From: an uncultured bacterium
Lineage (GTDB): Bacteria; Bacillota; Clostridia; Lachnospirales; Lachnospiraceae
NCBI GenBank assembly: GCA_947063875.1
Contig: CAMSTY010000017.1
Location: forward strand, 1 to 57,266
Direction: 5' to 3'
Length of the DNA: 57,266 bases
Shown: one piece after another, positions 1 through 57,266 of the stretch
Layout: every line of letters starts with the position of its first letter
Position numbering within the stretch: position 1 is the first letter of the stretch
The notes under the pieces: generated by a model
Seen by the model: the letters and a program-made list of their open reading frames with translations, nothing else
What the model was told of the DNA's origin: nothing
Databases searched by the model: none
Program-made: the position numbers and the translations under genes

Positions 1-204
1 CTTGCAATGGCAAGAAAGTATTGAAGTACCCGTATTTCCATATATCTGCTCCTTGCTGTCTGTTTATTGTCTGCCGTACGTTGAAAGAATGTCCTATGTA
101 TTTTAGGGGATAGGAACCAATCGGCAGGATTGACTGACTTAAAAAAAAATTCTATCATAGTTTTCCATAGTTTTCAACTATACAAACAAATTAAATATAA
201 GTAT

Positions 205-233
205 TTGTTATTTGATTTTGTCTTTACTATAAT
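205..233 (+). promoter_or_regulatory. sigma-A-like promoter ahead of the MATE gene
   Basis: A TTGTTA hexamer at 205-210 and a perfect TATAAT at 228-233 are separated by exactly 17 bases, in an AT-rich stretch. It would start a leader of roughly 210 bases before the MATE start at 453. The first 200 bases of the window hold no gene I can support. Confidence 0.6.
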
Positions 234-250
234 ATACTTGAGTTTTAAGA

Positions 251-286
251 AGGAGGTTTCGGAGAGTGAAAGGTTATAGCCATTAA
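251..286 (+). other. possible six-codon leader ORF with strong ribosome site
   Basis: An AGGAGG at 251-256 sits nine bases before a GTG at 266, which opens only six sense codons (VKGYSH) before TAA at 284-286. It lies inside the long leader of the MATE gene. Such an isolated strong ribosome site could be a leader peptide or a remnant of a lost gene. The rest of the leader up to 452 shows no clear terminator hairpin. Confidence 0.25.
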
Positions 287-452
287 CCATATCTTTGCTT
301 TTGATAAGCCGAAGAACTTGAAGAAGCGGCCTGGATTTAAACTCCGGCAGCGCCCAGATAGATTGCGGCAAGGAGACTGAATGAGCTGTGGGAATTTGGG
401 CGTAGTCTATAAAAAACAGGAAAAGTAATTTTATGTGTAGGAGGAAAAGAAG

Positions 453-1892
453 ATGACAGAAGAATCTAATGCCGGTAACCCAATGGGAACAGAAAGGGTG
501 TCCGGATTAGTATTGAGAACCGGGGTTCCACTGATGATTTCACTGCTGATCAATTCCCTTTATAATTTTGTGGACAGTGTATTTGTTTCCAGAATATCAG
601 AAGAAGCGTTGACGGCCTTGTCCCTGGCGGCTCCAGTACAGATTCTCATGTCTGCCATGGGCCTTGGCATTGCTGTGGGGCTAAATGCGGTCATCTCCAA
701 AGCATTAGGCGAAGGGGATCAGGAAAAGGTGAAAAAGACGGCATCGGCCGCACTGGTGCTGGCTTTTCTGGCATGGGTACTGGTGTCTTTTCTGGAAGTG
801 TCAGCTATGAGGCCGTATTTCAGGTGGCAGTCTGGAGGGAATGAGACGATTATGGATTATGGAATTCCCTATCTGCGCATATGTATGCTCGGTTCCCTGG
901 GAATGATGGGACAGTGGGTATTTGACCGCTTTGTCATGGCAAGCGGCAAATCGTCCCTGTTTTTATTTACACTGTCAGCGGCATCCATTACGAATTTGAT
1001 TTTAGATCCGATTCTTATTTTTGGGTATTTTGGCATTCCGGCAATGGGAACGGCTGGAGCCGCCCTCGCAACGGTAATCGGGCAGTGGGTCGGGTGTTTT
1101 GCCGGATATGGGATCAACTGTCGGTGGAATCGGGAGATACCAATCCATTTTACGGCAAAGGCGGATAAAGGCTGCATGGCGGCTATTCTAAAGGTAGGAA
1201 TTCCCAGTACACTGGTGCAGGCTGTTTCTTCGGTACTGGCCATCTATGTAAACTCCGTTCTTATGGTTATTACTCCAACAGCAGTTGCGGTGTACGGCGC
1301 CTGTGTAAAGATTCAGGGGCTTGTGACGGTGGGGGTAAACGGCATGGGAAGCGGACTGATCCCTATCGTAGCTTACAACTACGGCGCCAAAAAGCCAAAG
1401 AGAATTTACCAGAGCTGCAGATGGGCGATGCTTTATTCTGTGATATTTTACAGTATATTATTCCTGATAATGGAGGTTTTTCCGGAATGGGTGCTGTTAT
1501 TGTTTGATGCTTCTGCGGAAATGCTTTCCATCGGTGTAACGGCACTTCGGATCTTGGCGGTAAGCTATCTTCTTTCCAATGTATGTCTTATTTACTCGGC
1601 AGCATTTCAGGGACTTGGACTGGGAGTACAGAGCATGCTGCTTACATTGGGCAGGCAGGTGGTTTTGCCGGTGGTATTTATTGCAGCCTTCTCTCATTTT
1701 GGAAATCCGACGTTGATCTGGCTGGCATTTGTACTGGCAGAGGCCGTTGTAATACCGATTGGAATCTTTCTTTGGCGAAGAGAGTCGGATAAAGTTTTAA
1801 AGAACTTAAAATGGGAAGAAAACAGAAGGCTTGAAACACAAAGTAAAAGTAGCAATAAATTTTACTGCTTAACAGTTGAAATTTCCGAGTGA
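453..1892 (+). CDS. MATE-family multidrug/metabolite exporter
   Basis: This 479-residue integral membrane protein has about twelve hydrophobic segments arranged as two similar halves, the usual size and layout of MATE exporters. Typical family landmarks are the N-terminal NSLYNFVDSVFVS segment of helix 1, the LDPILIFG segment near residue 190 and NYGAKKPKR near residue 310. These pumps expel cationic drugs or metabolites in exchange for Na+ or H+; the substrate cannot be told from sequence. The start is set by AGGAGG just upstream of ATG 453. The C-terminal 40 residues are polar and unusually long. It is followed by a large inverted repeat rather than another gene, so it is probably transcribed alone from the promoter near 205-233. 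A second MATE gene lies at 51005. Confidence 0.9.
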   Translation: MTEESNAGNPMGTERVSGLVLRTGVPLMISLLINSLYNFVDSVFVSRISEEALTALSLAAPVQILMSAMGLGIAVGLNAVISKALGEGDQEKVKKTASAALVLAFLAWVLVSFLEVSAMRPYFRWQSGGNETIMDYGIPYLRICMLGSLGMMGQWVFDRFVMASGKSSLFLFTLSAASITNLILDPILIFGYFGIPAMGTAGAALATVIGQWVGCFAGYGINCRWNREIPIHFTAKADKGCMAAILKVGIPSTLVQAVSSVLAIYVNSVLMVITPTAVAVYGACVKIQGLVTVGVNGMGSGLIPIVAYNYGAKKPKRIYQSCRWAMLYSVIFYSILFLIMEVFPEWVLLLFDASAEMLSIGVTALRILAVSYLLSNVCLIYSAAFQGLGLGVQSMLLTLGRQVVLPVVFIAAFSHFGNPTLIWLAFVLAEAVVIPIGIFLWRRESDKVLKNLKWEENRRLETQSKSSNKFYCLTVEISE

Positions 1893-1897
1893 CCTGA

Positions 1898-1959
1898 CTA
1901 CATAACGCCAGCCATATATGTTTAACCAGTGCAGTCCGGTAAACTCTGGCGTTATGTAG
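1898..1959. repeat. 14-bp perfect inverted repeat (stem-loop) after the MATE gene
   Basis: Arms at 1898-1911 (CTACATAACGCCAG) and 1946-1959 are perfectly complementary around a 34-base loop. No T-run follows, so it is not a classical intrinsic terminator. The remainder of 1893-2168 contains no convincing gene. Confidence 0.6.
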
Positions 1960-2168
1960 TATAACCGGCAGACAGATACTTGTTTGGTGAATGACTTTAT
2001 AATTGAGAAATCTGCAAGAATTCATTTAGAAATTGTTTATTTTTATGTTAGAGCCATGTTATCTGTGTCCGGTATCCTTATCATAGACATCAGGAAAGAA
2101 CAGCAGGATGGGAAAGAAAACGCAGAGAAATGTAAGTTAAAAATTTCAGATAATCAGGAGGAAAAATC

Positions 2169-3032
2169 ATGAAGACAAGAGAAATCAGACAGGAGTATTT
2201 GACAGGAGAAAGAGCATTATTCCAGGGAGAGAATTTGAAGATCTACGACAGCATTTTTGCAGATGGAGAGTCGCCGCTGAAAGAGAGCCATGATATCGAA
2301 CTGGAGGACTGCATGTTCAAATGGAAGTATCCCTTCTGGTATGCGAAGAATATTACCGCCAGAAACTGTACCTGGTTTGAGATGGCCCGTGCAGGGGTAT
2401 GGTATACGGACAATATCACGGTGGAAAACGCAGTGATCGAGGCCCCGAAGAATTTCCGTCGCTGCAGGGGCGTAAATTTACAAAATGTAAATTTTCCCAA
2501 TGCGGCCGAAACACTTTGGAATTGTGAGGATGTGACAATGGAACATGTGACGGCTAAAGGCGACTACTTTGCCATGAACAGCCAGAATATGGTGCTGCGG
2601 GATTTCCAGCTGGTGGGCAACTATTCCTTTGACGGGGTAAAGAATATGGAGATTCATAATGCCCGGATGCTTTCCAAGGATGCTTTCTGGAACAGCGAGA
2701 ATGTGACGGTATGTGATTCCTTCATTTCCGGAGAATATCTGGGTTGGAATGCAAAGAATCTGACTCTGGTAAATTGTACGATTGAGAGCCTTCAGGGTAT
2801 GTGTTACATTGATAACCTGGTGATGAAGAACTGTAAGCTTCTGAACACCACCCTGGCGTTTGAGTATTCCACGGTGGATGCAGAAATCACAGGAAAGATT
2901 GACAGTGTGATGAACCCTTCCGGCGGTGTGATCCGGGCAGACAGCATTGATGAATTGATTGTTGAAAAGGATAAGGTAGATCCATCAAAGACAAAGATCA
3001 TATGCAGAAGAGAGCTGAAGGAGGTGGTATGA
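2169..3032 (+). CDS. DUF3737 family protein (right-handed beta-helix-like repeats)
   Basis: The 287-residue protein matches my recollection of the DUF3737 family, widespread in Firmicutes. It is built of short repeats with regularly spaced asparagine and hydrophobic residues (for example AKNITARNCTWF, TDNITVENAVIE, AKNLTLVNCTIE), the pattern of a beta-helix. There is no signal peptide, so it should be cytosolic. The biochemical role is unknown. The start follows AGGAGG with normal spacing. The last codons overlap the LysE gene in the ATGA style, so the two are translationally coupled. This family is often seen near redox and efflux genes of the kind found later in the window, which is context rather than evidence of function. 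Confidence 0.8.
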   Translation: MKTREIRQEYLTGERALFQGENLKIYDSIFADGESPLKESHDIELEDCMFKWKYPFWYAKNITARNCTWFEMARAGVWYTDNITVENAVIEAPKNFRRCRGVNLQNVNFPNAAETLWNCEDVTMEHVTAKGDYFAMNSQNMVLRDFQLVGNYSFDGVKNMEIHNARMLSKDAFWNSENVTVCDSFISGEYLGWNAKNLTLVNCTIESLQGMCYIDNLVMKNCKLLNTTLAFEYSTVDAEITGKIDSVMNPSGGVIRADSIDELIVEKDKVDPSKTKIICRRELKEVV

Positions 3033-3652
3033 GCCTGTTTTTGAAGGGAATTCTGATCGGACTGCTCTTTGGCGTACCTGTGGGGGCTGTCGGAGCCATG
3101 ACCGTGCAGAGGACCTGGGAACATGGGATAAAAGCCGGACTTCTTACAGGAATGGGGTCATCGGCAGCAGATTGCATTTATGCGGGAATCGGGGCTTTTG
3201 GGCTGACCATAGTGTCAGATTTTCTTCTGGAATACCAGACGGTTATCCATTTGGCAGGAGGAGGCATTGTCCTGTTGATGGGAATCCGTCTGCTTCTCCG
3301 AAAAGGAGGGGCGGCGGAAGTTCCGGCAGTGTCAGGAATATTTAAGATATTTTTGTCGTCCTTTGCCGTAGGGATTACGAATCCGGCGGCAATATTAACT
3401 TTCCTGTTTGCTTTTTCCTGGTTTGGCATTGCGGGAGGCAGTGCAGGAAAAAATGGCTGGCTGGTGGTTTTTGGAGTATTTATCGGAACCTATTTCTGGT
3501 GGGGAGGGCTGACCGCTGTGGTTGCTTTTGCCAGAAGAAAGAAAAGGACAGAAAGTTTCCGGAAGATGAACCGGATTTTCGGGGCAGTTTTAAGCCTGTT
3601 TGGAATCCTTGTTTTGATACGGGCAATTCCCACAGGAATTCCTTATCAATAA
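3029..3652 (+). CDS. LysE/RhtB-family amino-acid exporter
   Basis: This 207-residue membrane protein with about six hydrophobic helices has the LysE signature near the N-terminus (GLLFGVPVGAVGAM) and the NPAAILTFLFAF segment in the middle. LysE/RhtB carriers export amino acids or derivatives such as homoserine, threonine or cysteine metabolites. The ATG at 3029 is preferred over an in-frame ATG at 3002 because GGAGGTGG precedes it and it overlaps the previous stop as ATGA. With a PatB-type C-S lyase downstream, export of a thiol or amino-acid product is possible, but the substrate is inference. Confidence 0.85.
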   Translation: MSLFLKGILIGLLFGVPVGAVGAMTVQRTWEHGIKAGLLTGMGSSAADCIYAGIGAFGLTIVSDFLLEYQTVIHLAGGGIVLLMGIRLLLRKGGAAEVPAVSGIFKIFLSSFAVGITNPAAILTFLFAFSWFGIAGGSAGKNGWLVVFGVFIGTYFWWGGLTAVVAFARRKKRTESFRKMNRIFGAVLSLFGILVLIRAIPTGIPYQ

Positions 3653-3682
3653 ACAGAATAGTGAAAAGAGGAGTGGAAGAAA

Positions 3683-4411
3683 ATGAAAAAAATATGGATA
3701 GTGCTATGGGTTATGGTTATCTTATTTTCTCTGACTGCGTGCAGAGAGGACAACGGGCAGGCTTGGGCTTCCATCTTAGCACCAGAGTCATCAAGAACAG
3801 AAAGCATGCCACAGCCTACCGTTTATCAGGAAACGGAGAGTGCCAATGCACAGGAAGCGCAATCTGCAGATAGAAATGCAACCGAAAATGCAACAGAATC
3901 CGTGGCAGAAGATATACAGGAGCTCTCTGTTTCTGATTCAACAGGAAGCATGGCAGAATCAGCGGAGGATATAAGTGAAGCAAAGCCTGTACAGGAAACA
4001 GAAATGAATGAAGCAGGTGGAATGGAAACAGATACCCAAAATGATGGAGAGGAGAATGCAGAGATGAATATGAAGGTACAGGTTGGTGATACGATATTTT
4101 CAGCCACATTGGAAGAGAACGTAGCAGTATCTGCTTTGGTGGATATGATGCGGGAAAGTCCGGTAGTGCTTCAAATGAGCGACTATTCCGGCTTTGAAAA
4201 GGTAGGCCCTTTGGGAACCAGCCTTCCTGCAGACAACAGTCAGACCACAACCCACGCCGGAGACATTGTCTTGTATAACGGAAACCAGATCGTTATTTTT
4301 TACGGCTCTAATTCCTGGAGCTATACAAGGCTGGGACATATTGATGATCTGACGGGTTGGGAAGAGGCTCTTGGAAACGGGGATGTGACTGTGACATTTT
4401 CTTTGAATTAA
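3683..4411 (+). CDS. lipoprotein with a cyclophilin-like domain
   Basis: The 242-residue product has a Sec signal and lipobox (SLTAC, Cys20), then a long acidic and Ser/Thr/Gln-rich linker to about residue 130, then a C-terminal cyclophilin-like fold. That domain starts near the MKVQVGDTIFSATLEEN segment and shows the conserved GFEKVGPLG, GDIVLYNGNQIVIFYG and HIDD elements of the cyclophilin-like family (Pfam Cyclophil_like2, from memory). It should be anchored on the outer face of the membrane. Members of this family are not proven prolyl isomerases. The same domain recurs fused to a flavodoxin-like domain in the lipoprotein at 45581. It sits 30 bases after the LysE gene and 27 bases before the PatB gene, so it is probably in one operon. 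Confidence 0.8.
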   Translation: MKKIWIVLWVMVILFSLTACREDNGQAWASILAPESSRTESMPQPTVYQETESANAQEAQSADRNATENATESVAEDIQELSVSDSTGSMAESAEDISEAKPVQETEMNEAGGMETDTQNDGEENAEMNMKVQVGDTIFSATLEENVAVSALVDMMRESPVVLQMSDYSGFEKVGPLGTSLPADNSQTTTHAGDIVLYNGNQIVIFYGSNSWSYTRLGHIDDLTGWEEALGNGDVTVTFSLN

Positions 4412-4438
4412 ATACGATAGAAAGTTTGGAGGTGCAAT

Positions 4439-5620
4439 ATGCCTTACAATTTTGATGAACCTGTCAACAGGAGAAATACCCATTCACTGAAATGGGATGT
4501 GAAAGAGCAGGAGCTGCCTATGTGGGTGGCAGATATGGATTTTCAGACAGCGCCGGACATTCAGGAGGCAATCCGGGAAAGGGCAGCCCATGGTGTATTT
4601 GGCTATTCCATTGTGCCTGAGGAATGGTATCAGGCATATATGGACTGGTGGGAGAGACGGCATCATTTTTCCATGGAAAAGGAGTGGCTTGTTTTCTGTA
4701 CGGGAGTGGTTCCGGCTATTTCCAGTATGGTGCGCAAGCTGACGACAGCGGGAGAAAATGTTTTGGTTCAGACGCCGGTTTACAATATTTTCTTCAATTC
4801 CATTGTAAATAACGGAAGGAACATTGCGGAAAACCCGTTACGATATGACGGAAACACCTATCAGATGGATTTTGAAGATCTGGAACGAAAACTTTCTGAT
4901 CCCCAGACCACGCTGATGATTCTATGCAATCCCCATAATCCGGTGGGAAGAATCTGGAGCAGAGAGGAACTGGAGCAGGTTGGCGAGCTGTGCAGGAAAT
5001 ATCATGTGACTGTGATTTCCGATGAAATCCATTGTGATCTGACCAGTCCTGGTCAGGAATATATTCCCTTTGCCTCGGTTTCGGATAACTGTAAGAATAA
5101 CAGTATTACCTGCATGGCTCCCACAAAAGCCTTTAATCTGGCCGGACTGCAGACAGCAGCAGTGGCCGTTCCAAATCCCAACCTGCGGCATAAGGTCTGG
5201 CGGGGACTGAATACGGATGAGGTGGCAGAACCGAATTCCTTTGCGGTGGAGGCGGCTGTGGCTGCATTTACGAAAGGGGAGGCGTGGCTGGATTCTTTAA
5301 GAGAGTATATCCAGGAAAACAAAAATTTTGTGGAGAATTTTTTGAAGAAAGAGGATTTGCATATCAGGCCGGTTCCTTCACAGGCCACCTATCTTTTATG
5401 GCTGGACTGCCGGGAAATGCAGGGGTGTGCTGCTGAGTTTACACAATATTTGAGAGAGCATACAGGACTGTATTTGTCGGAGGGACAACAGTATGGGGAA
5501 AGCGGATGTTTCTTTATCAGAATGAACATAGCCTGTCCCAGAAGACGGCTGGAGGATGGGATGAAACGGCTTGCAGAAGGAGCCAGAAGTTATGAGGAAT
5601 GGACACTTTCCCAATGCTGA
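4439..5620 (+). CDS. PatB/MalY-type PLP-dependent C-S lyase (aminotransferase fold I)
   Basis: This 393-residue protein is a fold-type I aminotransferase of the MalY/PatB group. The opening FDEPVNRRNTHSLKWD, the LPMWVADMDF segment and VISDEIHCDL are hallmarks, and Lys230 in APTKAFNLAGLQ is the PLP-binding lysine. The family cleaves cystathionine and related beta C-S substrates to thiol (or H2S), pyruvate and ammonia, in the cytosol. The start follows GGAGGTGC with seven-base spacing. It is last in a run of LysE exporter, lipoprotein and lyase, which suggests handling and export of a sulfur amino acid or thiol (inference). A perfect inverted repeat overlaps its stop codon. Confidence 0.9.
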   Translation: MPYNFDEPVNRRNTHSLKWDVKEQELPMWVADMDFQTAPDIQEAIRERAAHGVFGYSIVPEEWYQAYMDWWERRHHFSMEKEWLVFCTGVVPAISSMVRKLTTAGENVLVQTPVYNIFFNSIVNNGRNIAENPLRYDGNTYQMDFEDLERKLSDPQTTLMILCNPHNPVGRIWSREELEQVGELCRKYHVTVISDEIHCDLTSPGQEYIPFASVSDNCKNNSITCMAPTKAFNLAGLQTAAVAVPNPNLRHKVWRGLNTDEVAEPNSFAVEAAVAAFTKGEAWLDSLREYIQENKNFVENFLKKEDLHIRPVPSQATYLLWLDCREMQGCAAEFTQYLREHTGLYLSEGQQYGESGCFFIRMNIACPRRRLEDGMKRLAEGARSYEEWTLSQC

Positions 5621-5640
5621 TATACGATTTCAGCATTGGG
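5610..5640. repeat. inverted repeat overlapping the PatB stop codon
   Basis: Arms at 5610-5620 (CCCAATGCTGA) and 5630-5640 pair perfectly around nine bases, and the stop codon lies in the first arm. It is followed by A residues, not T residues, so a role in mRNA 3' stability is as likely as termination. Confidence 0.55.
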
Positions 5641-5679
5641 AAAAAATCTATCATTTTGCTAAAGAGAGAAGGTGGTAGC

Positions 5680-5951
5680 TTGGGAAAAGGATAATCGTAA
5701 CCTTTTCCGACCCGGAAGAACAGGTTGTAGAAAAAATCAAGGCAGTATTGGCGGAAGACCATGAAATGGAGTGTATCTCCATTGTAGACGGAAAAGAAAT
5801 GACGTTTGGTGATGTGGAGATACGGACAAAGCAGCGGAAAGCCTTTTTCAAAGGAAAAGAAGTGGAATTGACTCCAAGAGAGTTTGATGTCCTGTATACA
5901 CTTGCTTATTATCATGGTATTGAAAGCAGTGTATACTCCATAAGAATTTAG
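5680..5951 (+). pseudogene. truncated winged-helix (OmpR-type) DNA-binding protein remnant
   Basis: The open frame from about 5691 reads RIIVTFSDPEEQVVEKIKAV and then FGDVEIRTKQRKAFFKGKEV followed by ELTPREFDVLYTLAYYHG. This matches the start of the small stand-alone winged-helix regulators common in Lachnospiraceae. The usual recognition helix and wing, about 40 more residues, are missing: the frame diverges after YYHG and stops at 5949. A ribosome site (GAAGGTGG) and TTG at 5680 are one base out of frame with it, as if one A was lost from the AAAA run at 5685-5688. It is therefore damaged at both ends and should not make a working regulator. Confidence 0.65.
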
Positions 5952-6110
5952 AATCGTTGGCATGATGACTATACGATCATAATTATTCCTTTCAAAACGG
6001 AAGGGACTACTGCCTTCCTGTACCATGATTTGCAATTATCCTTTTTTGTCAATTTTACCTCCATGGATCGATTTAGGGAAGCTTTTTCAGCCGCTTTAAA
6101 GGTTTTTTAG
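5952..6110 (+). pseudogene. unrecognised C-terminal gene fragment
   Basis: The frame reading from 5952 to the TAG at 6108-6110 encodes a protein-like tail beginning NRWHDDYTIIIIPFKTEG and ending FREAFSAALKVF. It has no start codon of its own and begins right after the broken winged-helix gene. I do not recognise the family. It looks like the far end of a gene whose front was deleted together with the end of the regulator. Confidence 0.3.
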
Positions 6111-6184
6111 AGATTACTCTGGTAGAATGGAAAAAACAAAGAAATATTGGATAAACGGTGAATTTTATGTGACAGGAGAACGAC

Positions 6185-6754
6185 ATGAAAAAGAAAACAG
6201 GAAAAATGATCTTATTAACGGGAGTGCTGTGCATCTTAAGCCTTGCAGCATGTGCTTGTGGAAAGACGGAGGAGGCATCAGAGACCCAGGAATCACAGGT
6301 GGTTCAGGAAGAACTGCCCCCGGAGGACAATACAGAGGATGAGGTTTCCACTCCGGAACCGGCAGCAGATACGGAGGGAAATGAACCGGAAGCACAAAGC
6401 CAAAGTACATTTACAGAATGGGTAAACAGCGTTCCTGATTTGGAAGGAGATATTAAAGATTTGAAGGATGGACAGCTTACCGTGATAGAGGCTATAACAG
6501 AAAAATCAGATAATGGCGGTGATATTATAGTGGTTCCTGGCGGTGGGGATGATTCTGAATTTAACAAGATTGAGGTTACATACGATGAAAATACTCTGTT
6601 TGCTATAAGAACGATTTACGATGGAGGAGCCAGATCAGAAATGTCAACAGCAACAGCGGCAGACCAAACATCTGGTCAGTTCATTCAGGTGTGGGGAAGT
6701 TCTTCCGGCAACGGACTGAAGGCAACCCAGATCTGTATCGTAGAAGTGGAGTAA
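6185..6754 (+). CDS. hypothetical lipoprotein
   Basis: The 189-residue product starts with a lysine-rich signal, a hydrophobic stretch and a lipobox (LAAC, Cys23), followed by an acidic low-complexity linker to about residue 75. The mature C-terminal part, from TFTEWVNSVPDLEG to the end, includes a glycine/aspartate-rich turn (VPGGGDDSEF) and beta-rich sequence ending in ICIVEVE. I do not recognise the domain. It should be anchored on the outer membrane face. The start follows AGGAG with normal spacing. It lies between two decayed loci and has no obvious operon partners. Confidence 0.7.
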   Translation: MKKKTGKMILLTGVLCILSLAACACGKTEEASETQESQVVQEELPPEDNTEDEVSTPEPAADTEGNEPEAQSQSTFTEWVNSVPDLEGDIKDLKDGQLTVIEAITEKSDNGGDIIVVPGGGDDSEFNKIEVTYDENTLFAIRTIYDGGARSEMSTATAADQTSGQFIQVWGSSSGNGLKATQICIVEVE

Positions 6755-6763
6755 ACCATTACC

Positions 6764-7020
6764 TGCTCTCTTGGCAGGGATAACATCCTTGCCAGGGGAG
6801 AAGCCGCCGGAGGGGGCCAGGTGTTTGGAAACCATCTGTGCGAGGAGGAATTAAAGCCGGTATTTGACAAGGCTATGGAGTGAGGACTGAATCTGTGGGA
6901 CACCGCTGCTGTTTATGGTGAGGGCAGTTCAGAACGTATCTTGGGAATTTTTTAAAAAATATATCCAGGCAGGATGTGATTCTCTCGACAAAATTCACAC
7001 CTCGGATTGCCGGCGATTGA
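6764..7020 (+). pseudogene. decayed aldo/keto reductase N-terminal fragment
   Basis: The frame around 6797 reads GQVFGNHLCEEELKPVFDKA, then an in-frame TGA at 6881-6883, then GLNLWDTAAVYGEGSSERIL, which is the characteristic aldo/keto reductase Asp-x-Ala-x-x-Tyr region. A one-base loss near 6945 shifts the frame, after which NISRQDVILSTKFTPRIA continues the family pattern until a stop at 7018. No start codon is evident. A nonsense codon and a frameshift in about 250 bases mark it as dead. It is immediately followed by a flavoprotein remnant, the same gene order as the intact pair at 26866-28523. Confidence 0.7.
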
Positions 7021-7028
7021 TTCACCGG

Positions 7029-7166
7029 ATGCCGGGAGAAGCTTTGGAAGATCAGGAAGGCCGTGAAACCATGAGAAGCCTGGGGCAGAATATGGCATAT
7101 TTGCTCAATACCCTGGAAGAATGGCTTGGAATTCTTGATTGGCCTGAGTGGGAGAATCGGAAATGA
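7029..7166 (+). pseudogene. C-terminal remnant of an NAD(P)H-flavodoxin-type oxidoreductase
   Basis: The 45 codons read MPGEALEDQEGRETMRSLGQ followed by NMAYLLNTLEEWLGI. This matches the C-terminal end of the intact flavoprotein at 27888 (EGMQTMRILGKNMAYFLKC). The FMN-binding N-terminal two thirds are absent, so it cannot be functional. It directly follows the dead aldo/keto reductase, apparently joined by an internal deletion. Confidence 0.6.
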
Positions 7167-7187
7167 TTTTTTTATAGACATAAGTTT

Positions 7188-7239
7188 GCTCCTCATAGGA
7201 TAGTTTTTGGATAGTTCCATTGTCTGTCCTATGGGGAGC
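7188..7239. repeat. inverted repeat between convergent genes
   Basis: Arms GCTCCTCATAGGA and TCCTATGGGGAGC pair with one mismatch. It lies in the gap between the plus-strand remnants and the end of the minus-strand binding-protein gene, a likely place for a bidirectional terminator, although no long T-run follows on either strand. Confidence 0.4.
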
Positions 7240-7295
7240 GTATTCCCTTCACGCATCGCGGGGTTTTTGCTATTTTAGAGATGTATCATCATGGA

Positions 7296-8615
7296 TTATT
7301 TATTGAATGCTTCTTCCTGCAGCTGGTCAAACTTTGCCATGCACTCGTCTACCGTAGCGCCATTTAACAAATCCCGCACAATCAGGCATGTATTTCCCCA
7401 TTGTTCCACATCCAGCCCTGCATTAGAACCAAGGACGTATACGTTTTCCTGTATCCTGTCATTGAGCGGCTTCAATGCCGGGATGCACTCCACTTCGACA
7501 TTTTTGGAAGGAGAAATCACCCGGTTGGTCTCCGCATAAATTTGGAGGGCTTCATCCGAGAGTATAATATCCAGCACGGCGGCCGCGTCTTCTGCATGCT
7601 CGGCATTGTTACCGATGCCAAAACCCGTCATAGTTATAATCGGCACACGTCCGCGGTTGCTTGGAAATCCAATAACCAGCATTTCAAAATCCGGATTGCC
7701 GTAAGCAGTTTCCGTATTGGCGGCGCCCCAGTAGGCCATGACAATCGGTATCTTCTGTGCCAGGAAATCTTCCCTTTCTCCTTCCATTGCCTCGCTTACA
7801 TAAGCCTTTTTGGCGTCAATATAACCCAGATCTATCATTTCCTGAAGAAATTCAAACCCGGGACGCATATAGTCGCTGTACTTGCTGTCTCCGTTGTTTA
7901 ATGCTTCAATCTCTGCCTCTGTATTCCCGCCATTATATAAATCTGCGTAAGCTTGTGCCAGGACAAAAGTTTCCAGCCACCATCTGTTGGCGCCCACCGG
8001 CGTTTCAATTCCGTTTTCTTTAAATACTTTACAGCATTCCAGAAAATCTTCCGGTGTCTCCGGCAGGGGAAGGCTGTATCGATTAAACATGTCTTTGTTG
8101 ATAAACAGGCCGTAAGCGACTACTTCCTGCGGGATGGCGACCAGTTTTCCGTCTATAATATTTGCCGCTTTCACGACATCCCTCAAATTATTAACACATT
8201 TAAGGTCGGAAAGATCTCTTAACTTACCCTCTTCTCCCAACGTCCGCATCGTATCCGGATTGAGCAGATAGATATCATCCATGTTATTACGGGCCCGGTC
8301 AAGCGTCACATCATCATACGTTTTGTCCTGGTAATTTTCTGCTGTATAGGTCACATATCCGACTTCCACGCCGAGTTTTTCTTCTGCAAGCATGATCGTT
8401 TTATCTGCTGCACTTCTGGCAACGTTCTTAACTTTAGCATCCATTTTCTCCATGGGACTGAATAAATTCACAATCTTAACATTGCTTTCCTCCATCTGGG
8501 CCAGATTTACACCTGATCCGTTCTTTCGGCCGCATGCTGCCATTGTAAGAACTGTTGCTCCCGCCAGGCATATGGCGGTTAGATTTTTCAATCTTTTCTT
8601 GTTGTTGCTTATCAT
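7296..8615 (-). CDS. extracellular solute-binding lipoprotein (sugar ABC family 1 type)
   Basis: The 439-residue product has a lipoprotein signal (TMAACG, Cys28) and the fold pattern of carbohydrate-binding proteins: a VDLFSPME-like first strand, NKDMFNRYSLPLPETPEDFL (a typical family-1 segment), IPIVMAYWGAA and a C-terminal helical tail. GGAGG precedes the start with six-base spacing. It follows the hybrid kinase at 8672 by 56 bases on the same strand. No ABC permease or ATPase gene is present nearby, so it may serve as a periplasm-side sugar sensor for the kinase or may feed a transporter encoded elsewhere. The gene pair is separated from the flanking plus-strand genes. Confidence 0.85.
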   Translation of the reverse strand: MISNNKKRLKNLTAICLAGATVLTMAACGRKNGSGVNLAQMEESNVKIVNLFSPMEKMDAKVKNVARSAADKTIMLAEEKLGVEVGYVTYTAENYQDKTYDDVTLDRARNNMDDIYLLNPDTMRTLGEEGKLRDLSDLKCVNNLRDVVKAANIIDGKLVAIPQEVVAYGLFINKDMFNRYSLPLPETPEDFLECCKVFKENGIETPVGANRWWLETFVLAQAYADLYNGGNTEAEIEALNNGDSKYSDYMRPGFEFLQEMIDLGYIDAKKAYVSEAMEGEREDFLAQKIPIVMAYWGAANTETAYGNPDFEMLVIGFPSNRGRVPIITMTGFGIGNNAEHAEDAAAVLDIILSDEALQIYAETNRVISPSKNVEVECIPALKPLNDRIQENVYVLGSNAGLDVEQWGNTCLIVRDLLNGATVDECMAKFDQLQEEAFNK

Positions 8616-8671
8616 AATTGCCTCCGTCTTTTAAAGAAGTGCGCATTAAAACCTTTTATTGCATATATTAT

Positions 8672-11245
8672 TCAATCGTCTGTTTTTATATACTGTTTCA
8701 GTACTTGCTTCAATGCTTCCACATCGATGGGTTTTGTCAAATAGATATTCATTCCGGCATTTATGGCTTCCTTCTCATCTTCCACAAATGCGTTGGCTGT
8801 CATGGCTATAATTGGTATATGCCGTGCATCATCGCGTGCTAATGCCCGGATCGCTCTTGTAGCGTCATACCCGTTCATAACCGGCATCTGCACATCCATC
8901 AGAATTGCATCGAACTCGTTTTTGGCAGAATTCATAAACCTTTCTACCGCCAGTTTCCCGTTTTCGACGATTTCACAGCGGGCATTTTCTATCGTTATAA
9001 TCTCATGGAGGATTTCTGCATTGATCTCATTGTCTTCCGCGGCAAGGAGATTCAGTCCATCCAAACTGCTGTCCGGTTCTGGCTGCCCGGTATCACTCTT
9101 TTCTTTCACTGACCGCATTTTTAATATCGTTTCCTTAAATACAGATACGAAGAACGGCTTTGAAAGTATTCGGATATTGTCTGTTTGAATGATATTCTTT
9201 GTCTCGTTTGTCCCATTATCTGTAAGAAGGAGCAGCGGCACGCTATCCGGTAACATGTCCCTGATATTCTGTACCGTTTGATCGGCTGCCTGGCTAGCCA
9301 GATGGTTGTCAAGCAGCACGGCATGATACCCTTCTTTCGGGCTGTCCAGTATGAGTGAGACCGCTTCTTCCAACGTCTGCGCCTGATCCACAGCGACGCC
9401 TGCCTCGTTCATCAGGATTTGTATATTATGGCATACATCACGGTCCCTATCCACTGCCAGAATTCGGGAGATTCCTTTTTCTGCCCAAAATTGCTTATCC
9501 ATCTGGCCTTCTGGTATACGCAGCTCCATCTCAACCCGGAAAAGGCTTCCTTTGCCCTCTTCACTGAAAACATCTATCGTCCCGCCCATCAGTTCCACGA
9601 TGTTCTTAGTGATTGCCATTCCAAGGCCTGTACCCTGGACTTTATTGGTGGTACTGTTCTCCGCCCTGGTAAATGCGTCGAAAATGGTCTTCAGGTACTC
9701 TTGCGTCATGCCGTATCCGTTATCCTCCACCTCGATTCTTATATGCTCGAACTGGCTGGAACGCTGTTTCAGACCAATGATGCGGAACCAGATGCTGCCG
9801 CCTTTCGGCGTATATTTTACTGCGTTAGAAAGAAGGTTGATCAGGATCTGATTGATCCTGGTCTCGTCACCCAGTAAACGTTCATATTTGATACCTGTGA
9901 CATCAACAAAGAGTTTTTGTTCTTTGTCTTGTGCCATCGGGCGTATAACTGCGTCTACCGACGATACCAGATCATTTAAGGTAAATTCCTCAACTGACAG
10001 TACGACTTTGCCGCTTTCAATTTTGGATATATCCAAAATATCATTGATCAGGCTGAGCAGATGCTGGCCGGATGCCCTAATCTTCTGCGTATATTCCCTT
10101 ACCTTCTCCGGATTCTCCGCATCTCTTGCAAGCAGCATGGTAAAACCGAGAACGGCATTCATCGGCGTTCGGATGTCATGCGACATATTCGACAAAAAAG
10201 TGGTTTTGGAGTTGCTTGCAATTTGGGCCGCCTGCAGCGCCTCCGCCAGCTGCTGATTGTGGATTTCCCTCTCTTTCTCACGTTCTTCCCTCAGTTTGTT
10301 TTGTTGTCTGTGATTCAGATAATACAAAACACAGCACAGGAAAAAAGCAATCAGCATTACGGCAACGACAATAAAGATATTCTGGTTGACGGTTCTTCCT
10401 TCCTGCTGGATCGCCTCGATCGGCACATAACCCACCAGATATATGGTGCCGCCGTTTACCGCCCACATGTAGTTCAGGGAATCCTTGCCTCTGATATCAT
10501 GATAAAACATAATATTACGCCGCTCTTTCAGGCATTCGGCAACTTCATTCCGGATTTCCGTCTCATTAATTTCATTTGCCCTGTAATAATCAGATAAATT
10601 CAGATGTCCGGCATCACGCTCGCCCATTCCCTTAGGCTTTAGGATAAACCGTTCCGTCTCACCATCCATGATATAGAGCATTGCCCTTTTATTATAAAAA
10701 CCTTCCGGGAGTGACTTGTTAAAGGAATCATAAATATATTCTACATACAGTGAAGCAATCTCCTCACCGTCTTTTATAACCGGGCATTTCATGGTATATG
10801 CCCATGTTCCCATGTGATTCAGATAGGATTTGGAGATGTCCACGCCATCGAGCGTTCCCTTTGCGGTAAAGTCAAGGCCTTCTTCTGTAAACCGCTCCCC
10901 TTTGCTTGTAATGCCCTCGGTCTCTCCTGCACAAATCAGGGAAATTTGAATCATAGTCTGGTTTTCGCCATAACGAAGGATGGGTTCCTTTAAATCTTCT
11001 GATTCTGCAATCTCCTGTGCCATAAGCTTCTGAAACTCTGCTTCTTGATTCAAGACTGCCTCGATGGTGCTTCTGATCAGATTCAGACTCTCATTTAAAT
11101 TTTGAATAGCAGACTCGGACATTTCCCTGGAAATCTTATATGACACCAAAAACACAATACATGCTAAAACAGCAAAAATCAAAATAATAGAAAGTGGCAA
11201 GGAAATACCCTTGTTTATATTCTCTTTGCTTTGCTTATTCCTCAT
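8672..11245 (-). CDS. hybrid sensor histidine kinase with two receiver domains
   Basis: The 857-residue membrane protein has a transmembrane helix at about 15-36, a roughly 250-residue extracellular sensor, a second helix at about 289-310, a coiled linker, a HisKA domain with His356 in FLSNMSHDIRTPMN, an HATPase domain (VEDNGYGMTQE, GTGLGMAI), a first receiver at roughly 595-710 and a second at roughly 735-855 (LMDVQMPVMNGYDA, LTKPID). The first receiver is divergent but keeps plausible acidic residues (LLDNHL) and the lysine (LSKPF). A GTG at 11257 is in frame, but ATG at 11245 is preferred because GGAG lies six bases upstream. No DNA-binding output domain is present, so output depends on phosphotransfer. 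It leads the operon with the binding lipoprotein at 7296. Confidence 0.85.
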   Translation of the reverse strand: MRNKQSKENINKGISLPLSIILIFAVLACIVFLVSYKISREMSESAIQNLNESLNLIRSTIEAVLNQEAEFQKLMAQEIAESEDLKEPILRYGENQTMIQISLICAGETEGITSKGERFTEEGLDFTAKGTLDGVDISKSYLNHMGTWAYTMKCPVIKDGEEIASLYVEYIYDSFNKSLPEGFYNKRAMLYIMDGETERFILKPKGMGERDAGHLNLSDYYRANEINETEIRNEVAECLKERRNIMFYHDIRGKDSLNYMWAVNGGTIYLVGYVPIEAIQQEGRTVNQNIFIVVAVMLIAFFLCCVLYYLNHRQQNKLREEREKEREIHNQQLAEALQAAQIASNSKTTFLSNMSHDIRTPMNAVLGFTMLLARDAENPEKVREYTQKIRASGQHLLSLINDILDISKIESGKVVLSVEEFTLNDLVSSVDAVIRPMAQDKEQKLFVDVTGIKYERLLGDETRINQILINLLSNAVKYTPKGGSIWFRIIGLKQRSSQFEHIRIEVEDNGYGMTQEYLKTIFDAFTRAENSTTNKVQGTGLGMAITKNIVELMGGTIDVFSEEGKGSLFRVEMELRIPEGQMDKQFWAEKGISRILAVDRDRDVCHNIQILMNEAGVAVDQAQTLEEAVSLILDSPKEGYHAVLLDNHLASQAADQTVQNIRDMLPDSVPLLLLTDNGTNETKNIIQTDNIRILSKPFFVSVFKETILKMRSVKEKSDTGQPEPDSSLDGLNLLAAEDNEINAEILHEIITIENARCEIVENGKLAVERFMNSAKNEFDAILMDVQMPVMNGYDATRAIRALARDDARHIPIIAMTANAFVEDEKEAINAGMNIYLTKPIDVEALKQVLKQYIKTDD

Positions 11246-11257
11246 TGCAATCTCCAC

Positions 11258-11663
11258 CCCGTTCTTATTGCTGATAATGATCGAAACACTGTTTATCCTA
11301 ATACTATTATACTATGATTCCTTACTGGCATAGTTGTACAATCGCAGGAACTGCCGCCATCATTTATAAGGCGCTAAAAATTAAAAAAATAAGGAAAGTT
11401 CAAGAAATTCATTGAAAATCCTGATTTATAGTTGTAATTATAGTCTATATTTAATAAAAAAACAATTCGATTGTGGAAAAATCTAAAACGATTATGATTA
11501 AGAAAAAAATTGAACTTTTGAATTATCTCTGTCCTTGAAAAGATGACATTGCCATGATTTAGGCGGAGTGGCGACCCATTGATAAGGCAAGATATTTTTT
11601 CGTAGGATCATTTCTTTTTTTAGATTTTGATTTACAGTCTAGTGATAATTTACTCCAGGATTT
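11258..11663. other. AT-rich intergenic region with a minus-strand promoter element
   Basis: About 400 bases without a gene I can support. A TATAAT on the minus strand (11306-11311) lies about 60 bases upstream of the kinase start and is a plausible -10 box; the -35 is weak. The rest is very AT-rich with A-tracts and no clear hairpin or ORF. Confidence 0.35.
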
Positions 11664-11927
11664 TCAGTTTTCTTCTTTGTATAAAGCATAATAGTCAGAA
11701 TCTAAATCATCCATCATTTGAGTAAACCATCTTTTGGCATCTTCGAGGGCCCGGTTATAAATGATAGGCGCCATCTTTTGTTCAAACAATTCCAATAATT
11801 GCATTTGTTCGATCATTCCGATCTCTTCACCGCGTTCATCCAGATAAAAGGCTTTTATTTCCGCCTTTAACTTTTCCTTCTGTGCATCGGATAATCGGAT
11901 TTGTGGCAAACGGTTTCGTTTGTTCAT
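11664..11927 (-). CDS. DUF2164-family small protein
   Basis: The 87-residue product (MNKRNRLPQIRLSDAQKEKL onwards) matches the DUF2164 pattern: IRLSDAQKEKLKAEIKAFYLDERGEEIGMIEQMQLLELF with a C-terminal NRALEDAKRW segment, all predicted helical. A longer upstream frame exists, but the ATG at 11927 has AGAGGTGAT before it and is the better start. The function is unknown. It stands alone between the kinase operon and the secreted nuclease gene, transcribed away from the latter. Confidence 0.8.
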   Translation of the reverse strand: MNKRNRLPQIRLSDAQKEKLKAEIKAFYLDERGEEIGMIEQMQLLELFEQKMAPIIYNRALEDAKRWFTQMMDDLDSDYYALYKEEN

Positions 11928-12102
11928 AAATATATCACCTCTTTTTACCAGTATATGGTAGCAGTCAGAAAAAATCAAGCGATAAATCAGACGGATCGAA
12001 TTACTTTCATTTTTATTGCCAGTTAAGATATGCTGTGATAGAATAACGGTATTCTTTTGTGAAGCATATTTTAGTAAAATATAAGGATAGGAATGAAGTT
12101 CG

Positions 12103-13053
12103 ATGAAGAGAAAAAGAACGCTAACAGGGGCGATATGTTCCGCTGTATTATTGGTAATTTTATTTTGTATGGGGGTTTTTCTTCAGGGGCCGCCGGATGG
12201 AAATACGGTGGGGGCCGATACGAAAACGGCAAAAGATTTGTCTGGGAACAGAGACCAGGATCAGATTCATCAATGGTATGAGACTCTTTTGCCATATGCA
12301 GGGGAAGCGAGTGTTTCTATTAATAACGGGACTCCTTTTTTTACGCCTGAAGAAATTACGACCGAGGTCTTTGAGAACTACAGTGAACTAGACAGCCTTG
12401 GCCGCTGCGGGATGGCTTTTGCGAATATCTGCCAGGAACTTATGCCGACAGGGGAGCGGGGGAACATCAGCAGAGTGAAACCAACAGGATGGCAGACGGT
12501 ACAGTATGATGTTATCGCAGATAAGCATTTGTATAATCGTTGCCATCTGATTGGCTATCAGCTGGCTGGAGAAAATGCCAATGAGAAAAACCTGATCACA
12601 GGAACGCGGTATCTGAATGTGGAGGGAATGCTTCCTTGGGAGAACCTGGTGGCGGAATATGTGGAAGAGACCGGGAATCATGTGTTATATCGTGTGACTC
12701 CCTGCTTTGACGGGAACAATCTGGTTGCCTCTGGAGTCCTGATGGAAGGCTTTTCTGTGGAAGATAATGGCGAGGGCATTTGCTTCAATGTATACTGCTA
12801 TAATGTGCAGCCGGGGGTTATGATCGATTATGAAACCGGCGACAGCTGCCTGGATGAATCCTGGCCGGCATCGACAGCAGACCAGGAAGGCAAAGAATAT
12901 GATTATGTGTTGAATGTAAATACAAAAAAGTTTCATAAACCTTCCTGCGCCAGCGCACAGGAAATGAACGCCAAAAACAGGGAGTATTTCAGCGGGAGCC
13001 GGAAAACGTTGATGGAGGACGGTTATCTTCCGTGCAGCCGCTGCAATCCATAA
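12103..13053 (+). CDS. secreted DNA/RNA non-specific endonuclease with a C-terminal Cys/His tail domain
   Basis: The 316-residue product has an N-terminal hydrophobic signal or anchor (about 8-28) and a beta-beta-alpha-metal nuclease core. The segment YNRCHLIGYQLAGENANEKN occupies the place of the DRGH motif: the catalytic His is present, while the usual Gly is replaced by Cys (NRCH), as I recall for clostridial members. The Asn in ENANEKNLITG fits the metal-binding position. Residues from about 265 (EYDYVLNVNTKKFHKPSC to the CSRCNP end) form a small Cys/His domain seen on surface nucleases and thermonucleases. It probably degrades extracellular DNA for nutrition. The last 65 bases overlap the 3' end of the convergent PARG-like gene. 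Confidence 0.85.
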   Translation: MKRKRTLTGAICSAVLLVILFCMGVFLQGPPDGNTVGADTKTAKDLSGNRDQDQIHQWYETLLPYAGEASVSINNGTPFFTPEEITTEVFENYSELDSLGRCGMAFANICQELMPTGERGNISRVKPTGWQTVQYDVIADKHLYNRCHLIGYQLAGENANEKNLITGTRYLNVEGMLPWENLVAEYVEETGNHVLYRVTPCFDGNNLVASGVLMEGFSVEDNGEGICFNVYCYNVQPGVMIDYETGDSCLDESWPASTADQEGKEYDYVLNVNTKKFHKPSCASAQEMNAKNREYFSGSRKTLMEDGYLPCSRCNP

Positions 13054-13951
13054 GCGGCGAAAAGAATTGCTCAAAGGCGCGGATACATTCCTGGTTCCGA
13101 GATCGGTCCAGCACTGCATGAAAGATGGAATCAAAATAATCTCCCATGCCTTCTTCCAACAGTGTCTGCCACCAGGCCGCTATCTTTCGCGGGTCGTTGC
13201 GGAACACGCCGCAGCCGTAGGCGCCCAATACCAGATGCTTTGCTCCTTGTTCGGCAAAGATGCAAAGCGCCAGCTTCATCCGTCTTTTCATGGCTGCTTC
13301 CGCCTGCTGTGGATCTTCCCCTTTTAGGAGGATTTGCCCCATGTTGACTGCGGGAAGAGTCAGGACGGAAGCCTTCACCGGCTCCGCTGCCAGGCGGAAA
13401 TTCTCATCCCGGAAGAATATCACGTCCGGTGCGTAAATGGCATAATCGGTGTACATCATCGAACTTTGGGCCCGGTTTTTCCGGTAATATTCCTCGTGGC
13501 GGGTCAGCGCCCGGTACAGGGTGCCGGAGGCGGCCAGGCTTTCCTCCTGGGCCGTGGCGCCGTTGAGGAATCCGCCTCCGGGATTCTTTGCACTGGCGAA
13601 ATTCAGCACGCCGATGGAGGCTTTTCCTTCTTCGTGGAGCCTGCGGATGGCGGCAACGGCAGCCAGGTTTTCTACGGTAATTTTGTGTTTTGCTTTCCGG
13701 CGGCCATCTGTGGATTTTTCGATGTCTTTGCCGGGTTTTTCATATTTTTTCAGAAGTTTTTCGCCTTCTGCGGGGGAAATCAGCAGGCTGGCGTCTATGG
13801 AATGCTTCATGTCATCCAGGATGTCAATGCGTTTTCCTACGGATGCGGAGGAGGCGTCGGATGGCTTTGACGCTGTCTTTGCTGCCGGAAGCAGATAGTA
13901 GCCTTGCCTCATGATTTTCAAAGTTTCTCTTGCAATTGCTTTTCTGTCCAT
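12989..13951 (-). CDS. TIGR02452-type poly(ADP-ribose) glycohydrolase-like protein
   Basis: The 320-residue protein belongs to the bacterial PARG-like macrodomain group (TIGR02452/DUF2263). The signature is visible: NFASAKNPGGGFLNGATAQE with the adjacent second Glu gives the GGG-X6-8-QEE catalytic motif. The C-terminal VLGAYGCGVFRNDP segment is the second macrodomain loop. Such enzymes hydrolyse ADP-ribose from modified targets in the cytosol. It lies 73 bases downstream of the NADAR-Nudix fusion on the same strand, so the two are probably co-transcribed, giving an ADP-ribose or NAD-focused pair. Its 3' end runs 65 bases into the nuclease gene on the other strand, so the extra C-terminal residues are unlikely to be conserved. 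Confidence 0.85.
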   Translation of the reverse strand: MDRKAIARETLKIMRQGYYLLPAAKTASKPSDASSASVGKRIDILDDMKHSIDASLLISPAEGEKLLKKYEKPGKDIEKSTDGRRKAKHKITVENLAAVAAIRRLHEEGKASIGVLNFASAKNPGGGFLNGATAQEESLAASGTLYRALTRHEEYYRKNRAQSSMMYTDYAIYAPDVIFFRDENFRLAAEPVKASVLTLPAVNMGQILLKGEDPQQAEAAMKRRMKLALCIFAEQGAKHLVLGAYGCGVFRNDPRKIAAWWQTLLEEGMGDYFDSIFHAVLDRSRNQECIRAFEQFFSPLMDCSGCTEDNRPPSTFSGSR

Positions 13952-14024
13952 TCGGTACTGTCCTTTCCTTCATTCCTTTCCAACTCTCTTTGAAGTTCAT
14001 ATAAAAACCAGGCTTTGAGAAAGC

Positions 14025-15440
14025 CTATCCCTGATTTTTCTGATATAATCGGGAAGGCCGGTGCCCGGCGTTTTCCGTAAACTGTTCTGTCTCCTTGACC
14101 ATGGAGGCTGCTTTGCGCCGGAAGGCTGCCGTGGGCAGTTCCTGGTCCAGCACCACCTCATAGACCTGCTGTAGCTGTGTCAGGGTGAAATATTCTGGCA
14201 TAAGATGCATCGCCAGATCCGTATACTTCAGTTTGCCTCTAAGCCGCTCCAGGGCATAAGCTACAATGCGCGCATGGTCAAAGGCAAGGCCGTCGTTTTC
14301 CAGAATCCGGCACTGGGTAAAGGGTTCTTTTCCTGTTTTTTCCAGCAGGGCGCGGAGTATGGTATTTTCCTGGGACAACGCCAGTTCCCACAGTTCCGTT
14401 CCCTGCTCATGGTGAACCATCCGGCAGGTCAGCTTAAACCAGGCGGCCTGATCTGCGTCGTCCCCGGCTTCGATAAGAACCTTGCTGCTGTCAATCAATG
14501 CCATGTAGGAACAACTCATAACCCAGGTACGAGGGTCCCGTCCCGGTTGGCTGAAGGTGTAAAGCTGCTCTAAATACACCTGATCCACGCCGGTTTCCTC
14601 CCGTAGTTCTCTGGCGGCTGCCTCTTCCGTAGTCTCTGTGGGGCGGACAAATCCTCCGGGCAGGGCCCAGCAGCCGAGATAGGGATGGCCGCCTCGCCGT
14701 ATCAGCAAAAGCCGTAATTCCTTTTCTGGCAGCCTCCGGTAATTGCTCTCCCCTTCATCGGTTACGGTAAAAATCACCATATCGGTTGCTACAGAGGGTC
14801 TGGGGTAATCGCCCGGCTGGTAGGCGGCCAGAAATTCTTCCTCAGTCAGACCGTCCTTGTCCCGCAGAATGTCTTCTGGTGTGGCTTCTTTTTTCAAAAG
14901 GATATCCCGTACTTCGGTCAAGGCAAAGCCGAGGAGATTGGCTCCTTTCCATTTCTGCGGGTAGAGTGCGTCAGGATTGCTTTTTCCCATACCGATTCCC
15001 CAGATCCGGTCTCTGGGACTGGCCTCCACCAAAATTCTCTGCCGGGTATTTTTCAGAAATTCCCAAAGTTCCGGATTTTGAGAAAATTTGGCCAGATTTC
15101 CCCGCTTCACAATGTCATAGCACTGGGAATCCCAAAGATCTTTGTCAAAATTTTTTACGGCACGGCCATAGGCTTTCATCTCTTTCGGATGGGAGGCTTT
15201 CATAATCTCGGCAAGCATTTCCTCGTCGGCAAACATTCGTGCCTTTTCTGCCATCATAAACTGCTCTGCACAGCTGTACTCCACATGGTCTACCTGAAAG
15301 AGGCACGGCCACCATTGGCTTAAGCAGGCTTCATGAATGCGGCCGTCCTTGGCAGGGGTGTGGCCCCAGAAAAACAGGTATTTGAAGGTCTTACCCTCTG
15401 CGCAGGCTTTTCTTAAGTCGTTAATATTGTAGATCATCAT
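14025..15440 (-). CDS. NADAR-Nudix-winged-helix (NrtR-like) fusion protein
   Basis: The 471-residue protein joins three parts. Residues about 12-185 are a NADAR domain (DUF1768/YbiA-like; FFWGHTPAKDGRI, CAEQFMMAEKARMF, RIWGIGM). Residues about 225-360 are a Nudix hydrolase-fold domain with an intact Nudix box (GGFVRPTETTEEAAARELRE followed by ETGV). Residues about 385-471 are a winged helix like the DNA-binding tail of NrtR repressors (MPEYFTLTQLQQVYEVVL). NADAR proteins act on ADP-ribose-linked compounds, with some members removing ADP-ribose from guanine bases. NrtR proteins sense ADP-ribose or NAD metabolites. The ATG at 15440 is chosen because AAAGGA precedes it; an in-frame ATG exists at 15551. 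It heads a two-gene operon with the PARG-like protein. Confidence 0.85.
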   Translation of the reverse strand: MMIYNINDLRKACAEGKTFKYLFFWGHTPAKDGRIHEACLSQWWPCLFQVDHVEYSCAEQFMMAEKARMFADEEMLAEIMKASHPKEMKAYGRAVKNFDKDLWDSQCYDIVKRGNLAKFSQNPELWEFLKNTRQRILVEASPRDRIWGIGMGKSNPDALYPQKWKGANLLGFALTEVRDILLKKEATPEDILRDKDGLTEEEFLAAYQPGDYPRPSVATDMVIFTVTDEGESNYRRLPEKELRLLLIRRGGHPYLGCWALPGGFVRPTETTEEAAARELREETGVDQVYLEQLYTFSQPGRDPRTWVMSCSYMALIDSSKVLIEAGDDADQAAWFKLTCRMVHHEQGTELWELALSQENTILRALLEKTGKEPFTQCRILENDGLAFDHARIVAYALERLRGKLKYTDLAMHLMPEYFTLTQLQQVYEVVLDQELPTAAFRRKAASMVKETEQFTENAGHRPSRLYQKNQG

Positions 15441-15529
15441 AGAATTTTCCTTTCTTTTATTTTGAGGGCGATAGTATGTTTCTGAGCGATATTGCGTTCC
15501 CGGATGAAATTGTTCTTCTGTAGCATCAT

Positions 15530-15585
15530 TATATCGAGTAGATAATATCAAAATGATAATATTACTAAGATAGTATTATAGAGCC
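15530..15585 (-). promoter_or_regulatory. AT-rich repeat region upstream of the NADAR fusion gene
   Basis: Two direct copies of GATAATAT (starting near 15541 and 15555) and a further similar AGATAGTATTAT lie about 100 bases upstream of the start. A TATAAT on the minus strand sits within the last copy. It may be the promoter and an autoregulatory site for the winged-helix domain; this is inference. Confidence 0.3.
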
Positions 15586-15638
15586 ATTGTCAGGAAAAGT
15601 CAATTAATTTTTCACAAAGAAAAAACGGCTCGAATACC

Positions 15639-15663
15639 ATTTGTCATCCCAACCATGACAAAT
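15639..15663. promoter_or_regulatory. operator-like inverted repeat upstream of the mannose-type PTS operon
   Basis: ATTTGTCAT at 15639-15647 and ATGACAAAT at 15655-15663 form a perfect 9-bp dyad with a 7-base spacer. A further half-site (ATGACAAT) occurs near 15687. The centre is about 120 bases upstream of the IIA start, a suitable position for an activator such as the response regulator at 21263, or a repressor. Confidence 0.5.
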
Positions 15664-15774
15664 GTAACAAAAAAGCTTAAAAACTCATGACAATAGACAG
15701 ATGTTTCACACAAAGAATATTGATACAATAGCTTTAGCAAAAACATGAGAGATAAAAAAGGAGGAGGTAGTGGT

Positions 15775-16203
15775 ATGAAGTATGTAGTGCTTGTCAGTCA
15801 TGGTACTTTTGCACCCGGCCTTCACAGCGTTTTGAAAATGCTGGCAGGAGGCGAACGGGGCGATATCTTAAGCGCAAGCATGGAAGACGGCATGGGGGCG
15901 GATGCGTTTGTAACGCGGTTTCAGGAGGTTGTGGATGTCATAAAGGAAGAGGATGAGATCATTCTTCTGGCGGACATTATCGGAGGTTCTCCTCTGACCA
16001 ATGCCTTGGATGTGCTTTCACAGAGGGGGCTTCTTGATAAGACCCGGGCATTCGGGGGCATGAATCTTCCTATGGCGCTGACAGCGTCCATGATGAAGGA
16101 TGCCATCGATCTGGACGGTTTGGCAGTCAGCATGCTTGAGGAATCTAAAAACGCCATGCAGGAGATGGATCTGAGCCAAGACGAAGAAGAAAGTGAAATA
16201 TAA
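15775..16203 (+). CDS. PTS EIIA component, mannose/fructose/sorbose family
   Basis: The 142-residue cytosolic protein has the mannose-family EIIA fold. His9 in VLVSHGTFAPGL is the residue phosphorylated by HPr, and the DIIGGSPLTNAL loop completes the active site. It passes phosphate to EIIB encoded next. GGAGGAGG precedes the ATG at 15775, which is preferred over an in-frame ATG at 15745. The acidic C-terminus is typical. It is the first gene of a IIA-IIB-IIC-IID operon; the sugar cannot be told from sequence. Confidence 0.9.
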   Translation: MKYVVLVSHGTFAPGLHSVLKMLAGGERGDILSASMEDGMGADAFVTRFQEVVDVIKEEDEIILLADIIGGSPLTNALDVLSQRGLLDKTRAFGGMNLPMALTASMMKDAIDLDGLAVSMLEESKNAMQEMDLSQDEEESEI

Positions 16204-16218
16204 GGGAGGCAAATGCCT

Positions 16219-16238
16219 TTCGGCGATATGCCGCCGAA
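16219..16238 (+). other. small intercistronic hairpin between IIA and IIB
   Basis: TTCGGC at 16219-16224 pairs with GCCGAA at 16233-16238. No T-run follows. It may influence relative expression or processing of the IIA and IIB cistrons. Confidence 0.3.
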
Positions 16239-16310
16239 CCGTAGGTGAGGGGCGAAAACTATTAATGAATGAGCGAAAAATAAATGAACGAAAATAAGGA
16301 GGAAAATAAA

Positions 16311-16805
16311 ATGTCAGTATCCTTTATCCGCGTAGATGACCGTATGATTCATGGCCAGACCTGTACCCGATGGGCTTTGGAGTTTCCCTGTGACGGACTG
16401 GTGGCAGTCAATGACCTGGCAGCAAGCAATCCAGTATTGAAGGCAGCTTATAAGAGCGCTTCCGGCAAGAAGACTTTTGTGTGGACGATGGAAGAGTGGA
16501 AGGCAAAATGCCAGAAGGTACTGGATAGCAAGGACCAGTATTTTCTGATTACCAAGAATCCGGTGGATATGAAAAAAATCCTGGTGGACCAGGGTTTTCA
16601 ATCGGGAATCAAGACCGTGGTCATCGGTCCTTGTAACGACCGGCCGGGGGCCAAGAAGCTGGGAAACAACCAGTCCATAACCCAGGAGGAGGCACAGGCC
16701 TTGGAGGATATTATGAAACAGGGATACAGCGTGGAATTTGCACTGTTAAAGGATGAAGCCATCGGAAACTGGACCAAATTCAGAGGGCAGTTCGGCTTTA
16801 ATTAA
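16311..16805 (+). CDS. PTS EIIB component, mannose/fructose/sorbose family
   Basis: The 164-residue protein shows the EIIB signature RVDDRMIHGQ at the N-terminus, with His14 as the phosphorylated residue. It receives phosphate from EIIA and transfers it to sugar entering through IIC/IID. The start follows AAGGAGGA with proper spacing; an in-frame upstream ATG at 16284 lacks a ribosome site. It lies about 100 bases after the IIA gene, a gap containing a small hairpin. Confidence 0.9.
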   Translation: MSVSFIRVDDRMIHGQTCTRWALEFPCDGLVAVNDLAASNPVLKAAYKSASGKKTFVWTMEEWKAKCQKVLDSKDQYFLITKNPVDMKKILVDQGFQSGIKTVVIGPCNDRPGAKKLGNNQSITQEEAQALEDIMKQGYSVEFALLKDEAIGNWTKFRGQFGFN

Positions 16806-16838
16806 AATCAAATAGAACAGAGAAAGGCGGCAGACATT

Positions 16839-17681
16839 ATGCAGATTAATATGATACAGGCGATTCTTCTGGGTCTGTGTGCATGCTTATCCAGTATGCC
16901 GGGCTTAGGCGGAACAACATTTGGCAACTATACACTGGGCCGGCCCCTGGTAGCTGGTATGGTAGTGGGGTTGATTCTGGGAGATATGCAGACTGGCATT
17001 ATTTTAGGTGCGGCGATTCAGGTGATTTACATAGCGCTGGTAACGCCGGGAGGAACCGTATCCGCCGATGTGCGTGCGATCAGCTACATCGGCATCCCGC
17101 TTTCCGTTTGCGCCATCAAAGGCATGGGACTGGACCCTTCCTCTTCTGCGGCAAGGGATATGGCGGCGGCTCTCGGGGCAGCAGTGGGAACGCTGGGAAC
17201 CGTACTGTTCTACGGAACAGCAACTGTGAACCTGCTTTGGCAGCACATAGGCTGGAAGGCAGTGGAAAAGGGTGATTTTAAGAAATTGTACCTGGTAAAT
17301 ATGGGGTTTCCGTGGATTTCGCATTTTCTGTGCTCCTTCTTGCCTACCGTAATCATTACGATGGCAGGTTCCAGCATGGTAGATTTGATGAAAGCTTATC
17401 TTCCCATGGATGGCGTGGCGATGAAGACTTTGTTTACCGTGGGCAGCTTGCTTCCGGCAGTAGGAGTCGCTATTTTGTTAAAGCAGGTGATCAACAAATC
17501 CCTGGATTTTCTTACCTTTTTCTTTGGCTTTACCCTGGCGGCCTGCATGGGCGTGAACCTGATCGGGGCGGCTGCAATCGGCGGATTTTTTGCAGTAACC
17601 AACTATAAGATCCAGATGCTGAAGCTGCGTCCGGCAGTGGCAGGGGCGGCCGCATATGACGATGAAGAGGAGGATATTTAA
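16839..17681 (+). CDS. PTS EIIC permease component, mannose/sorbose family
   Basis: The 280-residue multi-helix protein matches EIIC of the mannose family: an N-terminal LGGTTFGNYTLGRPLVAGMV segment, the GAAIQVIYIALVTPGGTVSADV stretch of alternating helices, and a hydrophobic C-terminal half ending in an acidic tail. It forms the membrane channel with EIID. It begins 33 bases after EIIB and ends two bases before EIID, consistent with one operon. Confidence 0.9.
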   Translation: MQINMIQAILLGLCACLSSMPGLGGTTFGNYTLGRPLVAGMVVGLILGDMQTGIILGAAIQVIYIALVTPGGTVSADVRAISYIGIPLSVCAIKGMGLDPSSSAARDMAAALGAAVGTLGTVLFYGTATVNLLWQHIGWKAVEKGDFKKLYLVNMGFPWISHFLCSFLPTVIITMAGSSMVDLMKAYLPMDGVAMKTLFTVGSLLPAVGVAILLKQVINKSLDFLTFFFGFTLAACMGVNLIGAAAIGGFFAVTNYKIQMLKLRPAVAGAAAYDDEEEDI

Positions 17682-17683
17682 AG

Positions 17684-18496
17684 ATGAAAAAATTATCAAA
17701 GAAAACACTGAATAAATCTTTTTTATCCTGGTTTTACGGCAACCTGACCTGCTTTTCCCAGGAGCACATGCAGACCTTTGGATACCTTTGCTCCATGCTG
17801 CCGGTTGTAGATGAACTTTATGATACTCAGGAGGAGAAAAAGGATGCCATGCAGACTTATACGGCGTTCTTTAATACGGAGCCTCAGATCGGGACCCTGG
17901 TGGTCGGTATGACTGCCGGCCTGGAGGAAGCCAAGGCAAACGGCGAGGCGCTTGACGGGGAGACCATTAATGGTATCCGTGCCGGTCTGATGGGGCCGTT
18001 GGCGGGAATTGGCGATTCTCTGATCGTAGGCACCTTGATTCCGATTCTTCTGGGTATCGGCCTGGGGCTTTCGGGAAACGGTTCACCTTTGGGGGCGATT
18101 TTCTACATCGTTACCTGGAACCTGCTGATGTTCTTCGGGATGAAATTTGCCTACTTTAAGGGTTATGAAATGGGCGGAAAAGCCGTGGAACTGCTGGTAG
18201 GGGAGCAGGCCCAGGCGTTAAGAGATTCTATTATCATGATCGGTACCATGGTAATCGGCGCAGTGGCGGCCAGCTGGATCAATGTTACCACATCTTTTGC
18301 AATACCGGGAGTGATTGAACTGCAGAGCACCTTGGATTCGGTTTATCCCAAGCTGCTCTCGGCCGGAACCGTGATTTTCTGCTGGTGGCTGATGACAAAA
18401 AGAAAAATTTCCCCCACGATGGTAATGCTTCTGCTGGTTGTGATTGCATTTGTAGGCGTTTTGCTTGGATTCTTTGATCCAGGTTTGTCTTACTAA
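17684..18496 (+). CDS. PTS EIID component, mannose/sorbose family
   Basis: The 270-residue protein carries EIID landmarks: the N-terminal SWFYGNLTCFSQEHMQTFGY region, the FFNTEPQIGTLVVGMTAGLEE segment, the RAGLMGPLAGIGDSLIVGTL loop and C-terminal hydrophobic helices. It completes the membrane complex with EIIC. Translation is probably coupled to IIC because only two bases separate them. Confidence 0.9.
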   Translation: MKKLSKKTLNKSFLSWFYGNLTCFSQEHMQTFGYLCSMLPVVDELYDTQEEKKDAMQTYTAFFNTEPQIGTLVVGMTAGLEEAKANGEALDGETINGIRAGLMGPLAGIGDSLIVGTLIPILLGIGLGLSGNGSPLGAIFYIVTWNLLMFFGMKFAYFKGYEMGGKAVELLVGEQAQALRDSIIMIGTMVIGAVAASWINVTTSFAIPGVIELQSTLDSVYPKLLSAGTVIFCWWLMTKRKISPTMVMLLLVVIAFVGVLLGFFDPGLSY

Positions 18497-18546
18497 GAAA
18501 TGTAAAGGTGCAGATAATGTCTCACATGGAAAAGGAGTGAAAAGCG

Positions 18547-18825
18547 ATGCCTGAAACACAAAGAGAATTTCTGATTCGGGAGGCAAAAATGCAGACGGAG
18601 GCTTTGCAGAGAATCGGAGCCTGGAGACGGCTGGCGCTGTCAGCCATGGCAATCAGCGGATTGATGGCATACACCGGGTTTGTGCAGGAAGCGAATATTC
18701 TGAGGGGAGTGTTTGGGATAGGGATAGCAGTGATTTCCGGCGGCGTTTCATTCCTGACCAGTGTGGGAAAGGAAAACGGGAAAAAGAATGTAGAAAAGAT
18801 CCTGAAGGCGGCAGAGGAACTGTGA
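18547..18825 (+). CDS. small membrane protein at the end of the PTS operon
   Basis: The 92-residue product has a charged N-terminal helix (about 1-27), two predicted membrane helices (about 28-45 and 53-72) and a basic then acidic tail. I do not recognise it. It follows EIID by 50 bases with AAGGAG upstream of its ATG and is followed by a hairpin, so it is probably the last gene of the PTS operon. A small accessory or regulator of the IIC/IID complex is one possibility. Confidence 0.65.
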   Translation: MPETQREFLIREAKMQTEALQRIGAWRRLALSAMAISGLMAYTGFVQEANILRGVFGIGIAVISGGVSFLTSVGKENGKKNVEKILKAAEEL

Positions 18826-18832
18826 AAAGGGA

Positions 18833-18861
18833 TCAGGGAGGCACGGGAGGTGGCTCCCTGA
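18833..18861 (+). terminator. possible terminator after the PTS operon
   Basis: TCAGGGAG and CTCCCTGA form an 8-bp stem with a 13-base loop just after the small membrane-protein stop. It lacks a T-run, so termination strength is uncertain. Confidence 0.35.
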
Positions 18862-18976
18862 AGCCTGTTCCCACAGCCGGGTGATAGAAAAAGCGGCTTT
18901 CAAAAGTGGCGTTCTGGTGATAAAATAATAATTCAGGGGTAACAGGGGAACCTGACGGGCAGGAAAGGATTGTGGT

Positions 18977-19954
18977 ATGGAGAGACGGCAGGATAAGAAG
19001 GTGTTGCAGATACTGACGGGGGTTTTGCTGGGGATATTGGTGGCTGCGTTTGCCTGGTATTCGTCGAATGAGGGGTTGGAACAGACCATGGGACAGGGCA
19101 AAAAGTATAAGTTTGGTGCTACTTATATGACCATGAACAATCCTTTCTATGAGATTATTGATGATGAGATCCGCAGCCAGCTGGAGGCCAGAGGGGATAT
19201 TCTGATTACCAGGGACCCGGCGTTGGATGTGGAAAAGCAGATTGACCAGGTCCAGGAACTGATTGACCGGAATGTAGATGGGATTTTTATTAACCCCGTG
19301 GATTGGAAAAGAATCGGGCCGGCCCTCGAGGAGGCTTCAAAAGTGGGAATTCCGATAATTGTGGTGGATACGGATGTGTTTGAATCGGAAAGGGTGGCCT
19401 GTACGATCGTGTCTGACAATTATCAGGCCGGCGGGTTGTGTGCCGCTCATCTTTTGGAGCATGCGGCCGGAGGGAATATTTTGCTTCTGACCCATAGCGC
19501 AGCGAAATCAGGGGTGGATCGGATTCAAGGGTTTAAGGATGCCATAGAGGGGCATGAGGAGTTCCGGATTCTGGCGGAAGGGGATTGCCTGGGCCAGCTG
19601 GAAAGGGCGATGCCGGTGACGGAGGAGCTGTTGGAACAGTATCCGGAAACGGATATTATCATGTGCCTGAATGACCTGGCGGCCATGGGGGCTATGGCTG
19701 CTTTGAAAGATGCAGGGCTGGAGGGAAAGATTGCCGTATATGGGGTGGATGGTTCTCCGGATGGCAAATCCATGGTTGAGGCCGGATTTATGGCGGCCAC
19801 GGCGGCTCAGTTTCCCAGGGAGATCGGCAGAGAGGCAGCTTCTGCAGTTTATCGGATTCTGGAGGGGCAGCCGGTGGAAAAGGTTGTCAGAATCCGGACG
19901 GAACTGGTTACCAGGGGGAACCTGGAACAATATGGAAGCGATGGGTGGCAGTAG
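18977..19954 (+). CDS. membrane-anchored sugar-binding protein (RbsB/LacI-type, Peripla_BP_4)
   Basis: The 325-residue protein has an uncleaved-looking N-terminal helix (about 9-27) without a lipobox and then a type I periplasmic binding fold: KFGATYMTMNNPFYEIIDDE, VDGIFINPVDWKRIGPAL, IPIIVVDTDV, and the C-terminal IAVYGVDGSPDG. It binds a sugar outside the cell. It is directly followed by a histidine kinase gene, with no transporter genes, so sensing by delivery of ligand-bound protein to the kinase is likely. It follows the PTS operon, suggesting that the sensed sugar and the PTS sugar are related. Confidence 0.85.
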   Translation: MERRQDKKVLQILTGVLLGILVAAFAWYSSNEGLEQTMGQGKKYKFGATYMTMNNPFYEIIDDEIRSQLEARGDILITRDPALDVEKQIDQVQELIDRNVDGIFINPVDWKRIGPALEEASKVGIPIIVVDTDVFESERVACTIVSDNYQAGGLCAAHLLEHAAGGNILLLTHSAAKSGVDRIQGFKDAIEGHEEFRILAEGDCLGQLERAMPVTEELLEQYPETDIIMCLNDLAAMGAMAALKDAGLEGKIAVYGVDGSPDGKSMVEAGFMAATAAQFPREIGREAASAVYRILEGQPVEKVVRIRTELVTRGNLEQYGSDGWQ

Positions 19955-19961
19955 CAGAGGA

Positions 19962-21266
19962 ATGAGCAGAGAAAAAATCATCACAAATTTACAGCAGGCG
20001 GTCTATATTTTGAATTTTGCGGTGGTATGCCTGGTGGCGGGAAGCATGACATTCAGTATCTGGAGGATTGTGGATGCCATGGAGGCGGAGGCATTTCTGA
20101 ACCTGATCCGGGTCAGGCCCTGGAAACCCAGGACGATATGGATTGCCTCGATTACCGGGTACCTGTGCCTGGTACTTTTGAGCTGCCTGGGCCAGCTTTG
20201 GGAGCATAAGGGAAAGCATGTGCGTTTTTTCATCACGGCAGGGGAAATGTTTTTGTGTATCGGAACCACCGTAGCCTTGAATATGAATTATAACGGCCTG
20301 GTTCTTCTGGTGGTGGCGGATTTGGTGCGGGGGCAGCGGGGAAGCCGTCAGAAGCTGATCCTGGGGATTGCCATTGTGGGGCTCTATACCATTGTCAATT
20401 ACAATCTGACCGGGAATTATTTTAATATGATTCCCTGGGAAGCCTTTCTCACAGGCTATCATACCAGTACCCAGGCATTTTTGAAGGGGACTTTGAGTGT
20501 GCTTGCTTCTATGAATCTGGTGCTTTTTATTCTCTATATGGTGATGCTGATCCAGGGAGAATATCAGGAGAGGGAGAGGATTCAGAATCTTAACGAGCAG
20601 CTGGAGGAGGCGAACCGGAAGTTAAAAGAGTATGCCGTGGAGGCGGAGAAAAATGCAGAGATGCGGGAGAGAAACCGGCTGGCCAGGGAGATTCATGATA
20701 CTTTGGGGCATGCGTTGACAGGGATTGTGGCCGGCGTTGATGCCTGCCTGACCATGATTGACCTTTCTCCGGAGGCTACGAAGCAGCAGCTGGAAAAAAT
20801 CGGGCAGGTGGCAAGAGAGGGCATGACCGATGTCCGCCGTTCTGTCAAAAAGTTAAGGCCGGATGCGCTGGAAAAACTGGAACTGGAGGAGGCCATTGTG
20901 AAAATGCTGAGGGATGCAGGGGCCGCTTCCCGGGCAGAGATTCAGTTTCAGAATCAGGTAAAGCCGCTGCGGTTTCACGAGGATGAGGAAGAAGTGATTT
21001 ACCGGGTAGTCCAGGAGGCCACCACCAATGCGATCCGGCATGGTCATGCGGACAAAATCACCATTTCCATTTCCAAGACAGATCAATGGCTGACTATCCG
21101 CATAGAGGATAACGGCATTGGCTGTGAGAAGGTGGAAGAGGGGTTTGGATTAAAACATATGGAGGAGCGGCTGAGCCTTTTGGAGGGAACTTTGGGGTAT
21201 GGGAGCCGGGAGGGATTTTATATTATTGCCCGGATACCGATCCGCTGGGGGGAGGAGCATGAATGA
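19962..21266 (+). CDS. membrane sensor histidine kinase (HisKA_3/NarX-LiaS type)
   Basis: The protein of about 434 residues has around five N-terminal hydrophobic segments to roughly residue 190, a coiled coil (QNLNEQLEEANRKLKEYA), a HisKA_3 domain with phospho-acceptor His245 in NRLAREIHDTLGHALTGI, and an HATPase domain (VVQEATTNAIRHGHA, DNGIGCEK). The start is uncertain: ATGs at 19932, 19941 and 19962 are all in frame and none has an ideal ribosome site; 19962 avoids overlap with the preceding stop at 19954. It phosphorylates the response regulator encoded next, to which it is coupled by a 4-base ATGA overlap. Confidence 0.85.
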   Translation: MSREKIITNLQQAVYILNFAVVCLVAGSMTFSIWRIVDAMEAEAFLNLIRVRPWKPRTIWIASITGYLCLVLLSCLGQLWEHKGKHVRFFITAGEMFLCIGTTVALNMNYNGLVLLVVADLVRGQRGSRQKLILGIAIVGLYTIVNYNLTGNYFNMIPWEAFLTGYHTSTQAFLKGTLSVLASMNLVLFILYMVMLIQGEYQERERIQNLNEQLEEANRKLKEYAVEAEKNAEMRERNRLAREIHDTLGHALTGIVAGVDACLTMIDLSPEATKQQLEKIGQVAREGMTDVRRSVKKLRPDALEKLELEEAIVKMLRDAGAASRAEIQFQNQVKPLRFHEDEEEVIYRVVQEATTNAIRHGHADKITISISKTDQWLTIRIEDNGIGCEKVEEGFGLKHMEERLSLLEGTLGYGSREGFYIIARIPIRWGEEHE

Positions 21267-21946
21267 GGGAGAAAATAAAACTTATGATTGCGGATGACCA
21301 GGAATTAATCCGGGATAGCCTGAGGATTGTATTGTCTGCCAATCCGGATATGGAGGTCATCGATACGGTGGCTGACGGGTGGGAGGTTATCCGTTCGGTG
21401 CGAGGGGCAAAGCCGGATGTGATACTGATGGATGTGCGGATGCCGGGGATGGATGGGGTGTCCTGTACCCAGATTATCAAGGAGAATTATCCGCAGATCA
21501 AGATCATTATCCTGACGACCTTTGATGATGACGAGTATGTATATAATGCTCTCAAATATGGCGCCAGCGGTTATCTTCTGAAAGGGGTGTCCATGGCAGA
21601 ACTGGCCTCGGCAATCCGCACGGTGTATAGCGGAAAAGCTATGATTAATCCGGATATCGCGGTGAAGGTAGTTCGTCTTTTTTCCCAGATGGCAAAAGGA
21701 AATTATACCATTCAGGTAGATGACCGGAACATCGAAGATATTGGAAAGACGGAGTGGAAAGTGATTCAGCAGGTAGGCTATGGCAGATCCAACAAAGAGA
21801 TTGCGGCAGCTTTGAGCCTCTCGGAAGGGACGGTGCGCAACTGCTTGAGTTCTGTCCTGAGCAAGCTGGATTTGCGGGACAGGACCCAGCTGGCCATTTG
21901 GGCGGTGCAGACAGGGGTGACTACCCGGAACATGGACCTGTTTTAG
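21263..21946 (+). CDS. NarL/LuxR-family response regulator
   Basis: The 227-residue protein has a receiver domain with Asp57 (VILMDVRMPGMDG), preceding acidic pair (MIADDQE) and Lys in YLLKGVS, then a C-terminal LuxR-type helix-turn-helix (VGYGRSNKEIAAALSLSEGT) from about 170. It should bind DNA when phosphorylated by the kinase at 19962. Candidate targets are the PTS operator dyad at 15639-15663 and its own operon; this is inference from context. Confidence 0.9.
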   Translation: MREKIKLMIADDQELIRDSLRIVLSANPDMEVIDTVADGWEVIRSVRGAKPDVILMDVRMPGMDGVSCTQIIKENYPQIKIIILTTFDDDEYVYNALKYGASGYLLKGVSMAELASAIRTVYSGKAMINPDIAVKVVRLFSQMAKGNYTIQVDDRNIEDIGKTEWKVIQQVGYGRSNKEIAAALSLSEGTVRNCLSSVLSKLDLRDRTQLAIWAVQTGVTTRNMDLF

Positions 21947-21983
21947 GGCGATTGACAAGAGGGGACAGTGAAGGAGAAGAGCA

Positions 21984-23345
21984 GTGAAAGAGCAGGACAG
22001 TGAAGGGAACGGCTTTATGAGATACGGAGAGAAGAGAATGATCTGGATTCCGGCGGTCATAGGGATTCTTTTGCTCAGCATTGCCGGTGGCTGCATTTGC
22101 TACAGTTTATGGGAAAAACGGCAGGGAACGGTGCTTCGGTTTGGGATGATTGCCGGAAGCTACTGGGACGTGCCTACGGGAAACTGTTACGAGGTGGTTG
22201 ATACGGCAATCCGGCGGTTTGAGGAAAAACACCCAGGGGTAAGGGTGGAATATGTTAGCGGGATTCTCAAAGAGGATTATTCAGAGTGGCTGGCGGAGCA
22301 GATTCTTCTGGGAGAGGAACCGGATGTTTTTATGATTCCGGCAGGGGAGTTGGATATGCTGGCGTCTCTGGGGGTGCTGAAGAATCTGGAATCCCTGATA
22401 GAAAAGGACAAAGAATTTGAAAGCGGCAATTATTATCCGGGTGCGTATCGCTATGGAAATATCCGGGATATCCAGTATGCGCTTCCGTATGAAAGTGTGC
22501 CCACGCTGATGTTTGTCAATAAAACGCTGCTGGACAGAGAGGGGATTGACATGCCAGGAAAGGACTGGACCTGGGAAGAATTTCTGGCGGTCAGCCGCCA
22601 GATTACCAGGGATGCGGACGGGGACGGCCTCGTCGATCAGTTTGGCTGTTTTGATTATGGATGGAAGGAAGCGGTGAATTCCAATGGGATCGAATTGTTT
22701 GAAAAGAATGGGATCACTTCGCATTTTGCGGATTCCCGGGTGGAGGCGGCTATCCGGTTTGTCCGGGATTTGAATGAGATCAACGAAGGATATGCCGTGT
22801 CGGCAAGAGAATTTGACCAGGGGAAAGTAGCCTTTCGGCCTTTTGCGTTTTCGGAATACCGGACTTACAAACCCTATCCCTGGAGAATTAAAAAGTATTC
22901 GGATTTTGAGTGGGATTGTATAAAGCTTCCGGCGGGGCCGGAGGGCACGGGACGATCGGGCCTGGATACCCTTCTTATGGGAATCGGCAGCAGAACCGGG
23001 CAGGAGGCCCTGGCCTGGGAGTTTATCAAGGAACTTTGTTATGAGGAGGAGACCCAGCTTCATCTTCTTGAAGCCTCCCAGGGGATGCCTGCATTGCGGG
23101 GGGCAGTGGAATCGCCGCTTTTGCAGCAGGTACTGGGAAATGACATTCCGGGAAACAACAATATGAATGTGGAGGTGATTCGCCAGGTGATGGAGGAAGC
23201 TGTGGAGGCGCCTAATTTCCGCAGGTATCCGGCAGCGATGAATCTGGCGGACGGAGAGATCAGCCGTATGGTCAATGGCGGAAGATCCATTGACAGCGGA
23301 CTTTTAAAGCTGCAGCGGGAAATCAATGGATTGCTGCGGCAGTAG
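21984..23345 (+). CDS. extracellular solute-binding protein, family 1 type, membrane-anchored
   Basis: The 453-residue protein has an N-terminal hydrophobic helix (about 20-42), possibly an anchor, and then the fold of carbohydrate-binding proteins: AIRRFEEKHPGVRVEYVSGI, EPDVFMIPAGELDML, ALPYESVPTLMFVNKTLLDR, DWTWEEFLAVSRQITRDADG. The GTG start at 21984 has GGAG upstream. No permease genes are present, so with the protein at 18977 it brackets the two-component genes as a second presumed sugar sensor. Confidence 0.85.
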   Translation: MKEQDSEGNGFMRYGEKRMIWIPAVIGILLLSIAGGCICYSLWEKRQGTVLRFGMIAGSYWDVPTGNCYEVVDTAIRRFEEKHPGVRVEYVSGILKEDYSEWLAEQILLGEEPDVFMIPAGELDMLASLGVLKNLESLIEKDKEFESGNYYPGAYRYGNIRDIQYALPYESVPTLMFVNKTLLDREGIDMPGKDWTWEEFLAVSRQITRDADGDGLVDQFGCFDYGWKEAVNSNGIELFEKNGITSHFADSRVEAAIRFVRDLNEINEGYAVSAREFDQGKVAFRPFAFSEYRTYKPYPWRIKKYSDFEWDCIKLPAGPEGTGRSGLDTLLMGIGSRTGQEALAWEFIKELCYEEETQLHLLEASQGMPALRGAVESPLLQQVLGNDIPGNNNMNVEVIRQVMEEAVEAPNFRRYPAAMNLADGEISRMVNGGRSIDSGLLKLQREINGLLRQ

Positions 23346-23363
23346 GAGGAGACGGAGATAAGG

Positions 23364-24173
23364 ATGGAGATTATGAAAAAAGAGATACGGATTTTGTACA
23401 GCGATATTGATGGTACCCTGTTAAACAACAGCCATCATGTTTTTCCCAGGACAAGAAGTAAAATTCTGGATCTGGATGAAAAGGGAATTCCTTTTATTCT
23501 GGTATCGGCCCGGACGCCGGATGGGGTGAGGGTGATCCAGCGGGAATTGGGAAATCGAAGGCCTGTCATCTGCTACAGCGGCGGTTTGATTCTGGACGAG
23601 AACCAAAAGGCGCTTTACAGCCGGCAGATGGAACTGGGACTGGCGGCGGAGATTGCCTCTGCTTTGAAGAAGGTGTGTCCGGAGGTATGCGTGAATGCTT
23701 ATAGCGGAGAACTGTGGGTGACCGAGGACGATAAGAATCCCTGGGTTATGCGGGAAGAGAGGATTACGGAGGAGAAGTCCAAGGCCGGAGAAATCCGGGA
23801 AGCTTTTTTAGAGGCCGGAGGAGTCCACAAATTCCTGCTTATGGGAAATCCGGACGGGATTGCCGGTGCGGAGATGTTTTTGAAAAAGAATTATCCCGGA
23901 CTGTCCATTCTGCGGTCCAATGAGTATTACCTGGAGGTGATGGATGGCTCGGTGGATAAGGCGGCGGGAGTAAGATATCTGTGTGATTATTACAAGATAC
24001 CGCTCAGTGAGGCGGCTGCTTTTGGCGATGGGGAGAATGATGTGGGAATGCTGCAGGCGGTAGGGGAGGGTTATGCTATGGGGAATGCGCCGGAACGGGT
24101 GAAGAGACAGGTGAAGCATGTGACGCTGAGTAATGAGGAGGAAGGGGTTTGGGAGGTGATTAAGGGACTTTAA
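23364..24173 (+). CDS. Cof-type HAD-IIB family phosphatase
   Basis: The 269-residue cytosolic protein has the HAD motif I (LYSDIDGTLLNN, nucleophile Asp14), motif II Ser in VSARTPDG, motif III Lys in SVDKAAGVRYL and motif IV GDGENDVGML. Family members dephosphorylate sugar phosphates or nucleotides. It follows the binding-protein gene by 18 bases and could act on phosphorylated sugars brought in by the PTS. An alternative ATG at 23373 is possible. Confidence 0.9.
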   Translation: MEIMKKEIRILYSDIDGTLLNNSHHVFPRTRSKILDLDEKGIPFILVSARTPDGVRVIQRELGNRRPVICYSGGLILDENQKALYSRQMELGLAAEIASALKKVCPEVCVNAYSGELWVTEDDKNPWVMREERITEEKSKAGEIREAFLEAGGVHKFLLMGNPDGIAGAEMFLKKNYPGLSILRSNEYYLEVMDGSVDKAAGVRYLCDYYKIPLSEAAAFGDGENDVGMLQAVGEGYAMGNAPERVKRQVKHVTLSNEEEGVWEVIKGL

Positions 24174-24280
24174 AAAGAGTTTAGAGAAGTATGGCAAGCC
24201 GGGTTAATGTGATTGTCCTGCATGCAGCGCGGTTTTTTGAAACTTATAGAAAGGGATGGATAAAAAGGGAAGGAAAGAGG

Positions 24281-24661
24281 ATGAAACTAAAGAATGTTTT
24301 GATTACCGTAAAAGACATGGAAAGGTCGATAGCATTTTATAAGGAATTGTTTGGACTGGATGTGGTACTGAATCAGGATGGCAATGTGATCCTGACAGAA
24401 GGGCTGGTGCTTCAGGATGTGGGAATATGGAAAGAATTTCTGAAAAAAGAGGTCATTTTCAGGAATCATGCAGCAGAACTTTACTTTGAGGAGGCGGATC
24501 TGGATCGTTTTGTAAAGAAACTGGAGAATTATAAAGAGCCTGTTGAATATGTGAACCATCTGACGGAGCATTCATGGGGGCAGAAGGTAATCCGTTTTTA
24601 TGATCCGGATGGAAATCTGATTGAAGTGGGAACGCCGATGGGAAAGAATCAGGGGAATTAG
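24281..24661 (+). CDS. VOC (glyoxalase/bleomycin-resistance fold) family protein
   Basis: The 126-residue protein has the VOC beta-alpha-beta-beta-beta pattern: LKNVLITVKDMERSIAFYKE, ELYFEEADLDRFV, and the C-terminal FYDPDGNLIEVGTP motif with the metal-ligand Glu. Metal-dependent isomerase or binding roles are typical; the substrate is unknown. The ATG at 24281 has AAAGAGG before it and fits the family start, whereas the longer frame from 24191 adds a non-homologous 30 residues. Confidence 0.85.
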   Translation: MKLKNVLITVKDMERSIAFYKELFGLDVVLNQDGNVILTEGLVLQDVGIWKEFLKKEVIFRNHAAELYFEEADLDRFVKKLENYKEPVEYVNHLTEHSWGQKVIRFYDPDGNLIEVGTPMGKNQGN

Positions 24662-24825
24662 GGGGAAATGATGTTGCAGATTGACAATAATCCTCATTTA
24701 TAGTAAACTGAAAATAATTTATACTGCTGACATGAAAGAGGCTTTCTGACATGGAAGAGAGGAACATAACAAATGGAAGGACGGGAACCTTCTCCTTCTG
24801 TAGGCATTTTCTGGCAGAGTCCGTG

Positions 24826-24882
24826 GAAAACGCGGCTTGTCGAATGCTGCGTGTGCGCCTTTCGGGGCGTTTTTTCTTTTTA
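24826..24882 (+). terminator. terminator-like hairpin in the HydG leader
   Basis: Within the 356-base gap before hydG, CGCC and GGCG close a short loop followed by TTTTTTCTTTTT near 24868-24880, a plausible intrinsic terminator. Upstream is a GGAAGG...CCTTC pairing. No gene is seen in 24662-25017, and I do not recognise a known riboswitch. Confidence 0.4.
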
Positions 24883-25017
24883 TGAAGCAGGATAAATAAG
24901 GAGAAACTGACAGGGAGGAGCGTACCTGAAAAAAGTCAGGAGAACATCTGGCAGAAAAGGCGCGCAGACCCACCGGAAAGAGAAAGGAGTTTGCGGCAAT
25001 AGCCGCGGGAGAATGGT

Positions 25018-26448
25018 ATGAATCAGAGTATGTATGACCCGTCATCCAAGAGGGCGGAGGAGTTTATCAACCATCAGGAAATTGAGGAAACCCTTGCCTA
25101 TGCATGGGAAAACCGGAAAAACCGAAAGCTGATTGAGGAAATTTTGGAGAAGGCCAGAAAGCGGAAGGGTTTAAGCCACAGGGAGGCCTCTGTGCTGCTG
25201 GATTGTGAATTGGAGGACTGTAACCGGCAGATTGAGGAACTGGCGCAGCAGCTGAAAAAAGACTTTTATGGGAACCGGATCGTGATGTTTGCTCCCCTGT
25301 ATTTGTCCAATTATTGTATCAACGGATGCGTATACTGCCCCTATCACAAGAAGAATCAGCACATTGCGAGAAAGAAACTGACCCAGGAGGAAATCCGCAG
25401 AGAGGTGATTGCCCTGCAGGATATGGGGCATAAGCGTCTCGCCCTGGAGGCAGGGGAGGACCCGGTGAACAACCCGATCGAGTATATTTTGGAGTGTATC
25501 GACACAATCTACGGAATCCACCACAAAAACGGTGCGATCCGCCGGGTGAATGTGAATATCGCCGCCACCACGGTGGAGAATTATCGAAAGCTGAAGGAAG
25601 CGGGAATCGGCACTTACATCCTGTTTCAGGAAACTTATCATAAGGAAAGCTATGAGAAGCTTCATCCCACGGGGCCTAAGCATGATTATGTGTATCATAC
25701 GGAAGCCATGGACCGCGCCATGGAAGGGGGCATTGATGACGTGGGCCTGGGGGTTTTGTTCGGCCTGGAACTGTACCGGTATGAGTTTGCGGGTCTTCTG
25801 ATGCATGCAGAACATCTGGAAGCGGCCTTTGGCGTAGGCCCTCACACCATCAGCGTACCCCGGATTAAGAGGGCGGATGATATTGATCCGAATGTATTTG
25901 ACAATGGGATTGATGATGATATCTTTGCGAAGCTGGTAGCCTGTATCCGGATTGCGGTGCCCTACACGGGAATGATTATTTCCACCAGGGAGAGCAAGGC
26001 CTGCAGGGAGAGGGTCCTGAAACTGGGGATCTCTCAGATCAGCGGCGGTTCCCGTACCAGCGTAGGCGGTTATGCGGAGCCGGAGCCGGAGGAGGACTGC
26101 TCGGAGCAGTTTGACGTCAGTGATAAGCGAACCTTAGACGAGGTGGTGAACTGGCTGATGAGCATGGGATATATTCCCAGCTTTTGCACCGCGTGCTATC
26201 GGGAAGGCAGGACCGGAGACCGGTTTATGTCCCTGTGCAAGAGCGGGCAGATCGTCAATTGCTGCCATCCCAATGCGCTGATGACTTTGAAGGAGTATCT
26301 GATGGATTATGGCTCGGAGAGCACCAGAAAGCTGGGAGAAGCGCTGATTGAGAAGGAGTTGGTGCATATTACCAATGAGAAGGTGCTGAAGCTGGCGAAG
26401 GAGCATCTGCAGAAGATCGAGGAGGGAAAACGGGACTTTCGCTTCTGA
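25018..26448 (+). CDS. hydG: [FeFe]-hydrogenase maturase HydG (radical SAM tyrosine lyase)
   Basis: The 476-residue protein has the radical-SAM cluster motif C100-x3-C104-x2-C107 (CINGCVYC) and the C-terminal auxiliary cluster motif CX2CX22C at C390, C393 and C416 (CTACYREG to NCCHP). HydG splits tyrosine to give the CO and CN- ligands of the hydrogenase H-cluster. Length and motifs are those of the HydG family. HydE, HydF and hydrogenase genes are not in this window, so they must lie elsewhere. It starts with ATG just after GAGAATGGT and lies downstream of a leader with a terminator-like hairpin. Confidence 0.92.
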   Translation: MNQSMYDPSSKRAEEFINHQEIEETLAYAWENRKNRKLIEEILEKARKRKGLSHREASVLLDCELEDCNRQIEELAQQLKKDFYGNRIVMFAPLYLSNYCINGCVYCPYHKKNQHIARKKLTQEEIRREVIALQDMGHKRLALEAGEDPVNNPIEYILECIDTIYGIHHKNGAIRRVNVNIAATTVENYRKLKEAGIGTYILFQETYHKESYEKLHPTGPKHDYVYHTEAMDRAMEGGIDDVGLGVLFGLELYRYEFAGLLMHAEHLEAAFGVGPHTISVPRIKRADDIDPNVFDNGIDDDIFAKLVACIRIAVPYTGMIISTRESKACRERVLKLGISQISGGSRTSVGGYAEPEPEEDCSEQFDVSDKRTLDEVVNWLMSMGYIPSFCTACYREGRTGDRFMSLCKSGQIVNCCHPNALMTLKEYLMDYGSESTRKLGEALIEKELVHITNEKVLKLAKEHLQKIEEGKRDFRF

Positions 26449-26592
26449 TATTTAAAGGGGCAGACTCTTTGCGTTCCTCATTTTCGCCCTCTGTCATAAA
26501 GCATACCAGGACAGTGCCCTGGGGGTTGGCTGCGGTTTTTACGCCTTGTATTTGATTCGCATAGTTGGTATGGCAGGAGTATGATTGGGGGT

Positions 26593-26754
26593 ATGGATAT
26601 GACTTTGCAGCAATTAAAATATATGATAGCGGTGGCGGAAAAAGGTTCTATCACAGAGGCGGCAAAAGAATTGCTGATTTCACAGCCAAGCCTTACCGGG
26701 GCGGTCAAAGAGGTGGAGAATGAAAGTAGTTACTTTAAGGTATATACGACATAA
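26593..26754 (+). pseudogene. truncated LysR regulator N-terminus
   Basis: The 53-codon frame reads MDMTLQQLKYMIAVAEKGSI and TEAAKELLISQPSLTGAVKE, which is the start of a LysR helix-turn-helix. It then ends at TAA (26752-26754) after a few unrelated residues. The whole effector domain (about 240 residues) is missing. It stops right at the terminator before the aldo/keto reductase gene, suggesting the rest was lost by deletion. Confidence 0.75.
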
Positions 26755-26756
26755 CC

Positions 26757-26790
26757 AATCGGGACTTCTAAAGAGGTCCCGATTTTTTTA
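26757..26790 (+). terminator. intrinsic terminator
   Basis: AATCGGGAC pairs with GTCCCGATT and is followed by seven T residues. It separates the LysR remnant from the aldo/keto reductase gene. Confidence 0.85.
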
Positions 26791-26865
26791 TACTATTTTT
26801 AAAGAACAGAATAAATAAGGGCAGCAAGTCAGAACGAAACACCAGGAAAGGGAGAAGCAGATATC

Positions 26866-27864
26866 ATGGAAAAACGTACATTGGGAAAGGGATTGGAAGT
26901 ATCGGCAGTGGGTCTTGGCTGTATGGGATTCAGCCATGCCTACGGAGCGCCTACAGAATATCAGGAAGCGGTTCGGATGATCCGCAGGGCCTCTGAAATG
27001 GGATATACATTGTTCGACAGCGCGGAGGTGTATGGAACCCAGGAAAATCCCCATGATAATGAAATTTTGGTAGGGGAGGCATTGAGGCCATATCGGAACC
27101 AGGTACAGATTGTTTCCAAGTTCGGAATCCGCTTTGACATGACCAGTCCGGAAGTCAATCATCCTTTAATTCCCGATTCCCGGCCGGAAGTGATCCGGAC
27201 TTCGGTGGAGGGTTCTCTCAAACGGCTTCAGACCGATCACATTGATCTCTATTTTCAGCATCGGATCGATCCGGCCGTGGAACCGGAGGCGGTAGCCGGA
27301 GTGATGGCAGATTTGATCAGGGAGGGAAAGATTTTGCACTGGGGGATTTCGGAGGCCAATGAAGAATATCTTCGGCGGGCCCATGAGGTTTGCCCGGTGA
27401 CAGCGGTGGAGAACCGATATTCCATGATGGCCAGGCGGTATGAGGCATTGTTCCCGGTGATGGAGGAGCTGGATATCGGGTTTGTGGCCTTTTCCCCGCT
27501 GGCAAACGGATTTCTGTCCGGAAAGTATGGAAAGAGCGCACAGTTTGATAAAAAGTACGATTACCGCAGCAGCATGCCCCAGTTCCGGCCAGAGGCAGTG
27601 GAGCAAAATCAGCAGCTTCTGGCACTGGTGGGCGGTCTGGCAAAGGAGAAACAGGCCACGCCGGCCCAGATTTCCCTGGCGTGGATGCTCTGTAAAAAAC
27701 CTTGGATCGTGCCAATCCCCGGCACCAGAAAAGAGGAACGGCTGCAGGAGAACGGGGGAGCGGCAGAGGTGAAGCTGACACAGGAAGAGATTGCCGAATT
27801 GGATCAAGCGCTGGATCTGATCCCGATGTCAGAGGTGTTTGGAGGTTTCCGGATTGTAAAATAA
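26866..27864 (+). CDS. aldo/keto reductase
   Basis: The 332-residue cytosolic protein is a typical AKR13-like (YakC/PLR-type) aldo/keto reductase. Visible motifs are GLGCMGFSHAYG, catalytic Asp/Tyr in LFDSAEVYG, Lys in IVSKFGI, His in LYFQHRID, and the NADPH-binding tail IPGTRKEERLQENGGA. It reduces aldehydes or ketones with NADPH. It follows a strong terminator and heads an apparent operon with the flavoprotein, alcohol dehydrogenase and lipoprotein flavodoxin that follow. Its decayed relative lies at 6764. Confidence 0.92.
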   Translation: MEKRTLGKGLEVSAVGLGCMGFSHAYGAPTEYQEAVRMIRRASEMGYTLFDSAEVYGTQENPHDNEILVGEALRPYRNQVQIVSKFGIRFDMTSPEVNHPLIPDSRPEVIRTSVEGSLKRLQTDHIDLYFQHRIDPAVEPEAVAGVMADLIREGKILHWGISEANEEYLRRAHEVCPVTAVENRYSMMARRYEALFPVMEELDIGFVAFSPLANGFLSGKYGKSAQFDKKYDYRSSMPQFRPEAVEQNQQLLALVGGLAKEKQATPAQISLAWMLCKKPWIVPIPGTRKEERLQENGGAAEVKLTQEEIAELDQALDLIPMSEVFGGFRIVK

Positions 27865-27887
27865 TTAAAATAGAGGAGGAAAAACCT

Positions 27888-28523
27888 ATGAAAGTTTTAC
27901 TGGTAAACGGAAGTCCGCACAAGGAGGGGTGCACGTATACGGCTCTCTGTGAGGCAGGGGAGGCATTGAATCAGAATGGGATTGATACCGATTGGTTCTG
28001 GATTGGAAATAAGCCAATCGGGGGCTGCATCGGCTGCCGGAAGTGTGCGGAGAAAAAACAATGTATCTTTTCGGATGTAGTGAACGAGTTTTTAGATCTG
28101 GCAGGGGATTATGATGGGTTTTTATTTGGCACACCGGTTCACTGGGGAGCCGCGGCAGGAGGGATTACCTCGTTTCTTGACCGGGCGTTTTATGCGGATT
28201 TGCAGTCCGGCGGGGATCGGTTCCGTCTGAAGCCGGCAGCGGCTGTCATCTCTGCCAGGCGGGCCGGGACTACGGCGACCTGGGATCAGATTAATAAATA
28301 TTTTGCGCTGCTGCAGATGCCCATTATGACATCCCGGTACTGGAACATTGTCCATGGAGCCAGGCCGGAGGAGGTCAAAAAGGACCGGGAGGGGATGCAG
28401 ACCATGCGGATTCTGGGAAAGAATATGGCATATTTCCTGAAATGTAAGGAGGCAGCCGTAAAAATGGGAATTCCCATGCCGGAACCGGAAAAGGCGGAGT
28501 TTACGAATTTTATCAGGGATTAG
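27888..28523 (+). CDS. flavodoxin-fold NAD(P)H-dependent oxidoreductase (iron-sulfur flavoprotein-like)
   Basis: The 211-residue protein has the NADPH-dependent FMN reductase fold: VLLVNGSPHKEGCTYTAL is the FMN phosphate loop, and GTPVHWGAAAGGITSFLDRA the second FMN loop. The cysteine cluster GCIGCRKCAEKKQC resembles the compact cysteine motif of iron-sulfur flavoproteins. There is no signal peptide, so it acts in the cytosol. The start follows GAGGAGG. It is 23 bases after the aldo/keto reductase gene. The C-terminal half matches the remnant at 7029. Confidence 0.88.
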   Translation: MKVLLVNGSPHKEGCTYTALCEAGEALNQNGIDTDWFWIGNKPIGGCIGCRKCAEKKQCIFSDVVNEFLDLAGDYDGFLFGTPVHWGAAAGGITSFLDRAFYADLQSGGDRFRLKPAAAVISARRAGTTATWDQINKYFALLQMPIMTSRYWNIVHGARPEEVKKDREGMQTMRILGKNMAYFLKCKEAAVKMGIPMPEPEKAEFTNFIRD

Positions 28524-28593
28524 AGCGTGAATATGGGAACAGACAAAAGAGAGGGAGCCGAAAATAATTGACCATAGCAGGAAGGAGATTATC

Positions 28594-29754
28594 ATGAAAG
28601 ATTTTGTTTATTCATATCCGACAAAGGTGTATTTTGGACAGGGAGCGGCAAAGAAGGCGATGACGGCGGAACTTGGCAAGGTGGGAAAAACCGTGATGTT
28701 TGCCTATGGAGGAGGTTCTGTGAAGCGGAGTGGGGTATTCGACGAACTTTGCGGGATGCTGCGGGAAGCGGGAAAAGAGGTGGTGGAGTTTTCCGGAATT
28801 ATGCCAAACCCTACTTATAAAAAAGTACAGGAGGGTGCTGCGCTGGCAAAGGATAAGGGGGTGGATTTCATCCTGGCTGTAGGCGGAGGCTCTGTGATTG
28901 ACTGCTGCAAAATCATTGCGGCACAGGCGGTTACTGAGGAAGATATCTGGAATATGGAATTTGCAGAGCGCCGGTATCCGAATCGGTTTTTGCCCATGGG
29001 CGCCGTGATTACGGCATCCGGCACGGGGGCGGAAATGAATAACGGGGCGGTCATTACCAATGAGGAGACCAGGCAGAAGGCCGGGGTGCTGGGAGCGTAT
29101 GCGGATTTTGCCGTGCTGGACCCGGCGTATACCATGTCGCTGCCCCAAAAGCAGGTGATTTCCGGCGCGTTTGATACTTTAAGTCATTGTATGGAGACTT
29201 ATTTTGGCAGTCCGCGTCAGCTAAACCTTTCGGATGAGATCGGGGAGGCTGTTATGAGAAATGTGATCCGGAATATCCGCGTTTTGTTAAAGGACAGCGG
29301 GGACAGGGAGGCGAGAAGCGAACTGATGTGGGCGTCTGCCATGGGAGAGAACGGAATCCTGAAAATAGGAAAGGTTACGGATTTCCAGGCCCATCAGATT
29401 GAGCACCAGCTGGGAGCCTACACGGATTGTAACCATGGCCAGGGGCTTGCCGTGATTCATCCGGTTCTCTATCGCCATATGTACCGGGACGGTGTGGAGC
29501 AGTTTGCCCGTTTTGCCAGGAATGTCTGGGAGATTTCCAAAGAGGGGAAATCACAGGAGGAACTGGCGGCAGCAGGGGTCCAGGCTCTGGCCGATTTTGT
29601 GAAAGAGATTGGAATGCCCACTACCTTTTCGGAGATGGGAATTACCGACAAGAGTGTGCTGAAGGCAGTGGCGGACAGCTGTAATCTGACAGCCGGGTGC
29701 TGCAGGAAATTCTCCAGGGAAGAAATTCTGGAGATTCTGGAGGAGTGCTGGTAA
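28594..29754 (+). CDS. iron-containing alcohol dehydrogenase (YqhD/butanol-dehydrogenase type)
   Basis: The 386-residue cytosolic protein shows group III alcohol dehydrogenase motifs: GGGSVIDCCK for cofactor binding, and metal ligands in FDTLSHCMETYF and HQIEHQLGAYTDCNHGQGLA. Such enzymes interconvert aldehydes and alcohols with NAD(P)H. The start follows AAGGAG. It is closely similar to the second copy at 44324; each is followed by a flavodoxin-like lipoprotein gene, so the gene pair seems duplicated. Confidence 0.92.
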   Translation: MKDFVYSYPTKVYFGQGAAKKAMTAELGKVGKTVMFAYGGGSVKRSGVFDELCGMLREAGKEVVEFSGIMPNPTYKKVQEGAALAKDKGVDFILAVGGGSVIDCCKIIAAQAVTEEDIWNMEFAERRYPNRFLPMGAVITASGTGAEMNNGAVITNEETRQKAGVLGAYADFAVLDPAYTMSLPQKQVISGAFDTLSHCMETYFGSPRQLNLSDEIGEAVMRNVIRNIRVLLKDSGDREARSELMWASAMGENGILKIGKVTDFQAHQIEHQLGAYTDCNHGQGLAVIHPVLYRHMYRDGVEQFARFARNVWEISKEGKSQEELAAAGVQALADFVKEIGMPTTFSEMGITDKSVLKAVADSCNLTAGCCRKFSREEILEILEECW

Positions 29755-29785
29755 ATAAATGGAACGATTGAGGAGTTTGAAAACG

Positions 29786-30514
29786 ATGAGAAAAATAAAG
29801 AGTATGATGATGGGGATAGCGCTGCTTGCCGTGACGCTGACTGCATGTGGAGGGAAAGAGCAGGCTTCTGCTCCCAGCCAGAATCCGGAGACATCGGCTG
29901 CAGTGGAAAGCCAGAGCCAGGCCGTAGCGGCCAGTGAGGAGACAGAAAACACGGCTGCCGCACAGAGCGAATCCGGGCCGGTGCCGGATAAGGAGGAACC
30001 GAAAATGGCCGGGAATCCGGAAGCTTCTGCCGGAAAGGTGCTGGTGGTTTATTACTCTGCCTCCGGGCATACGGGGGATGTGGCTGAGGTGATTGCAGAA
30101 TATACAGGTGGGGATCTCTTTGAACTGGTGCCGGTGGAGGAATATACCAGCGAGGATTTGAATTGGAGACAGGAGGACAGCAGGGTCAACCGGGAGCATG
30201 AGGATGAGAGCCTGCAGGATATCCAGCTGGTTTCTGCCACTGTGGAGAATTTTGATTCTTATGATACGGTGTTTATCGGCTACCCCATCTGGTGGCAGAA
30301 CGCTTCCTGGGTGGTGAACAGCTTTGTGAAAGAGAATGATTTTACCGGGAAGACGGTAATCCCGTTCTGTACCTCCACCTCTTCCGGTTTCGGGGACAGT
30401 GGAAAAAATCTGGAGAAGATGGCGGGAACTGGAGAATGGAAGGATGGGGAGCGATTCGGTGAGAGACCGGAGAAAAGTGAAGTGACGGAATGGCTGGACA
30501 GCCTGGGACTTTGA
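29786..30514 (+). CDS. flavodoxin-domain lipoprotein
   Basis: The 242-residue product has a lipoprotein signal (TLTAC, Cys21), an acidic and Ser/Ala/Gln-rich linker to about residue 78 and a flavodoxin domain to the end. The FMN phosphate loop is intact (VVYYSASGHTGDVAEVIAE), and the GYPIWWQNAS loop supplies aromatic stacking. It should sit outside the membrane, unlike classical cytosolic flavodoxins. The ATG at 29786 is preferred because GAGGAG precedes it; an upstream in-frame ATG at 29759 has none. Its last codons lie inside the first unit of a 36-bp tandem repeat. Confidence 0.88.
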   Translation: MRKIKSMMMGIALLAVTLTACGGKEQASAPSQNPETSAAVESQSQAVAASEETENTAAAQSESGPVPDKEEPKMAGNPEASAGKVLVVYYSASGHTGDVAEVIAEYTGGDLFELVPVEEYTSEDLNWRQEDSRVNREHEDESLQDIQLVSATVENFDSYDTVFIGYPIWWQNASWVVNSFVKENDFTGKTVIPFCTSTSSGFGDSGKNLEKMAGTGEWKDGERFGERPEKSEVTEWLDSLGL

Positions 30515-30604
30515 CAGGAAGGAATGCCAGAGGACAGCCTGGGACTTTGGCAGGAAGGAAAGTCACAGGGCAGCCTGGCGCTTTGGCAGGAGAGAAAGTC
30601 ACAG
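30497..30604. repeat. three 36-bp tandem repeats
   Basis: Units at 30497-30532, 30533-30568 and 30569-30604 share GACAGCCTGGGACTTTG and AGTCACAG-type ends with a few differences. The first unit includes the C-terminal codons and stop of the lipoprotein flavodoxin, so the array looks like duplicated gene-end DNA. Confidence 0.8.
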
Positions 30605-30709
30605 GACGGGCATGAGGGAAAGGGAGAAAGGGGGAAAGAAAAACTTTCCCTTATGCCATTTCGTACCCGATCAAGGGAGGTATGGAGTTCTGGAAAGGGA
30701 TAGCGAAAA

Positions 30710-31804
30710 ATGAGAGGAATGAAAGCAGGAATGCTCGCTGTGCTGGCTGGTTTGACTCTGGCAGCTTCTGCATGCGGGAATCATACCGCCAGTGCAGCCG
30801 ATAGGATGGGTGGCGCGGGCGGAGTAAATGAGGCTGCCGGCGCGGATAGCATGACAGGTGGAGCGAATGAGGCTGCCGCCGCAGAAATGGAGAAAGAGAC
30901 AGTGGAAAACAAAGAGAACGGGCATGCCTATGGAAGGTCTTCCACAGTAAAAGACGTTTTTGAGGACCCGTATTTTGAAGGCTTTGGAAGACTCCTGTTC
31001 CCGGTGGACCGGTCTTTGCCGGAGGAGATGACCTTAGAGCAGGTCAGCAGCAGCCAGGTATACGTCTGGTACAATTACATCGATGCAGATAAAACCGTGG
31101 AGATCCTGGAAAATCTGCATAACCGGGCAGCGGCTGGAGAGACGGTTTTCTATAATATTTATACGGATGAGGAAAGGGCACAGGATTCGTCAAAGGAAGA
31201 CACCGGATTGTTCTTTTTCAGGGGGAATCCCGGAGAAAAATTTGCAGTGGTGAATGCCGGCGGCGGTTTCATGTATGTGGGCGCCATGCACGACAGCTTT
31301 CCTCATGCCCTGGAGCTTTCACGAATGGGGTATAACAGTTTTGCTCTGATTTACCGCCCGGATGGGCCTTATCAGGATTTGGCCCGGGCAATCCGATTTA
31401 TTCATGACCATGCCGGGGAACTGGAGGTAAATCCGGAGGGATATTCTCTGTGGGGCGGTTCTGCCGGGGCACGGATGGCGGCCACCCTGGGAAATAAGGA
31501 GGTTCTGGACTATTTTGGGATGACGGATATTCCCCAGGCTTCTGCAGTGATCATGCAGTACACGGGATATAATACGGCATCCCCCAAGGATGCGCCTGCT
31601 TATGCATGTGTGGGAACCCGTGACGGAATTGCCAGTTGGCGGACCATGAAGGACAGGCTGGAGCGGCTGGAGAAGCTGGGGGTTCCCACGGAATTTCACT
31701 CCTACCAGGGACTTCCCCATGGATTCGGACTGGGGACAGGAACCGTGGCGGAAGGCTGGATTCAGGATGCGGCGGCATTCTGGGAGAAGCAGTGTGAGCA
31801 ATAG
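30710..31804 (+). CDS. secreted alpha/beta-hydrolase lipoprotein (esterase-like)
   Basis: The 364-residue product has a lipobox (AASAC, Cys22) and a Gly/Ala-rich linker with a small repeated segment (GGVNEAAGADSM, GGANEAAAAEM). The hydrolase domain follows: NAGGGFMYVG oxyanion segment, nucleophile Ser in LWGGSAGARMA, acid in CVGTRDGIAS and His in GLPHGFGLG. It resembles acetyl-xylan or BD-FAE type esterases. Acting outside the cell on ester-linked substrates is likely; the substrate is unknown. It follows the tandem repeats and a short gap. Confidence 0.85.
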   Translation: MRGMKAGMLAVLAGLTLAASACGNHTASAADRMGGAGGVNEAAGADSMTGGANEAAAAEMEKETVENKENGHAYGRSSTVKDVFEDPYFEGFGRLLFPVDRSLPEEMTLEQVSSSQVYVWYNYIDADKTVEILENLHNRAAAGETVFYNIYTDEERAQDSSKEDTGLFFFRGNPGEKFAVVNAGGGFMYVGAMHDSFPHALELSRMGYNSFALIYRPDGPYQDLARAIRFIHDHAGELEVNPEGYSLWGGSAGARMAATLGNKEVLDYFGMTDIPQASAVIMQYTGYNTASPKDAPAYACVGTRDGIASWRTMKDRLERLEKLGVPTEFHSYQGLPHGFGLGTGTVAEGWIQDAAAFWEKQCEQ

Positions 31805-31882
31805 AAAAGCAGCAACTCTTCAGCAGGGGACGGATTTCAGAAGTCCAAAAGGATGAGAAAGGAAACTCTCCAGGGGGAAAGT

Positions 31883-32716
31883 ATGACAATTTGCAAGGTG
31901 ATTAACAACAGTCAGGTGATCTGTATCGATGAAAATAAGCGGGAATGTGTGGTGATTGGGGCCGGAATCGGATTTAAGGCAAGGACGGGGCAGAATGTGC
32001 CGGAAGATAAGATTGAAAAGATTTTTCGTCTGGAGAATCCGTCGGTCCGCAGCAAATTCCAGCAGCTGATTGAAAAAATACCGCTAAAGCACATCGAAGT
32101 GGCGGATGAGATCATTTCTTATGTTACCTGCACCTTTGGGGAAAAACTGGATGACAGTATTTATGTATCTCTGACCGATCATATCAATTTTGCCATTGAG
32201 CGGTATCAACAGGGAATTCTCCTGACCAACGGACTTTTGTGGGAGATCCGACGGTTCTATCCGCAGGAATATGAACTGGGGATGTATGCCATTTCTCATA
32301 TTGAGGAAAGGCTGGGCATCCGGTTTTCGGAGGATGAGGCGGGATTTATTGCTTTGCATATCGTGAATGCAAGAATGAACGGCGGGATGGACCAGACGGT
32401 TGTAATGACGCGGCTGATTCATGGGGTACTGAATCTGGTTAAATATTATTTTCAGATGGAATTTCGGGAGGACAGCCTGGATTACGGAAGGTTTCTTACC
32501 CATCTGCGGTTCTTTGCCCAGCGGCTGGTGCAGGGGAAGCTTTATACCACGGAGGACCCGGGATTCTGCGAAATGATAAGGAAGCAGTATGCAGAGGAAT
32601 ATGGGTGTGTGGAGAAAATCCGGGACTATATCCGGATGGAATTTGAGCATGAGATGACTGAGGAAGAGATGATGTATTTGACGGTGCATATACGGAGGCT
32701 GGTAACAGTACGTTAA
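31883..32716 (+). CDS. licT: BglG/LicT-family transcription antiterminator
   Basis: The 277-residue protein has the CAT RNA-binding domain at the N-terminus (MTICKVINNSQVICIDENKR, GAGIGFKARTGQNV) and two PTS-regulated PRD domains with conserved His pairs (TDHINFAIER, HIEERLG, LHIVNA, LTVHIRRL). It binds the RAT RNA site at 32832-32859 and prevents termination at the adjacent hairpin, allowing expression of the beta-glucoside PTS and glycosidase genes. The ATG at 31883 has GGGGGAAAGT upstream; the longer frame from 31853 does not. Confidence 0.92.
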   Translation: MTICKVINNSQVICIDENKRECVVIGAGIGFKARTGQNVPEDKIEKIFRLENPSVRSKFQQLIEKIPLKHIEVADEIISYVTCTFGEKLDDSIYVSLTDHINFAIERYQQGILLTNGLLWEIRRFYPQEYELGMYAISHIEERLGIRFSEDEAGFIALHIVNARMNGGMDQTVVMTRLIHGVLNLVKYYFQMEFREDSLDYGRFLTHLRFFAQRLVQGKLYTTEDPGFCEMIRKQYAEEYGCVEKIRDYIRMEFEHEMTEEEMMYLTVHIRRLVTVR

Positions 32717-32736
32717 GGCAGATGGATGTGCGTATC

Positions 32737-32806
32737 GTCCAAACCTTTTAGTTTGGACTGCCCTCACTTTTTTGAGGTTCCCTTAAGGCTGGATGTCTGG
32801 TATGAT
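32737..32806 (+). promoter_or_regulatory. promoter with upstream palindrome (element A)
   Basis: A perfect dyad, GTCCAAAC-N6-GTTTGGAC, lies at 32737-32758. A -35-like TTCCCT at 32778-32783 and -10 TATGAT at 32801-32806 are 17 bases apart. The dyad centre is about 65 bases upstream of the expected start, a LysR-type arrangement. It aligns without gaps to element B at 39480-39549. Confidence 0.65.
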
Positions 32807-32831
32807 AAAAACATAACATAATTTTATAGAG

Positions 32832-32859
32832 GGAGTGTTACTCTTCGGGAGGCAAGACC
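32832..32859 (+). promoter_or_regulatory. RAT (ribonucleic antiterminator) site for LicT/BglG
   Basis: The 28-base segment reads GGAGTGTTACTCTTCGGGAG and ends GGCAAGACC, close to the RAT consensus for this family. Its end overlaps the first arm of the terminator hairpin at 32854-32906, as the mechanism requires. Confidence 0.88.
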
Positions 32860-32910
32860 CAGACCGGAAAGAATCAGGCGCGCGGATTCTTTCTGGTTTG
32901 GGTCTTTCTT
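32854..32910 (+). terminator. LicT-controlled intrinsic terminator
   Basis: Arms at 32854-32875 and 32885-32906 pair over about 22 bases with few mismatches around a GC-rich loop, and TCTT follows. It is mutually exclusive with the RAT hairpin. Confidence 0.88.
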
Positions 32911-32959
32911 ATATGTTTTCTAAAGAATGGTATTTATAAAATGAAAATGGAGGTATCTT

Positions 32960-36202
<3,243 letters not shown>

Positions 36203-36330
36203 GAATGTGGGGATAGAAAGTGACAGAAAACAAGAAAGACGGAATTTCTGCGGCAGATGCCACAGGCCTGCGGGAACCGGACATCGGGTTTGCTGTCGTG
36301 GAAATAAAACAAAAACGAGGAGGGTATGGA

Positions 36331-38303
36331 ATGCCAAAGAAGTATGAAAATTTAAACAAGCCGTTGAAAATCGGAAGCGTCACCATCAAAAACCGCTATA
36401 TTGTAGCGCCCATGGACACGGCTCCAAGCTTTCTGGGGCCAGATGGAGAATTTACGGAAAACGGGATTGAGTATTTCGTCCGCAGGGCACAAGGTGGCTT
36501 CGGCCTGATTTATTCCGGCGGACAGCAGATCGATGATGTGGTAGATAAAAATCCCAAGACGATTCTGAAAAATCCGGGAAACTACATTGCTGCCGGCCAG
36601 GAACTCAATGCCAGAATCAGTGCGTACGGCGCAAAAATGTTTCTTCAGCTTTGCTTTGGACTGGGGAGGAATCTGCCGGGACTTCATGCTCCCTCAGAAC
36701 TTCCCGTATGGCTCAATCCTCAAATGACATCTCCGGCTCTTACCAGGGAGCAGATTCAGACCAAGATTGATCTGTTTGTCCAGGTGGCCGGTGTGGCAAA
36801 GCAGGCGGGATTTGCCGGTGTGGATGTCCATGCCCTGCATTGGGGACATCTGCTAGATCAGTTTGCCATGAGTATTACCAACAAGAGAACCGATGAGTAT
36901 GGCGGGTCTTTGGAGAACCGCCTGCGGATTACCCGGGAACTGGTGGAGCGGGTGAAGGAAACCTGCGGCAAGGACTTTCCGGTGACTATCCGTCTGAGCC
37001 TCCGCCAGTTTATGAAGGACTTTGACAAGGCTTCCTTCAGCGGCGAGGAGGAAGTGGGAAGAACGCTGGAGGAGAGCATTGAGATTGCAAAGCTTTTGGA
37101 ATCCTATGGATATGATGCTCTCAGTGTTGACAGCGGAAATCTGGATGCCTACTATTATGCCTGCCCGCCTTCTTACATGGAAAGCGGATATATGATTGCT
37201 TTGGCAGAGGCTGTGAAAAAAGAGGTTTCCATTCCGATTCTGGTGGGAAGCCGCATGGATGTGCCAGACCTGGCAGAGCAGGCCATTGCAGAGGGAAAGA
37301 TGGATGGGGTGGTAATCGGAAGGCCCTCTATTGCGGACCCGGATTATGCCAATAAGGTATTAAGGGACCAGAAGGAAAAAATCCGTCCCTGTCTGGCCTG
37401 CAACCAGGGTTGTATCCACCGGTATCTGACGGTGGGAAGCGTATGCTGCGCCGTAAACCCGGAGATGGGGCGGGGCATTACTTACCGCATGAGTCCGGCG
37501 TTGGCAAAAAAGCATATCGTGATTGTGGGAGGCGGCGTGGCCGGCATGGAAGCAGCCAGAACCTGCGCTCTCCGGGGCCATCGGGTAACTCTTTTTGAGA
37601 AATCCGGCCAGCTGGGCGGCAACCTGATACCAGCCGGCAAGCATGCCTTTAAGAAAGAGGTAGGGGCGCTGAATGACTGGTATCAGACAGAATTAAAGGA
37701 ACTTCCGGTGGAAATCCGCAGGAACGAGGAGCGACCCCGGACAAGATTGGCAGTCTCGGGGCAGATGCTGTCATTCTGGCAACAGGCTCCCAGGCCGTGA
37801 TGCCAAAGCTTCCGGGAATTGACCATGAAAAGTGCATGTCCTGTACCGATGCCCTGGCAGATAAAAAGCCGGTAGGCAACCGGGTAGTGGTCGTAGGCGG
37901 CGGGCTGGTGGACTGCGAGATGGCTTTGGAATATCTCCAGGAAGGAAAGCGGGTGGCCATTGTGGAGGCGCTGGACCATATCCTTTCTGCCGGAGCTCCC
38001 ATTCCTCTCCAGAATGTACAGATGCTCAAGGATGCCTTTGAGTATTACCATGCCGACATCTGGGAAAGCTGCCGCATTACAGAAGTAAATGACCAGGGAG
38101 CCGTGATTGCAGATAAAGACGGTGCGAGAACCGTGCTGGAGGCAGATACCGTAGTGATGTCCGTAGGATTCCGCCCGCTGCCCTCCATGAAGGAGGCTTT
38201 GGAAAATCTGAATATTGACGTATACCAGATTGGAGACGGCCGTGAGGTAGGCAGCATTATGAGCGCGGTGTGGGAAGCCTATGAGGTAGCACATTCCATT
38301 TAA
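36331..38303 (+). pseudogene. Old-Yellow-Enzyme/dienoyl-CoA-reductase-like flavin oxidoreductase, frameshifted
   Basis: The first frame (start ATG 36331, GGAGGG upstream) gives an FMN-binding barrel (RYIVAPMDTAP, HWGHLLDQFAM, GRPSIADPDY), an iron-sulfur motif (CLACNQGC, CCAVNPE) and a first dinucleotide fold (IVIVGGGVAGMEAA). It then runs out of frame near 37731, where one base is missing; the third frame resumes with DKIGSLGADAVILATGSQAV and continues to 38303. In the second dinucleotide fold the expected Gly is Asp (GGGLVDCEMA), a further odd change. The intact protein of about 657 residues would reduce enoates or enoyl-CoA-like compounds. Confidence 0.8.
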
Positions 38304-38403
38304 GGAATAAACATTTCAGGCAAAAGAAGTTTAAGGAAAACGAATGTTCGGGCAAAAGAAATTGAAACCAATATAAAATAATAGGAATTTCCGGCAAAAG
38401 CCT

Positions 38404-38455
38404 GGCATGGATTCTGGTCCTGTATGTGTCTGTACGGAATCAAAATCCATGCCAA
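38404..38455. repeat. inverted repeat in the gap between convergent genes
   Basis: GGCATGGATT and AATCCATGCC-type arms flank about 30 bases, between the oxidoreductase and the minus-strand LysR gene. Three short TTC-x-GGCAAAAG-like direct repeats lie upstream (about 38315-38400). No ORF is supported in 38304-38559. Confidence 0.4.
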
Positions 38456-38559
38456 TTAATATCTTGCCGGGAAAATTCTCTGCTAACGAGAAGCCAAAAT
38501 CAAGGCGGTTGCGTGTAAATCATATATAATGCTGTGCAAACAGCAGGCTTTTTGTATAT

Positions 38560-39444
38560 CTACAGGACCTGTCCCAATGCCATGATAAACTGCAGCACCT
38601 CTTTGGAAGGCTCTTTTGCATAGATCAAGCCATAGGGCACTTTGTAATCCCAATCCACAGGGACCGTTGCCAGAAGGGGATGGACATGGCTCAAACATTC
38701 TGCCGACAGAATGAAGCCGTTCGTAGAAACAATCTGGTTAAAGGTGCCAAACTCATAATAATCCGGCGTAGTCAGATGAATCTGCGGATGCTTTTGCACC
38801 AACTCATCATACAGGTAATCACCCTGGTCATTACAGATATTCTTTTTAAGGACAAGCGATTCCCCGTGGAGATCTTCTATAGAAAGGATAGATTTTGCCG
38901 CCAGGGGGTGAGTCTGAGGAAAGGAGACGCAAGCCGGCAGATCCATAAGATGAAAGGAATTATACCGGTCGCCCCAGTAATCGTTCTGATAGGGGCAGGG
39001 AACCAAATCAACCTTTTTTCCAAGATTATCCAATACCTCACTAAAACCAGAAACCGTATCCTCAAAAGGAACCACCTCCAGCCGGATATTAGGATACTGG
39101 GCAGAAGCCTTTGCCCACTGTCCCATAAGGATATGGGCCGGATTCATCAAAGAAACCCCGATTCGGATTACCGTCTGTTTATAATTTTCCAATTCCCTGG
39201 CCTTTTTCAAGACAGAATCCGAGTGGCGAATCATCTTTTTCGTCTCCTCATAAATCAGCCTGCCGGAATCCGTCAGAACCAGTCCCTGAGTGCTGCGCTT
39301 AAAAAGGGTAAGTCCCAGATGCTCCTCCAGAAGATTAATCTGCTTGGTAACTGCAGTGGCAGAAACATACAGGCTCTCCGCAGCTTTCATAAAACTCCCG
39401 CTGTCCGCGGCCTGGATAAATGTTTTCAGATGGCGGTTATACAT
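38560..39444 (-). CDS. LysR-family transcriptional regulator
   Basis: The 294-residue protein has the LysR helix-turn-helix (MYNRHLKTFIQAADSGSFMK, AAESLYVSATAVTKQINLLE) and a two-subdomain effector region. The ATG at 39444 is preferred because GGAGAGG precedes it with six bases of spacing; a longer frame starts at 39531. It is divergent from the flavodoxin operon, and the shared 275-base gap contains the palindrome and promoter of element B, so it probably controls both itself and the flavodoxin genes. Confidence 0.9.
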   Translation of the reverse strand: MYNRHLKTFIQAADSGSFMKAAESLYVSATAVTKQINLLEEHLGLTLFKRSTQGLVLTDSGRLIYEETKKMIRHSDSVLKKARELENYKQTVIRIGVSLMNPAHILMGQWAKASAQYPNIRLEVVPFEDTVSGFSEVLDNLGKKVDLVPCPYQNDYWGDRYNSFHLMDLPACVSFPQTHPLAAKSILSIEDLHGESLVLKKNICNDQGDYLYDELVQKHPQIHLTTPDYYEFGTFNQIVSTNGFILSAECLSHVHPLLATVPVDWDYKVPYGLIYAKEPSKEVLQFIMALGQVL

Positions 39445-39479
39445 GATCCTCTCCATTTCCGATTCTTGCCGGTTATCCG

Positions 39480-39549
39480 GTTCAAACCTTTTGGTTTGGA
39501 CTATTATAACTTTTTTCTCGTTCCCTGGCAAGGGAATTTAAGATAAAAT
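39480..39549 (+). promoter_or_regulatory. promoter with upstream palindrome (element B)
   Basis: CAAACC-TTTT-GGTTTG at 39483-39498, TTCCCT at 39521-39526 and TAAAAT at 39544-39549 (17-base spacer) lie between the divergent LysR and flavodoxin genes. Bases shared with element A include the palindrome, ACTTTTTT and GTTCCCT, in the same register. Confidence 0.65.
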
Positions 39550-39719
39550 AAAAACAACAAGAGTTTCCAAAAGGTACGCCGCGAAAAAAGGGGAGGAGAG
39601 CTGCCGGTCCCTGCTTCTTCCTCAACACCCCCACCGGGCTGCGTACCCTCCGAGACCCCAAAAAATATCGATACACTTCCCAAAACCCATCCGAACCGTA
39701 TCCAAACAGGGAGGCGACT

Positions 39720-40271
39720 ATGAGCAATAAGACATTGATTGCATACTATTCCCGCAGCGGGGAGAACTACATGAACGGCAGCGTAACCTGGCTGCCTGTA
39801 GGGAATACGAAACTGGCAGCAGAGATTTTGAAAGAGATTCTCGGTGCGGACATATTCCAGATCCGGCCAGTCAGGGAATATTCGGAAAACTATTATAAAT
39901 GCATTGACGAGGCCAAACAGGACCTGTACAGAAACAGAAGACCAGAGATAGTAAAAGGACCAAGGCGGCCAGAGGATTACAGCACCATTTATCTGGGATA
40001 TCCCAATTACTGGGGGACCATCCCCATGCCGGTGGCCACCTTTCTGGAAACTTATGATTTGGCAGGAAAGGTGATCAAACCCTTCTGTACCCATGAAGGC
40101 AGCGGGATGGGGCGCAGCGAAGCAGATATCCGGAAGCTGTGCCCGGATTCCATCGTGATGCCGGGACTGGCACTTAGGGGCGGCAGCGCGCCCCGGGAAA
40201 TATCCGCAATCCAGGACTGGGTGGAGGAAGCCATATCAGAATTTGCCGGACAAAAAGCAGCGGCTATTTAA
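39720..40271 (+). CDS. cytosolic flavodoxin
   Basis: The 183-residue protein has no signal peptide. The flavodoxin fold starts with TLIAYYSRSGENYMNGSVTW, where the usual compact phosphate loop is extended by an insertion before GNTKLAAEIL, followed by YLGYPNYWGTIPMP (second FMN loop) and FCTHEGSGMGRSE. It should carry electrons as a low-potential flavin donor in the cytosol. AGGGAGG precedes the ATG with five bases of spacing. It is the first gene after element B and is followed by a flavodoxin lipoprotein, a DUF4405 protein and a LysR gene. Confidence 0.88.
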   Translation: MSNKTLIAYYSRSGENYMNGSVTWLPVGNTKLAAEILKEILGADIFQIRPVREYSENYYKCIDEAKQDLYRNRRPEIVKGPRRPEDYSTIYLGYPNYWGTIPMPVATFLETYDLAGKVIKPFCTHEGSGMGRSEADIRKLCPDSIVMPGLALRGGSAPREISAIQDWVEEAISEFAGQKAAAI

Positions 40272-40306
40272 GCGGTCCGGATTGAGAACAGAGAAAAGGA
40301 GACAGC

Positions 40307-41077
40307 ATGAAAAGACAAAACAAAAAATCCGGAAGAAGCTGGGGCCGGCGGCTATTCGCTGGTATGCTGGGGTTAGCATTGCTGACAGGATGCAGTGGCG
40401 GTAATGCCGGGAATGCCGGAGCCACGCTCTCTGCCGTCCCGCAGGAGGCAGACAGAGAAGTCCCGGGCCAGGAGGACAATGGGGCAAAACAGAAAGAGGG
40501 AACGAACCTGGCGGAAGGGAAGGCTGCCTCTGATGGCAGTAACGTTTTGATTGTATATTTTGCAGTAGCAGAAAACAGTGACGTGGATGCGGTATCTTCG
40601 GCCAGCATGGTTATGACAGACGGGGAAGCAAAGGGCAGGATGCGTCATCTGGCAGACTTGATCCAGACCAGGACAGGAGGAACCTTATTTTCTATCGAGA
40701 CCGACATCGACTATCCTGGCGACGGCAAGGCCCTGATTGATTACGCGGCAGAGGAGCAGGACAGAAATGACCGTCCGGAGATAATCAGCCATATTGAGAA
40801 TTGGGATTCCTATGATACCATTTTTGTGGGTTATCCTACCTGGTGGTATGACCTGCCCCAGGTCATGTACAGCTTTTTCGATGCGTATGATTTTTCGGGA
40901 AAGACCATCATTCCTTTTAATTCCCATAATGGAAGCTGGTTTTCCGGGACAATCCAGACCATAGAAGAACTGGAGCCGGGGGCGGAGGTGATTACGGATG
41001 GCCTTACCATCCATGAGCGGGATGTGGCAGACGCTGAGGCAGAGGTGGCTTCCTGGCTGGAAAAGCTGGGTTTTTGA
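40307..41077 (+). CDS. flavodoxin-domain lipoprotein
   Basis: The 256-residue product has a lipobox (LLTGC, Cys29), a charged linker to about residue 78 and a flavodoxin fold. The phosphate loop is lengthened and lacks the T-x-T-G motif (YFAVAENSDVDAVSSASMV), as in the products at 55370 and 56329. The second loop is intact (VGYPTWWYDLP) and followed by PFNSHNGSWFSGTIQTIEEL. It should be tethered outside the membrane. It sits 35 bases after the cytosolic flavodoxin gene. Confidence 0.88.
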   Translation: MKRQNKKSGRSWGRRLFAGMLGLALLTGCSGGNAGNAGATLSAVPQEADREVPGQEDNGAKQKEGTNLAEGKAASDGSNVLIVYFAVAENSDVDAVSSASMVMTDGEAKGRMRHLADLIQTRTGGTLFSIETDIDYPGDGKALIDYAAEEQDRNDRPEIISHIENWDSYDTIFVGYPTWWYDLPQVMYSFFDAYDFSGKTIIPFNSHNGSWFSGTIQTIEELEPGAEVITDGLTIHERDVADAEAEVASWLEKLGF

Positions 41078-41162
41078 TACGCTTGTGCCTGAGGATGATG
41101 TTTTCTCTGCAGAGGGCAAAGCACGGAAAGAATAGGTTTGGACGGACAGGGAGGAAAGCAGA

Positions 41163-41816
41163 TTGAAAAAAATACCATGGAAAATGATTGTTGATATTCT
41201 GATGCTGGCATTACTGCTCCTTCAGATGGCTTATGTATTGACCGGGCAACGCCTTCATGAGTGGACCGGGACCATAATGGCAGTCCTGATTATCTTCCAT
41301 AATATCCTGAACCGGAAATGGTACAAAGCATTGGGTAAAGGAAGCTACAGGCCCAGACGCATAATGGGAACTATTCTCAATTTCCTTTCTCTTGCTCTGA
41401 TTTTGGCTCTTTTTGTCAGCGGCGTGGCAATGTCCCGGTATGTATATGATTTTTTGCCGATTCACGGGGGGAGGGCTCTTGCCAGAAAGGTGCATATTGT
41501 CTGCGCTTATTGGGGATTTTTCCTGATGTCCGCCCACTTTGGGATGCACTGGGAGGGAATCTGGGGAAAAATGAAAAAGGCCTGTCCGGTTTGGGTGGCT
41601 GTGGGAAAGCAGAAACTGTTACTGTCGGTTATCAGTACAGTCGTGTCTGTATATGGACTGTGGGCGGTTTACCGGCATGAGATCCTGGGGTTTCTGTTTA
41701 TGAAAAATGAATTTGCGATTTTTGACCCGAATCAGTCCATATTTTTGTTCCTTTTGGATTATGCGGCGATTCTGATTCTGGTGGTAAATCTGGTAAGGAG
41801 GCGTGAGCATGTATAA
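41163..41816 (+). CDS. DUF4405-family membrane protein with possible heme-binding histidines
   Basis: The 217-residue protein has about five membrane helices. Histidines at 32 (RLHEWTG), 46 (FHNILNRKWY), 111 (KVHIVCAYW), 125 and 129 (SAHFGMHW) are placed at helix ends like the heme ligands of cytochrome b-type electron carriers, and the family is DUF4405 as I recall it. The start is a TTG at 41163 with GGGAGG eight bases upstream; no better ATG precedes it. It overlaps the LysR start by eight bases. It is the only candidate for moving electrons across the membrane in this island, which is inference. Confidence 0.8.
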   Translation: MKKIPWKMIVDILMLALLLLQMAYVLTGQRLHEWTGTIMAVLIIFHNILNRKWYKALGKGSYRPRRIMGTILNFLSLALILALFVSGVAMSRYVYDFLPIHGGRALARKVHIVCAYWGFFLMSAHFGMHWEGIWGKMKKACPVWVAVGKQKLLLSVISTVVSVYGLWAVYRHEILGFLFMKNEFAIFDPNQSIFLFLLDYAAILILVVNLVRRREHV

Positions 41817-42702
41817 TCCACAGCTTGAAACATTCATCCATGTGGTTGAGGCAGGAAGCTTTAACAAGGCGGCAGAGGAGCATTTTATCACGCCTCCGGC
41901 GGTGATCAAGCAGGTAAATCTACTGGAAAGGAACCTGGGAGTGCCTCTTTTTATCCGGACTCACCGGGGGTTGATTCTGACAGAAGCAGGAAAATCCCTT
42001 TACAAGGACGCGAAATATATTATCCGGTACTGTAAGGAAGCCAGGGAGCGAGCCAGACGGGCCGGGGAGGAGGGAAACAATGTGATTCGGATCGGAACTT
42101 CCCCCATGACCCCGGGACAGTTTCTGGTGGATCTTCTGCCGGAGATCCGAAAGTACTGTGAGGATGTGAAATTTCAGTTTGTAACCTTTGAAAACAATCC
42201 GGAAAACGCAAGGGAGATCTTAAAGAAGCTGGGAGAGAATATCGATCTGGTGGCAGGAGTGTTCGATGCGGAGTTCCTGGAAGAGCGGGAATGCTCTGCC
42301 CTGGAGATGTCCTTAGAACCGATTCGATGTGCCGTGTCGATTGACCATCCCCTGGCGGCAAAGGAGAAGCTGACCGTGGAGGATTTGTATGGGGAGAACC
42401 TGCTGCTGATCCGCCGTGGCTGGAACAGTTTTGTGGATATCCTGCGGGATGACATCTGGCAGAACCACCCGGAAATTCATGTGAAGGAATTTGATTTTTA
42501 CAGCGTGTCCGTATTCAACCAGTGTGAAAACGGAAAGGATATTCTGATGACTATTGACAACTGGAAGAATGTCCATCCCCTTTTAAAGGTTCTTCCGGTG
42601 GAATGGAACCATAAGATTCCCTTTGGACTTTTGCATTCACCGGAGCCATCTCCGCTGGTGGAGAAATTTTTAAAGGCAGTGCAGAAAGCGATGAAGAAAT
42701 AG
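41809..42702 (+). CDS. LysR-family transcriptional regulator
   Basis: The 297-residue protein has the LysR N-terminal helix-turn-helix (MYNPQLETFIHVVEAGSFNK, AAEEHFITPPAVIKQVNLLE) and an effector domain. AAGGAGG is seven bases before ATG 41809, so the GTG at 41803 is not needed. Its head overlaps the DUF4405 gene end, so it is co-transcribed with the flavodoxins and may feed back on the operon or on other redox genes nearby. Confidence 0.92.
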   Translation: MYNPQLETFIHVVEAGSFNKAAEEHFITPPAVIKQVNLLERNLGVPLFIRTHRGLILTEAGKSLYKDAKYIIRYCKEARERARRAGEEGNNVIRIGTSPMTPGQFLVDLLPEIRKYCEDVKFQFVTFENNPENAREILKKLGENIDLVAGVFDAEFLEERECSALEMSLEPIRCAVSIDHPLAAKEKLTVEDLYGENLLLIRRGWNSFVDILRDDIWQNHPEIHVKEFDFYSVSVFNQCENGKDILMTIDNWKNVHPLLKVLPVEWNHKIPFGLLHSPEPSPLVEKFLKAVQKAMKK

Positions 42703-42855
42703 ACAATAGTCATTTGGCGAATCAGTCTTGCTTATGGCGATTTTGATGTCATCTATGCCTCTTGCTACGGCTTGCTCATTTCTTTTTTTACTGCAAAAAT
42801 TATTATACAGATATTTCCTGCCATTTTCAGCATGATTAATCAGAATTCGGGCGTG

Positions 42856-43180
42856 GAAGTGAAGAACGTGCTGGAACAACTCTATAACGGTGAAATCTTC
42901 CCGGCGGAACAGTGTGCCTCAAGAAGTGAGGAATACCGGAAAATCCACCAAGGAAACTATAACCACTAGGATGATTTGATTGAGTTTTCAAACACGCTCA
43001 AATCCCTTGACAAGCGGTTTATTGAAATCATGGATGAGCAGCCAGATGTAATCCTGTATGAGTCTCGGGAATTTTTATTGATGGTTTTAAGCTGGGGCAA
43101 AGGTTATGGCAGAAGTTTTCAGATGTGAGTAAGAGGACAGGAAAAGGCAGACGCTTTGACGGGGCGACTGCCTTTTTTTG
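42856..43180 (+). pseudogene. decayed DUF6809-like small protein gene
   Basis: The frame from GTG 42856 reads VEVKNVLEQLYNGEIFPAEQ and RSEEYRKIHQGNYNH, which I recall as the DUF6809 pattern. It meets TAG at 42967-42969, continues as LDKRFIEIMDEQPDVILYES, then shifts frame so that FIDGFKLGQRLWQKFSDV lies in another register. A nonsense codon and a frameshift make it dead. Confidence 0.65.
43144..43179 (+). terminator. intrinsic terminator
   Basis: AAGGCAG pairs with CTGCCTT around a 17-base loop and a run of seven T residues follows. It lies between the dead DUF6809-like gene and the convergent GNAT gene. Confidence 0.8.
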
Positions 43181-43203
43181 ATTGCTGATAAACTGGAAAT
43201 TAT

Positions 43204-43737
43204 TTAAGTGTTATCATTTAGTTTAGTATATACATAGGTATCTTTCCAAATTGGTTTTTCAGTTTCATCTTTCCAGAAATACACATTTTTTCTAAAACAT
43301 GCCTCACGCTGAAATCCTAATGCTTCAAGTAATTTCCACGAACTTGTATTATTGGGGTCACACTCTGCATATATCCTATGTACGCCATTGGAAAAAGCTC
43401 GCTCGATTAACGCTTTACAACTTTCCGCAGCATAACCATATCCCCAATAATTTCGGTTAAATACATATCCGATTTCCAGTGCTTCAAAGTCACGCTTACC
43501 CATATATACATTTCCAATCATTTTATGGGAATTTTTTAATTCAACAGCAATCATTTCATCTGTACTAATGCGCCATTCAAGACTTTTTTGTGTTTCATCG
43601 AAGGTTTGCGGTTTATATGGTTCGTATCTCACAACCTCCTTATCAGATAAATATTCAAATAAGTCCTGAACATCTTCTTTTTTATATCTTCTTAAAATTA
43701 GCCTTTCCGTTTCAGCTATAAATATTTTGCTCTCCAT
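43204..43737 (-). CDS. GNAT-family N-acetyltransferase (RimJ/RimL type)
   Basis: The 177-residue cytosolic protein has the acetyltransf_3 pattern: ETERLILRRYKKEDVQDLFE at the start, GYVFNRNYWGYGYAAESCKA as the acetyl-CoA loop, and NTSSWKLLEALGFQRE near the end. It transfers acetyl to an N-terminus or small amine; the target is unknown. The sequence is more AT-rich than its neighbours, which may indicate recent acquisition. It follows the 32-codon ORF at 43868 by about 33 bases. Confidence 0.9.
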   Translation of the reverse strand: MESKIFIAETERLILRRYKKEDVQDLFEYLSDKEVVRYEPYKPQTFDETQKSLEWRISTDEMIAVELKNSHKMIGNVYMGKRDFEALEIGYVFNRNYWGYGYAAESCKALIERAFSNGVHRIYAECDPNNTSSWKLLEALGFQREACFRKNVYFWKDETEKPIWKDTYVYTKLNDNT

Positions 43738-43769
43738 GTCACATGCTCCATAAACTAATAATCTTTGAC

Positions 43770-43868
43770 TTATTTCTGTTTTACAAACTTATCAATAACC
43801 TTGTCTGCCCAGAAATTGATGAAGAAATCAGCAATCTCTGCAAACACATTCAAAATGAAATCCACCAT
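43770..43868 (-). CDS. 32-residue amphipathic peptide
   Basis: The ORF starts at ATG 43868 and reads MVDFILNVFAEIADFFINFW, then ADKVIDKFVKQK and TAA. It is hydrophobic with a regular acidic spacing and a basic tail, which suggests a membrane-associated helix. A GGGA-type ribosome site is eight to eleven bases upstream. A good promoter (43915-43943) lies 47 bases ahead, and the GNAT gene follows, so the pair is probably an operon. I do not recognise the family with certainty. Confidence 0.55.
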   Translation of the reverse strand: MVDFILNVFAEIADFFINFWADKVIDKFVKQK

Positions 43869-43914
43869 TTAATTTTCCCTTAATTAACAATTGGTTGCTT
43901 TAATATCCCGATTT

Positions 43915-43943
43915 ATTCTAACATACAACCCTGATTTTCTCAA
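43915..43943 (-). promoter_or_regulatory. sigma-A-like promoter for the small ORF and GNAT gene
   Basis: On the minus strand, TTGAGA (43938-43943) and TAGAAT (43915-43920) are separated by exactly 17 bases, directly upstream of the ORF at 43868. Confidence 0.6.
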
Positions 43944-44144
43944 TAGAAATTGAACCCACTGCTTGACAAGATGGTAAAGAAGACATTGTATCTGACGAGC
44001 ACATTCTCTTCATAGACTAGAAGGGCAAAACGGACATCATACCAGTGAATCTGACGCTTGCCTGGGATTGGGGCAAAGTATGGCAAGACCGGAGTCCGGG
44101 TAAGGTCCTGCCGGTATTTACCCCGGCGTATATACAGAGTAACC

Positions 44145-44172
44145 GAAAGAGACTTCCGCGGAGGCCTCTTTC
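44145..44172 (+). terminator. hairpin in the alcohol dehydrogenase leader
   Basis: GAAAGAG pairs with CTCTTTC around a GC-rich loop and CCTTTAT follows. The region 43944-44323 has no gene I can support; this hairpin may be an attenuator or a terminator of an upstream transcript. Confidence 0.35.
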
Positions 44173-44323
44173 CCTTTATACTGAAAATATGGGAAAATGC
44201 CTGGTGCAGTATTACAGCATCAGCCTGTAGGATTGCAGTACAGGAAAATGCGCCAGTGATGGGAACGGCACGGGAACGGCCGTCCGGGCGGCAGAAGGAA
44301 AAGTATATTTGGAGGAGATGGGA

Positions 44324-45493
44324 ATGAAGAACTTTATTTTCGAGAACGGGACAAAGGTGCTGTTTGGGACGGGTTGTGTCCGGGAATACTTGGCCTGCCT
44401 GATGAAGGGATACGGAGACACGGTGATGGTGGCCTATGGAGGCGGCTCCATCAGGAAAAACGGAATTTATGATGAGGTGACGCAGCTTCTTGAAAATACA
44501 GGGAAGCAGGTAGTGGAATTTCCCGGTATCATGGCCAATCCCACCTATGAAAAGGTGCTGGAAGGCGCAAAGGTGGCAAAAGAGAACCAGGTGGATGTGA
44601 TTCTGGCAATTGGGGGCGGTTCTGTCATGGATTGCTGCAAGGCGGTGTCCATGGCGGCGGTGTCCAAGGGAGATATCTGGGAAAACTACTGGGCAAGGCC
44701 CGGCGTAGTGACCTTTAACCCTCTTCCCCTGGGAGTGATTGTGACAACGGCCGGGACGGGAAGCGAATGCAACGGAGGGGCAGTGATCACCAATGAGAAG
44801 CTGAAGGTAAAGACGGGGCGGGACTATCCCCAGTGCAACCCCAAATTTGCATTGATGGACCCCACATATACCTACAGCGTCCCCGCAAGGCAGATGATAT
44901 CCGGCGGGTTTGATATCCTGTCTCACATCATGGAGACCTATTTCAGCGGGCCAGACGAGGACAATGTGTCGGATGATATTTCCGAGGCTCTCATGAAAAG
45001 CGTGATCCGCAATCTCAGAGCCGCGATTCAAAACCCAGAGGATTATACGGCAAGAAGCAACCTGATGTGGGCATCCACTATGGCAGAAAACAGGCTGATA
45101 AAGCTGGGAAAGCAAGGGGATTTTGAATGTCACCAGATGGAACACCAGCTGGGGGCCTATACAGACTGCAATCATGGCTGCGGGCTTGCGGTTCTTCATC
45201 CGGTTTACTACCGCCATATTTATCCCTACGGAGTGTCCAAATTTGCCCATTTTGCGGAACGTGTGTGGGATATTTCCCCGGAAGGCAGGACAGAGGAGGA
45301 ACTGGCAGCGGCAGGAGTGGATGCACTGGCAGACTTTATCCGGGAAATCGGCCTGCCGACCACGTTGACGGAACTGGGCATTACAGACAGGCAGACCCTG
45401 AAAGAGATTGCCGATACCTGCAATCTGTCAACAGGAAGCTATAAGAAAATGACTCATGAGGAGATTTTTGGGATTTTCCAGGAATGCCTGTAA
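44324..45493 (+). CDS. iron-containing alcohol dehydrogenase (second copy)
   Basis: The 389-residue protein closely resembles the enzyme at 28594: GGGSVMDCCK, metal ligands in FDILSHIMETYF and HQMEHQLGAYTDCNHGCGLA, and the same C-terminal pattern. The ATG at 44324 is preferred because GGAGGA is seven bases upstream; a TTG at 44309 is in frame. It is followed by a flavodoxin-like lipoprotein, the same order as at 28594-30514. Confidence 0.92.
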   Translation: MKNFIFENGTKVLFGTGCVREYLACLMKGYGDTVMVAYGGGSIRKNGIYDEVTQLLENTGKQVVEFPGIMANPTYEKVLEGAKVAKENQVDVILAIGGGSVMDCCKAVSMAAVSKGDIWENYWARPGVVTFNPLPLGVIVTTAGTGSECNGGAVITNEKLKVKTGRDYPQCNPKFALMDPTYTYSVPARQMISGGFDILSHIMETYFSGPDEDNVSDDISEALMKSVIRNLRAAIQNPEDYTARSNLMWASTMAENRLIKLGKQGDFECHQMEHQLGAYTDCNHGCGLAVLHPVYYRHIYPYGVSKFAHFAERVWDISPEGRTEEELAAAGVDALADFIREIGLPTTLTELGITDRQTLKEIADTCNLSTGSYKKMTHEEIFGIFQECL

Positions 45494-45580
45494 GGAAAAC
45501 GAGAAAAGATGTAAAAATCGGGAAACGGGACTGGCTCAATGTCAGTTCTCGGGAAAAACAAAAAACAACTGGAGAATATT

Positions 45581-46432
45581 ATGAAAAAACGGCTATTACC
45601 TGGAATGATCCTGTGTTTACTGGCAGCGCTTACCGGATGCGCTGCCTATTCCGGCGATGGGGAAATCCAGGCTCCCATGGTAGACAAAAGTCCTCTGGTT
45701 CTCTATGTCTCCCTTACCGGGGAAGAGGAGCAGCTGGCGGAGGAGATCAGCAGTCTGACCGGCGGCAGAAAAATAGATTTGCAGACAGAGACAGAAATAA
45801 ATCCGGATACCTGTGAAACCATCTATATCGGTTCTTTCTTACAAAACGGGGAAATACTGCCAATGGTAAAAACCTTTCTGAAAGAACAGGATTTTTCCAC
45901 AAAGACGGTGATTCCATTTGGAGTGACAGAGTCCGCGCAGGAAGACCGGAAAGAGAAAATCCCAGGGCAATTGCAGGAAATGTGTCCGGAATCCAGGGTT
46001 CTTGAGGGATTTTTCCCGGAGAAGGGAAAAGGCTGGGAGCAGAAGGAAATGTTAGCCTGGCTGTCCAAAAACGGGCAGGTTATTCCCATTAAAATACTGG
46101 CAGGGGAAGAAGAAGTGGAGGGAGTTTTGTTTGGAAATCCGGTTTCCCGGGAATTTTCCGGTTTGCTTCCAATAGAAGTGCCGCTTTATCAGCCGGCAAA
46201 CTTTGCCAAGGCATTTAACCTTTCCGAGCCTATGACAGACCCGGGAAGCCGTACCCGGCTGTTTGAAAAGGGAGGACTGGCCTACTGGCCGGAAGGTCCG
46301 GCGGTGGCTGTCTTTTTCAGCGACCATGTGGATCGGACCGTGGTTCCGGTCTATACCCTGGGAAAGCTTCTCGAACGGGCGGAACTGTTTGAAGAGTATG
46401 AGGGCACGATAAGAATTGAGAGGGCAGAATGA
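45581..46432 (+). CDS. lipoprotein with flavodoxin-like and cyclophilin-like domains
   Basis: The 283-residue product has a lipobox (ALTGC, Cys20), a flavodoxin-like domain (about 36-163) and a cyclophilin-like domain (about 167-281). In the first domain the phosphate loop is degenerate (LYVSLTGEEEQLAEEI) and the aromatic GYPxWW loop is replaced by GSFLQNG, so FMN binding is doubtful. The second domain has the IPIKILAGEEEVEGVLF, FEKGGLAYWPEGPAVAVFF and TLGKLLERAEL segments of the cyclophilin-like family seen at 3683. GGAG precedes the ATG. It is on the same transcript as the alcohol dehydrogenase and ends at a duplicated 18-bp sequence before a terminator. Confidence 0.78.
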   Translation: MKKRLLPGMILCLLAALTGCAAYSGDGEIQAPMVDKSPLVLYVSLTGEEEQLAEEISSLTGGRKIDLQTETEINPDTCETIYIGSFLQNGEILPMVKTFLKEQDFSTKTVIPFGVTESAQEDRKEKIPGQLQEMCPESRVLEGFFPEKGKGWEQKEMLAWLSKNGQVIPIKILAGEEEVEGVLFGNPVSREFSGLLPIEVPLYQPANFAKAFNLSEPMTDPGSRTRLFEKGGLAYWPEGPAVAVFFSDHVDRTVVPVYTLGKLLERAELFEEYEGTIRIERAE

Positions 46433-46464
46433 CAGAAAGGTTCAAAATGACAGAAAGGTTCAAG
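46428..46464. repeat. 18-bp direct repeat at the gene end
   Basis: AATGACAGAAAGGTTCAA occurs twice in a row, the first copy overlapping the stop codon of the fusion lipoprotein. Confidence 0.75.
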
Positions 46465-46567
46465 GGGACATGTACTACCTACAAAACCAGGATCGACTGT
46501 GAAGGGGGAATTTAACAGGAGGAAACCAGGAGCGGTATAAACCTGGACGTATAAACACAGTAACTAA

Positions 46568-46598
46568 ACGAGACTTCTGAATGGGTCTCGTTTTTTTT
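46568..46598 (+). terminator. intrinsic terminator
   Basis: ACGAGAC pairs with GTCTCGT and eight T residues follow. It closes the alcohol dehydrogenase-lipoprotein unit. A TATAAT within the following bases may be part of the next promoter. Confidence 0.85.
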
Positions 46599-46685
46599 AT
46601 AATATACACATAGCCAGTAAGGACGGCGCGAGACAACACACACCTGTTCTGAAAAGAAGATCTGGTATGGAAAGGGAGGAACGAT

Positions 46686-47543
46686 ATGAAAACCTGGATG
46701 ATAACAGGATGCTCCAGCGGTTTGGGAAGAAGCCTGGCATATGCGGTATTGAGAAAAGGTTATCAGGCTGTAGTAACCGCCCGGAATACAGACACTCTTG
46801 CAGATTTTGAAAAGGAATTTCCCCAGACGGCCCTGATCCTTCCTCTGGATGTGACCGACCCGGCTGCTGTTTCCCAGGCAGTAGAGGCGGCAGAGCGATT
46901 TGGGAGCATCGATGTTCTGGTAAACAATGCAGGCTACGGCTACCGGGCAGCGGTGGAAGAAGGGGAGAAGGAGGATACGGACCGTCTTTTTGCCACCAAT
47001 TTCTGGGGGCCGGTTTCCCTGATGAAGGCGGTGCTGCCGGGAATGAGAAGGATGCGCAGCGGCGCGATTGTCAATATTTCCTCCATCGCGGCACTGGGAA
47101 CGTCCCCGGGTTCCGGTTACTACGCGGCATCCAAATGTGCCCTGGAGGGGTTGTCGGAGGGACTTTTGCGGGAAATTTCCCCACTGGGAATCAAGGTGAT
47201 GGTGGTGGAACCGGGAGCCTTCCGTACCGATTTTGCAGGAAGATCCCTTACCCAGTCAGAGACATGTATCCGTGATTATGAAATGACAGCAGGCAAGCGG
47301 AGAATCGGCAAGGACATGACCCACGGCACACAGCCTGGAGATCCGGATAAAGGCGCCAGTCTGATCATGGAGGCAGTGGAGGCAGAACATACGCCGTTCC
47401 GGCTTTTGCTGGGATCGGATGCTGTTCGGTTTGCAGACGAGGTGTTGGAAGAACGGAGAAAAGAGTATAACGACTGGCGCAGGTTCAGCAAACAGTCTGA
47501 TTTCAAAAGCTGTTATGAGATTTCGGGAATATATCACTTTTAA
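46686..47543 (+). CDS. short-chain dehydrogenase/reductase
   Basis: The 285-residue cytosolic protein has classical SDR motifs: TGCSSGLGRSLA (cofactor binding), NNAGYGY, catalytic Ser in VNISSIAALG and YYAASKCALEG (Tyr and Lys). It reduces or oxidises carbonyl and alcohol substrates. It starts after GGGAGGA and is followed 20 bases later by the bicupin lipoprotein, heading the long plus-strand series to 53259. Confidence 0.92.
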   Translation: MKTWMITGCSSGLGRSLAYAVLRKGYQAVVTARNTDTLADFEKEFPQTALILPLDVTDPAAVSQAVEAAERFGSIDVLVNNAGYGYRAAVEEGEKEDTDRLFATNFWGPVSLMKAVLPGMRRMRSGAIVNISSIAALGTSPGSGYYAASKCALEGLSEGLLREISPLGIKVMVVEPGAFRTDFAGRSLTQSETCIRDYEMTAGKRRIGKDMTHGTQPGDPDKGASLIMEAVEAEHTPFRLLLGSDAVRFADEVLEERRKEYNDWRRFSKQSDFKSCYEISGIYHF

Positions 47544-47563
47544 AAATGGAGGAATTAGAAACG

Positions 47564-48706
47564 ATGAGAAAGAAAACGATAGGTAGAAAAGAGAGAAGAA
47601 TAAGAGGGAAAAAAAGAGGAAGCCTGGCGGCAGTGTCACTGATGAGCCTTGTCCTCGCAGCCTGCGGGGGCGGCGCTTCCCAGACCACCCAGCCTGCACA
47701 GACGGAGACTGCGGCCCAGGAAAGTGCCGTGCAGGAAGGGGAAGCCGGTGCTGATGAAGCAGGGGGACAGGAACAGGCAACGGAAGGGAACATCGGAGAA
47801 GAGAAGGGTGTGGATGGGCAGGAAGCAGCAGCGGATACGGATATTGCCACATCCATGGAGGACCTGGCATTTGCTCCCGGCGGGAAGATCGAGTCCGATA
47901 CTTTTACGGGAAATGCCTACATAAAACCCATGGTCATGAATGACGAAATATATAATTTCCCTCAGACCAACAATATCATCTTTGAGCCGGGAGCCAGAAG
48001 CGGTTGGCATACCCATGGAGGCATGGTGATTATCGGAACCGGAGGCACCGGCTATTACCAGGAGGAGGGAAAGCCTGCCCAGATCATCCGGGAGGGGGAT
48101 GTGATTGAATGTGAGGCTGGTGTGAAGCACTGGCACGGAGCGACGCCGGACAGCTGGTTTTCTCAGATTGTGATATATGATTCCCATTATACGGCACCGG
48201 AGGGTGCAGAGGCGGAGGAACCGGTGACGGATGAGTACTATGAGGATCTGGAGACAGAGGACTATGCGGGGCGCGTGGTTACCGATGATAATCTCTTTAT
48301 GTTCCAGAAGGCAGAGGAGCCGTTAATCAGCGACACCTTCAGCGGCCCGGCCTACGTATCTTCCATTATCGGTGATGACAATGTGGCAGATGCCCCGGGG
48401 CTTCATTATGTGGTGTTTGAACCGGGAGTTATCAACAACTGGCATACCCATGAGGGAGGCCAGATCCTGATCGCCACTGATGGGATCGGTTATCATCAGG
48501 TAGAGGGCGGAGAGGTGGAAGTTTTGTATCCCGGGGATGTGGCGCTGTGCCCGCCAGGAGTAAAGCATTGGCATGGCGGCAGCGCAGACACGGAATTTGC
48601 CCATATCGCGGTGAACACCAATCCGGAACTTACAGGACTGGAATGGTTTGACCGGATTTCCGAGGAGGAGTACGGTCAGCTTCCAACAGAGAAGACAGAA
48701 GAGTAA
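47564..48706 (+). CDS. secreted bicupin lipoprotein
   Basis: The 380-residue product has a basic N-terminus, lipobox (VLAAC, Cys34), an acidic linker to about residue 100 and two cupin barrels. Each carries a metal-binding set: SGWHTHGG with KHWHG in the first, and NNWHTHEGG with KHWHG in the second. The barrels are about 40% alike by eye, suggesting an internal duplication. It is likely a metal-dependent enzyme or binding protein outside the cell. GGAGGAAT precedes ATG 47564; the earlier in-frame ATG at 47546 overlaps that site. Confidence 0.88.
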   Translation: MRKKTIGRKERRIRGKKRGSLAAVSLMSLVLAACGGGASQTTQPAQTETAAQESAVQEGEAGADEAGGQEQATEGNIGEEKGVDGQEAAADTDIATSMEDLAFAPGGKIESDTFTGNAYIKPMVMNDEIYNFPQTNNIIFEPGARSGWHTHGGMVIIGTGGTGYYQEEGKPAQIIREGDVIECEAGVKHWHGATPDSWFSQIVIYDSHYTAPEGAEAEEPVTDEYYEDLETEDYAGRVVTDDNLFMFQKAEEPLISDTFSGPAYVSSIIGDDNVADAPGLHYVVFEPGVINNWHTHEGGQILIATDGIGYHQVEGGEVEVLYPGDVALCPPGVKHWHGGSADTEFAHIAVNTNPELTGLEWFDRISEEEYGQLPTEKTEE

Positions 48707-48737
48707 AACAAAAAACAAGATGTAGGAGGATAGAGTT

Positions 48738-50522
48738 ATGTTTAACAAGAAAGCAGCAGTATCAGGCATGGGAATGATTCTGGCAGCAGCCCTGACAATG
48801 ACAGGCTGCTCTTCCCAGGGAACATCCCCTGCACCGGCTCAGACGGAGGCCCAGACAGAGCCGGGGGCACCGGAAGGGGAAGAAAAAACCCAGGAAAGTG
48901 ATAACCGTGAGAATACCACGGCAGAAGCAGCCGGGGATGGCAAGGCAGTGAAAGGCGGCACTGTGGAGGCCGGGCCGGATATTGCCGTGGTGGATACGAA
49001 AGCAGGAAAGCTTCAGGGTTATATCAGTAACGGAATCTATACCTATCACGGGATTCCCTACGCCCAGGCAGAGGAGCGTTTCACAGAGGCTCATGAGACA
49101 GAGCCATGGGAAGGCGTAAGGATGGCTTTTGATTACGGGGCAATTTCTCCCCAGGTTTTCCAGGGTTCCATACGGGGAGGCGATTTTATGGACAATAACT
49201 GCCAGAACTTAAATGTCTGGACTCCGGGGATCCATGACGGAGAGAAGCGTCCGGTCATGGTATGGCTTCATGGAGGCGGATTCTCCACGGGTTCTTCCAT
49301 TGAGCAGGAAGCCTATGACGGGGAGAATTTAAGCAGCAAGGGAGATGTGGTGGTGGTTTCTGTCAACCACCGTCTCAATGTGCTGGGACATCTGAACCTG
49401 GAACGCTATGACGAGAAATACAAAAATTCCGGAAATGTGGGAATCACAGACATTATTCATGCCCTGGAGTGGGTTCAGGACAATATCGAACAGTTTGGCG
49501 GAGATCCGGAAAACGTGACCGTATTCGGTGAGTCCGGCGGAGGCGCCAAGGTGCTGGCTCTGATGACTTCCCCTGATGCCAAGGGGTTGTTCCACAAGGG
49601 GATTGTGGAGAGTGGAGCCACAGAGACCATGGGGGTTGTCTTTATGCCCTGGGAGGCCAGTGAGCGGGTGACGGAACTTACCCTGGAGAAGCTGGGAATC
49701 ACCGAAGACCGGATCGAAGACTTACAGAGCATTTCCTATGAGGAACTGACTGCCGCATCCGATGAGGCGCTGATCCAGACCGGAGAAGAATTTCAGATCC
49801 CGGCGGCCCTGGGTTCCGGATATTCCCTGTCCTGGGAGCCGGTGGTGGATGGTGAGTTCCTTCCCACAGACCCGGTGACAGAAGAATCCTTTGCTGAGGC
49901 AGGGAGGGAGATACCCCTTCTGATTGGTTCTAACTTAAATGAGTGGGAGACCATGGATCTGATCATGAATCAGGCTCAGGCCCAGTATGACAACAAGCAT
50001 ACCTGGAGTGAGGAGGAGATCCAGGCACGGCTGGAGGAAAAGTACGCGGACCAGGCGGAGGAGATCACAGAGGCATTTCTGGAGGCCTATCCGCACAGAA
50101 CGGCGGCAGATGCCTTGTATGTGGATTCCACGGTTATCCGTCTGCCCATGTTAAAGATCATGTCCCATAAGGCAGACCAGGGCGGCGCTCCTGTATATGC
50201 GTATATGTTTAACTGGGAATCTCCGGTCCTGCCTGGTACGAATATGGCCTATCACACAGCGGAAATCCCCTTTGTATTTAATAATATCGACAAAGCGGTG
50301 ATGAGGATTGGCGGCGGAGAAGAAGCAAGGCGGATTGAGGATGCCATGAGCCAGGCATGGATCAATTTTGCCAGGACAGGAGACCCGTCAACAGAAGGGA
50401 TGGAGTGGCCGGCCTATACCCGGGACAGTGGCGCTACCATGATATTTGACACGGTGCAGGAGGTGGTTTATCACCACGATGATAAGCTGATGTCTTTGCT
50501 GGCACCGGATTATGAATATTAA
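48738..50522 (+). CDS. type-B carboxylesterase lipoprotein
   Basis: The 594-residue product has a lipobox (TMTGC, Cys24), a Glu/Thr/Ala-rich linker to about 75 and a carboxylesterase domain: GIPYAQAEERF, VMVWLHGGGFSTGS (oxyanion hole), nucleophile Ser in VFGESGGGAK, and the His region YHTAEIPFVF. It would hydrolyse ester bonds outside the membrane. It lies 31 bases after the bicupin gene and just before the small flavoprotein gene. Confidence 0.92.
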   Translation: MFNKKAAVSGMGMILAAALTMTGCSSQGTSPAPAQTEAQTEPGAPEGEEKTQESDNRENTTAEAAGDGKAVKGGTVEAGPDIAVVDTKAGKLQGYISNGIYTYHGIPYAQAEERFTEAHETEPWEGVRMAFDYGAISPQVFQGSIRGGDFMDNNCQNLNVWTPGIHDGEKRPVMVWLHGGGFSTGSSIEQEAYDGENLSSKGDVVVVSVNHRLNVLGHLNLERYDEKYKNSGNVGITDIIHALEWVQDNIEQFGGDPENVTVFGESGGGAKVLALMTSPDAKGLFHKGIVESGATETMGVVFMPWEASERVTELTLEKLGITEDRIEDLQSISYEELTAASDEALIQTGEEFQIPAALGSGYSLSWEPVVDGEFLPTDPVTEESFAEAGREIPLLIGSNLNEWETMDLIMNQAQAQYDNKHTWSEEEIQARLEEKYADQAEEITEAFLEAYPHRTAADALYVDSTVIRLPMLKIMSHKADQGGAPVYAYMFNWESPVLPGTNMAYHTAEIPFVFNNIDKAVMRIGGGEEARRIEDAMSQAWINFARTGDPSTEGMEWPAYTRDSGATMIFDTVQEVVYHHDDKLMSLLAPDYEY

Positions 50523-50546
50523 CAGATGGAGGGGAATGGTGAAATA

Positions 50547-51011
50547 ATGAAAAATCTATTTATAAACGGCAGTCCCAATAAAGCAGGAAATACCGTGGCT
50601 CTTGCAAAAGCAGCGTTTGACAATGATTCTTATGAAACCCTTGCTCTTGTAGATTATAAGGTCTACAGCTATGGCCAGACATTTGAGGATGATCAGTTTG
50701 AGATGGTGCTGTCAAAGATGAAAGAGGCGGATCAGATTGTAATCGGTTCCCCCGTATATTGGCACAGCATGAGCGGAGCGCTCCGCAATCTGCTTGACCG
50801 TTTTTATGGCCCGGTCAGGCAGGGGGCCCTTCAGGGGAAGAAACTGATGTTTCTTTTCCAGGGGGCAGCCCCGGAAGGCTGGATGCTGGAAAAGGCAGAA
50901 TATACCATGAGCCGTTTTGCAAAATTATATGGCATGGAATACCTGGGAATGGCAACAACCCAGGATGAGGCAGAAAAGCTGGGCCAAAAAATGAGGCGAT
51001 TTCCGTGCTGA
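50547..51011 (+). CDS. flavodoxin-fold NAD(P)H oxidoreductase (cytosolic)
   Basis: The 154-residue protein is a short member of the FMN reductase group: LFINGSPNKAGNTVALAK (phosphate loop), IVIGSPVYWHSMSGALRNLL (second loop) and FLFQGAAPEGWM. There is no signal peptide. The best start is the ATG at 50547, with GGTGA four bases upstream; an in-frame ATG at 50526 adds seven residues. It overlaps the MATE start by seven bases. Confidence 0.85.
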   Translation: MKNLFINGSPNKAGNTVALAKAAFDNDSYETLALVDYKVYSYGQTFEDDQFEMVLSKMKEADQIVIGSPVYWHSMSGALRNLLDRFYGPVRQGALQGKKLMFLFQGAAPEGWMLEKAEYTMSRFAKLYGMEYLGMATTQDEAEKLGQKMRRFPC

Positions 51012-52366
51012 AGAAAAGGGAATTGTCAGAAAGGGAACTGTTTGAGGAGATTCCGGTACCGAGGGCGGTTACGATTTTGGCAATCCCTACGATCATCAGC
51101 CAGATTGTAACCATGATCTACAATCTGGCTGATACATTTTTTATCGGGCAGTTGAGCAATCCTTATATGGTGGCAGCCGTTTCCCTGGTTTATCCCTGGT
51201 TCAATCTGATCACGGCATTGGGAAATCTGTTTGGTATCGGCGGAAGCAGCCTGATCTCCCGAATGCTGGGGGCAGGTGATCATGAGGACGCCAGATATGT
51301 GTCTGCGTTCAGCCTGTATGGGGGAGCGGCTGTCACCCTGGGTTTTTCTGCGGCTACCTATGTAGCCCGGAGGCCAATTTTAGAGTTTTTGGGAGCCAGT
51401 GAGGAGACATTTCTTTATGGAGAACAATATCTGTTCCTGGTAGTGGTGCTTGGAGGGATTCCCACAATGCTGAGTCTGACGCTGGCCCATTTGCTGCGAA
51501 GCGAAGGGCATGCCAAACAGGCCAGCGCCGGTATGATGCTGGGAGGAATCCTGAACATGATTCTGGACCCGATCCTTATTTTTTTGTTTGATATGGGGAT
51601 TCAGGGAGCCGCCCTTGCAACCGTTGTCTCTAATATGGTTTCCGTATTATTTTTTGCTGCCGCTTTCCTGCGGCTTGGCAGAAAGACCGCGGTATCCCTG
51701 CTTCCCAGGCATTTTACATTCCGGTTTATGGGGCCGGTTTGTTCCGTGGGACTGGCGTCTGCTTTGGCTACGACCCTTGCCAGTGCGTCGAATATGGTAA
51801 TCGTGAAACTGGCTTCCGGTTATGGAGATATTCCGGTGGCAGCATATGGAATTGTAAAAAAGATTGACAGCTTTCCCTTAGGGGTAAGCATGGGCCTTTG
51901 CCAGGGTTTCATGCCTTTGGTTGGTTATAACTTTGCTTCCGGAAATTACAGGCGAATGAGGGATATTTCCCTTTTTTCATGGAAAGCAGCCATGATATTT
52001 TCCGCATGTACCGTGGCTCTTTTTTGGGGGTTTGCGCCGCAGATTTTATATCTGTTTATTCCGGAGGCCCGGACCAGTATGCAGGGAGCGGAATTTTTGC
52101 GGATTGCCAGTCTTGCGGTACCTTTTACAGCCGTGAACGGACTGATCTGTTATACCTTGCAGGCCATGGGAAAGGGAGCTCCTTCTGCGGTTCTGACTTC
52201 CTGCCGGCAGGGACTGGTGAATATCCCCCTTTTAGTGGTGATGAATCTGGCAATTGGACTTTACGGCATGATCTGGACGCAGCTGGTGACGGAACTGATT
52301 ATGCTGCCCATATCACTGATCATGTATTATGCCACCCTGCATAAATTAAACGGCAGGGCAGCCTGA
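51005..52366 (+). CDS. MATE-family exporter (second copy)
   Basis: The 453-residue protein has about twelve hydrophobic helices and MATE features: IPTIISQIVTMIYNLADTFF, a GGILNMILDPILIFL segment and VGYNFASGNYRR. The GTG start at 51005 overlaps the preceding gene, with GAGGCG eight bases upstream. In a redox and esterase operon it could export a reaction product or toxin. Only moderate likeness to the MATE protein at 453 is seen. Confidence 0.9.
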   Translation: MLKKRELSERELFEEIPVPRAVTILAIPTIISQIVTMIYNLADTFFIGQLSNPYMVAAVSLVYPWFNLITALGNLFGIGGSSLISRMLGAGDHEDARYVSAFSLYGGAAVTLGFSAATYVARRPILEFLGASEETFLYGEQYLFLVVVLGGIPTMLSLTLAHLLRSEGHAKQASAGMMLGGILNMILDPILIFLFDMGIQGAALATVVSNMVSVLFFAAAFLRLGRKTAVSLLPRHFTFRFMGPVCSVGLASALATTLASASNMVIVKLASGYGDIPVAAYGIVKKIDSFPLGVSMGLCQGFMPLVGYNFASGNYRRMRDISLFSWKAAMIFSACTVALFWGFAPQILYLFIPEARTSMQGAEFLRIASLAVPFTAVNGLICYTLQAMGKGAPSAVLTSCRQGLVNIPLLVVMNLAIGLYGMIWTQLVTELIMLPISLIMYYATLHKLNGRAA

Positions 52367-52383
52367 CAAAAGAGGAAAAATCA

Positions 52384-53259
52384 ATGATTTGCAGACATCA
52401 TATAGTATTAGGAACCGGTATTTTTTTGGCGGCGCTGGCCCTGGCAAGTTGTGTCCGGAGGCCGGCTTCCGGGTTGGCCAGGACCCAGGCAGCAATCCGG
52501 ATTCAGGCAGAATCAGAGGAACAAGCAAATGGATTTATTACCGGACAGATTCTGGACGGGGCGGATGGGGAGATCCATTACAGCTACTATCTTCCTCCTG
52601 GTTATGATGAGAGCAGGAATTATCCGCTGATGGTGGCGATGCCAGGCTATGATGCCATGTGGTTTGGAGAACCTTCCTCTGGGAAGAACCTGGATTGGAG
52701 AGGCACCCTTGTATGGACCGAAAGAGAGGAAGATCTGATTGTGGTTTCCGCCCAGCTGACAGACTGGGGGGAGAAATCGGCAAGGCAGGTAATTGAACTG
52801 ACAGAGTACATGCTGGAGAATTTTTCTGTAGACCGCGCAAGGGTTTATGGAGTCGGCTATTCCGCAGGAGGGGAGACCATGTCCAGAGCGATATCCATGC
52901 GTCCGGATTTGTTTGCTGCTTATCTTCATGGAGCGTCCCAGTGGGACGGGACTTTTGATACAGTGGCAGAAAGTGGAGTCGCCGTATATATATTTATGGC
53001 GGAAAATGATGAGTATTATGGCTCGCAAAAGGCGAGAGAGGCATATGAAGGACTTTATAAAGCTTATGGGCAGGCAGGATGGAGCAGGGAACAGATCGGG
53101 GAACTTCTGAAGCTGGAGATTTTGGAGGATTCCTATTTTAACAGCCAGGGAATCTACCATTACCATGGAGGGGGAAATATAGTATTGGAAGAGGAGCGGG
53201 TGCAAAATTGGATTCTGTCAAAATCCCGTTCCGGAACGGTTATGGATATTACCGAATGA
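52384..53259 (+). CDS. secreted esterase-like lipoprotein (alpha/beta hydrolase)
   Basis: The 291-residue product has a lipobox (ALASC, Cys23) and an alpha/beta-hydrolase domain: HYSYYLPPGYDESRNYPLMV, nucleophile Ser in GVGYSAGGETM, acid in MAENDEYYGS and His in GIYHYHGGGN. The pattern resembles the feruloyl/acetyl esterase or PHB depolymerase-like group. It follows the second MATE gene by 17 bases and is last in that run of genes. Confidence 0.85.
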   Translation: MICRHHIVLGTGIFLAALALASCVRRPASGLARTQAAIRIQAESEEQANGFITGQILDGADGEIHYSYYLPPGYDESRNYPLMVAMPGYDAMWFGEPSSGKNLDWRGTLVWTEREEDLIVVSAQLTDWGEKSARQVIELTEYMLENFSVDRARVYGVGYSAGGETMSRAISMRPDLFAAYLHGASQWDGTFDTVAESGVAVYIFMAENDEYYGSQKAREAYEGLYKAYGQAGWSREQIGELLKLEILEDSYFNSQGIYHYHGGGNIVLEEERVQNWILSKSRSGTVMDITE

Positions 53260-53369
53260 CTTAATACTTTTCCGTTTATACTGGGAAACCAATGGAAACT
53301 TCTGTGTGGACAGGAAATCATTTATAATTAGGAGCATCAGACGTCAGGGATTTGTCTGAAGGCAGGAAC

Positions 53370-53480
53370 ATGAAACTTAGAAACAGAGAAGATAACAGAG
53401 AACATAGCAGAAAAAATAACAAAGAAGATAACAAAGAAGATAACAAAGAAGATAACAAAGAAGATAACAGGCCGGAATGA
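53370..53480 (+). CDS. 36-residue EDNK-repeat peptide
   Basis: From ATG 53370 the frame reads MKLRNREDNREHSRKN followed by four copies of NKED and NRPE, then TGA. The DNA carries four perfect 12-bp tandem repeats (ATAACAAAGAAG, 53416-53463). GAAGG is seven bases before the ATG. The peptide is highly charged and disordered. It sits 19 bases before the RibD-like gene, so it may be a leader peptide; or the ORF may be an accident of the repeat. Confidence 0.35.
   Translation: MKLRNREDNREHSRKNNKEDNKEDNKEDNKEDNRPE
53416..53463. repeat. four perfect 12-bp tandem repeats
   Basis: The unit ATAACAAAGAAG occurs four times in a row with a partial fifth copy, and degenerate copies lie upstream at about 53388-53415. 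Copy number in such arrays can vary. Confidence 0.85.
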
Positions 53481-53499
53481 CAGAAAAAAGGAGAAAAAA

Positions 53500-54216
53500 G
53501 TGGACAGACCTTATACCATTTGTCATATATTAAGTTCATTAAACGGGAAAATATCAGGGCCGTTCATGGGTGACGGAGGAGTTCTGACAGCAGCTTCTGA
53601 GTATGGGAGGCTCCGTCAGGAGATGAAGGGAAACGCCTGGCTGTATGGGACAACCACCACGAAAGAGTTTACCGGACACAAGAAGCCGGAACTGCCAGGG
53701 GAGAACAGCTTTGTACCGCCAGGGGATTATGTGGCGGATAACCGGTCCCTTTTGTATTACGTTTCCGTGGATACAGAAGGAGAGATCGGATGGAAGTCTG
53801 GGAGGTTTTCCATAAGAGGAAATGATGCCCATGTGATTGAAATTCTGACAGAGCAGACCTCCACAGCTTACCGGGTTTATCTGAGAAAACAGAAGGTTTC
53901 TTATATTCTTGCAGGAAATGAGGCTCTGGACTGTAAGCTGGCAGAAGAAAAGCTGTATCGGCTTTTTGGAATTAAGACGCTGATTATCTGTGGCGGCGGT
54001 ATTGTAAACTGGTCTTTTCTGCAGGCGGGAGCTGTGGACGAGTTAAGTCTTGTGCTAGCTCCGGCTGCAGACGGGGAGACAAAGCAGGCATCCGTGTTTG
54101 AACGGGCCGTTTTTTTGCCAAAGGATGTGATGGTGGGATTTCGGCTGAAAGAGGTGCAGGCGCTAAAGGACAACGCGGTCTGGCTGACTTATCTGGTCAG
54201 AAAACAGGAGGAGTAG
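53500..54216 (+). CDS. RibD C-terminal domain (dihydrofolate-reductase-like) family protein
   Basis: The 238-residue cytosolic protein has the RibD_C/DHFR-like fold: CHILSSLNGKISGPFM at the start, WLYGTTTTKEF, VSYILAGNEALDCKLAEEKL and IICGGGIVNWSFLQAG. Relatives reduce pyrimidine or pterin-like rings with NADPH. The deaminase half of full-length RibD is absent. The GTG at 53500 has AAGGAG upstream. It is four bases before the ApbE gene, a link that could supply or adjust flavin precursors. Confidence 0.85.
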   Translation: MDRPYTICHILSSLNGKISGPFMGDGGVLTAASEYGRLRQEMKGNAWLYGTTTTKEFTGHKKPELPGENSFVPPGDYVADNRSLLYYVSVDTEGEIGWKSGRFSIRGNDAHVIEILTEQTSTAYRVYLRKQKVSYILAGNEALDCKLAEEKLYRLFGIKTLIICGGGIVNWSFLQAGAVDELSLVLAPAADGETKQASVFERAVFLPKDVMVGFRLKEVQALKDNAVWLTYLVRKQEE

Positions 54217-54219
54217 CCG

Positions 54220-55344
54220 ATGAAGGGCGGAAAAGGGATCTGGAAAGAGAGGATTCTCACCATGGCGGCCATTCTCATTCTTGCAGGGACAGGGATGACT
54301 TGGCTGGGAAATATAACAGTTCCGGGAATGCAGACCTTGCGCGAACCGGAAAATTCCGCTAGGAAAGCCGTGGGGGAGGCGCTGGTACAGGATTCCCCCG
54401 AATCCCAGACATTTTTGGCTATGGACACCGTGATTTCCATGGAAATATATGGAGATCATAAAGAAGAAGCTGTAAAAAAATCGGTGGATCAGATCAATAG
54501 CCTGGAGGCTTTGTGGTCTGTAACAAGAGAAGGAAGCCAGGTCTATGAACTGAATCATCACCAGGGAAGTCCCGTGAAGGTCAGTAAAGAAACGGCAGAA
54601 CTGATTTCTTTTGCCCTGGAGATGGAGCGGGAGACGGAAGGCGCGTTGAATCCGGCCCTGTATCCGATTGTGAAAGCCTGGGGATTTACCACAAGAGAAT
54701 ATCAGATTCCGGACAAACAAAAACTGCAGAGGCTGCTGGAGCATACCGATTTTCAGAAGCTGCAGATAGAGGAGGGAACCGTCACCCTGCCGGAGCAGAT
54801 GGAAATTGATTTTGGAGCTATTGCCAAAGGGTATACCGGGGATTTGGTGGTGGAGACGATGAAGAAATATGGAATCACTTCCGGGATTGTGAATCTGGGA
54901 GGAAATGTGGCCCTGATCGGGAATGCCCCTGATGGCAAACCATGGCGGACAGGTATCCGCAGTCCCTACGGAGAGGGAACCATAGGAGTCCTGGAAGCCG
55001 GGGATTGCCATATCATTACATCCGGCGGTTATGAACGGTATTTTACCGGTGAGGACGGAACGGTCTACTGGCATATCCTGAATCCGGAAACAGGCTGCCC
55101 GGCTGACAGTGGGATTATCTCGGCAACGATTGTGGGGACGGAGGGAAAACGGTGTGACGCCCTTTCCACGGCTGTGTTTGTCATGGGACTTGAGAAGGCG
55201 GAAGCCTACTGGAGAACCCATGAGGGGATCGAGATGATCCTGGTCACAGAGGACAACCAGATTTATCTGACAGAAGGACTGGACGGCAGATTTGCCTTAA
55301 ATGAAATGAGCCAGGGAATCCCTGTTCATGTGATAAAAAAGTAA
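54220..55344 (+). CDS. apbE: FAD:protein FMN transferase ApbE
   Basis: The 374-residue protein has an N-terminal membrane helix (about 9-30) and an ApbE domain: FLAMDTVISMEIYG, LNPALYPIVKAWGF, MEIDFGAIAKGYTGD, the GGNVALIG loop, HILNPETGCPADSG and the Mg2+ site CDALSTAVFVMG. ApbE transfers FMN from FAD to a Thr or Ser of outer-face proteins. No protein in this window shows the usual flavinylation motif (Asp/Asn-G-x-T-G-A-T type). Its place between the RibD-like protein and two exported flavodoxins suggests a role in their flavin supply or maturation. Confidence 0.92.
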   Translation: MKGGKGIWKERILTMAAILILAGTGMTWLGNITVPGMQTLREPENSARKAVGEALVQDSPESQTFLAMDTVISMEIYGDHKEEAVKKSVDQINSLEALWSVTREGSQVYELNHHQGSPVKVSKETAELISFALEMERETEGALNPALYPIVKAWGFTTREYQIPDKQKLQRLLEHTDFQKLQIEEGTVTLPEQMEIDFGAIAKGYTGDLVVETMKKYGITSGIVNLGGNVALIGNAPDGKPWRTGIRSPYGEGTIGVLEAGDCHIITSGGYERYFTGEDGTVYWHILNPETGCPADSGIISATIVGTEGKRCDALSTAVFVMGLEKAEAYWRTHEGIEMILVTEDNQIYLTEGLDGRFALNEMSQGIPVHVIKK

Positions 55345-55369
55345 ATAGATAAGATCAGGAGGAAACACA

Positions 55370-56268
55370 ATGAAAAAAAAATATTAGTACCGGCAGCAAT
55401 CATGATGACCCTTGCCATGGCAACAACAGCCTTGGCTGGTGTCTGGAGAACCGGAGAGGGAACCAATGGGAACCGGTGGTGGTACGATGATGAGGACGGC
55501 ACCTACGCGGTGAGTGAATGGAGATGGCTGGATGGAAACCAGGATGGGATTGCAGAGTGTTATGCCTTTGACAGCAATGGCTGGATGTATGCGAACACTA
55601 CCACTCCCGACGGCTATGTGGTCAATGCCGATGGGGCATGGACAGTAAACGGGGTTGTTCAAACCCAGTCTGTGAATTCCCAGACTCAGGATGCTTCCCA
55701 GAACGGAGGCGAAACCCAGGGCAATTCCAGAATTCTGGTTGCTTACTATACCTTGCCGGAGACAGACGGAACCAATACGGATGCGGGAGCCAGCCGGGTG
55801 GCGGTGAATGGCCAGGTTCAGGGAAACATGGAATATATGGCCAATACGATTGCCCAGGCCACAGGGGGCAGACTGTTTGAGATTGATACGGTACAGACCT
55901 ATCCGGGACTTCATGAACCCCTGGTGAACCAGGCGGCCCGGGAACTGGATGCGGACTACCGTCCGGAGTTATCCACCCATATTGATAATCTTGAGGATTA
56001 TGATGTGATTTTTGTAGGATATCCCATCTGGTGGGGAGAGATGCCCATGGCTATGTACTCCTTCTTTGATGAATATGACCTCAGTGGGAAGACGGTAATC
56101 CCCTTCTCCAGCCATGGGGGAAGCGGCTTCTCCGGGACGATCAGTGTGGTTGCAGGTCTGGAGCCAGGAGCGAATGTAATGAGAAACGGATATACGGTGT
56201 CCAGAGGAAGCGTAGCCGGAGATGCGGCGAATTTGAGAAGATGGGTGGAAGGACTGAATCTGAATTAA
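55370..56268 (+). pseudogene. secreted flavodoxin with an N-terminal wall-binding-like domain (start frameshifted)
   Basis: The only good start (ATG 55370, AGGAGG upstream) is followed by nine A residues and runs out at TAG. With one more A it would read MKKKILVPAAIMMTLAMATT then ALAGVW, a clean Sec signal continuous with the long frame open from 55402 to 56268. The mature part has a choline-binding/cell-wall-repeat-like domain (GNRWWYDDEDGTYAV, DGNQDGIAECYAFDSNGWMY), a Gln/Asn linker and a flavodoxin domain (ILVAYYTLPETDGTNTDAGA, VGYPIWWGEMPM, PFSSHGGSGFSGT). It may be expressed by slippage on the A-run, or an A may be missing from the data. Confidence 0.82.
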
Positions 56269-56328
56269 ACAAGTATGATAAGGTGGCTTTCACAATTTGT
56301 TTATGCTTGAGAAAGGTATGGTGAAAAG

Positions 56329-57147
56329 ATGAAAAAAAGAAGATTGGCTGTATTGTCTGCCGCAGTTTTATATTGCTTTACCCTGTCCTTAACCGGCTGT
56401 GGCAGTTCGGGAAGCGTTGTCAGTTCGGCAGCTGCAGAGGAGACAGCAAAGGAAACTGCTGAAGGCCAGCAGGAGAACGGGAACAGGGAGACAAATGAGG
56501 AAATAAAGATTGAAGAGGCAGTGAGCGGAGAGACAGCAAGTGGAGGGACAACAACTGAGGAGACAATGAATTCAGGGAGCGGAGAGCCAACAACCAATGA
56601 CAGTTCCATCCTGATTGCTTATTTCACAGTTCCGGAGACGGATGGAAGCGATACGGAGGCAGGAGCCAGCCGTTATGTGGTGGACGGAAGGGTTTATGGA
56701 AACATGGAATATATGGCAGAGCAGATCAGCAAAAGAACCGGCGGAGAATTGTTTGAAATAAAAACAGTTCAGGAGTATCCGGGAACTCATGAGCCGCTGG
56801 TAGACCAGGCAGCCCAGGAGCAGGATGAGGCGGCCCGCCCGGAACTGGCGTCTCATGTGGAGGATATGGACCGTTATGAAGTAATATTTTTGGGGTTCCC
56901 TAACTGGTGGGGGGATATGCCCATGCCTCTTTATACATTTCTGGAGGAATATGATCTTGACGGGAAAAAGGTGATTCCTTTTAACAGCCATGGCGGAAGC
57001 CGGTTTTCCAGGACCATAGAAACAATCCAGGATCTGCAGCCGGGAGCGGATGTGGTTACCGACGGATACACCGTTTCGCGGAACGACATGAACCAGGCAG
57101 CGGCTGGGATAGAGAACTGGCTTTCGGGATTAGGATATCCGGAATAA
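56329..57147 (+). CDS. flavodoxin-domain lipoprotein
   Basis: The 272-residue product has a lipobox (SLTGC, Cys24), a Glu/Thr-rich linker to about residue 83 and a flavodoxin domain closely similar to that of the gene at 55370: ILIAYFTVPETDGSDTEAGA, LGFPNWWGDMPMP and PFNSHGGSRFSRTIETIQDL. It lacks the compact T-x-T-G phosphate loop and instead has the AGASRYVVDG insertion. It is anchored outside the membrane. It starts 60 bases after the preceding flavodoxin. The last 120 bases of the window show no gene. Confidence 0.9.
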   Translation: MKKRRLAVLSAAVLYCFTLSLTGCGSSGSVVSSAAAEETAKETAEGQQENGNRETNEEIKIEEAVSGETASGGTTTEETMNSGSGEPTTNDSSILIAYFTVPETDGSDTEAGASRYVVDGRVYGNMEYMAEQISKRTGGELFEIKTVQEYPGTHEPLVDQAAQEQDEAARPELASHVEDMDRYEVIFLGFPNWWGDMPMPLYTFLEEYDLDGKKVIPFNSHGGSRFSRTIETIQDLQPGADVVTDGYTVSRNDMNQAAAGIENWLSGLGYPE

Positions 57148-57266
57148 GAGGAAAATCTGTTGAGAAGTGTCAGATATAGCGGTTGAACTGCTGTATCTGG
57201 CGCTTTTAAAGTTATCAAAAAATACAGGAAAAGGCTTTTGCAGTCATTAATGTATATAGATAAGGA

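Follow-up and report, generated by a model that had tools for sequence, protein, structure and literature searches.

In an uncultured, gut-type Lachnospiraceae bacterium, flavodoxins with export signals lie in one island with a membrane cytochrome and secreted esterases, which raises the question of whether these genes form a single electron pathway and what that pathway would act on. The window, i.e., the whole 57,266-nucleotide stretch of DNA analysed, was compared with related loci in other genomes; genes given below with both coordinates lie on the plus strand unless stated otherwise. The reading we favour, with a probability of roughly 0.6, is an inside-to-outside electron route that feeds surface enzymes acting on ester-bearing compounds.

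The eight flavodoxin-fold genes within 29 kb counted in the preliminary description were borne out by Pfam. Five belong to Flavodoxin_4 (29759, 39720, 40307, 55402, and 56329), two belong to the FMN_red family (27888 and 50526, neither with a signal by eye), and one protein, at 45539, combines a weak Flavodoxin_5/3/4 match with Cyclophil_like2. Five of the eight had been described as exported. Lipoboxes, from which export is predicted, mark four of these as clear lipoproteins (29759, 40307, 45539, and 56329); the remaining one begins like an exported protein, but with an out-of-frame ATG.

Fld1 (29759..30514; PF12682, 139.7 bits; lipobox LTAC) is classed by its loop as having an ordinary FMN phosphate loop and no flavinylation motif, and its relatives are 4ICI/3KLB/4J8P. 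Fld2 (39720..40271; 90.4 bits) is a cytosolic Flavodoxin_4 protein with the insertion present and with neither motif nor signal, and Fld3 (40307..41077) is an exported lipoprotein carrying the insertion motif DAVSSAS at residues 94-100. The lipoprotein at 45539..46432 fuses its flavodoxin domain (PF12724, 28.2 bits) to Cyclophil_like2 (PF18050, 50 bits); the flavodoxin domain looks degenerate, and in alignment A2 it has lost both its customary phosphate loop and some of its length. Fld4 (55370..56268) joins choline-binding repeats to Flavodoxin_4 and has the motif NTDAGAS, with N where D is usual. Its ATG at 55370, which has a ribosome-binding site, is out of frame with the flavodoxin ORF, and the first in-frame ATG is at 55402. 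The two positions are separated by a stretch containing a run of A, and a homologue on contig C68 has an unbroken signal-like start. Fld5 (56329..57147; PF12682, 84 bits) is an exported lipoprotein with the motif DTEAGAS at residues 108-114, also represented by a model.

The membrane component is a DUF4405 protein with a TTG start (41163..41816), which scores 39.3 bits against PF14358 (cut-off 26.7 bits). Its histidines H32, H46, H111, H125, and H129 are invariant in 41 sequences and again in 24. A DUF4405 homologue binds heme b by experiment, according to the available part of PMC11334425, and heme b is accordingly a homologue-based prediction for the window protein. The earlier view of DUF4405 as the sole transmembrane candidate stands insofar as it is the only redox-type membrane protein among the genes scanned, but a MATE transporter and a PTS permease are also present (the latter seen by eye at 32960). 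Two LysR regulators flank the group: one (38560..39531, minus strand) is divergent from Fld2-Fld3-DUF4405, and the other (41803..42702) overlaps the end of the DUF4405 gene.

Whether this arrangement is kept elsewhere was addressed with 38 DUF4405 neighbourhoods from 32 genomes and 20 random stretches as controls. Flavodoxin_4 occurred in 33 of the 38 neighbourhoods and 1 of the 20 random stretches, whether the search used a profile built from these loci or only the five sequences of the window; chance clustering was rejected on this control. At the level of single genes, 20 of 40 DUF4405 genes are either fused to a flavodoxin or have one no more than 300 bp away on their own strand, and 32 of 40 have one within 3 kb. 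Furthermore, 20 DUF4405-positive genomes contain 80 Flavodoxin_4 matches, compared with 24 in 20 negative genomes.

The preliminary description had expected conserved neighbourhoods to keep flavodoxins, DUF4405, and ApbE together; the flavodoxins mostly stay beside DUF4405, but ApbE mostly does not. The window's ApbE flavin transferase (54220..55344; PF02424, 281.6 bits; hydrophobic N-terminus, no lipobox) lies directly 5′ of Fld4 and Fld5, yet 12.4 kb from DUF4405, and is preceded by 3 bp by a RibD C-terminal domain reductase (53500..54216; PF01872). ApbE was found near DUF4405 in 5/38 neighbourhoods (one a fragment) and 0/20 controls, a difference that is not significant (p 0.15). It is near-universal in the genomes searched (55/57, i.e., 31/33 plus 24/24, with 14 DUF4405-negative genomes among them), so the position of apbE says little, and its linkage was dropped as evidence. 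In the two genomes lacking ApbE (G284 and G007), none of the flavodoxins in the retrieved neighbourhoods bears the motif, which fits ApbE-dependent flavinylation in a small sample.

The three secreted esterases and the bicupin described previously all proved to have a lipobox, and the esterases GxSxG. EstA (30710..31804) is of the BD-FAE/Abhydrolase_3 type, with a lipobox in every EstA-like ORF listed; the carboxylesterase (48738..50522) matches PF00135 with 323.8 bits; EstC (52384..53259; PF00326, 38.7 bits) has weak PDB relatives (3DOH and 8DAJ); and the bicupin (47546..48706) contains two Cupin_2 stretches with two HxH...H sites. The last three genes belong to a tightly packed run that is opened by a short-chain dehydrogenase (46686..47543), extends to 53259, and includes the cytosolic flavoprotein FMNred2 (50526..51011; PF03358, 70.2 bits) and the MATE transporter (51005..52366), which shares a similarity group with a protein at 453 (MatE by Pfam). 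The cytosolic enzymes upstream are an aldo/keto reductase (26866..27864; PF00248, 241 bits), FMNred1 of the NADPH-dependent FMN reductase type (27888..28523; PF03358, 92.6 bits, scanned from 27879), which is a candidate cytosolic electron donor and whose type directly adjoins DUF4405 in 4/40 cases, and an iron-containing alcohol dehydrogenase (28594..29754; PF00465/PF25137) that we take to be YqhD-like. A second iron-containing alcohol dehydrogenase (44309..45493) reads better than the minus-strand frame at 43940-45250, which was rejected as a gene.

Across the comparison set, EstA was found in 4/38 and EstC in 3/38 DUF4405 neighbourhoods, and a carboxylesterase in none of the 38; the exported carboxylesterase and exported bicupin were detected solely in the window and in loci of the bacterium D16-56 type (L103 and L104). 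Each of the 13 cupins in the 38 neighbourhoods either stands alone or is attached to a different domain; 11 of them lack a signal, and two have a hydrophobic stretch only. This narrow distribution counts against the favoured reading, as do the scarcity of ApbE beside DUF4405, the degenerate domain at 45539, and the failure to find a flavin transporter among the scanned genes of the window. The literature on cupin hydroxynitrile lyases gave no lead for the island.

A closer connection between flavodoxins and their putative partners comes from gene fusions. Ten DUF4405-flavodoxin fusions were found, six of them with DAVSGAS; all ten have a basic loop before the last helix, from which the flavodoxin part is predicted to be outside. 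Flavodoxin-hydrolase (esterase) fusions occur in two genomes, and other fusion partners are FGE-like and cyclophilin-like domains. In bacterium D16-56, Fld3-DUF4405-FldCyc-Fld::bicupin-EstC-COest-Fld1 follow in succession on one strand, with a flavodoxin fused to the bicupin. This locus was first considered to represent another genus, a view rejected in favour of a sister species of the same genus. The one-strand run, together with the flavodoxin-esterase and flavodoxin-bicupin fusions, supports the earlier proposal that esterases and bicupin belong to the same system. Additionally, a sister operon lies next to conjugation genes and is 98-99.7% identical between two species in which two other genes compared are 72-83% identical. 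No paper on these fusions was found in searches of the open-access PMC literature.

The fusions also bear on the strongest competing explanation, namely defence against carbonyls, quinones, or electrophiles, with the aldo/keto reductase, alcohol dehydrogenases, and FMN reductases acting inside, flavodoxin-type quinone reduction outside, and the esterases as a side activity. Aldo/keto reductases and YqhD-like partners are typical of carbonyl reduction, and the flavodoxin fold is common to known quinone reductases. In the DUF4405 neighbourhoods, aldo/keto reductases occur in 20/38 (0/20 controls), YqhD-like proteins in 14/38, and LysR regulators in 20/38. We nevertheless consider defence rather unlikely, as it leaves unexplained the flavodoxin-esterase and flavodoxin-bicupin fusions and the three exported esterases in the same gene runs.

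Among known systems, the closest is the ApbE/Flavodoxin_4/DUF4405 system (PMC11334425, mSystems 2024). As described in the available part of that source, it shares with the island the three families, exported flavodoxins, conserved histidines, and a beta1-alpha1 insertion, within which ApbE flavinylates Flavodoxin_4 and which bears a flavinylation-like motif in 56329, 40307, and 55402. Compared with the same part of that account, ApbE here is usually non-adjacent, no flavin transporter, often a member of such clusters, was detected in those genes of the window to which Pfam was applied, motif-bearing and ordinary-loop flavodoxins occur together, cytochrome and flavodoxin are sometimes parts of a single polypeptide, and esterases, bicupin, FGE-like, or cyclophilin-like domains occur as fusion partners of flavodoxins. 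PMC11334425, in the portion available, compares DUF4405 to MsrQ and PepSY-type flavinylation-associated cytochromes, which likewise are heme-binding membrane proteins feeding an outside redox protein but belong to different families. Listeria-type flavin-based extracellular electron transfer (partly covered in the available text of PMC8238504) has ApbE-dependent outside flavins and a membrane electron carrier in common with the island; unlike it, the window has no FMN_bind match. The genome's two FMN_bind matches are on contigs C41 and C101, one of them in what appears by eye to be an Rnf-type locus.

Several published ApbE-linked systems, as far as the available text of PMC11334425 and PMC8238504 covers them, are of the electron disposal type, and general disposal to any acceptor (iron, humics, or quinones), with esterases merely sharing the locus, is a second alternative. 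It appears improbable here, given that flavodoxins covalently joined to hydrolases or cupins point to dedicated partners.

The flavinylation motif was present in 27/63 full exported flavodoxins and 0/19 signal-less ones (the window's 55402 being left out of these counts), and was thus absent from 36/63 exported proteins. That the motif arose only once is unsupported: the starred branches force at least two changes in a tree with the domain start cut off, few columns, and many weak forks. The pattern used with this tree also allowed E and so classed 30 rows as motif-bearing, one of which, L048 7799, may have matched by chance. That some exported domains have lost FMN and now serve as binding or structural domains is suggested by the missing phosphate loop at 45539 and by an L066 protein joining a partial flavodoxin match to a hydrolase domain, yet is very improbable given that motif or ordinary loop is kept in 60/63 full exported domains.

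In the electron route that we favour, whose components (motif, export signals, conserved histidines, linkage, and fusions) are read from sequence, cytosolic reducing power would pass, perhaps through the FMN reductases, to the DUF4405 heme b cytochrome, which would pass it on to the flavodoxin domains outside the membrane. Such a membrane crossing, proposed previously, is supported by the conserved neighbourhoods, the DUF4405-flavodoxin fusions, and the homologue experiments in the available part of PMC11334425. FMN is predicted from homologues to be covalently held in 56329 and 40307, and probably 55402, after ApbE acts on a serine of the beta1-alpha1 insertion; in 29759, it would sit in the ordinary phosphate loop. 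The exported flavodoxins would then feed surface enzymes, and the esterases, the bicupin (in a presumed redox role), and the cyclophilin-like module would process the same ester-bearing compound, with products finished in the cytosol by the aldo/keto reductase, alcohol dehydrogenases, and short-chain dehydrogenase. The direction of flow is presumed here, and the reductive action on ester-containing or aromatic substrates proposed previously stays an inference.

Beyond the published route, the new elements are the DUF4405-flavodoxin fusions, the flavodoxin fusions to esterase, bicupin, FGE-like, and cyclophilin-like domains, the motif-less exported flavodoxins, and the conjugation-linked sister operon. 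A broader and tentative generalization, which we hold to be possible rather than probable, is a dedicated system of gut Lachnospiraceae, disseminated by conjugative elements, in which a membrane cytochrome powers modular surface flavodoxins joined to esterases, metal-dependent cupins, or other catalytic domains, cleaving and reducing ester-bound dietary or host compounds outside the cell. The frequent lack of the motif in extracellular flavodoxins suggests that export does not simply equate with covalent flavin. The published DUF4405-flavodoxin route gains likely downstream partners and becomes testable, as the fused proteins name the pairs expected to exchange electrons, and the sister operon suggests that systems of this kind can be transferred from one bacterium to another along with conjugation genes.

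The host genome, an uncultured member of the Lachnospiraceae, comprises 3.49 Mb in 111 contigs, of which the window is one, complete (C17, 57,266 bases). Within 27888-57147, Pfam recovers the eight flavodoxin-fold genes counted in the preliminary description, namely two FMN_red proteins (FMNred1, 27888, and FMNred2, 50526), five Flavodoxin_4 proteins, and one lipoprotein that combines a weak flavodoxin match with a Cyclophil_like2 domain (FldCyc, 45539). Five had been described as exported, and lipoboxes are present in four (29759, 40307, 45539, and 56329); the fifth, at 55402, has its probable start codon, preceded by a ribosome-binding site, out of frame at 55370, with a run of A between. 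For this offset, sequencing error, slippage, and phase variation are indistinguishable. Lipoboxes also occur in the bicupin (47546) and in all three esterases of the window (EstA, 30710; the carboxylesterase, 48738; EstC, 52384), and spacing delimits three packed gene runs (39720-42702, 46686-53259, and 53500-57147). Also observed were an old-yellow-enzyme type protein (36220-38303; Oxidored_FMN plus pyridine nucleotide domain) broken across two frames, a PTS permease and its IIA part seen by eye in two overlapping frames (32960-34775), probably a single broken gene, and an ADP-ribose type gene pair on the reverse strand (12989-15551), in which a microbial PARG adjoins a NADAR-NUDIX-NrtR protein. 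An extra Cyclophil_like2 lipoprotein, with a visible lipobox, lies at 3683-4411, about 22 kb ahead of the island.

Relatives of the membrane cytochrome-type protein DUF4405 (41163) are present in 74 of 299 family genomes (E ≤ 1e-5) and in 5 of 24 genomes of the genus (E ≤ 1e-10), the host's own genome being included in both counts. From 32 of the 74 genomes, 40 stretches of 5-20 kb were collected, mostly best matches to the window gene, so that the set is biased towards its kin; 38 neighbourhoods were counted after two overlapping stretches were dropped, and the controls were 20 stretches taken from six of the same genomes at round-number positions. Flavodoxin_4 occurs in 33 of the 38 neighbourhoods versus 1 of the 20 controls (Fisher p 8e-10) using a profile trained on these same loci, and the same 33 and 1 are obtained when searching with only the window's five sequences. 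The suggestion that flavodoxins, DUF4405, and the flavin transferase ApbE (54220) are kept together thus stands for the first two but not for ApbE, found in just 5 of 38 neighbourhoods (the L043 copy being a fragment). Of the genomes searched for ApbE, 31 of 33 in one set and 24 of 24 in another have it, 14 DUF4405-negative genomes among them. Other partners were AKR and LysR (20 of 38 each), alcohol dehydrogenase (14), cupin and FMNred1 (13 each), SDR and RibD_C (6 each), FMNred2 (5), EstA and MATE (4 each), EstC (3), and a BaiCD-like protein (1), with the carboxylesterase in 0 of 38; controls gave 0 of 20 for these families, apart from one each for LysR, FMNred1, and MATE. Relatives of the 3683-4411 lipoprotein match in 4 of 38 neighbourhoods, and a DUF362 lipoprotein and an ArsP-type permease in 8 each, all three with 0 of 20 controls; the latter two occur together in seven neighbourhoods, and loci bearing them include L048, L055, L061, L063, L064, L071, and L082.

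Genome-wide, the 20 DUF4405-positive genomes listed first in the family search hold 80 Flavodoxin_4 matches versus 24 in the 20 negative genomes listed first, some of the matches being parts of a single gene; restricting the count to genomes of 90% completeness or more gives 79 in 18 positives versus 22 in 14 negatives. A Flavodoxin_4 match is present in 10 of the 20 negatives as well. By hand count, 16 of the 20 positives have Flavodoxin_4 and DUF4405 on one contig no more than 10 kb apart, the exceptions being G001, G007, G021, and G040.

According to passages of PMC11334425, ApbE covalently flavinylates Flavodoxin_4 proteins carrying a beta1-alpha1 insertion, at a serine or threonine within it, heme b is bound by a DUF4405 protein, and a flavinylated Flavodoxin_4 and a flavin transporter are often present in clusters that contain apbE and DUF4405; a profile search in PMC5898192 had put DUF4405 near cytochrome b561. 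In outline, the electron route proposed in the preliminary description is therefore already in print, and the main text of PMC11334425 holds no word starting with fusion, fused, cyclophilin, esterase, aldo, or NADPH. Our set comprised 83 full Flavodoxin_4 domains (13 partial matches were excluded), of which 63 have a predicted signal, called by simple in-house rules as a lipobox or N-terminal hydrophobic stretch. Among these 63, 27 carry the motif [DN]xx[STA][SGT][AP][ST] in the insertion, 33 have an ordinary loop, and 3 have neither; random sequences of 72 residues and similar composition show the pattern in 0.9% of cases, and in the alignment it lies just ahead of the phosphate loop's conserved GN. 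The 20 domains without a visible signal include one bearing the motif, the window's 55402 with its out-of-frame start, and one with a near motif, EAVSSAS (L060, cut at a contig end); the cytosolic type at 39720 has the insertion without the motif. Predicted exported flavodoxins lacking the motif are at least as frequent in these loci as those with it, which qualifies the remark, in the same passages of PMC11334425, on signs of flavinylation in exported members. By sequence, 29759 matches 4ICI, 4J8P, and 3KLB, the last given in PMC11334425 as an FMN-bound structure; for the bicupin, the matches are 2F4P and the cupins 4UXA, 4BIF, and 8OZ8. In a model of 56329 (28-sequence alignment A3; protein chain alone), confidence is high for strand 1 (residues 94-98) and for roughly residues 121-267, where the succession of strands and helices is flavodoxin-like; it is lower for the motif-bearing insertion (motif at residues 108-114), whose two blocks have mean pLDDT 59 and 73.

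Ten proteins join DUF4405 and a flavodoxin in a single chain: six have DAVSGAS (L070, L127, L128, L130, L134, and L139), one has DASAHAS (L132), and three have a linking stretch plus an ordinary flavodoxin loop (L055, L059, and L064, the flavodoxin being cut short in L064); an eleventh, L120, comes from the window's own genus. Pfam identifies the linking stretch as an FGE-sulfatase domain in L055 and L120; in L059 and L064 this assignment is by resemblance alone. The Pfam DUF4405 cut-off is reached in L055, L070, and L120 and narrowly missed in L127; L134 and L139, with no Pfam DUF4405 match at 0.001, are assigned from a profile built in this analysis, as are L128, L130, and L132, which were scanned with that profile only. 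Ahead of the last helix, K + R exceed D + E in all ten chains, and the 30 residues past it show a D + E excess in seven (not L070 or L139; L132 is even), a charge pattern that predicts a flavodoxin placed outside; the preceding stretch is 48-51 residues in L128, L134, and L139 because one helix went undetected. Further fusions join a flavodoxin to Cyclophil_like2 (L043, L053), a hydrolase (L074; L121 with DAISGAS), a bicupin (L103, L104; motif DAVAGAS), FGE (L043), and a second flavodoxin (L046).

Among named genomes, the closest DUF4405 genes found (57% identity) lie on four contigs from bacterium D16-56, one Clostridiaceae isolate genome, and two MAGs; L103-L105 are alike in layout where they overlap, and the start of L106 differs. 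Since D16-56 belongs to the window's own genus, this conservation spans species rather than genera. The D16-56 run, all on one strand, comprises a two-component pair, a double EstA, another hydrolase-like lipoprotein (no Pfam match), FMNred2, DUF362 lipoprotein, ArsP-type permease, Fld3 (40307 type), DUF4405, FldCyc, flavodoxin-bicupin, EstC, carboxylesterase, and Fld1 (29759 type), with no ApbE match within the stretch; nine of its proteins match window proteins at 36-72% identity. Host contig C68 (L116, G000:C68, 120-18588) carries the first half of this run and stops where Fld3 and DUF4405 would come next, so the single DUF4405 counted in the host genome may reflect an assembly limit. C68 and D16-56 (L117, L123, L124) are 98.2-99.7% identical in DNA across 18.7 kb, D16-56 having an additional 8.8 kb that encodes AKR, SDR, alcohol dehydrogenase, and LysR; in the same species pair, identity is 83% for the gene at window 25018 and 72% for the second apbE, the two other genes compared. 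Neighbours of the run include a type IV coupling protein, a VirB4-like P-loop protein, a transglycosylase-C39 protein, DUF6017, DUF6100, and a sortase, conjugation-type genes not found among the window genes scanned. From sequence comparison, recent transfer of this second exported-flavodoxin operon between species is probable, as is its carriage by a conjugative element.

The proposal of an electron route across the membrane to exported flavodoxins is backed by linkage, fusions, the motif, and published work on homologues, which together make a path from the cytosol through DUF4405 to the exported flavodoxin well supported; assuming this direction, electrons would flow from inside to outside. 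That the esterases and bicupin are part of this route is supported, from fewer genomes, by the fusions and by the occurrence of one gene set in two layouts.
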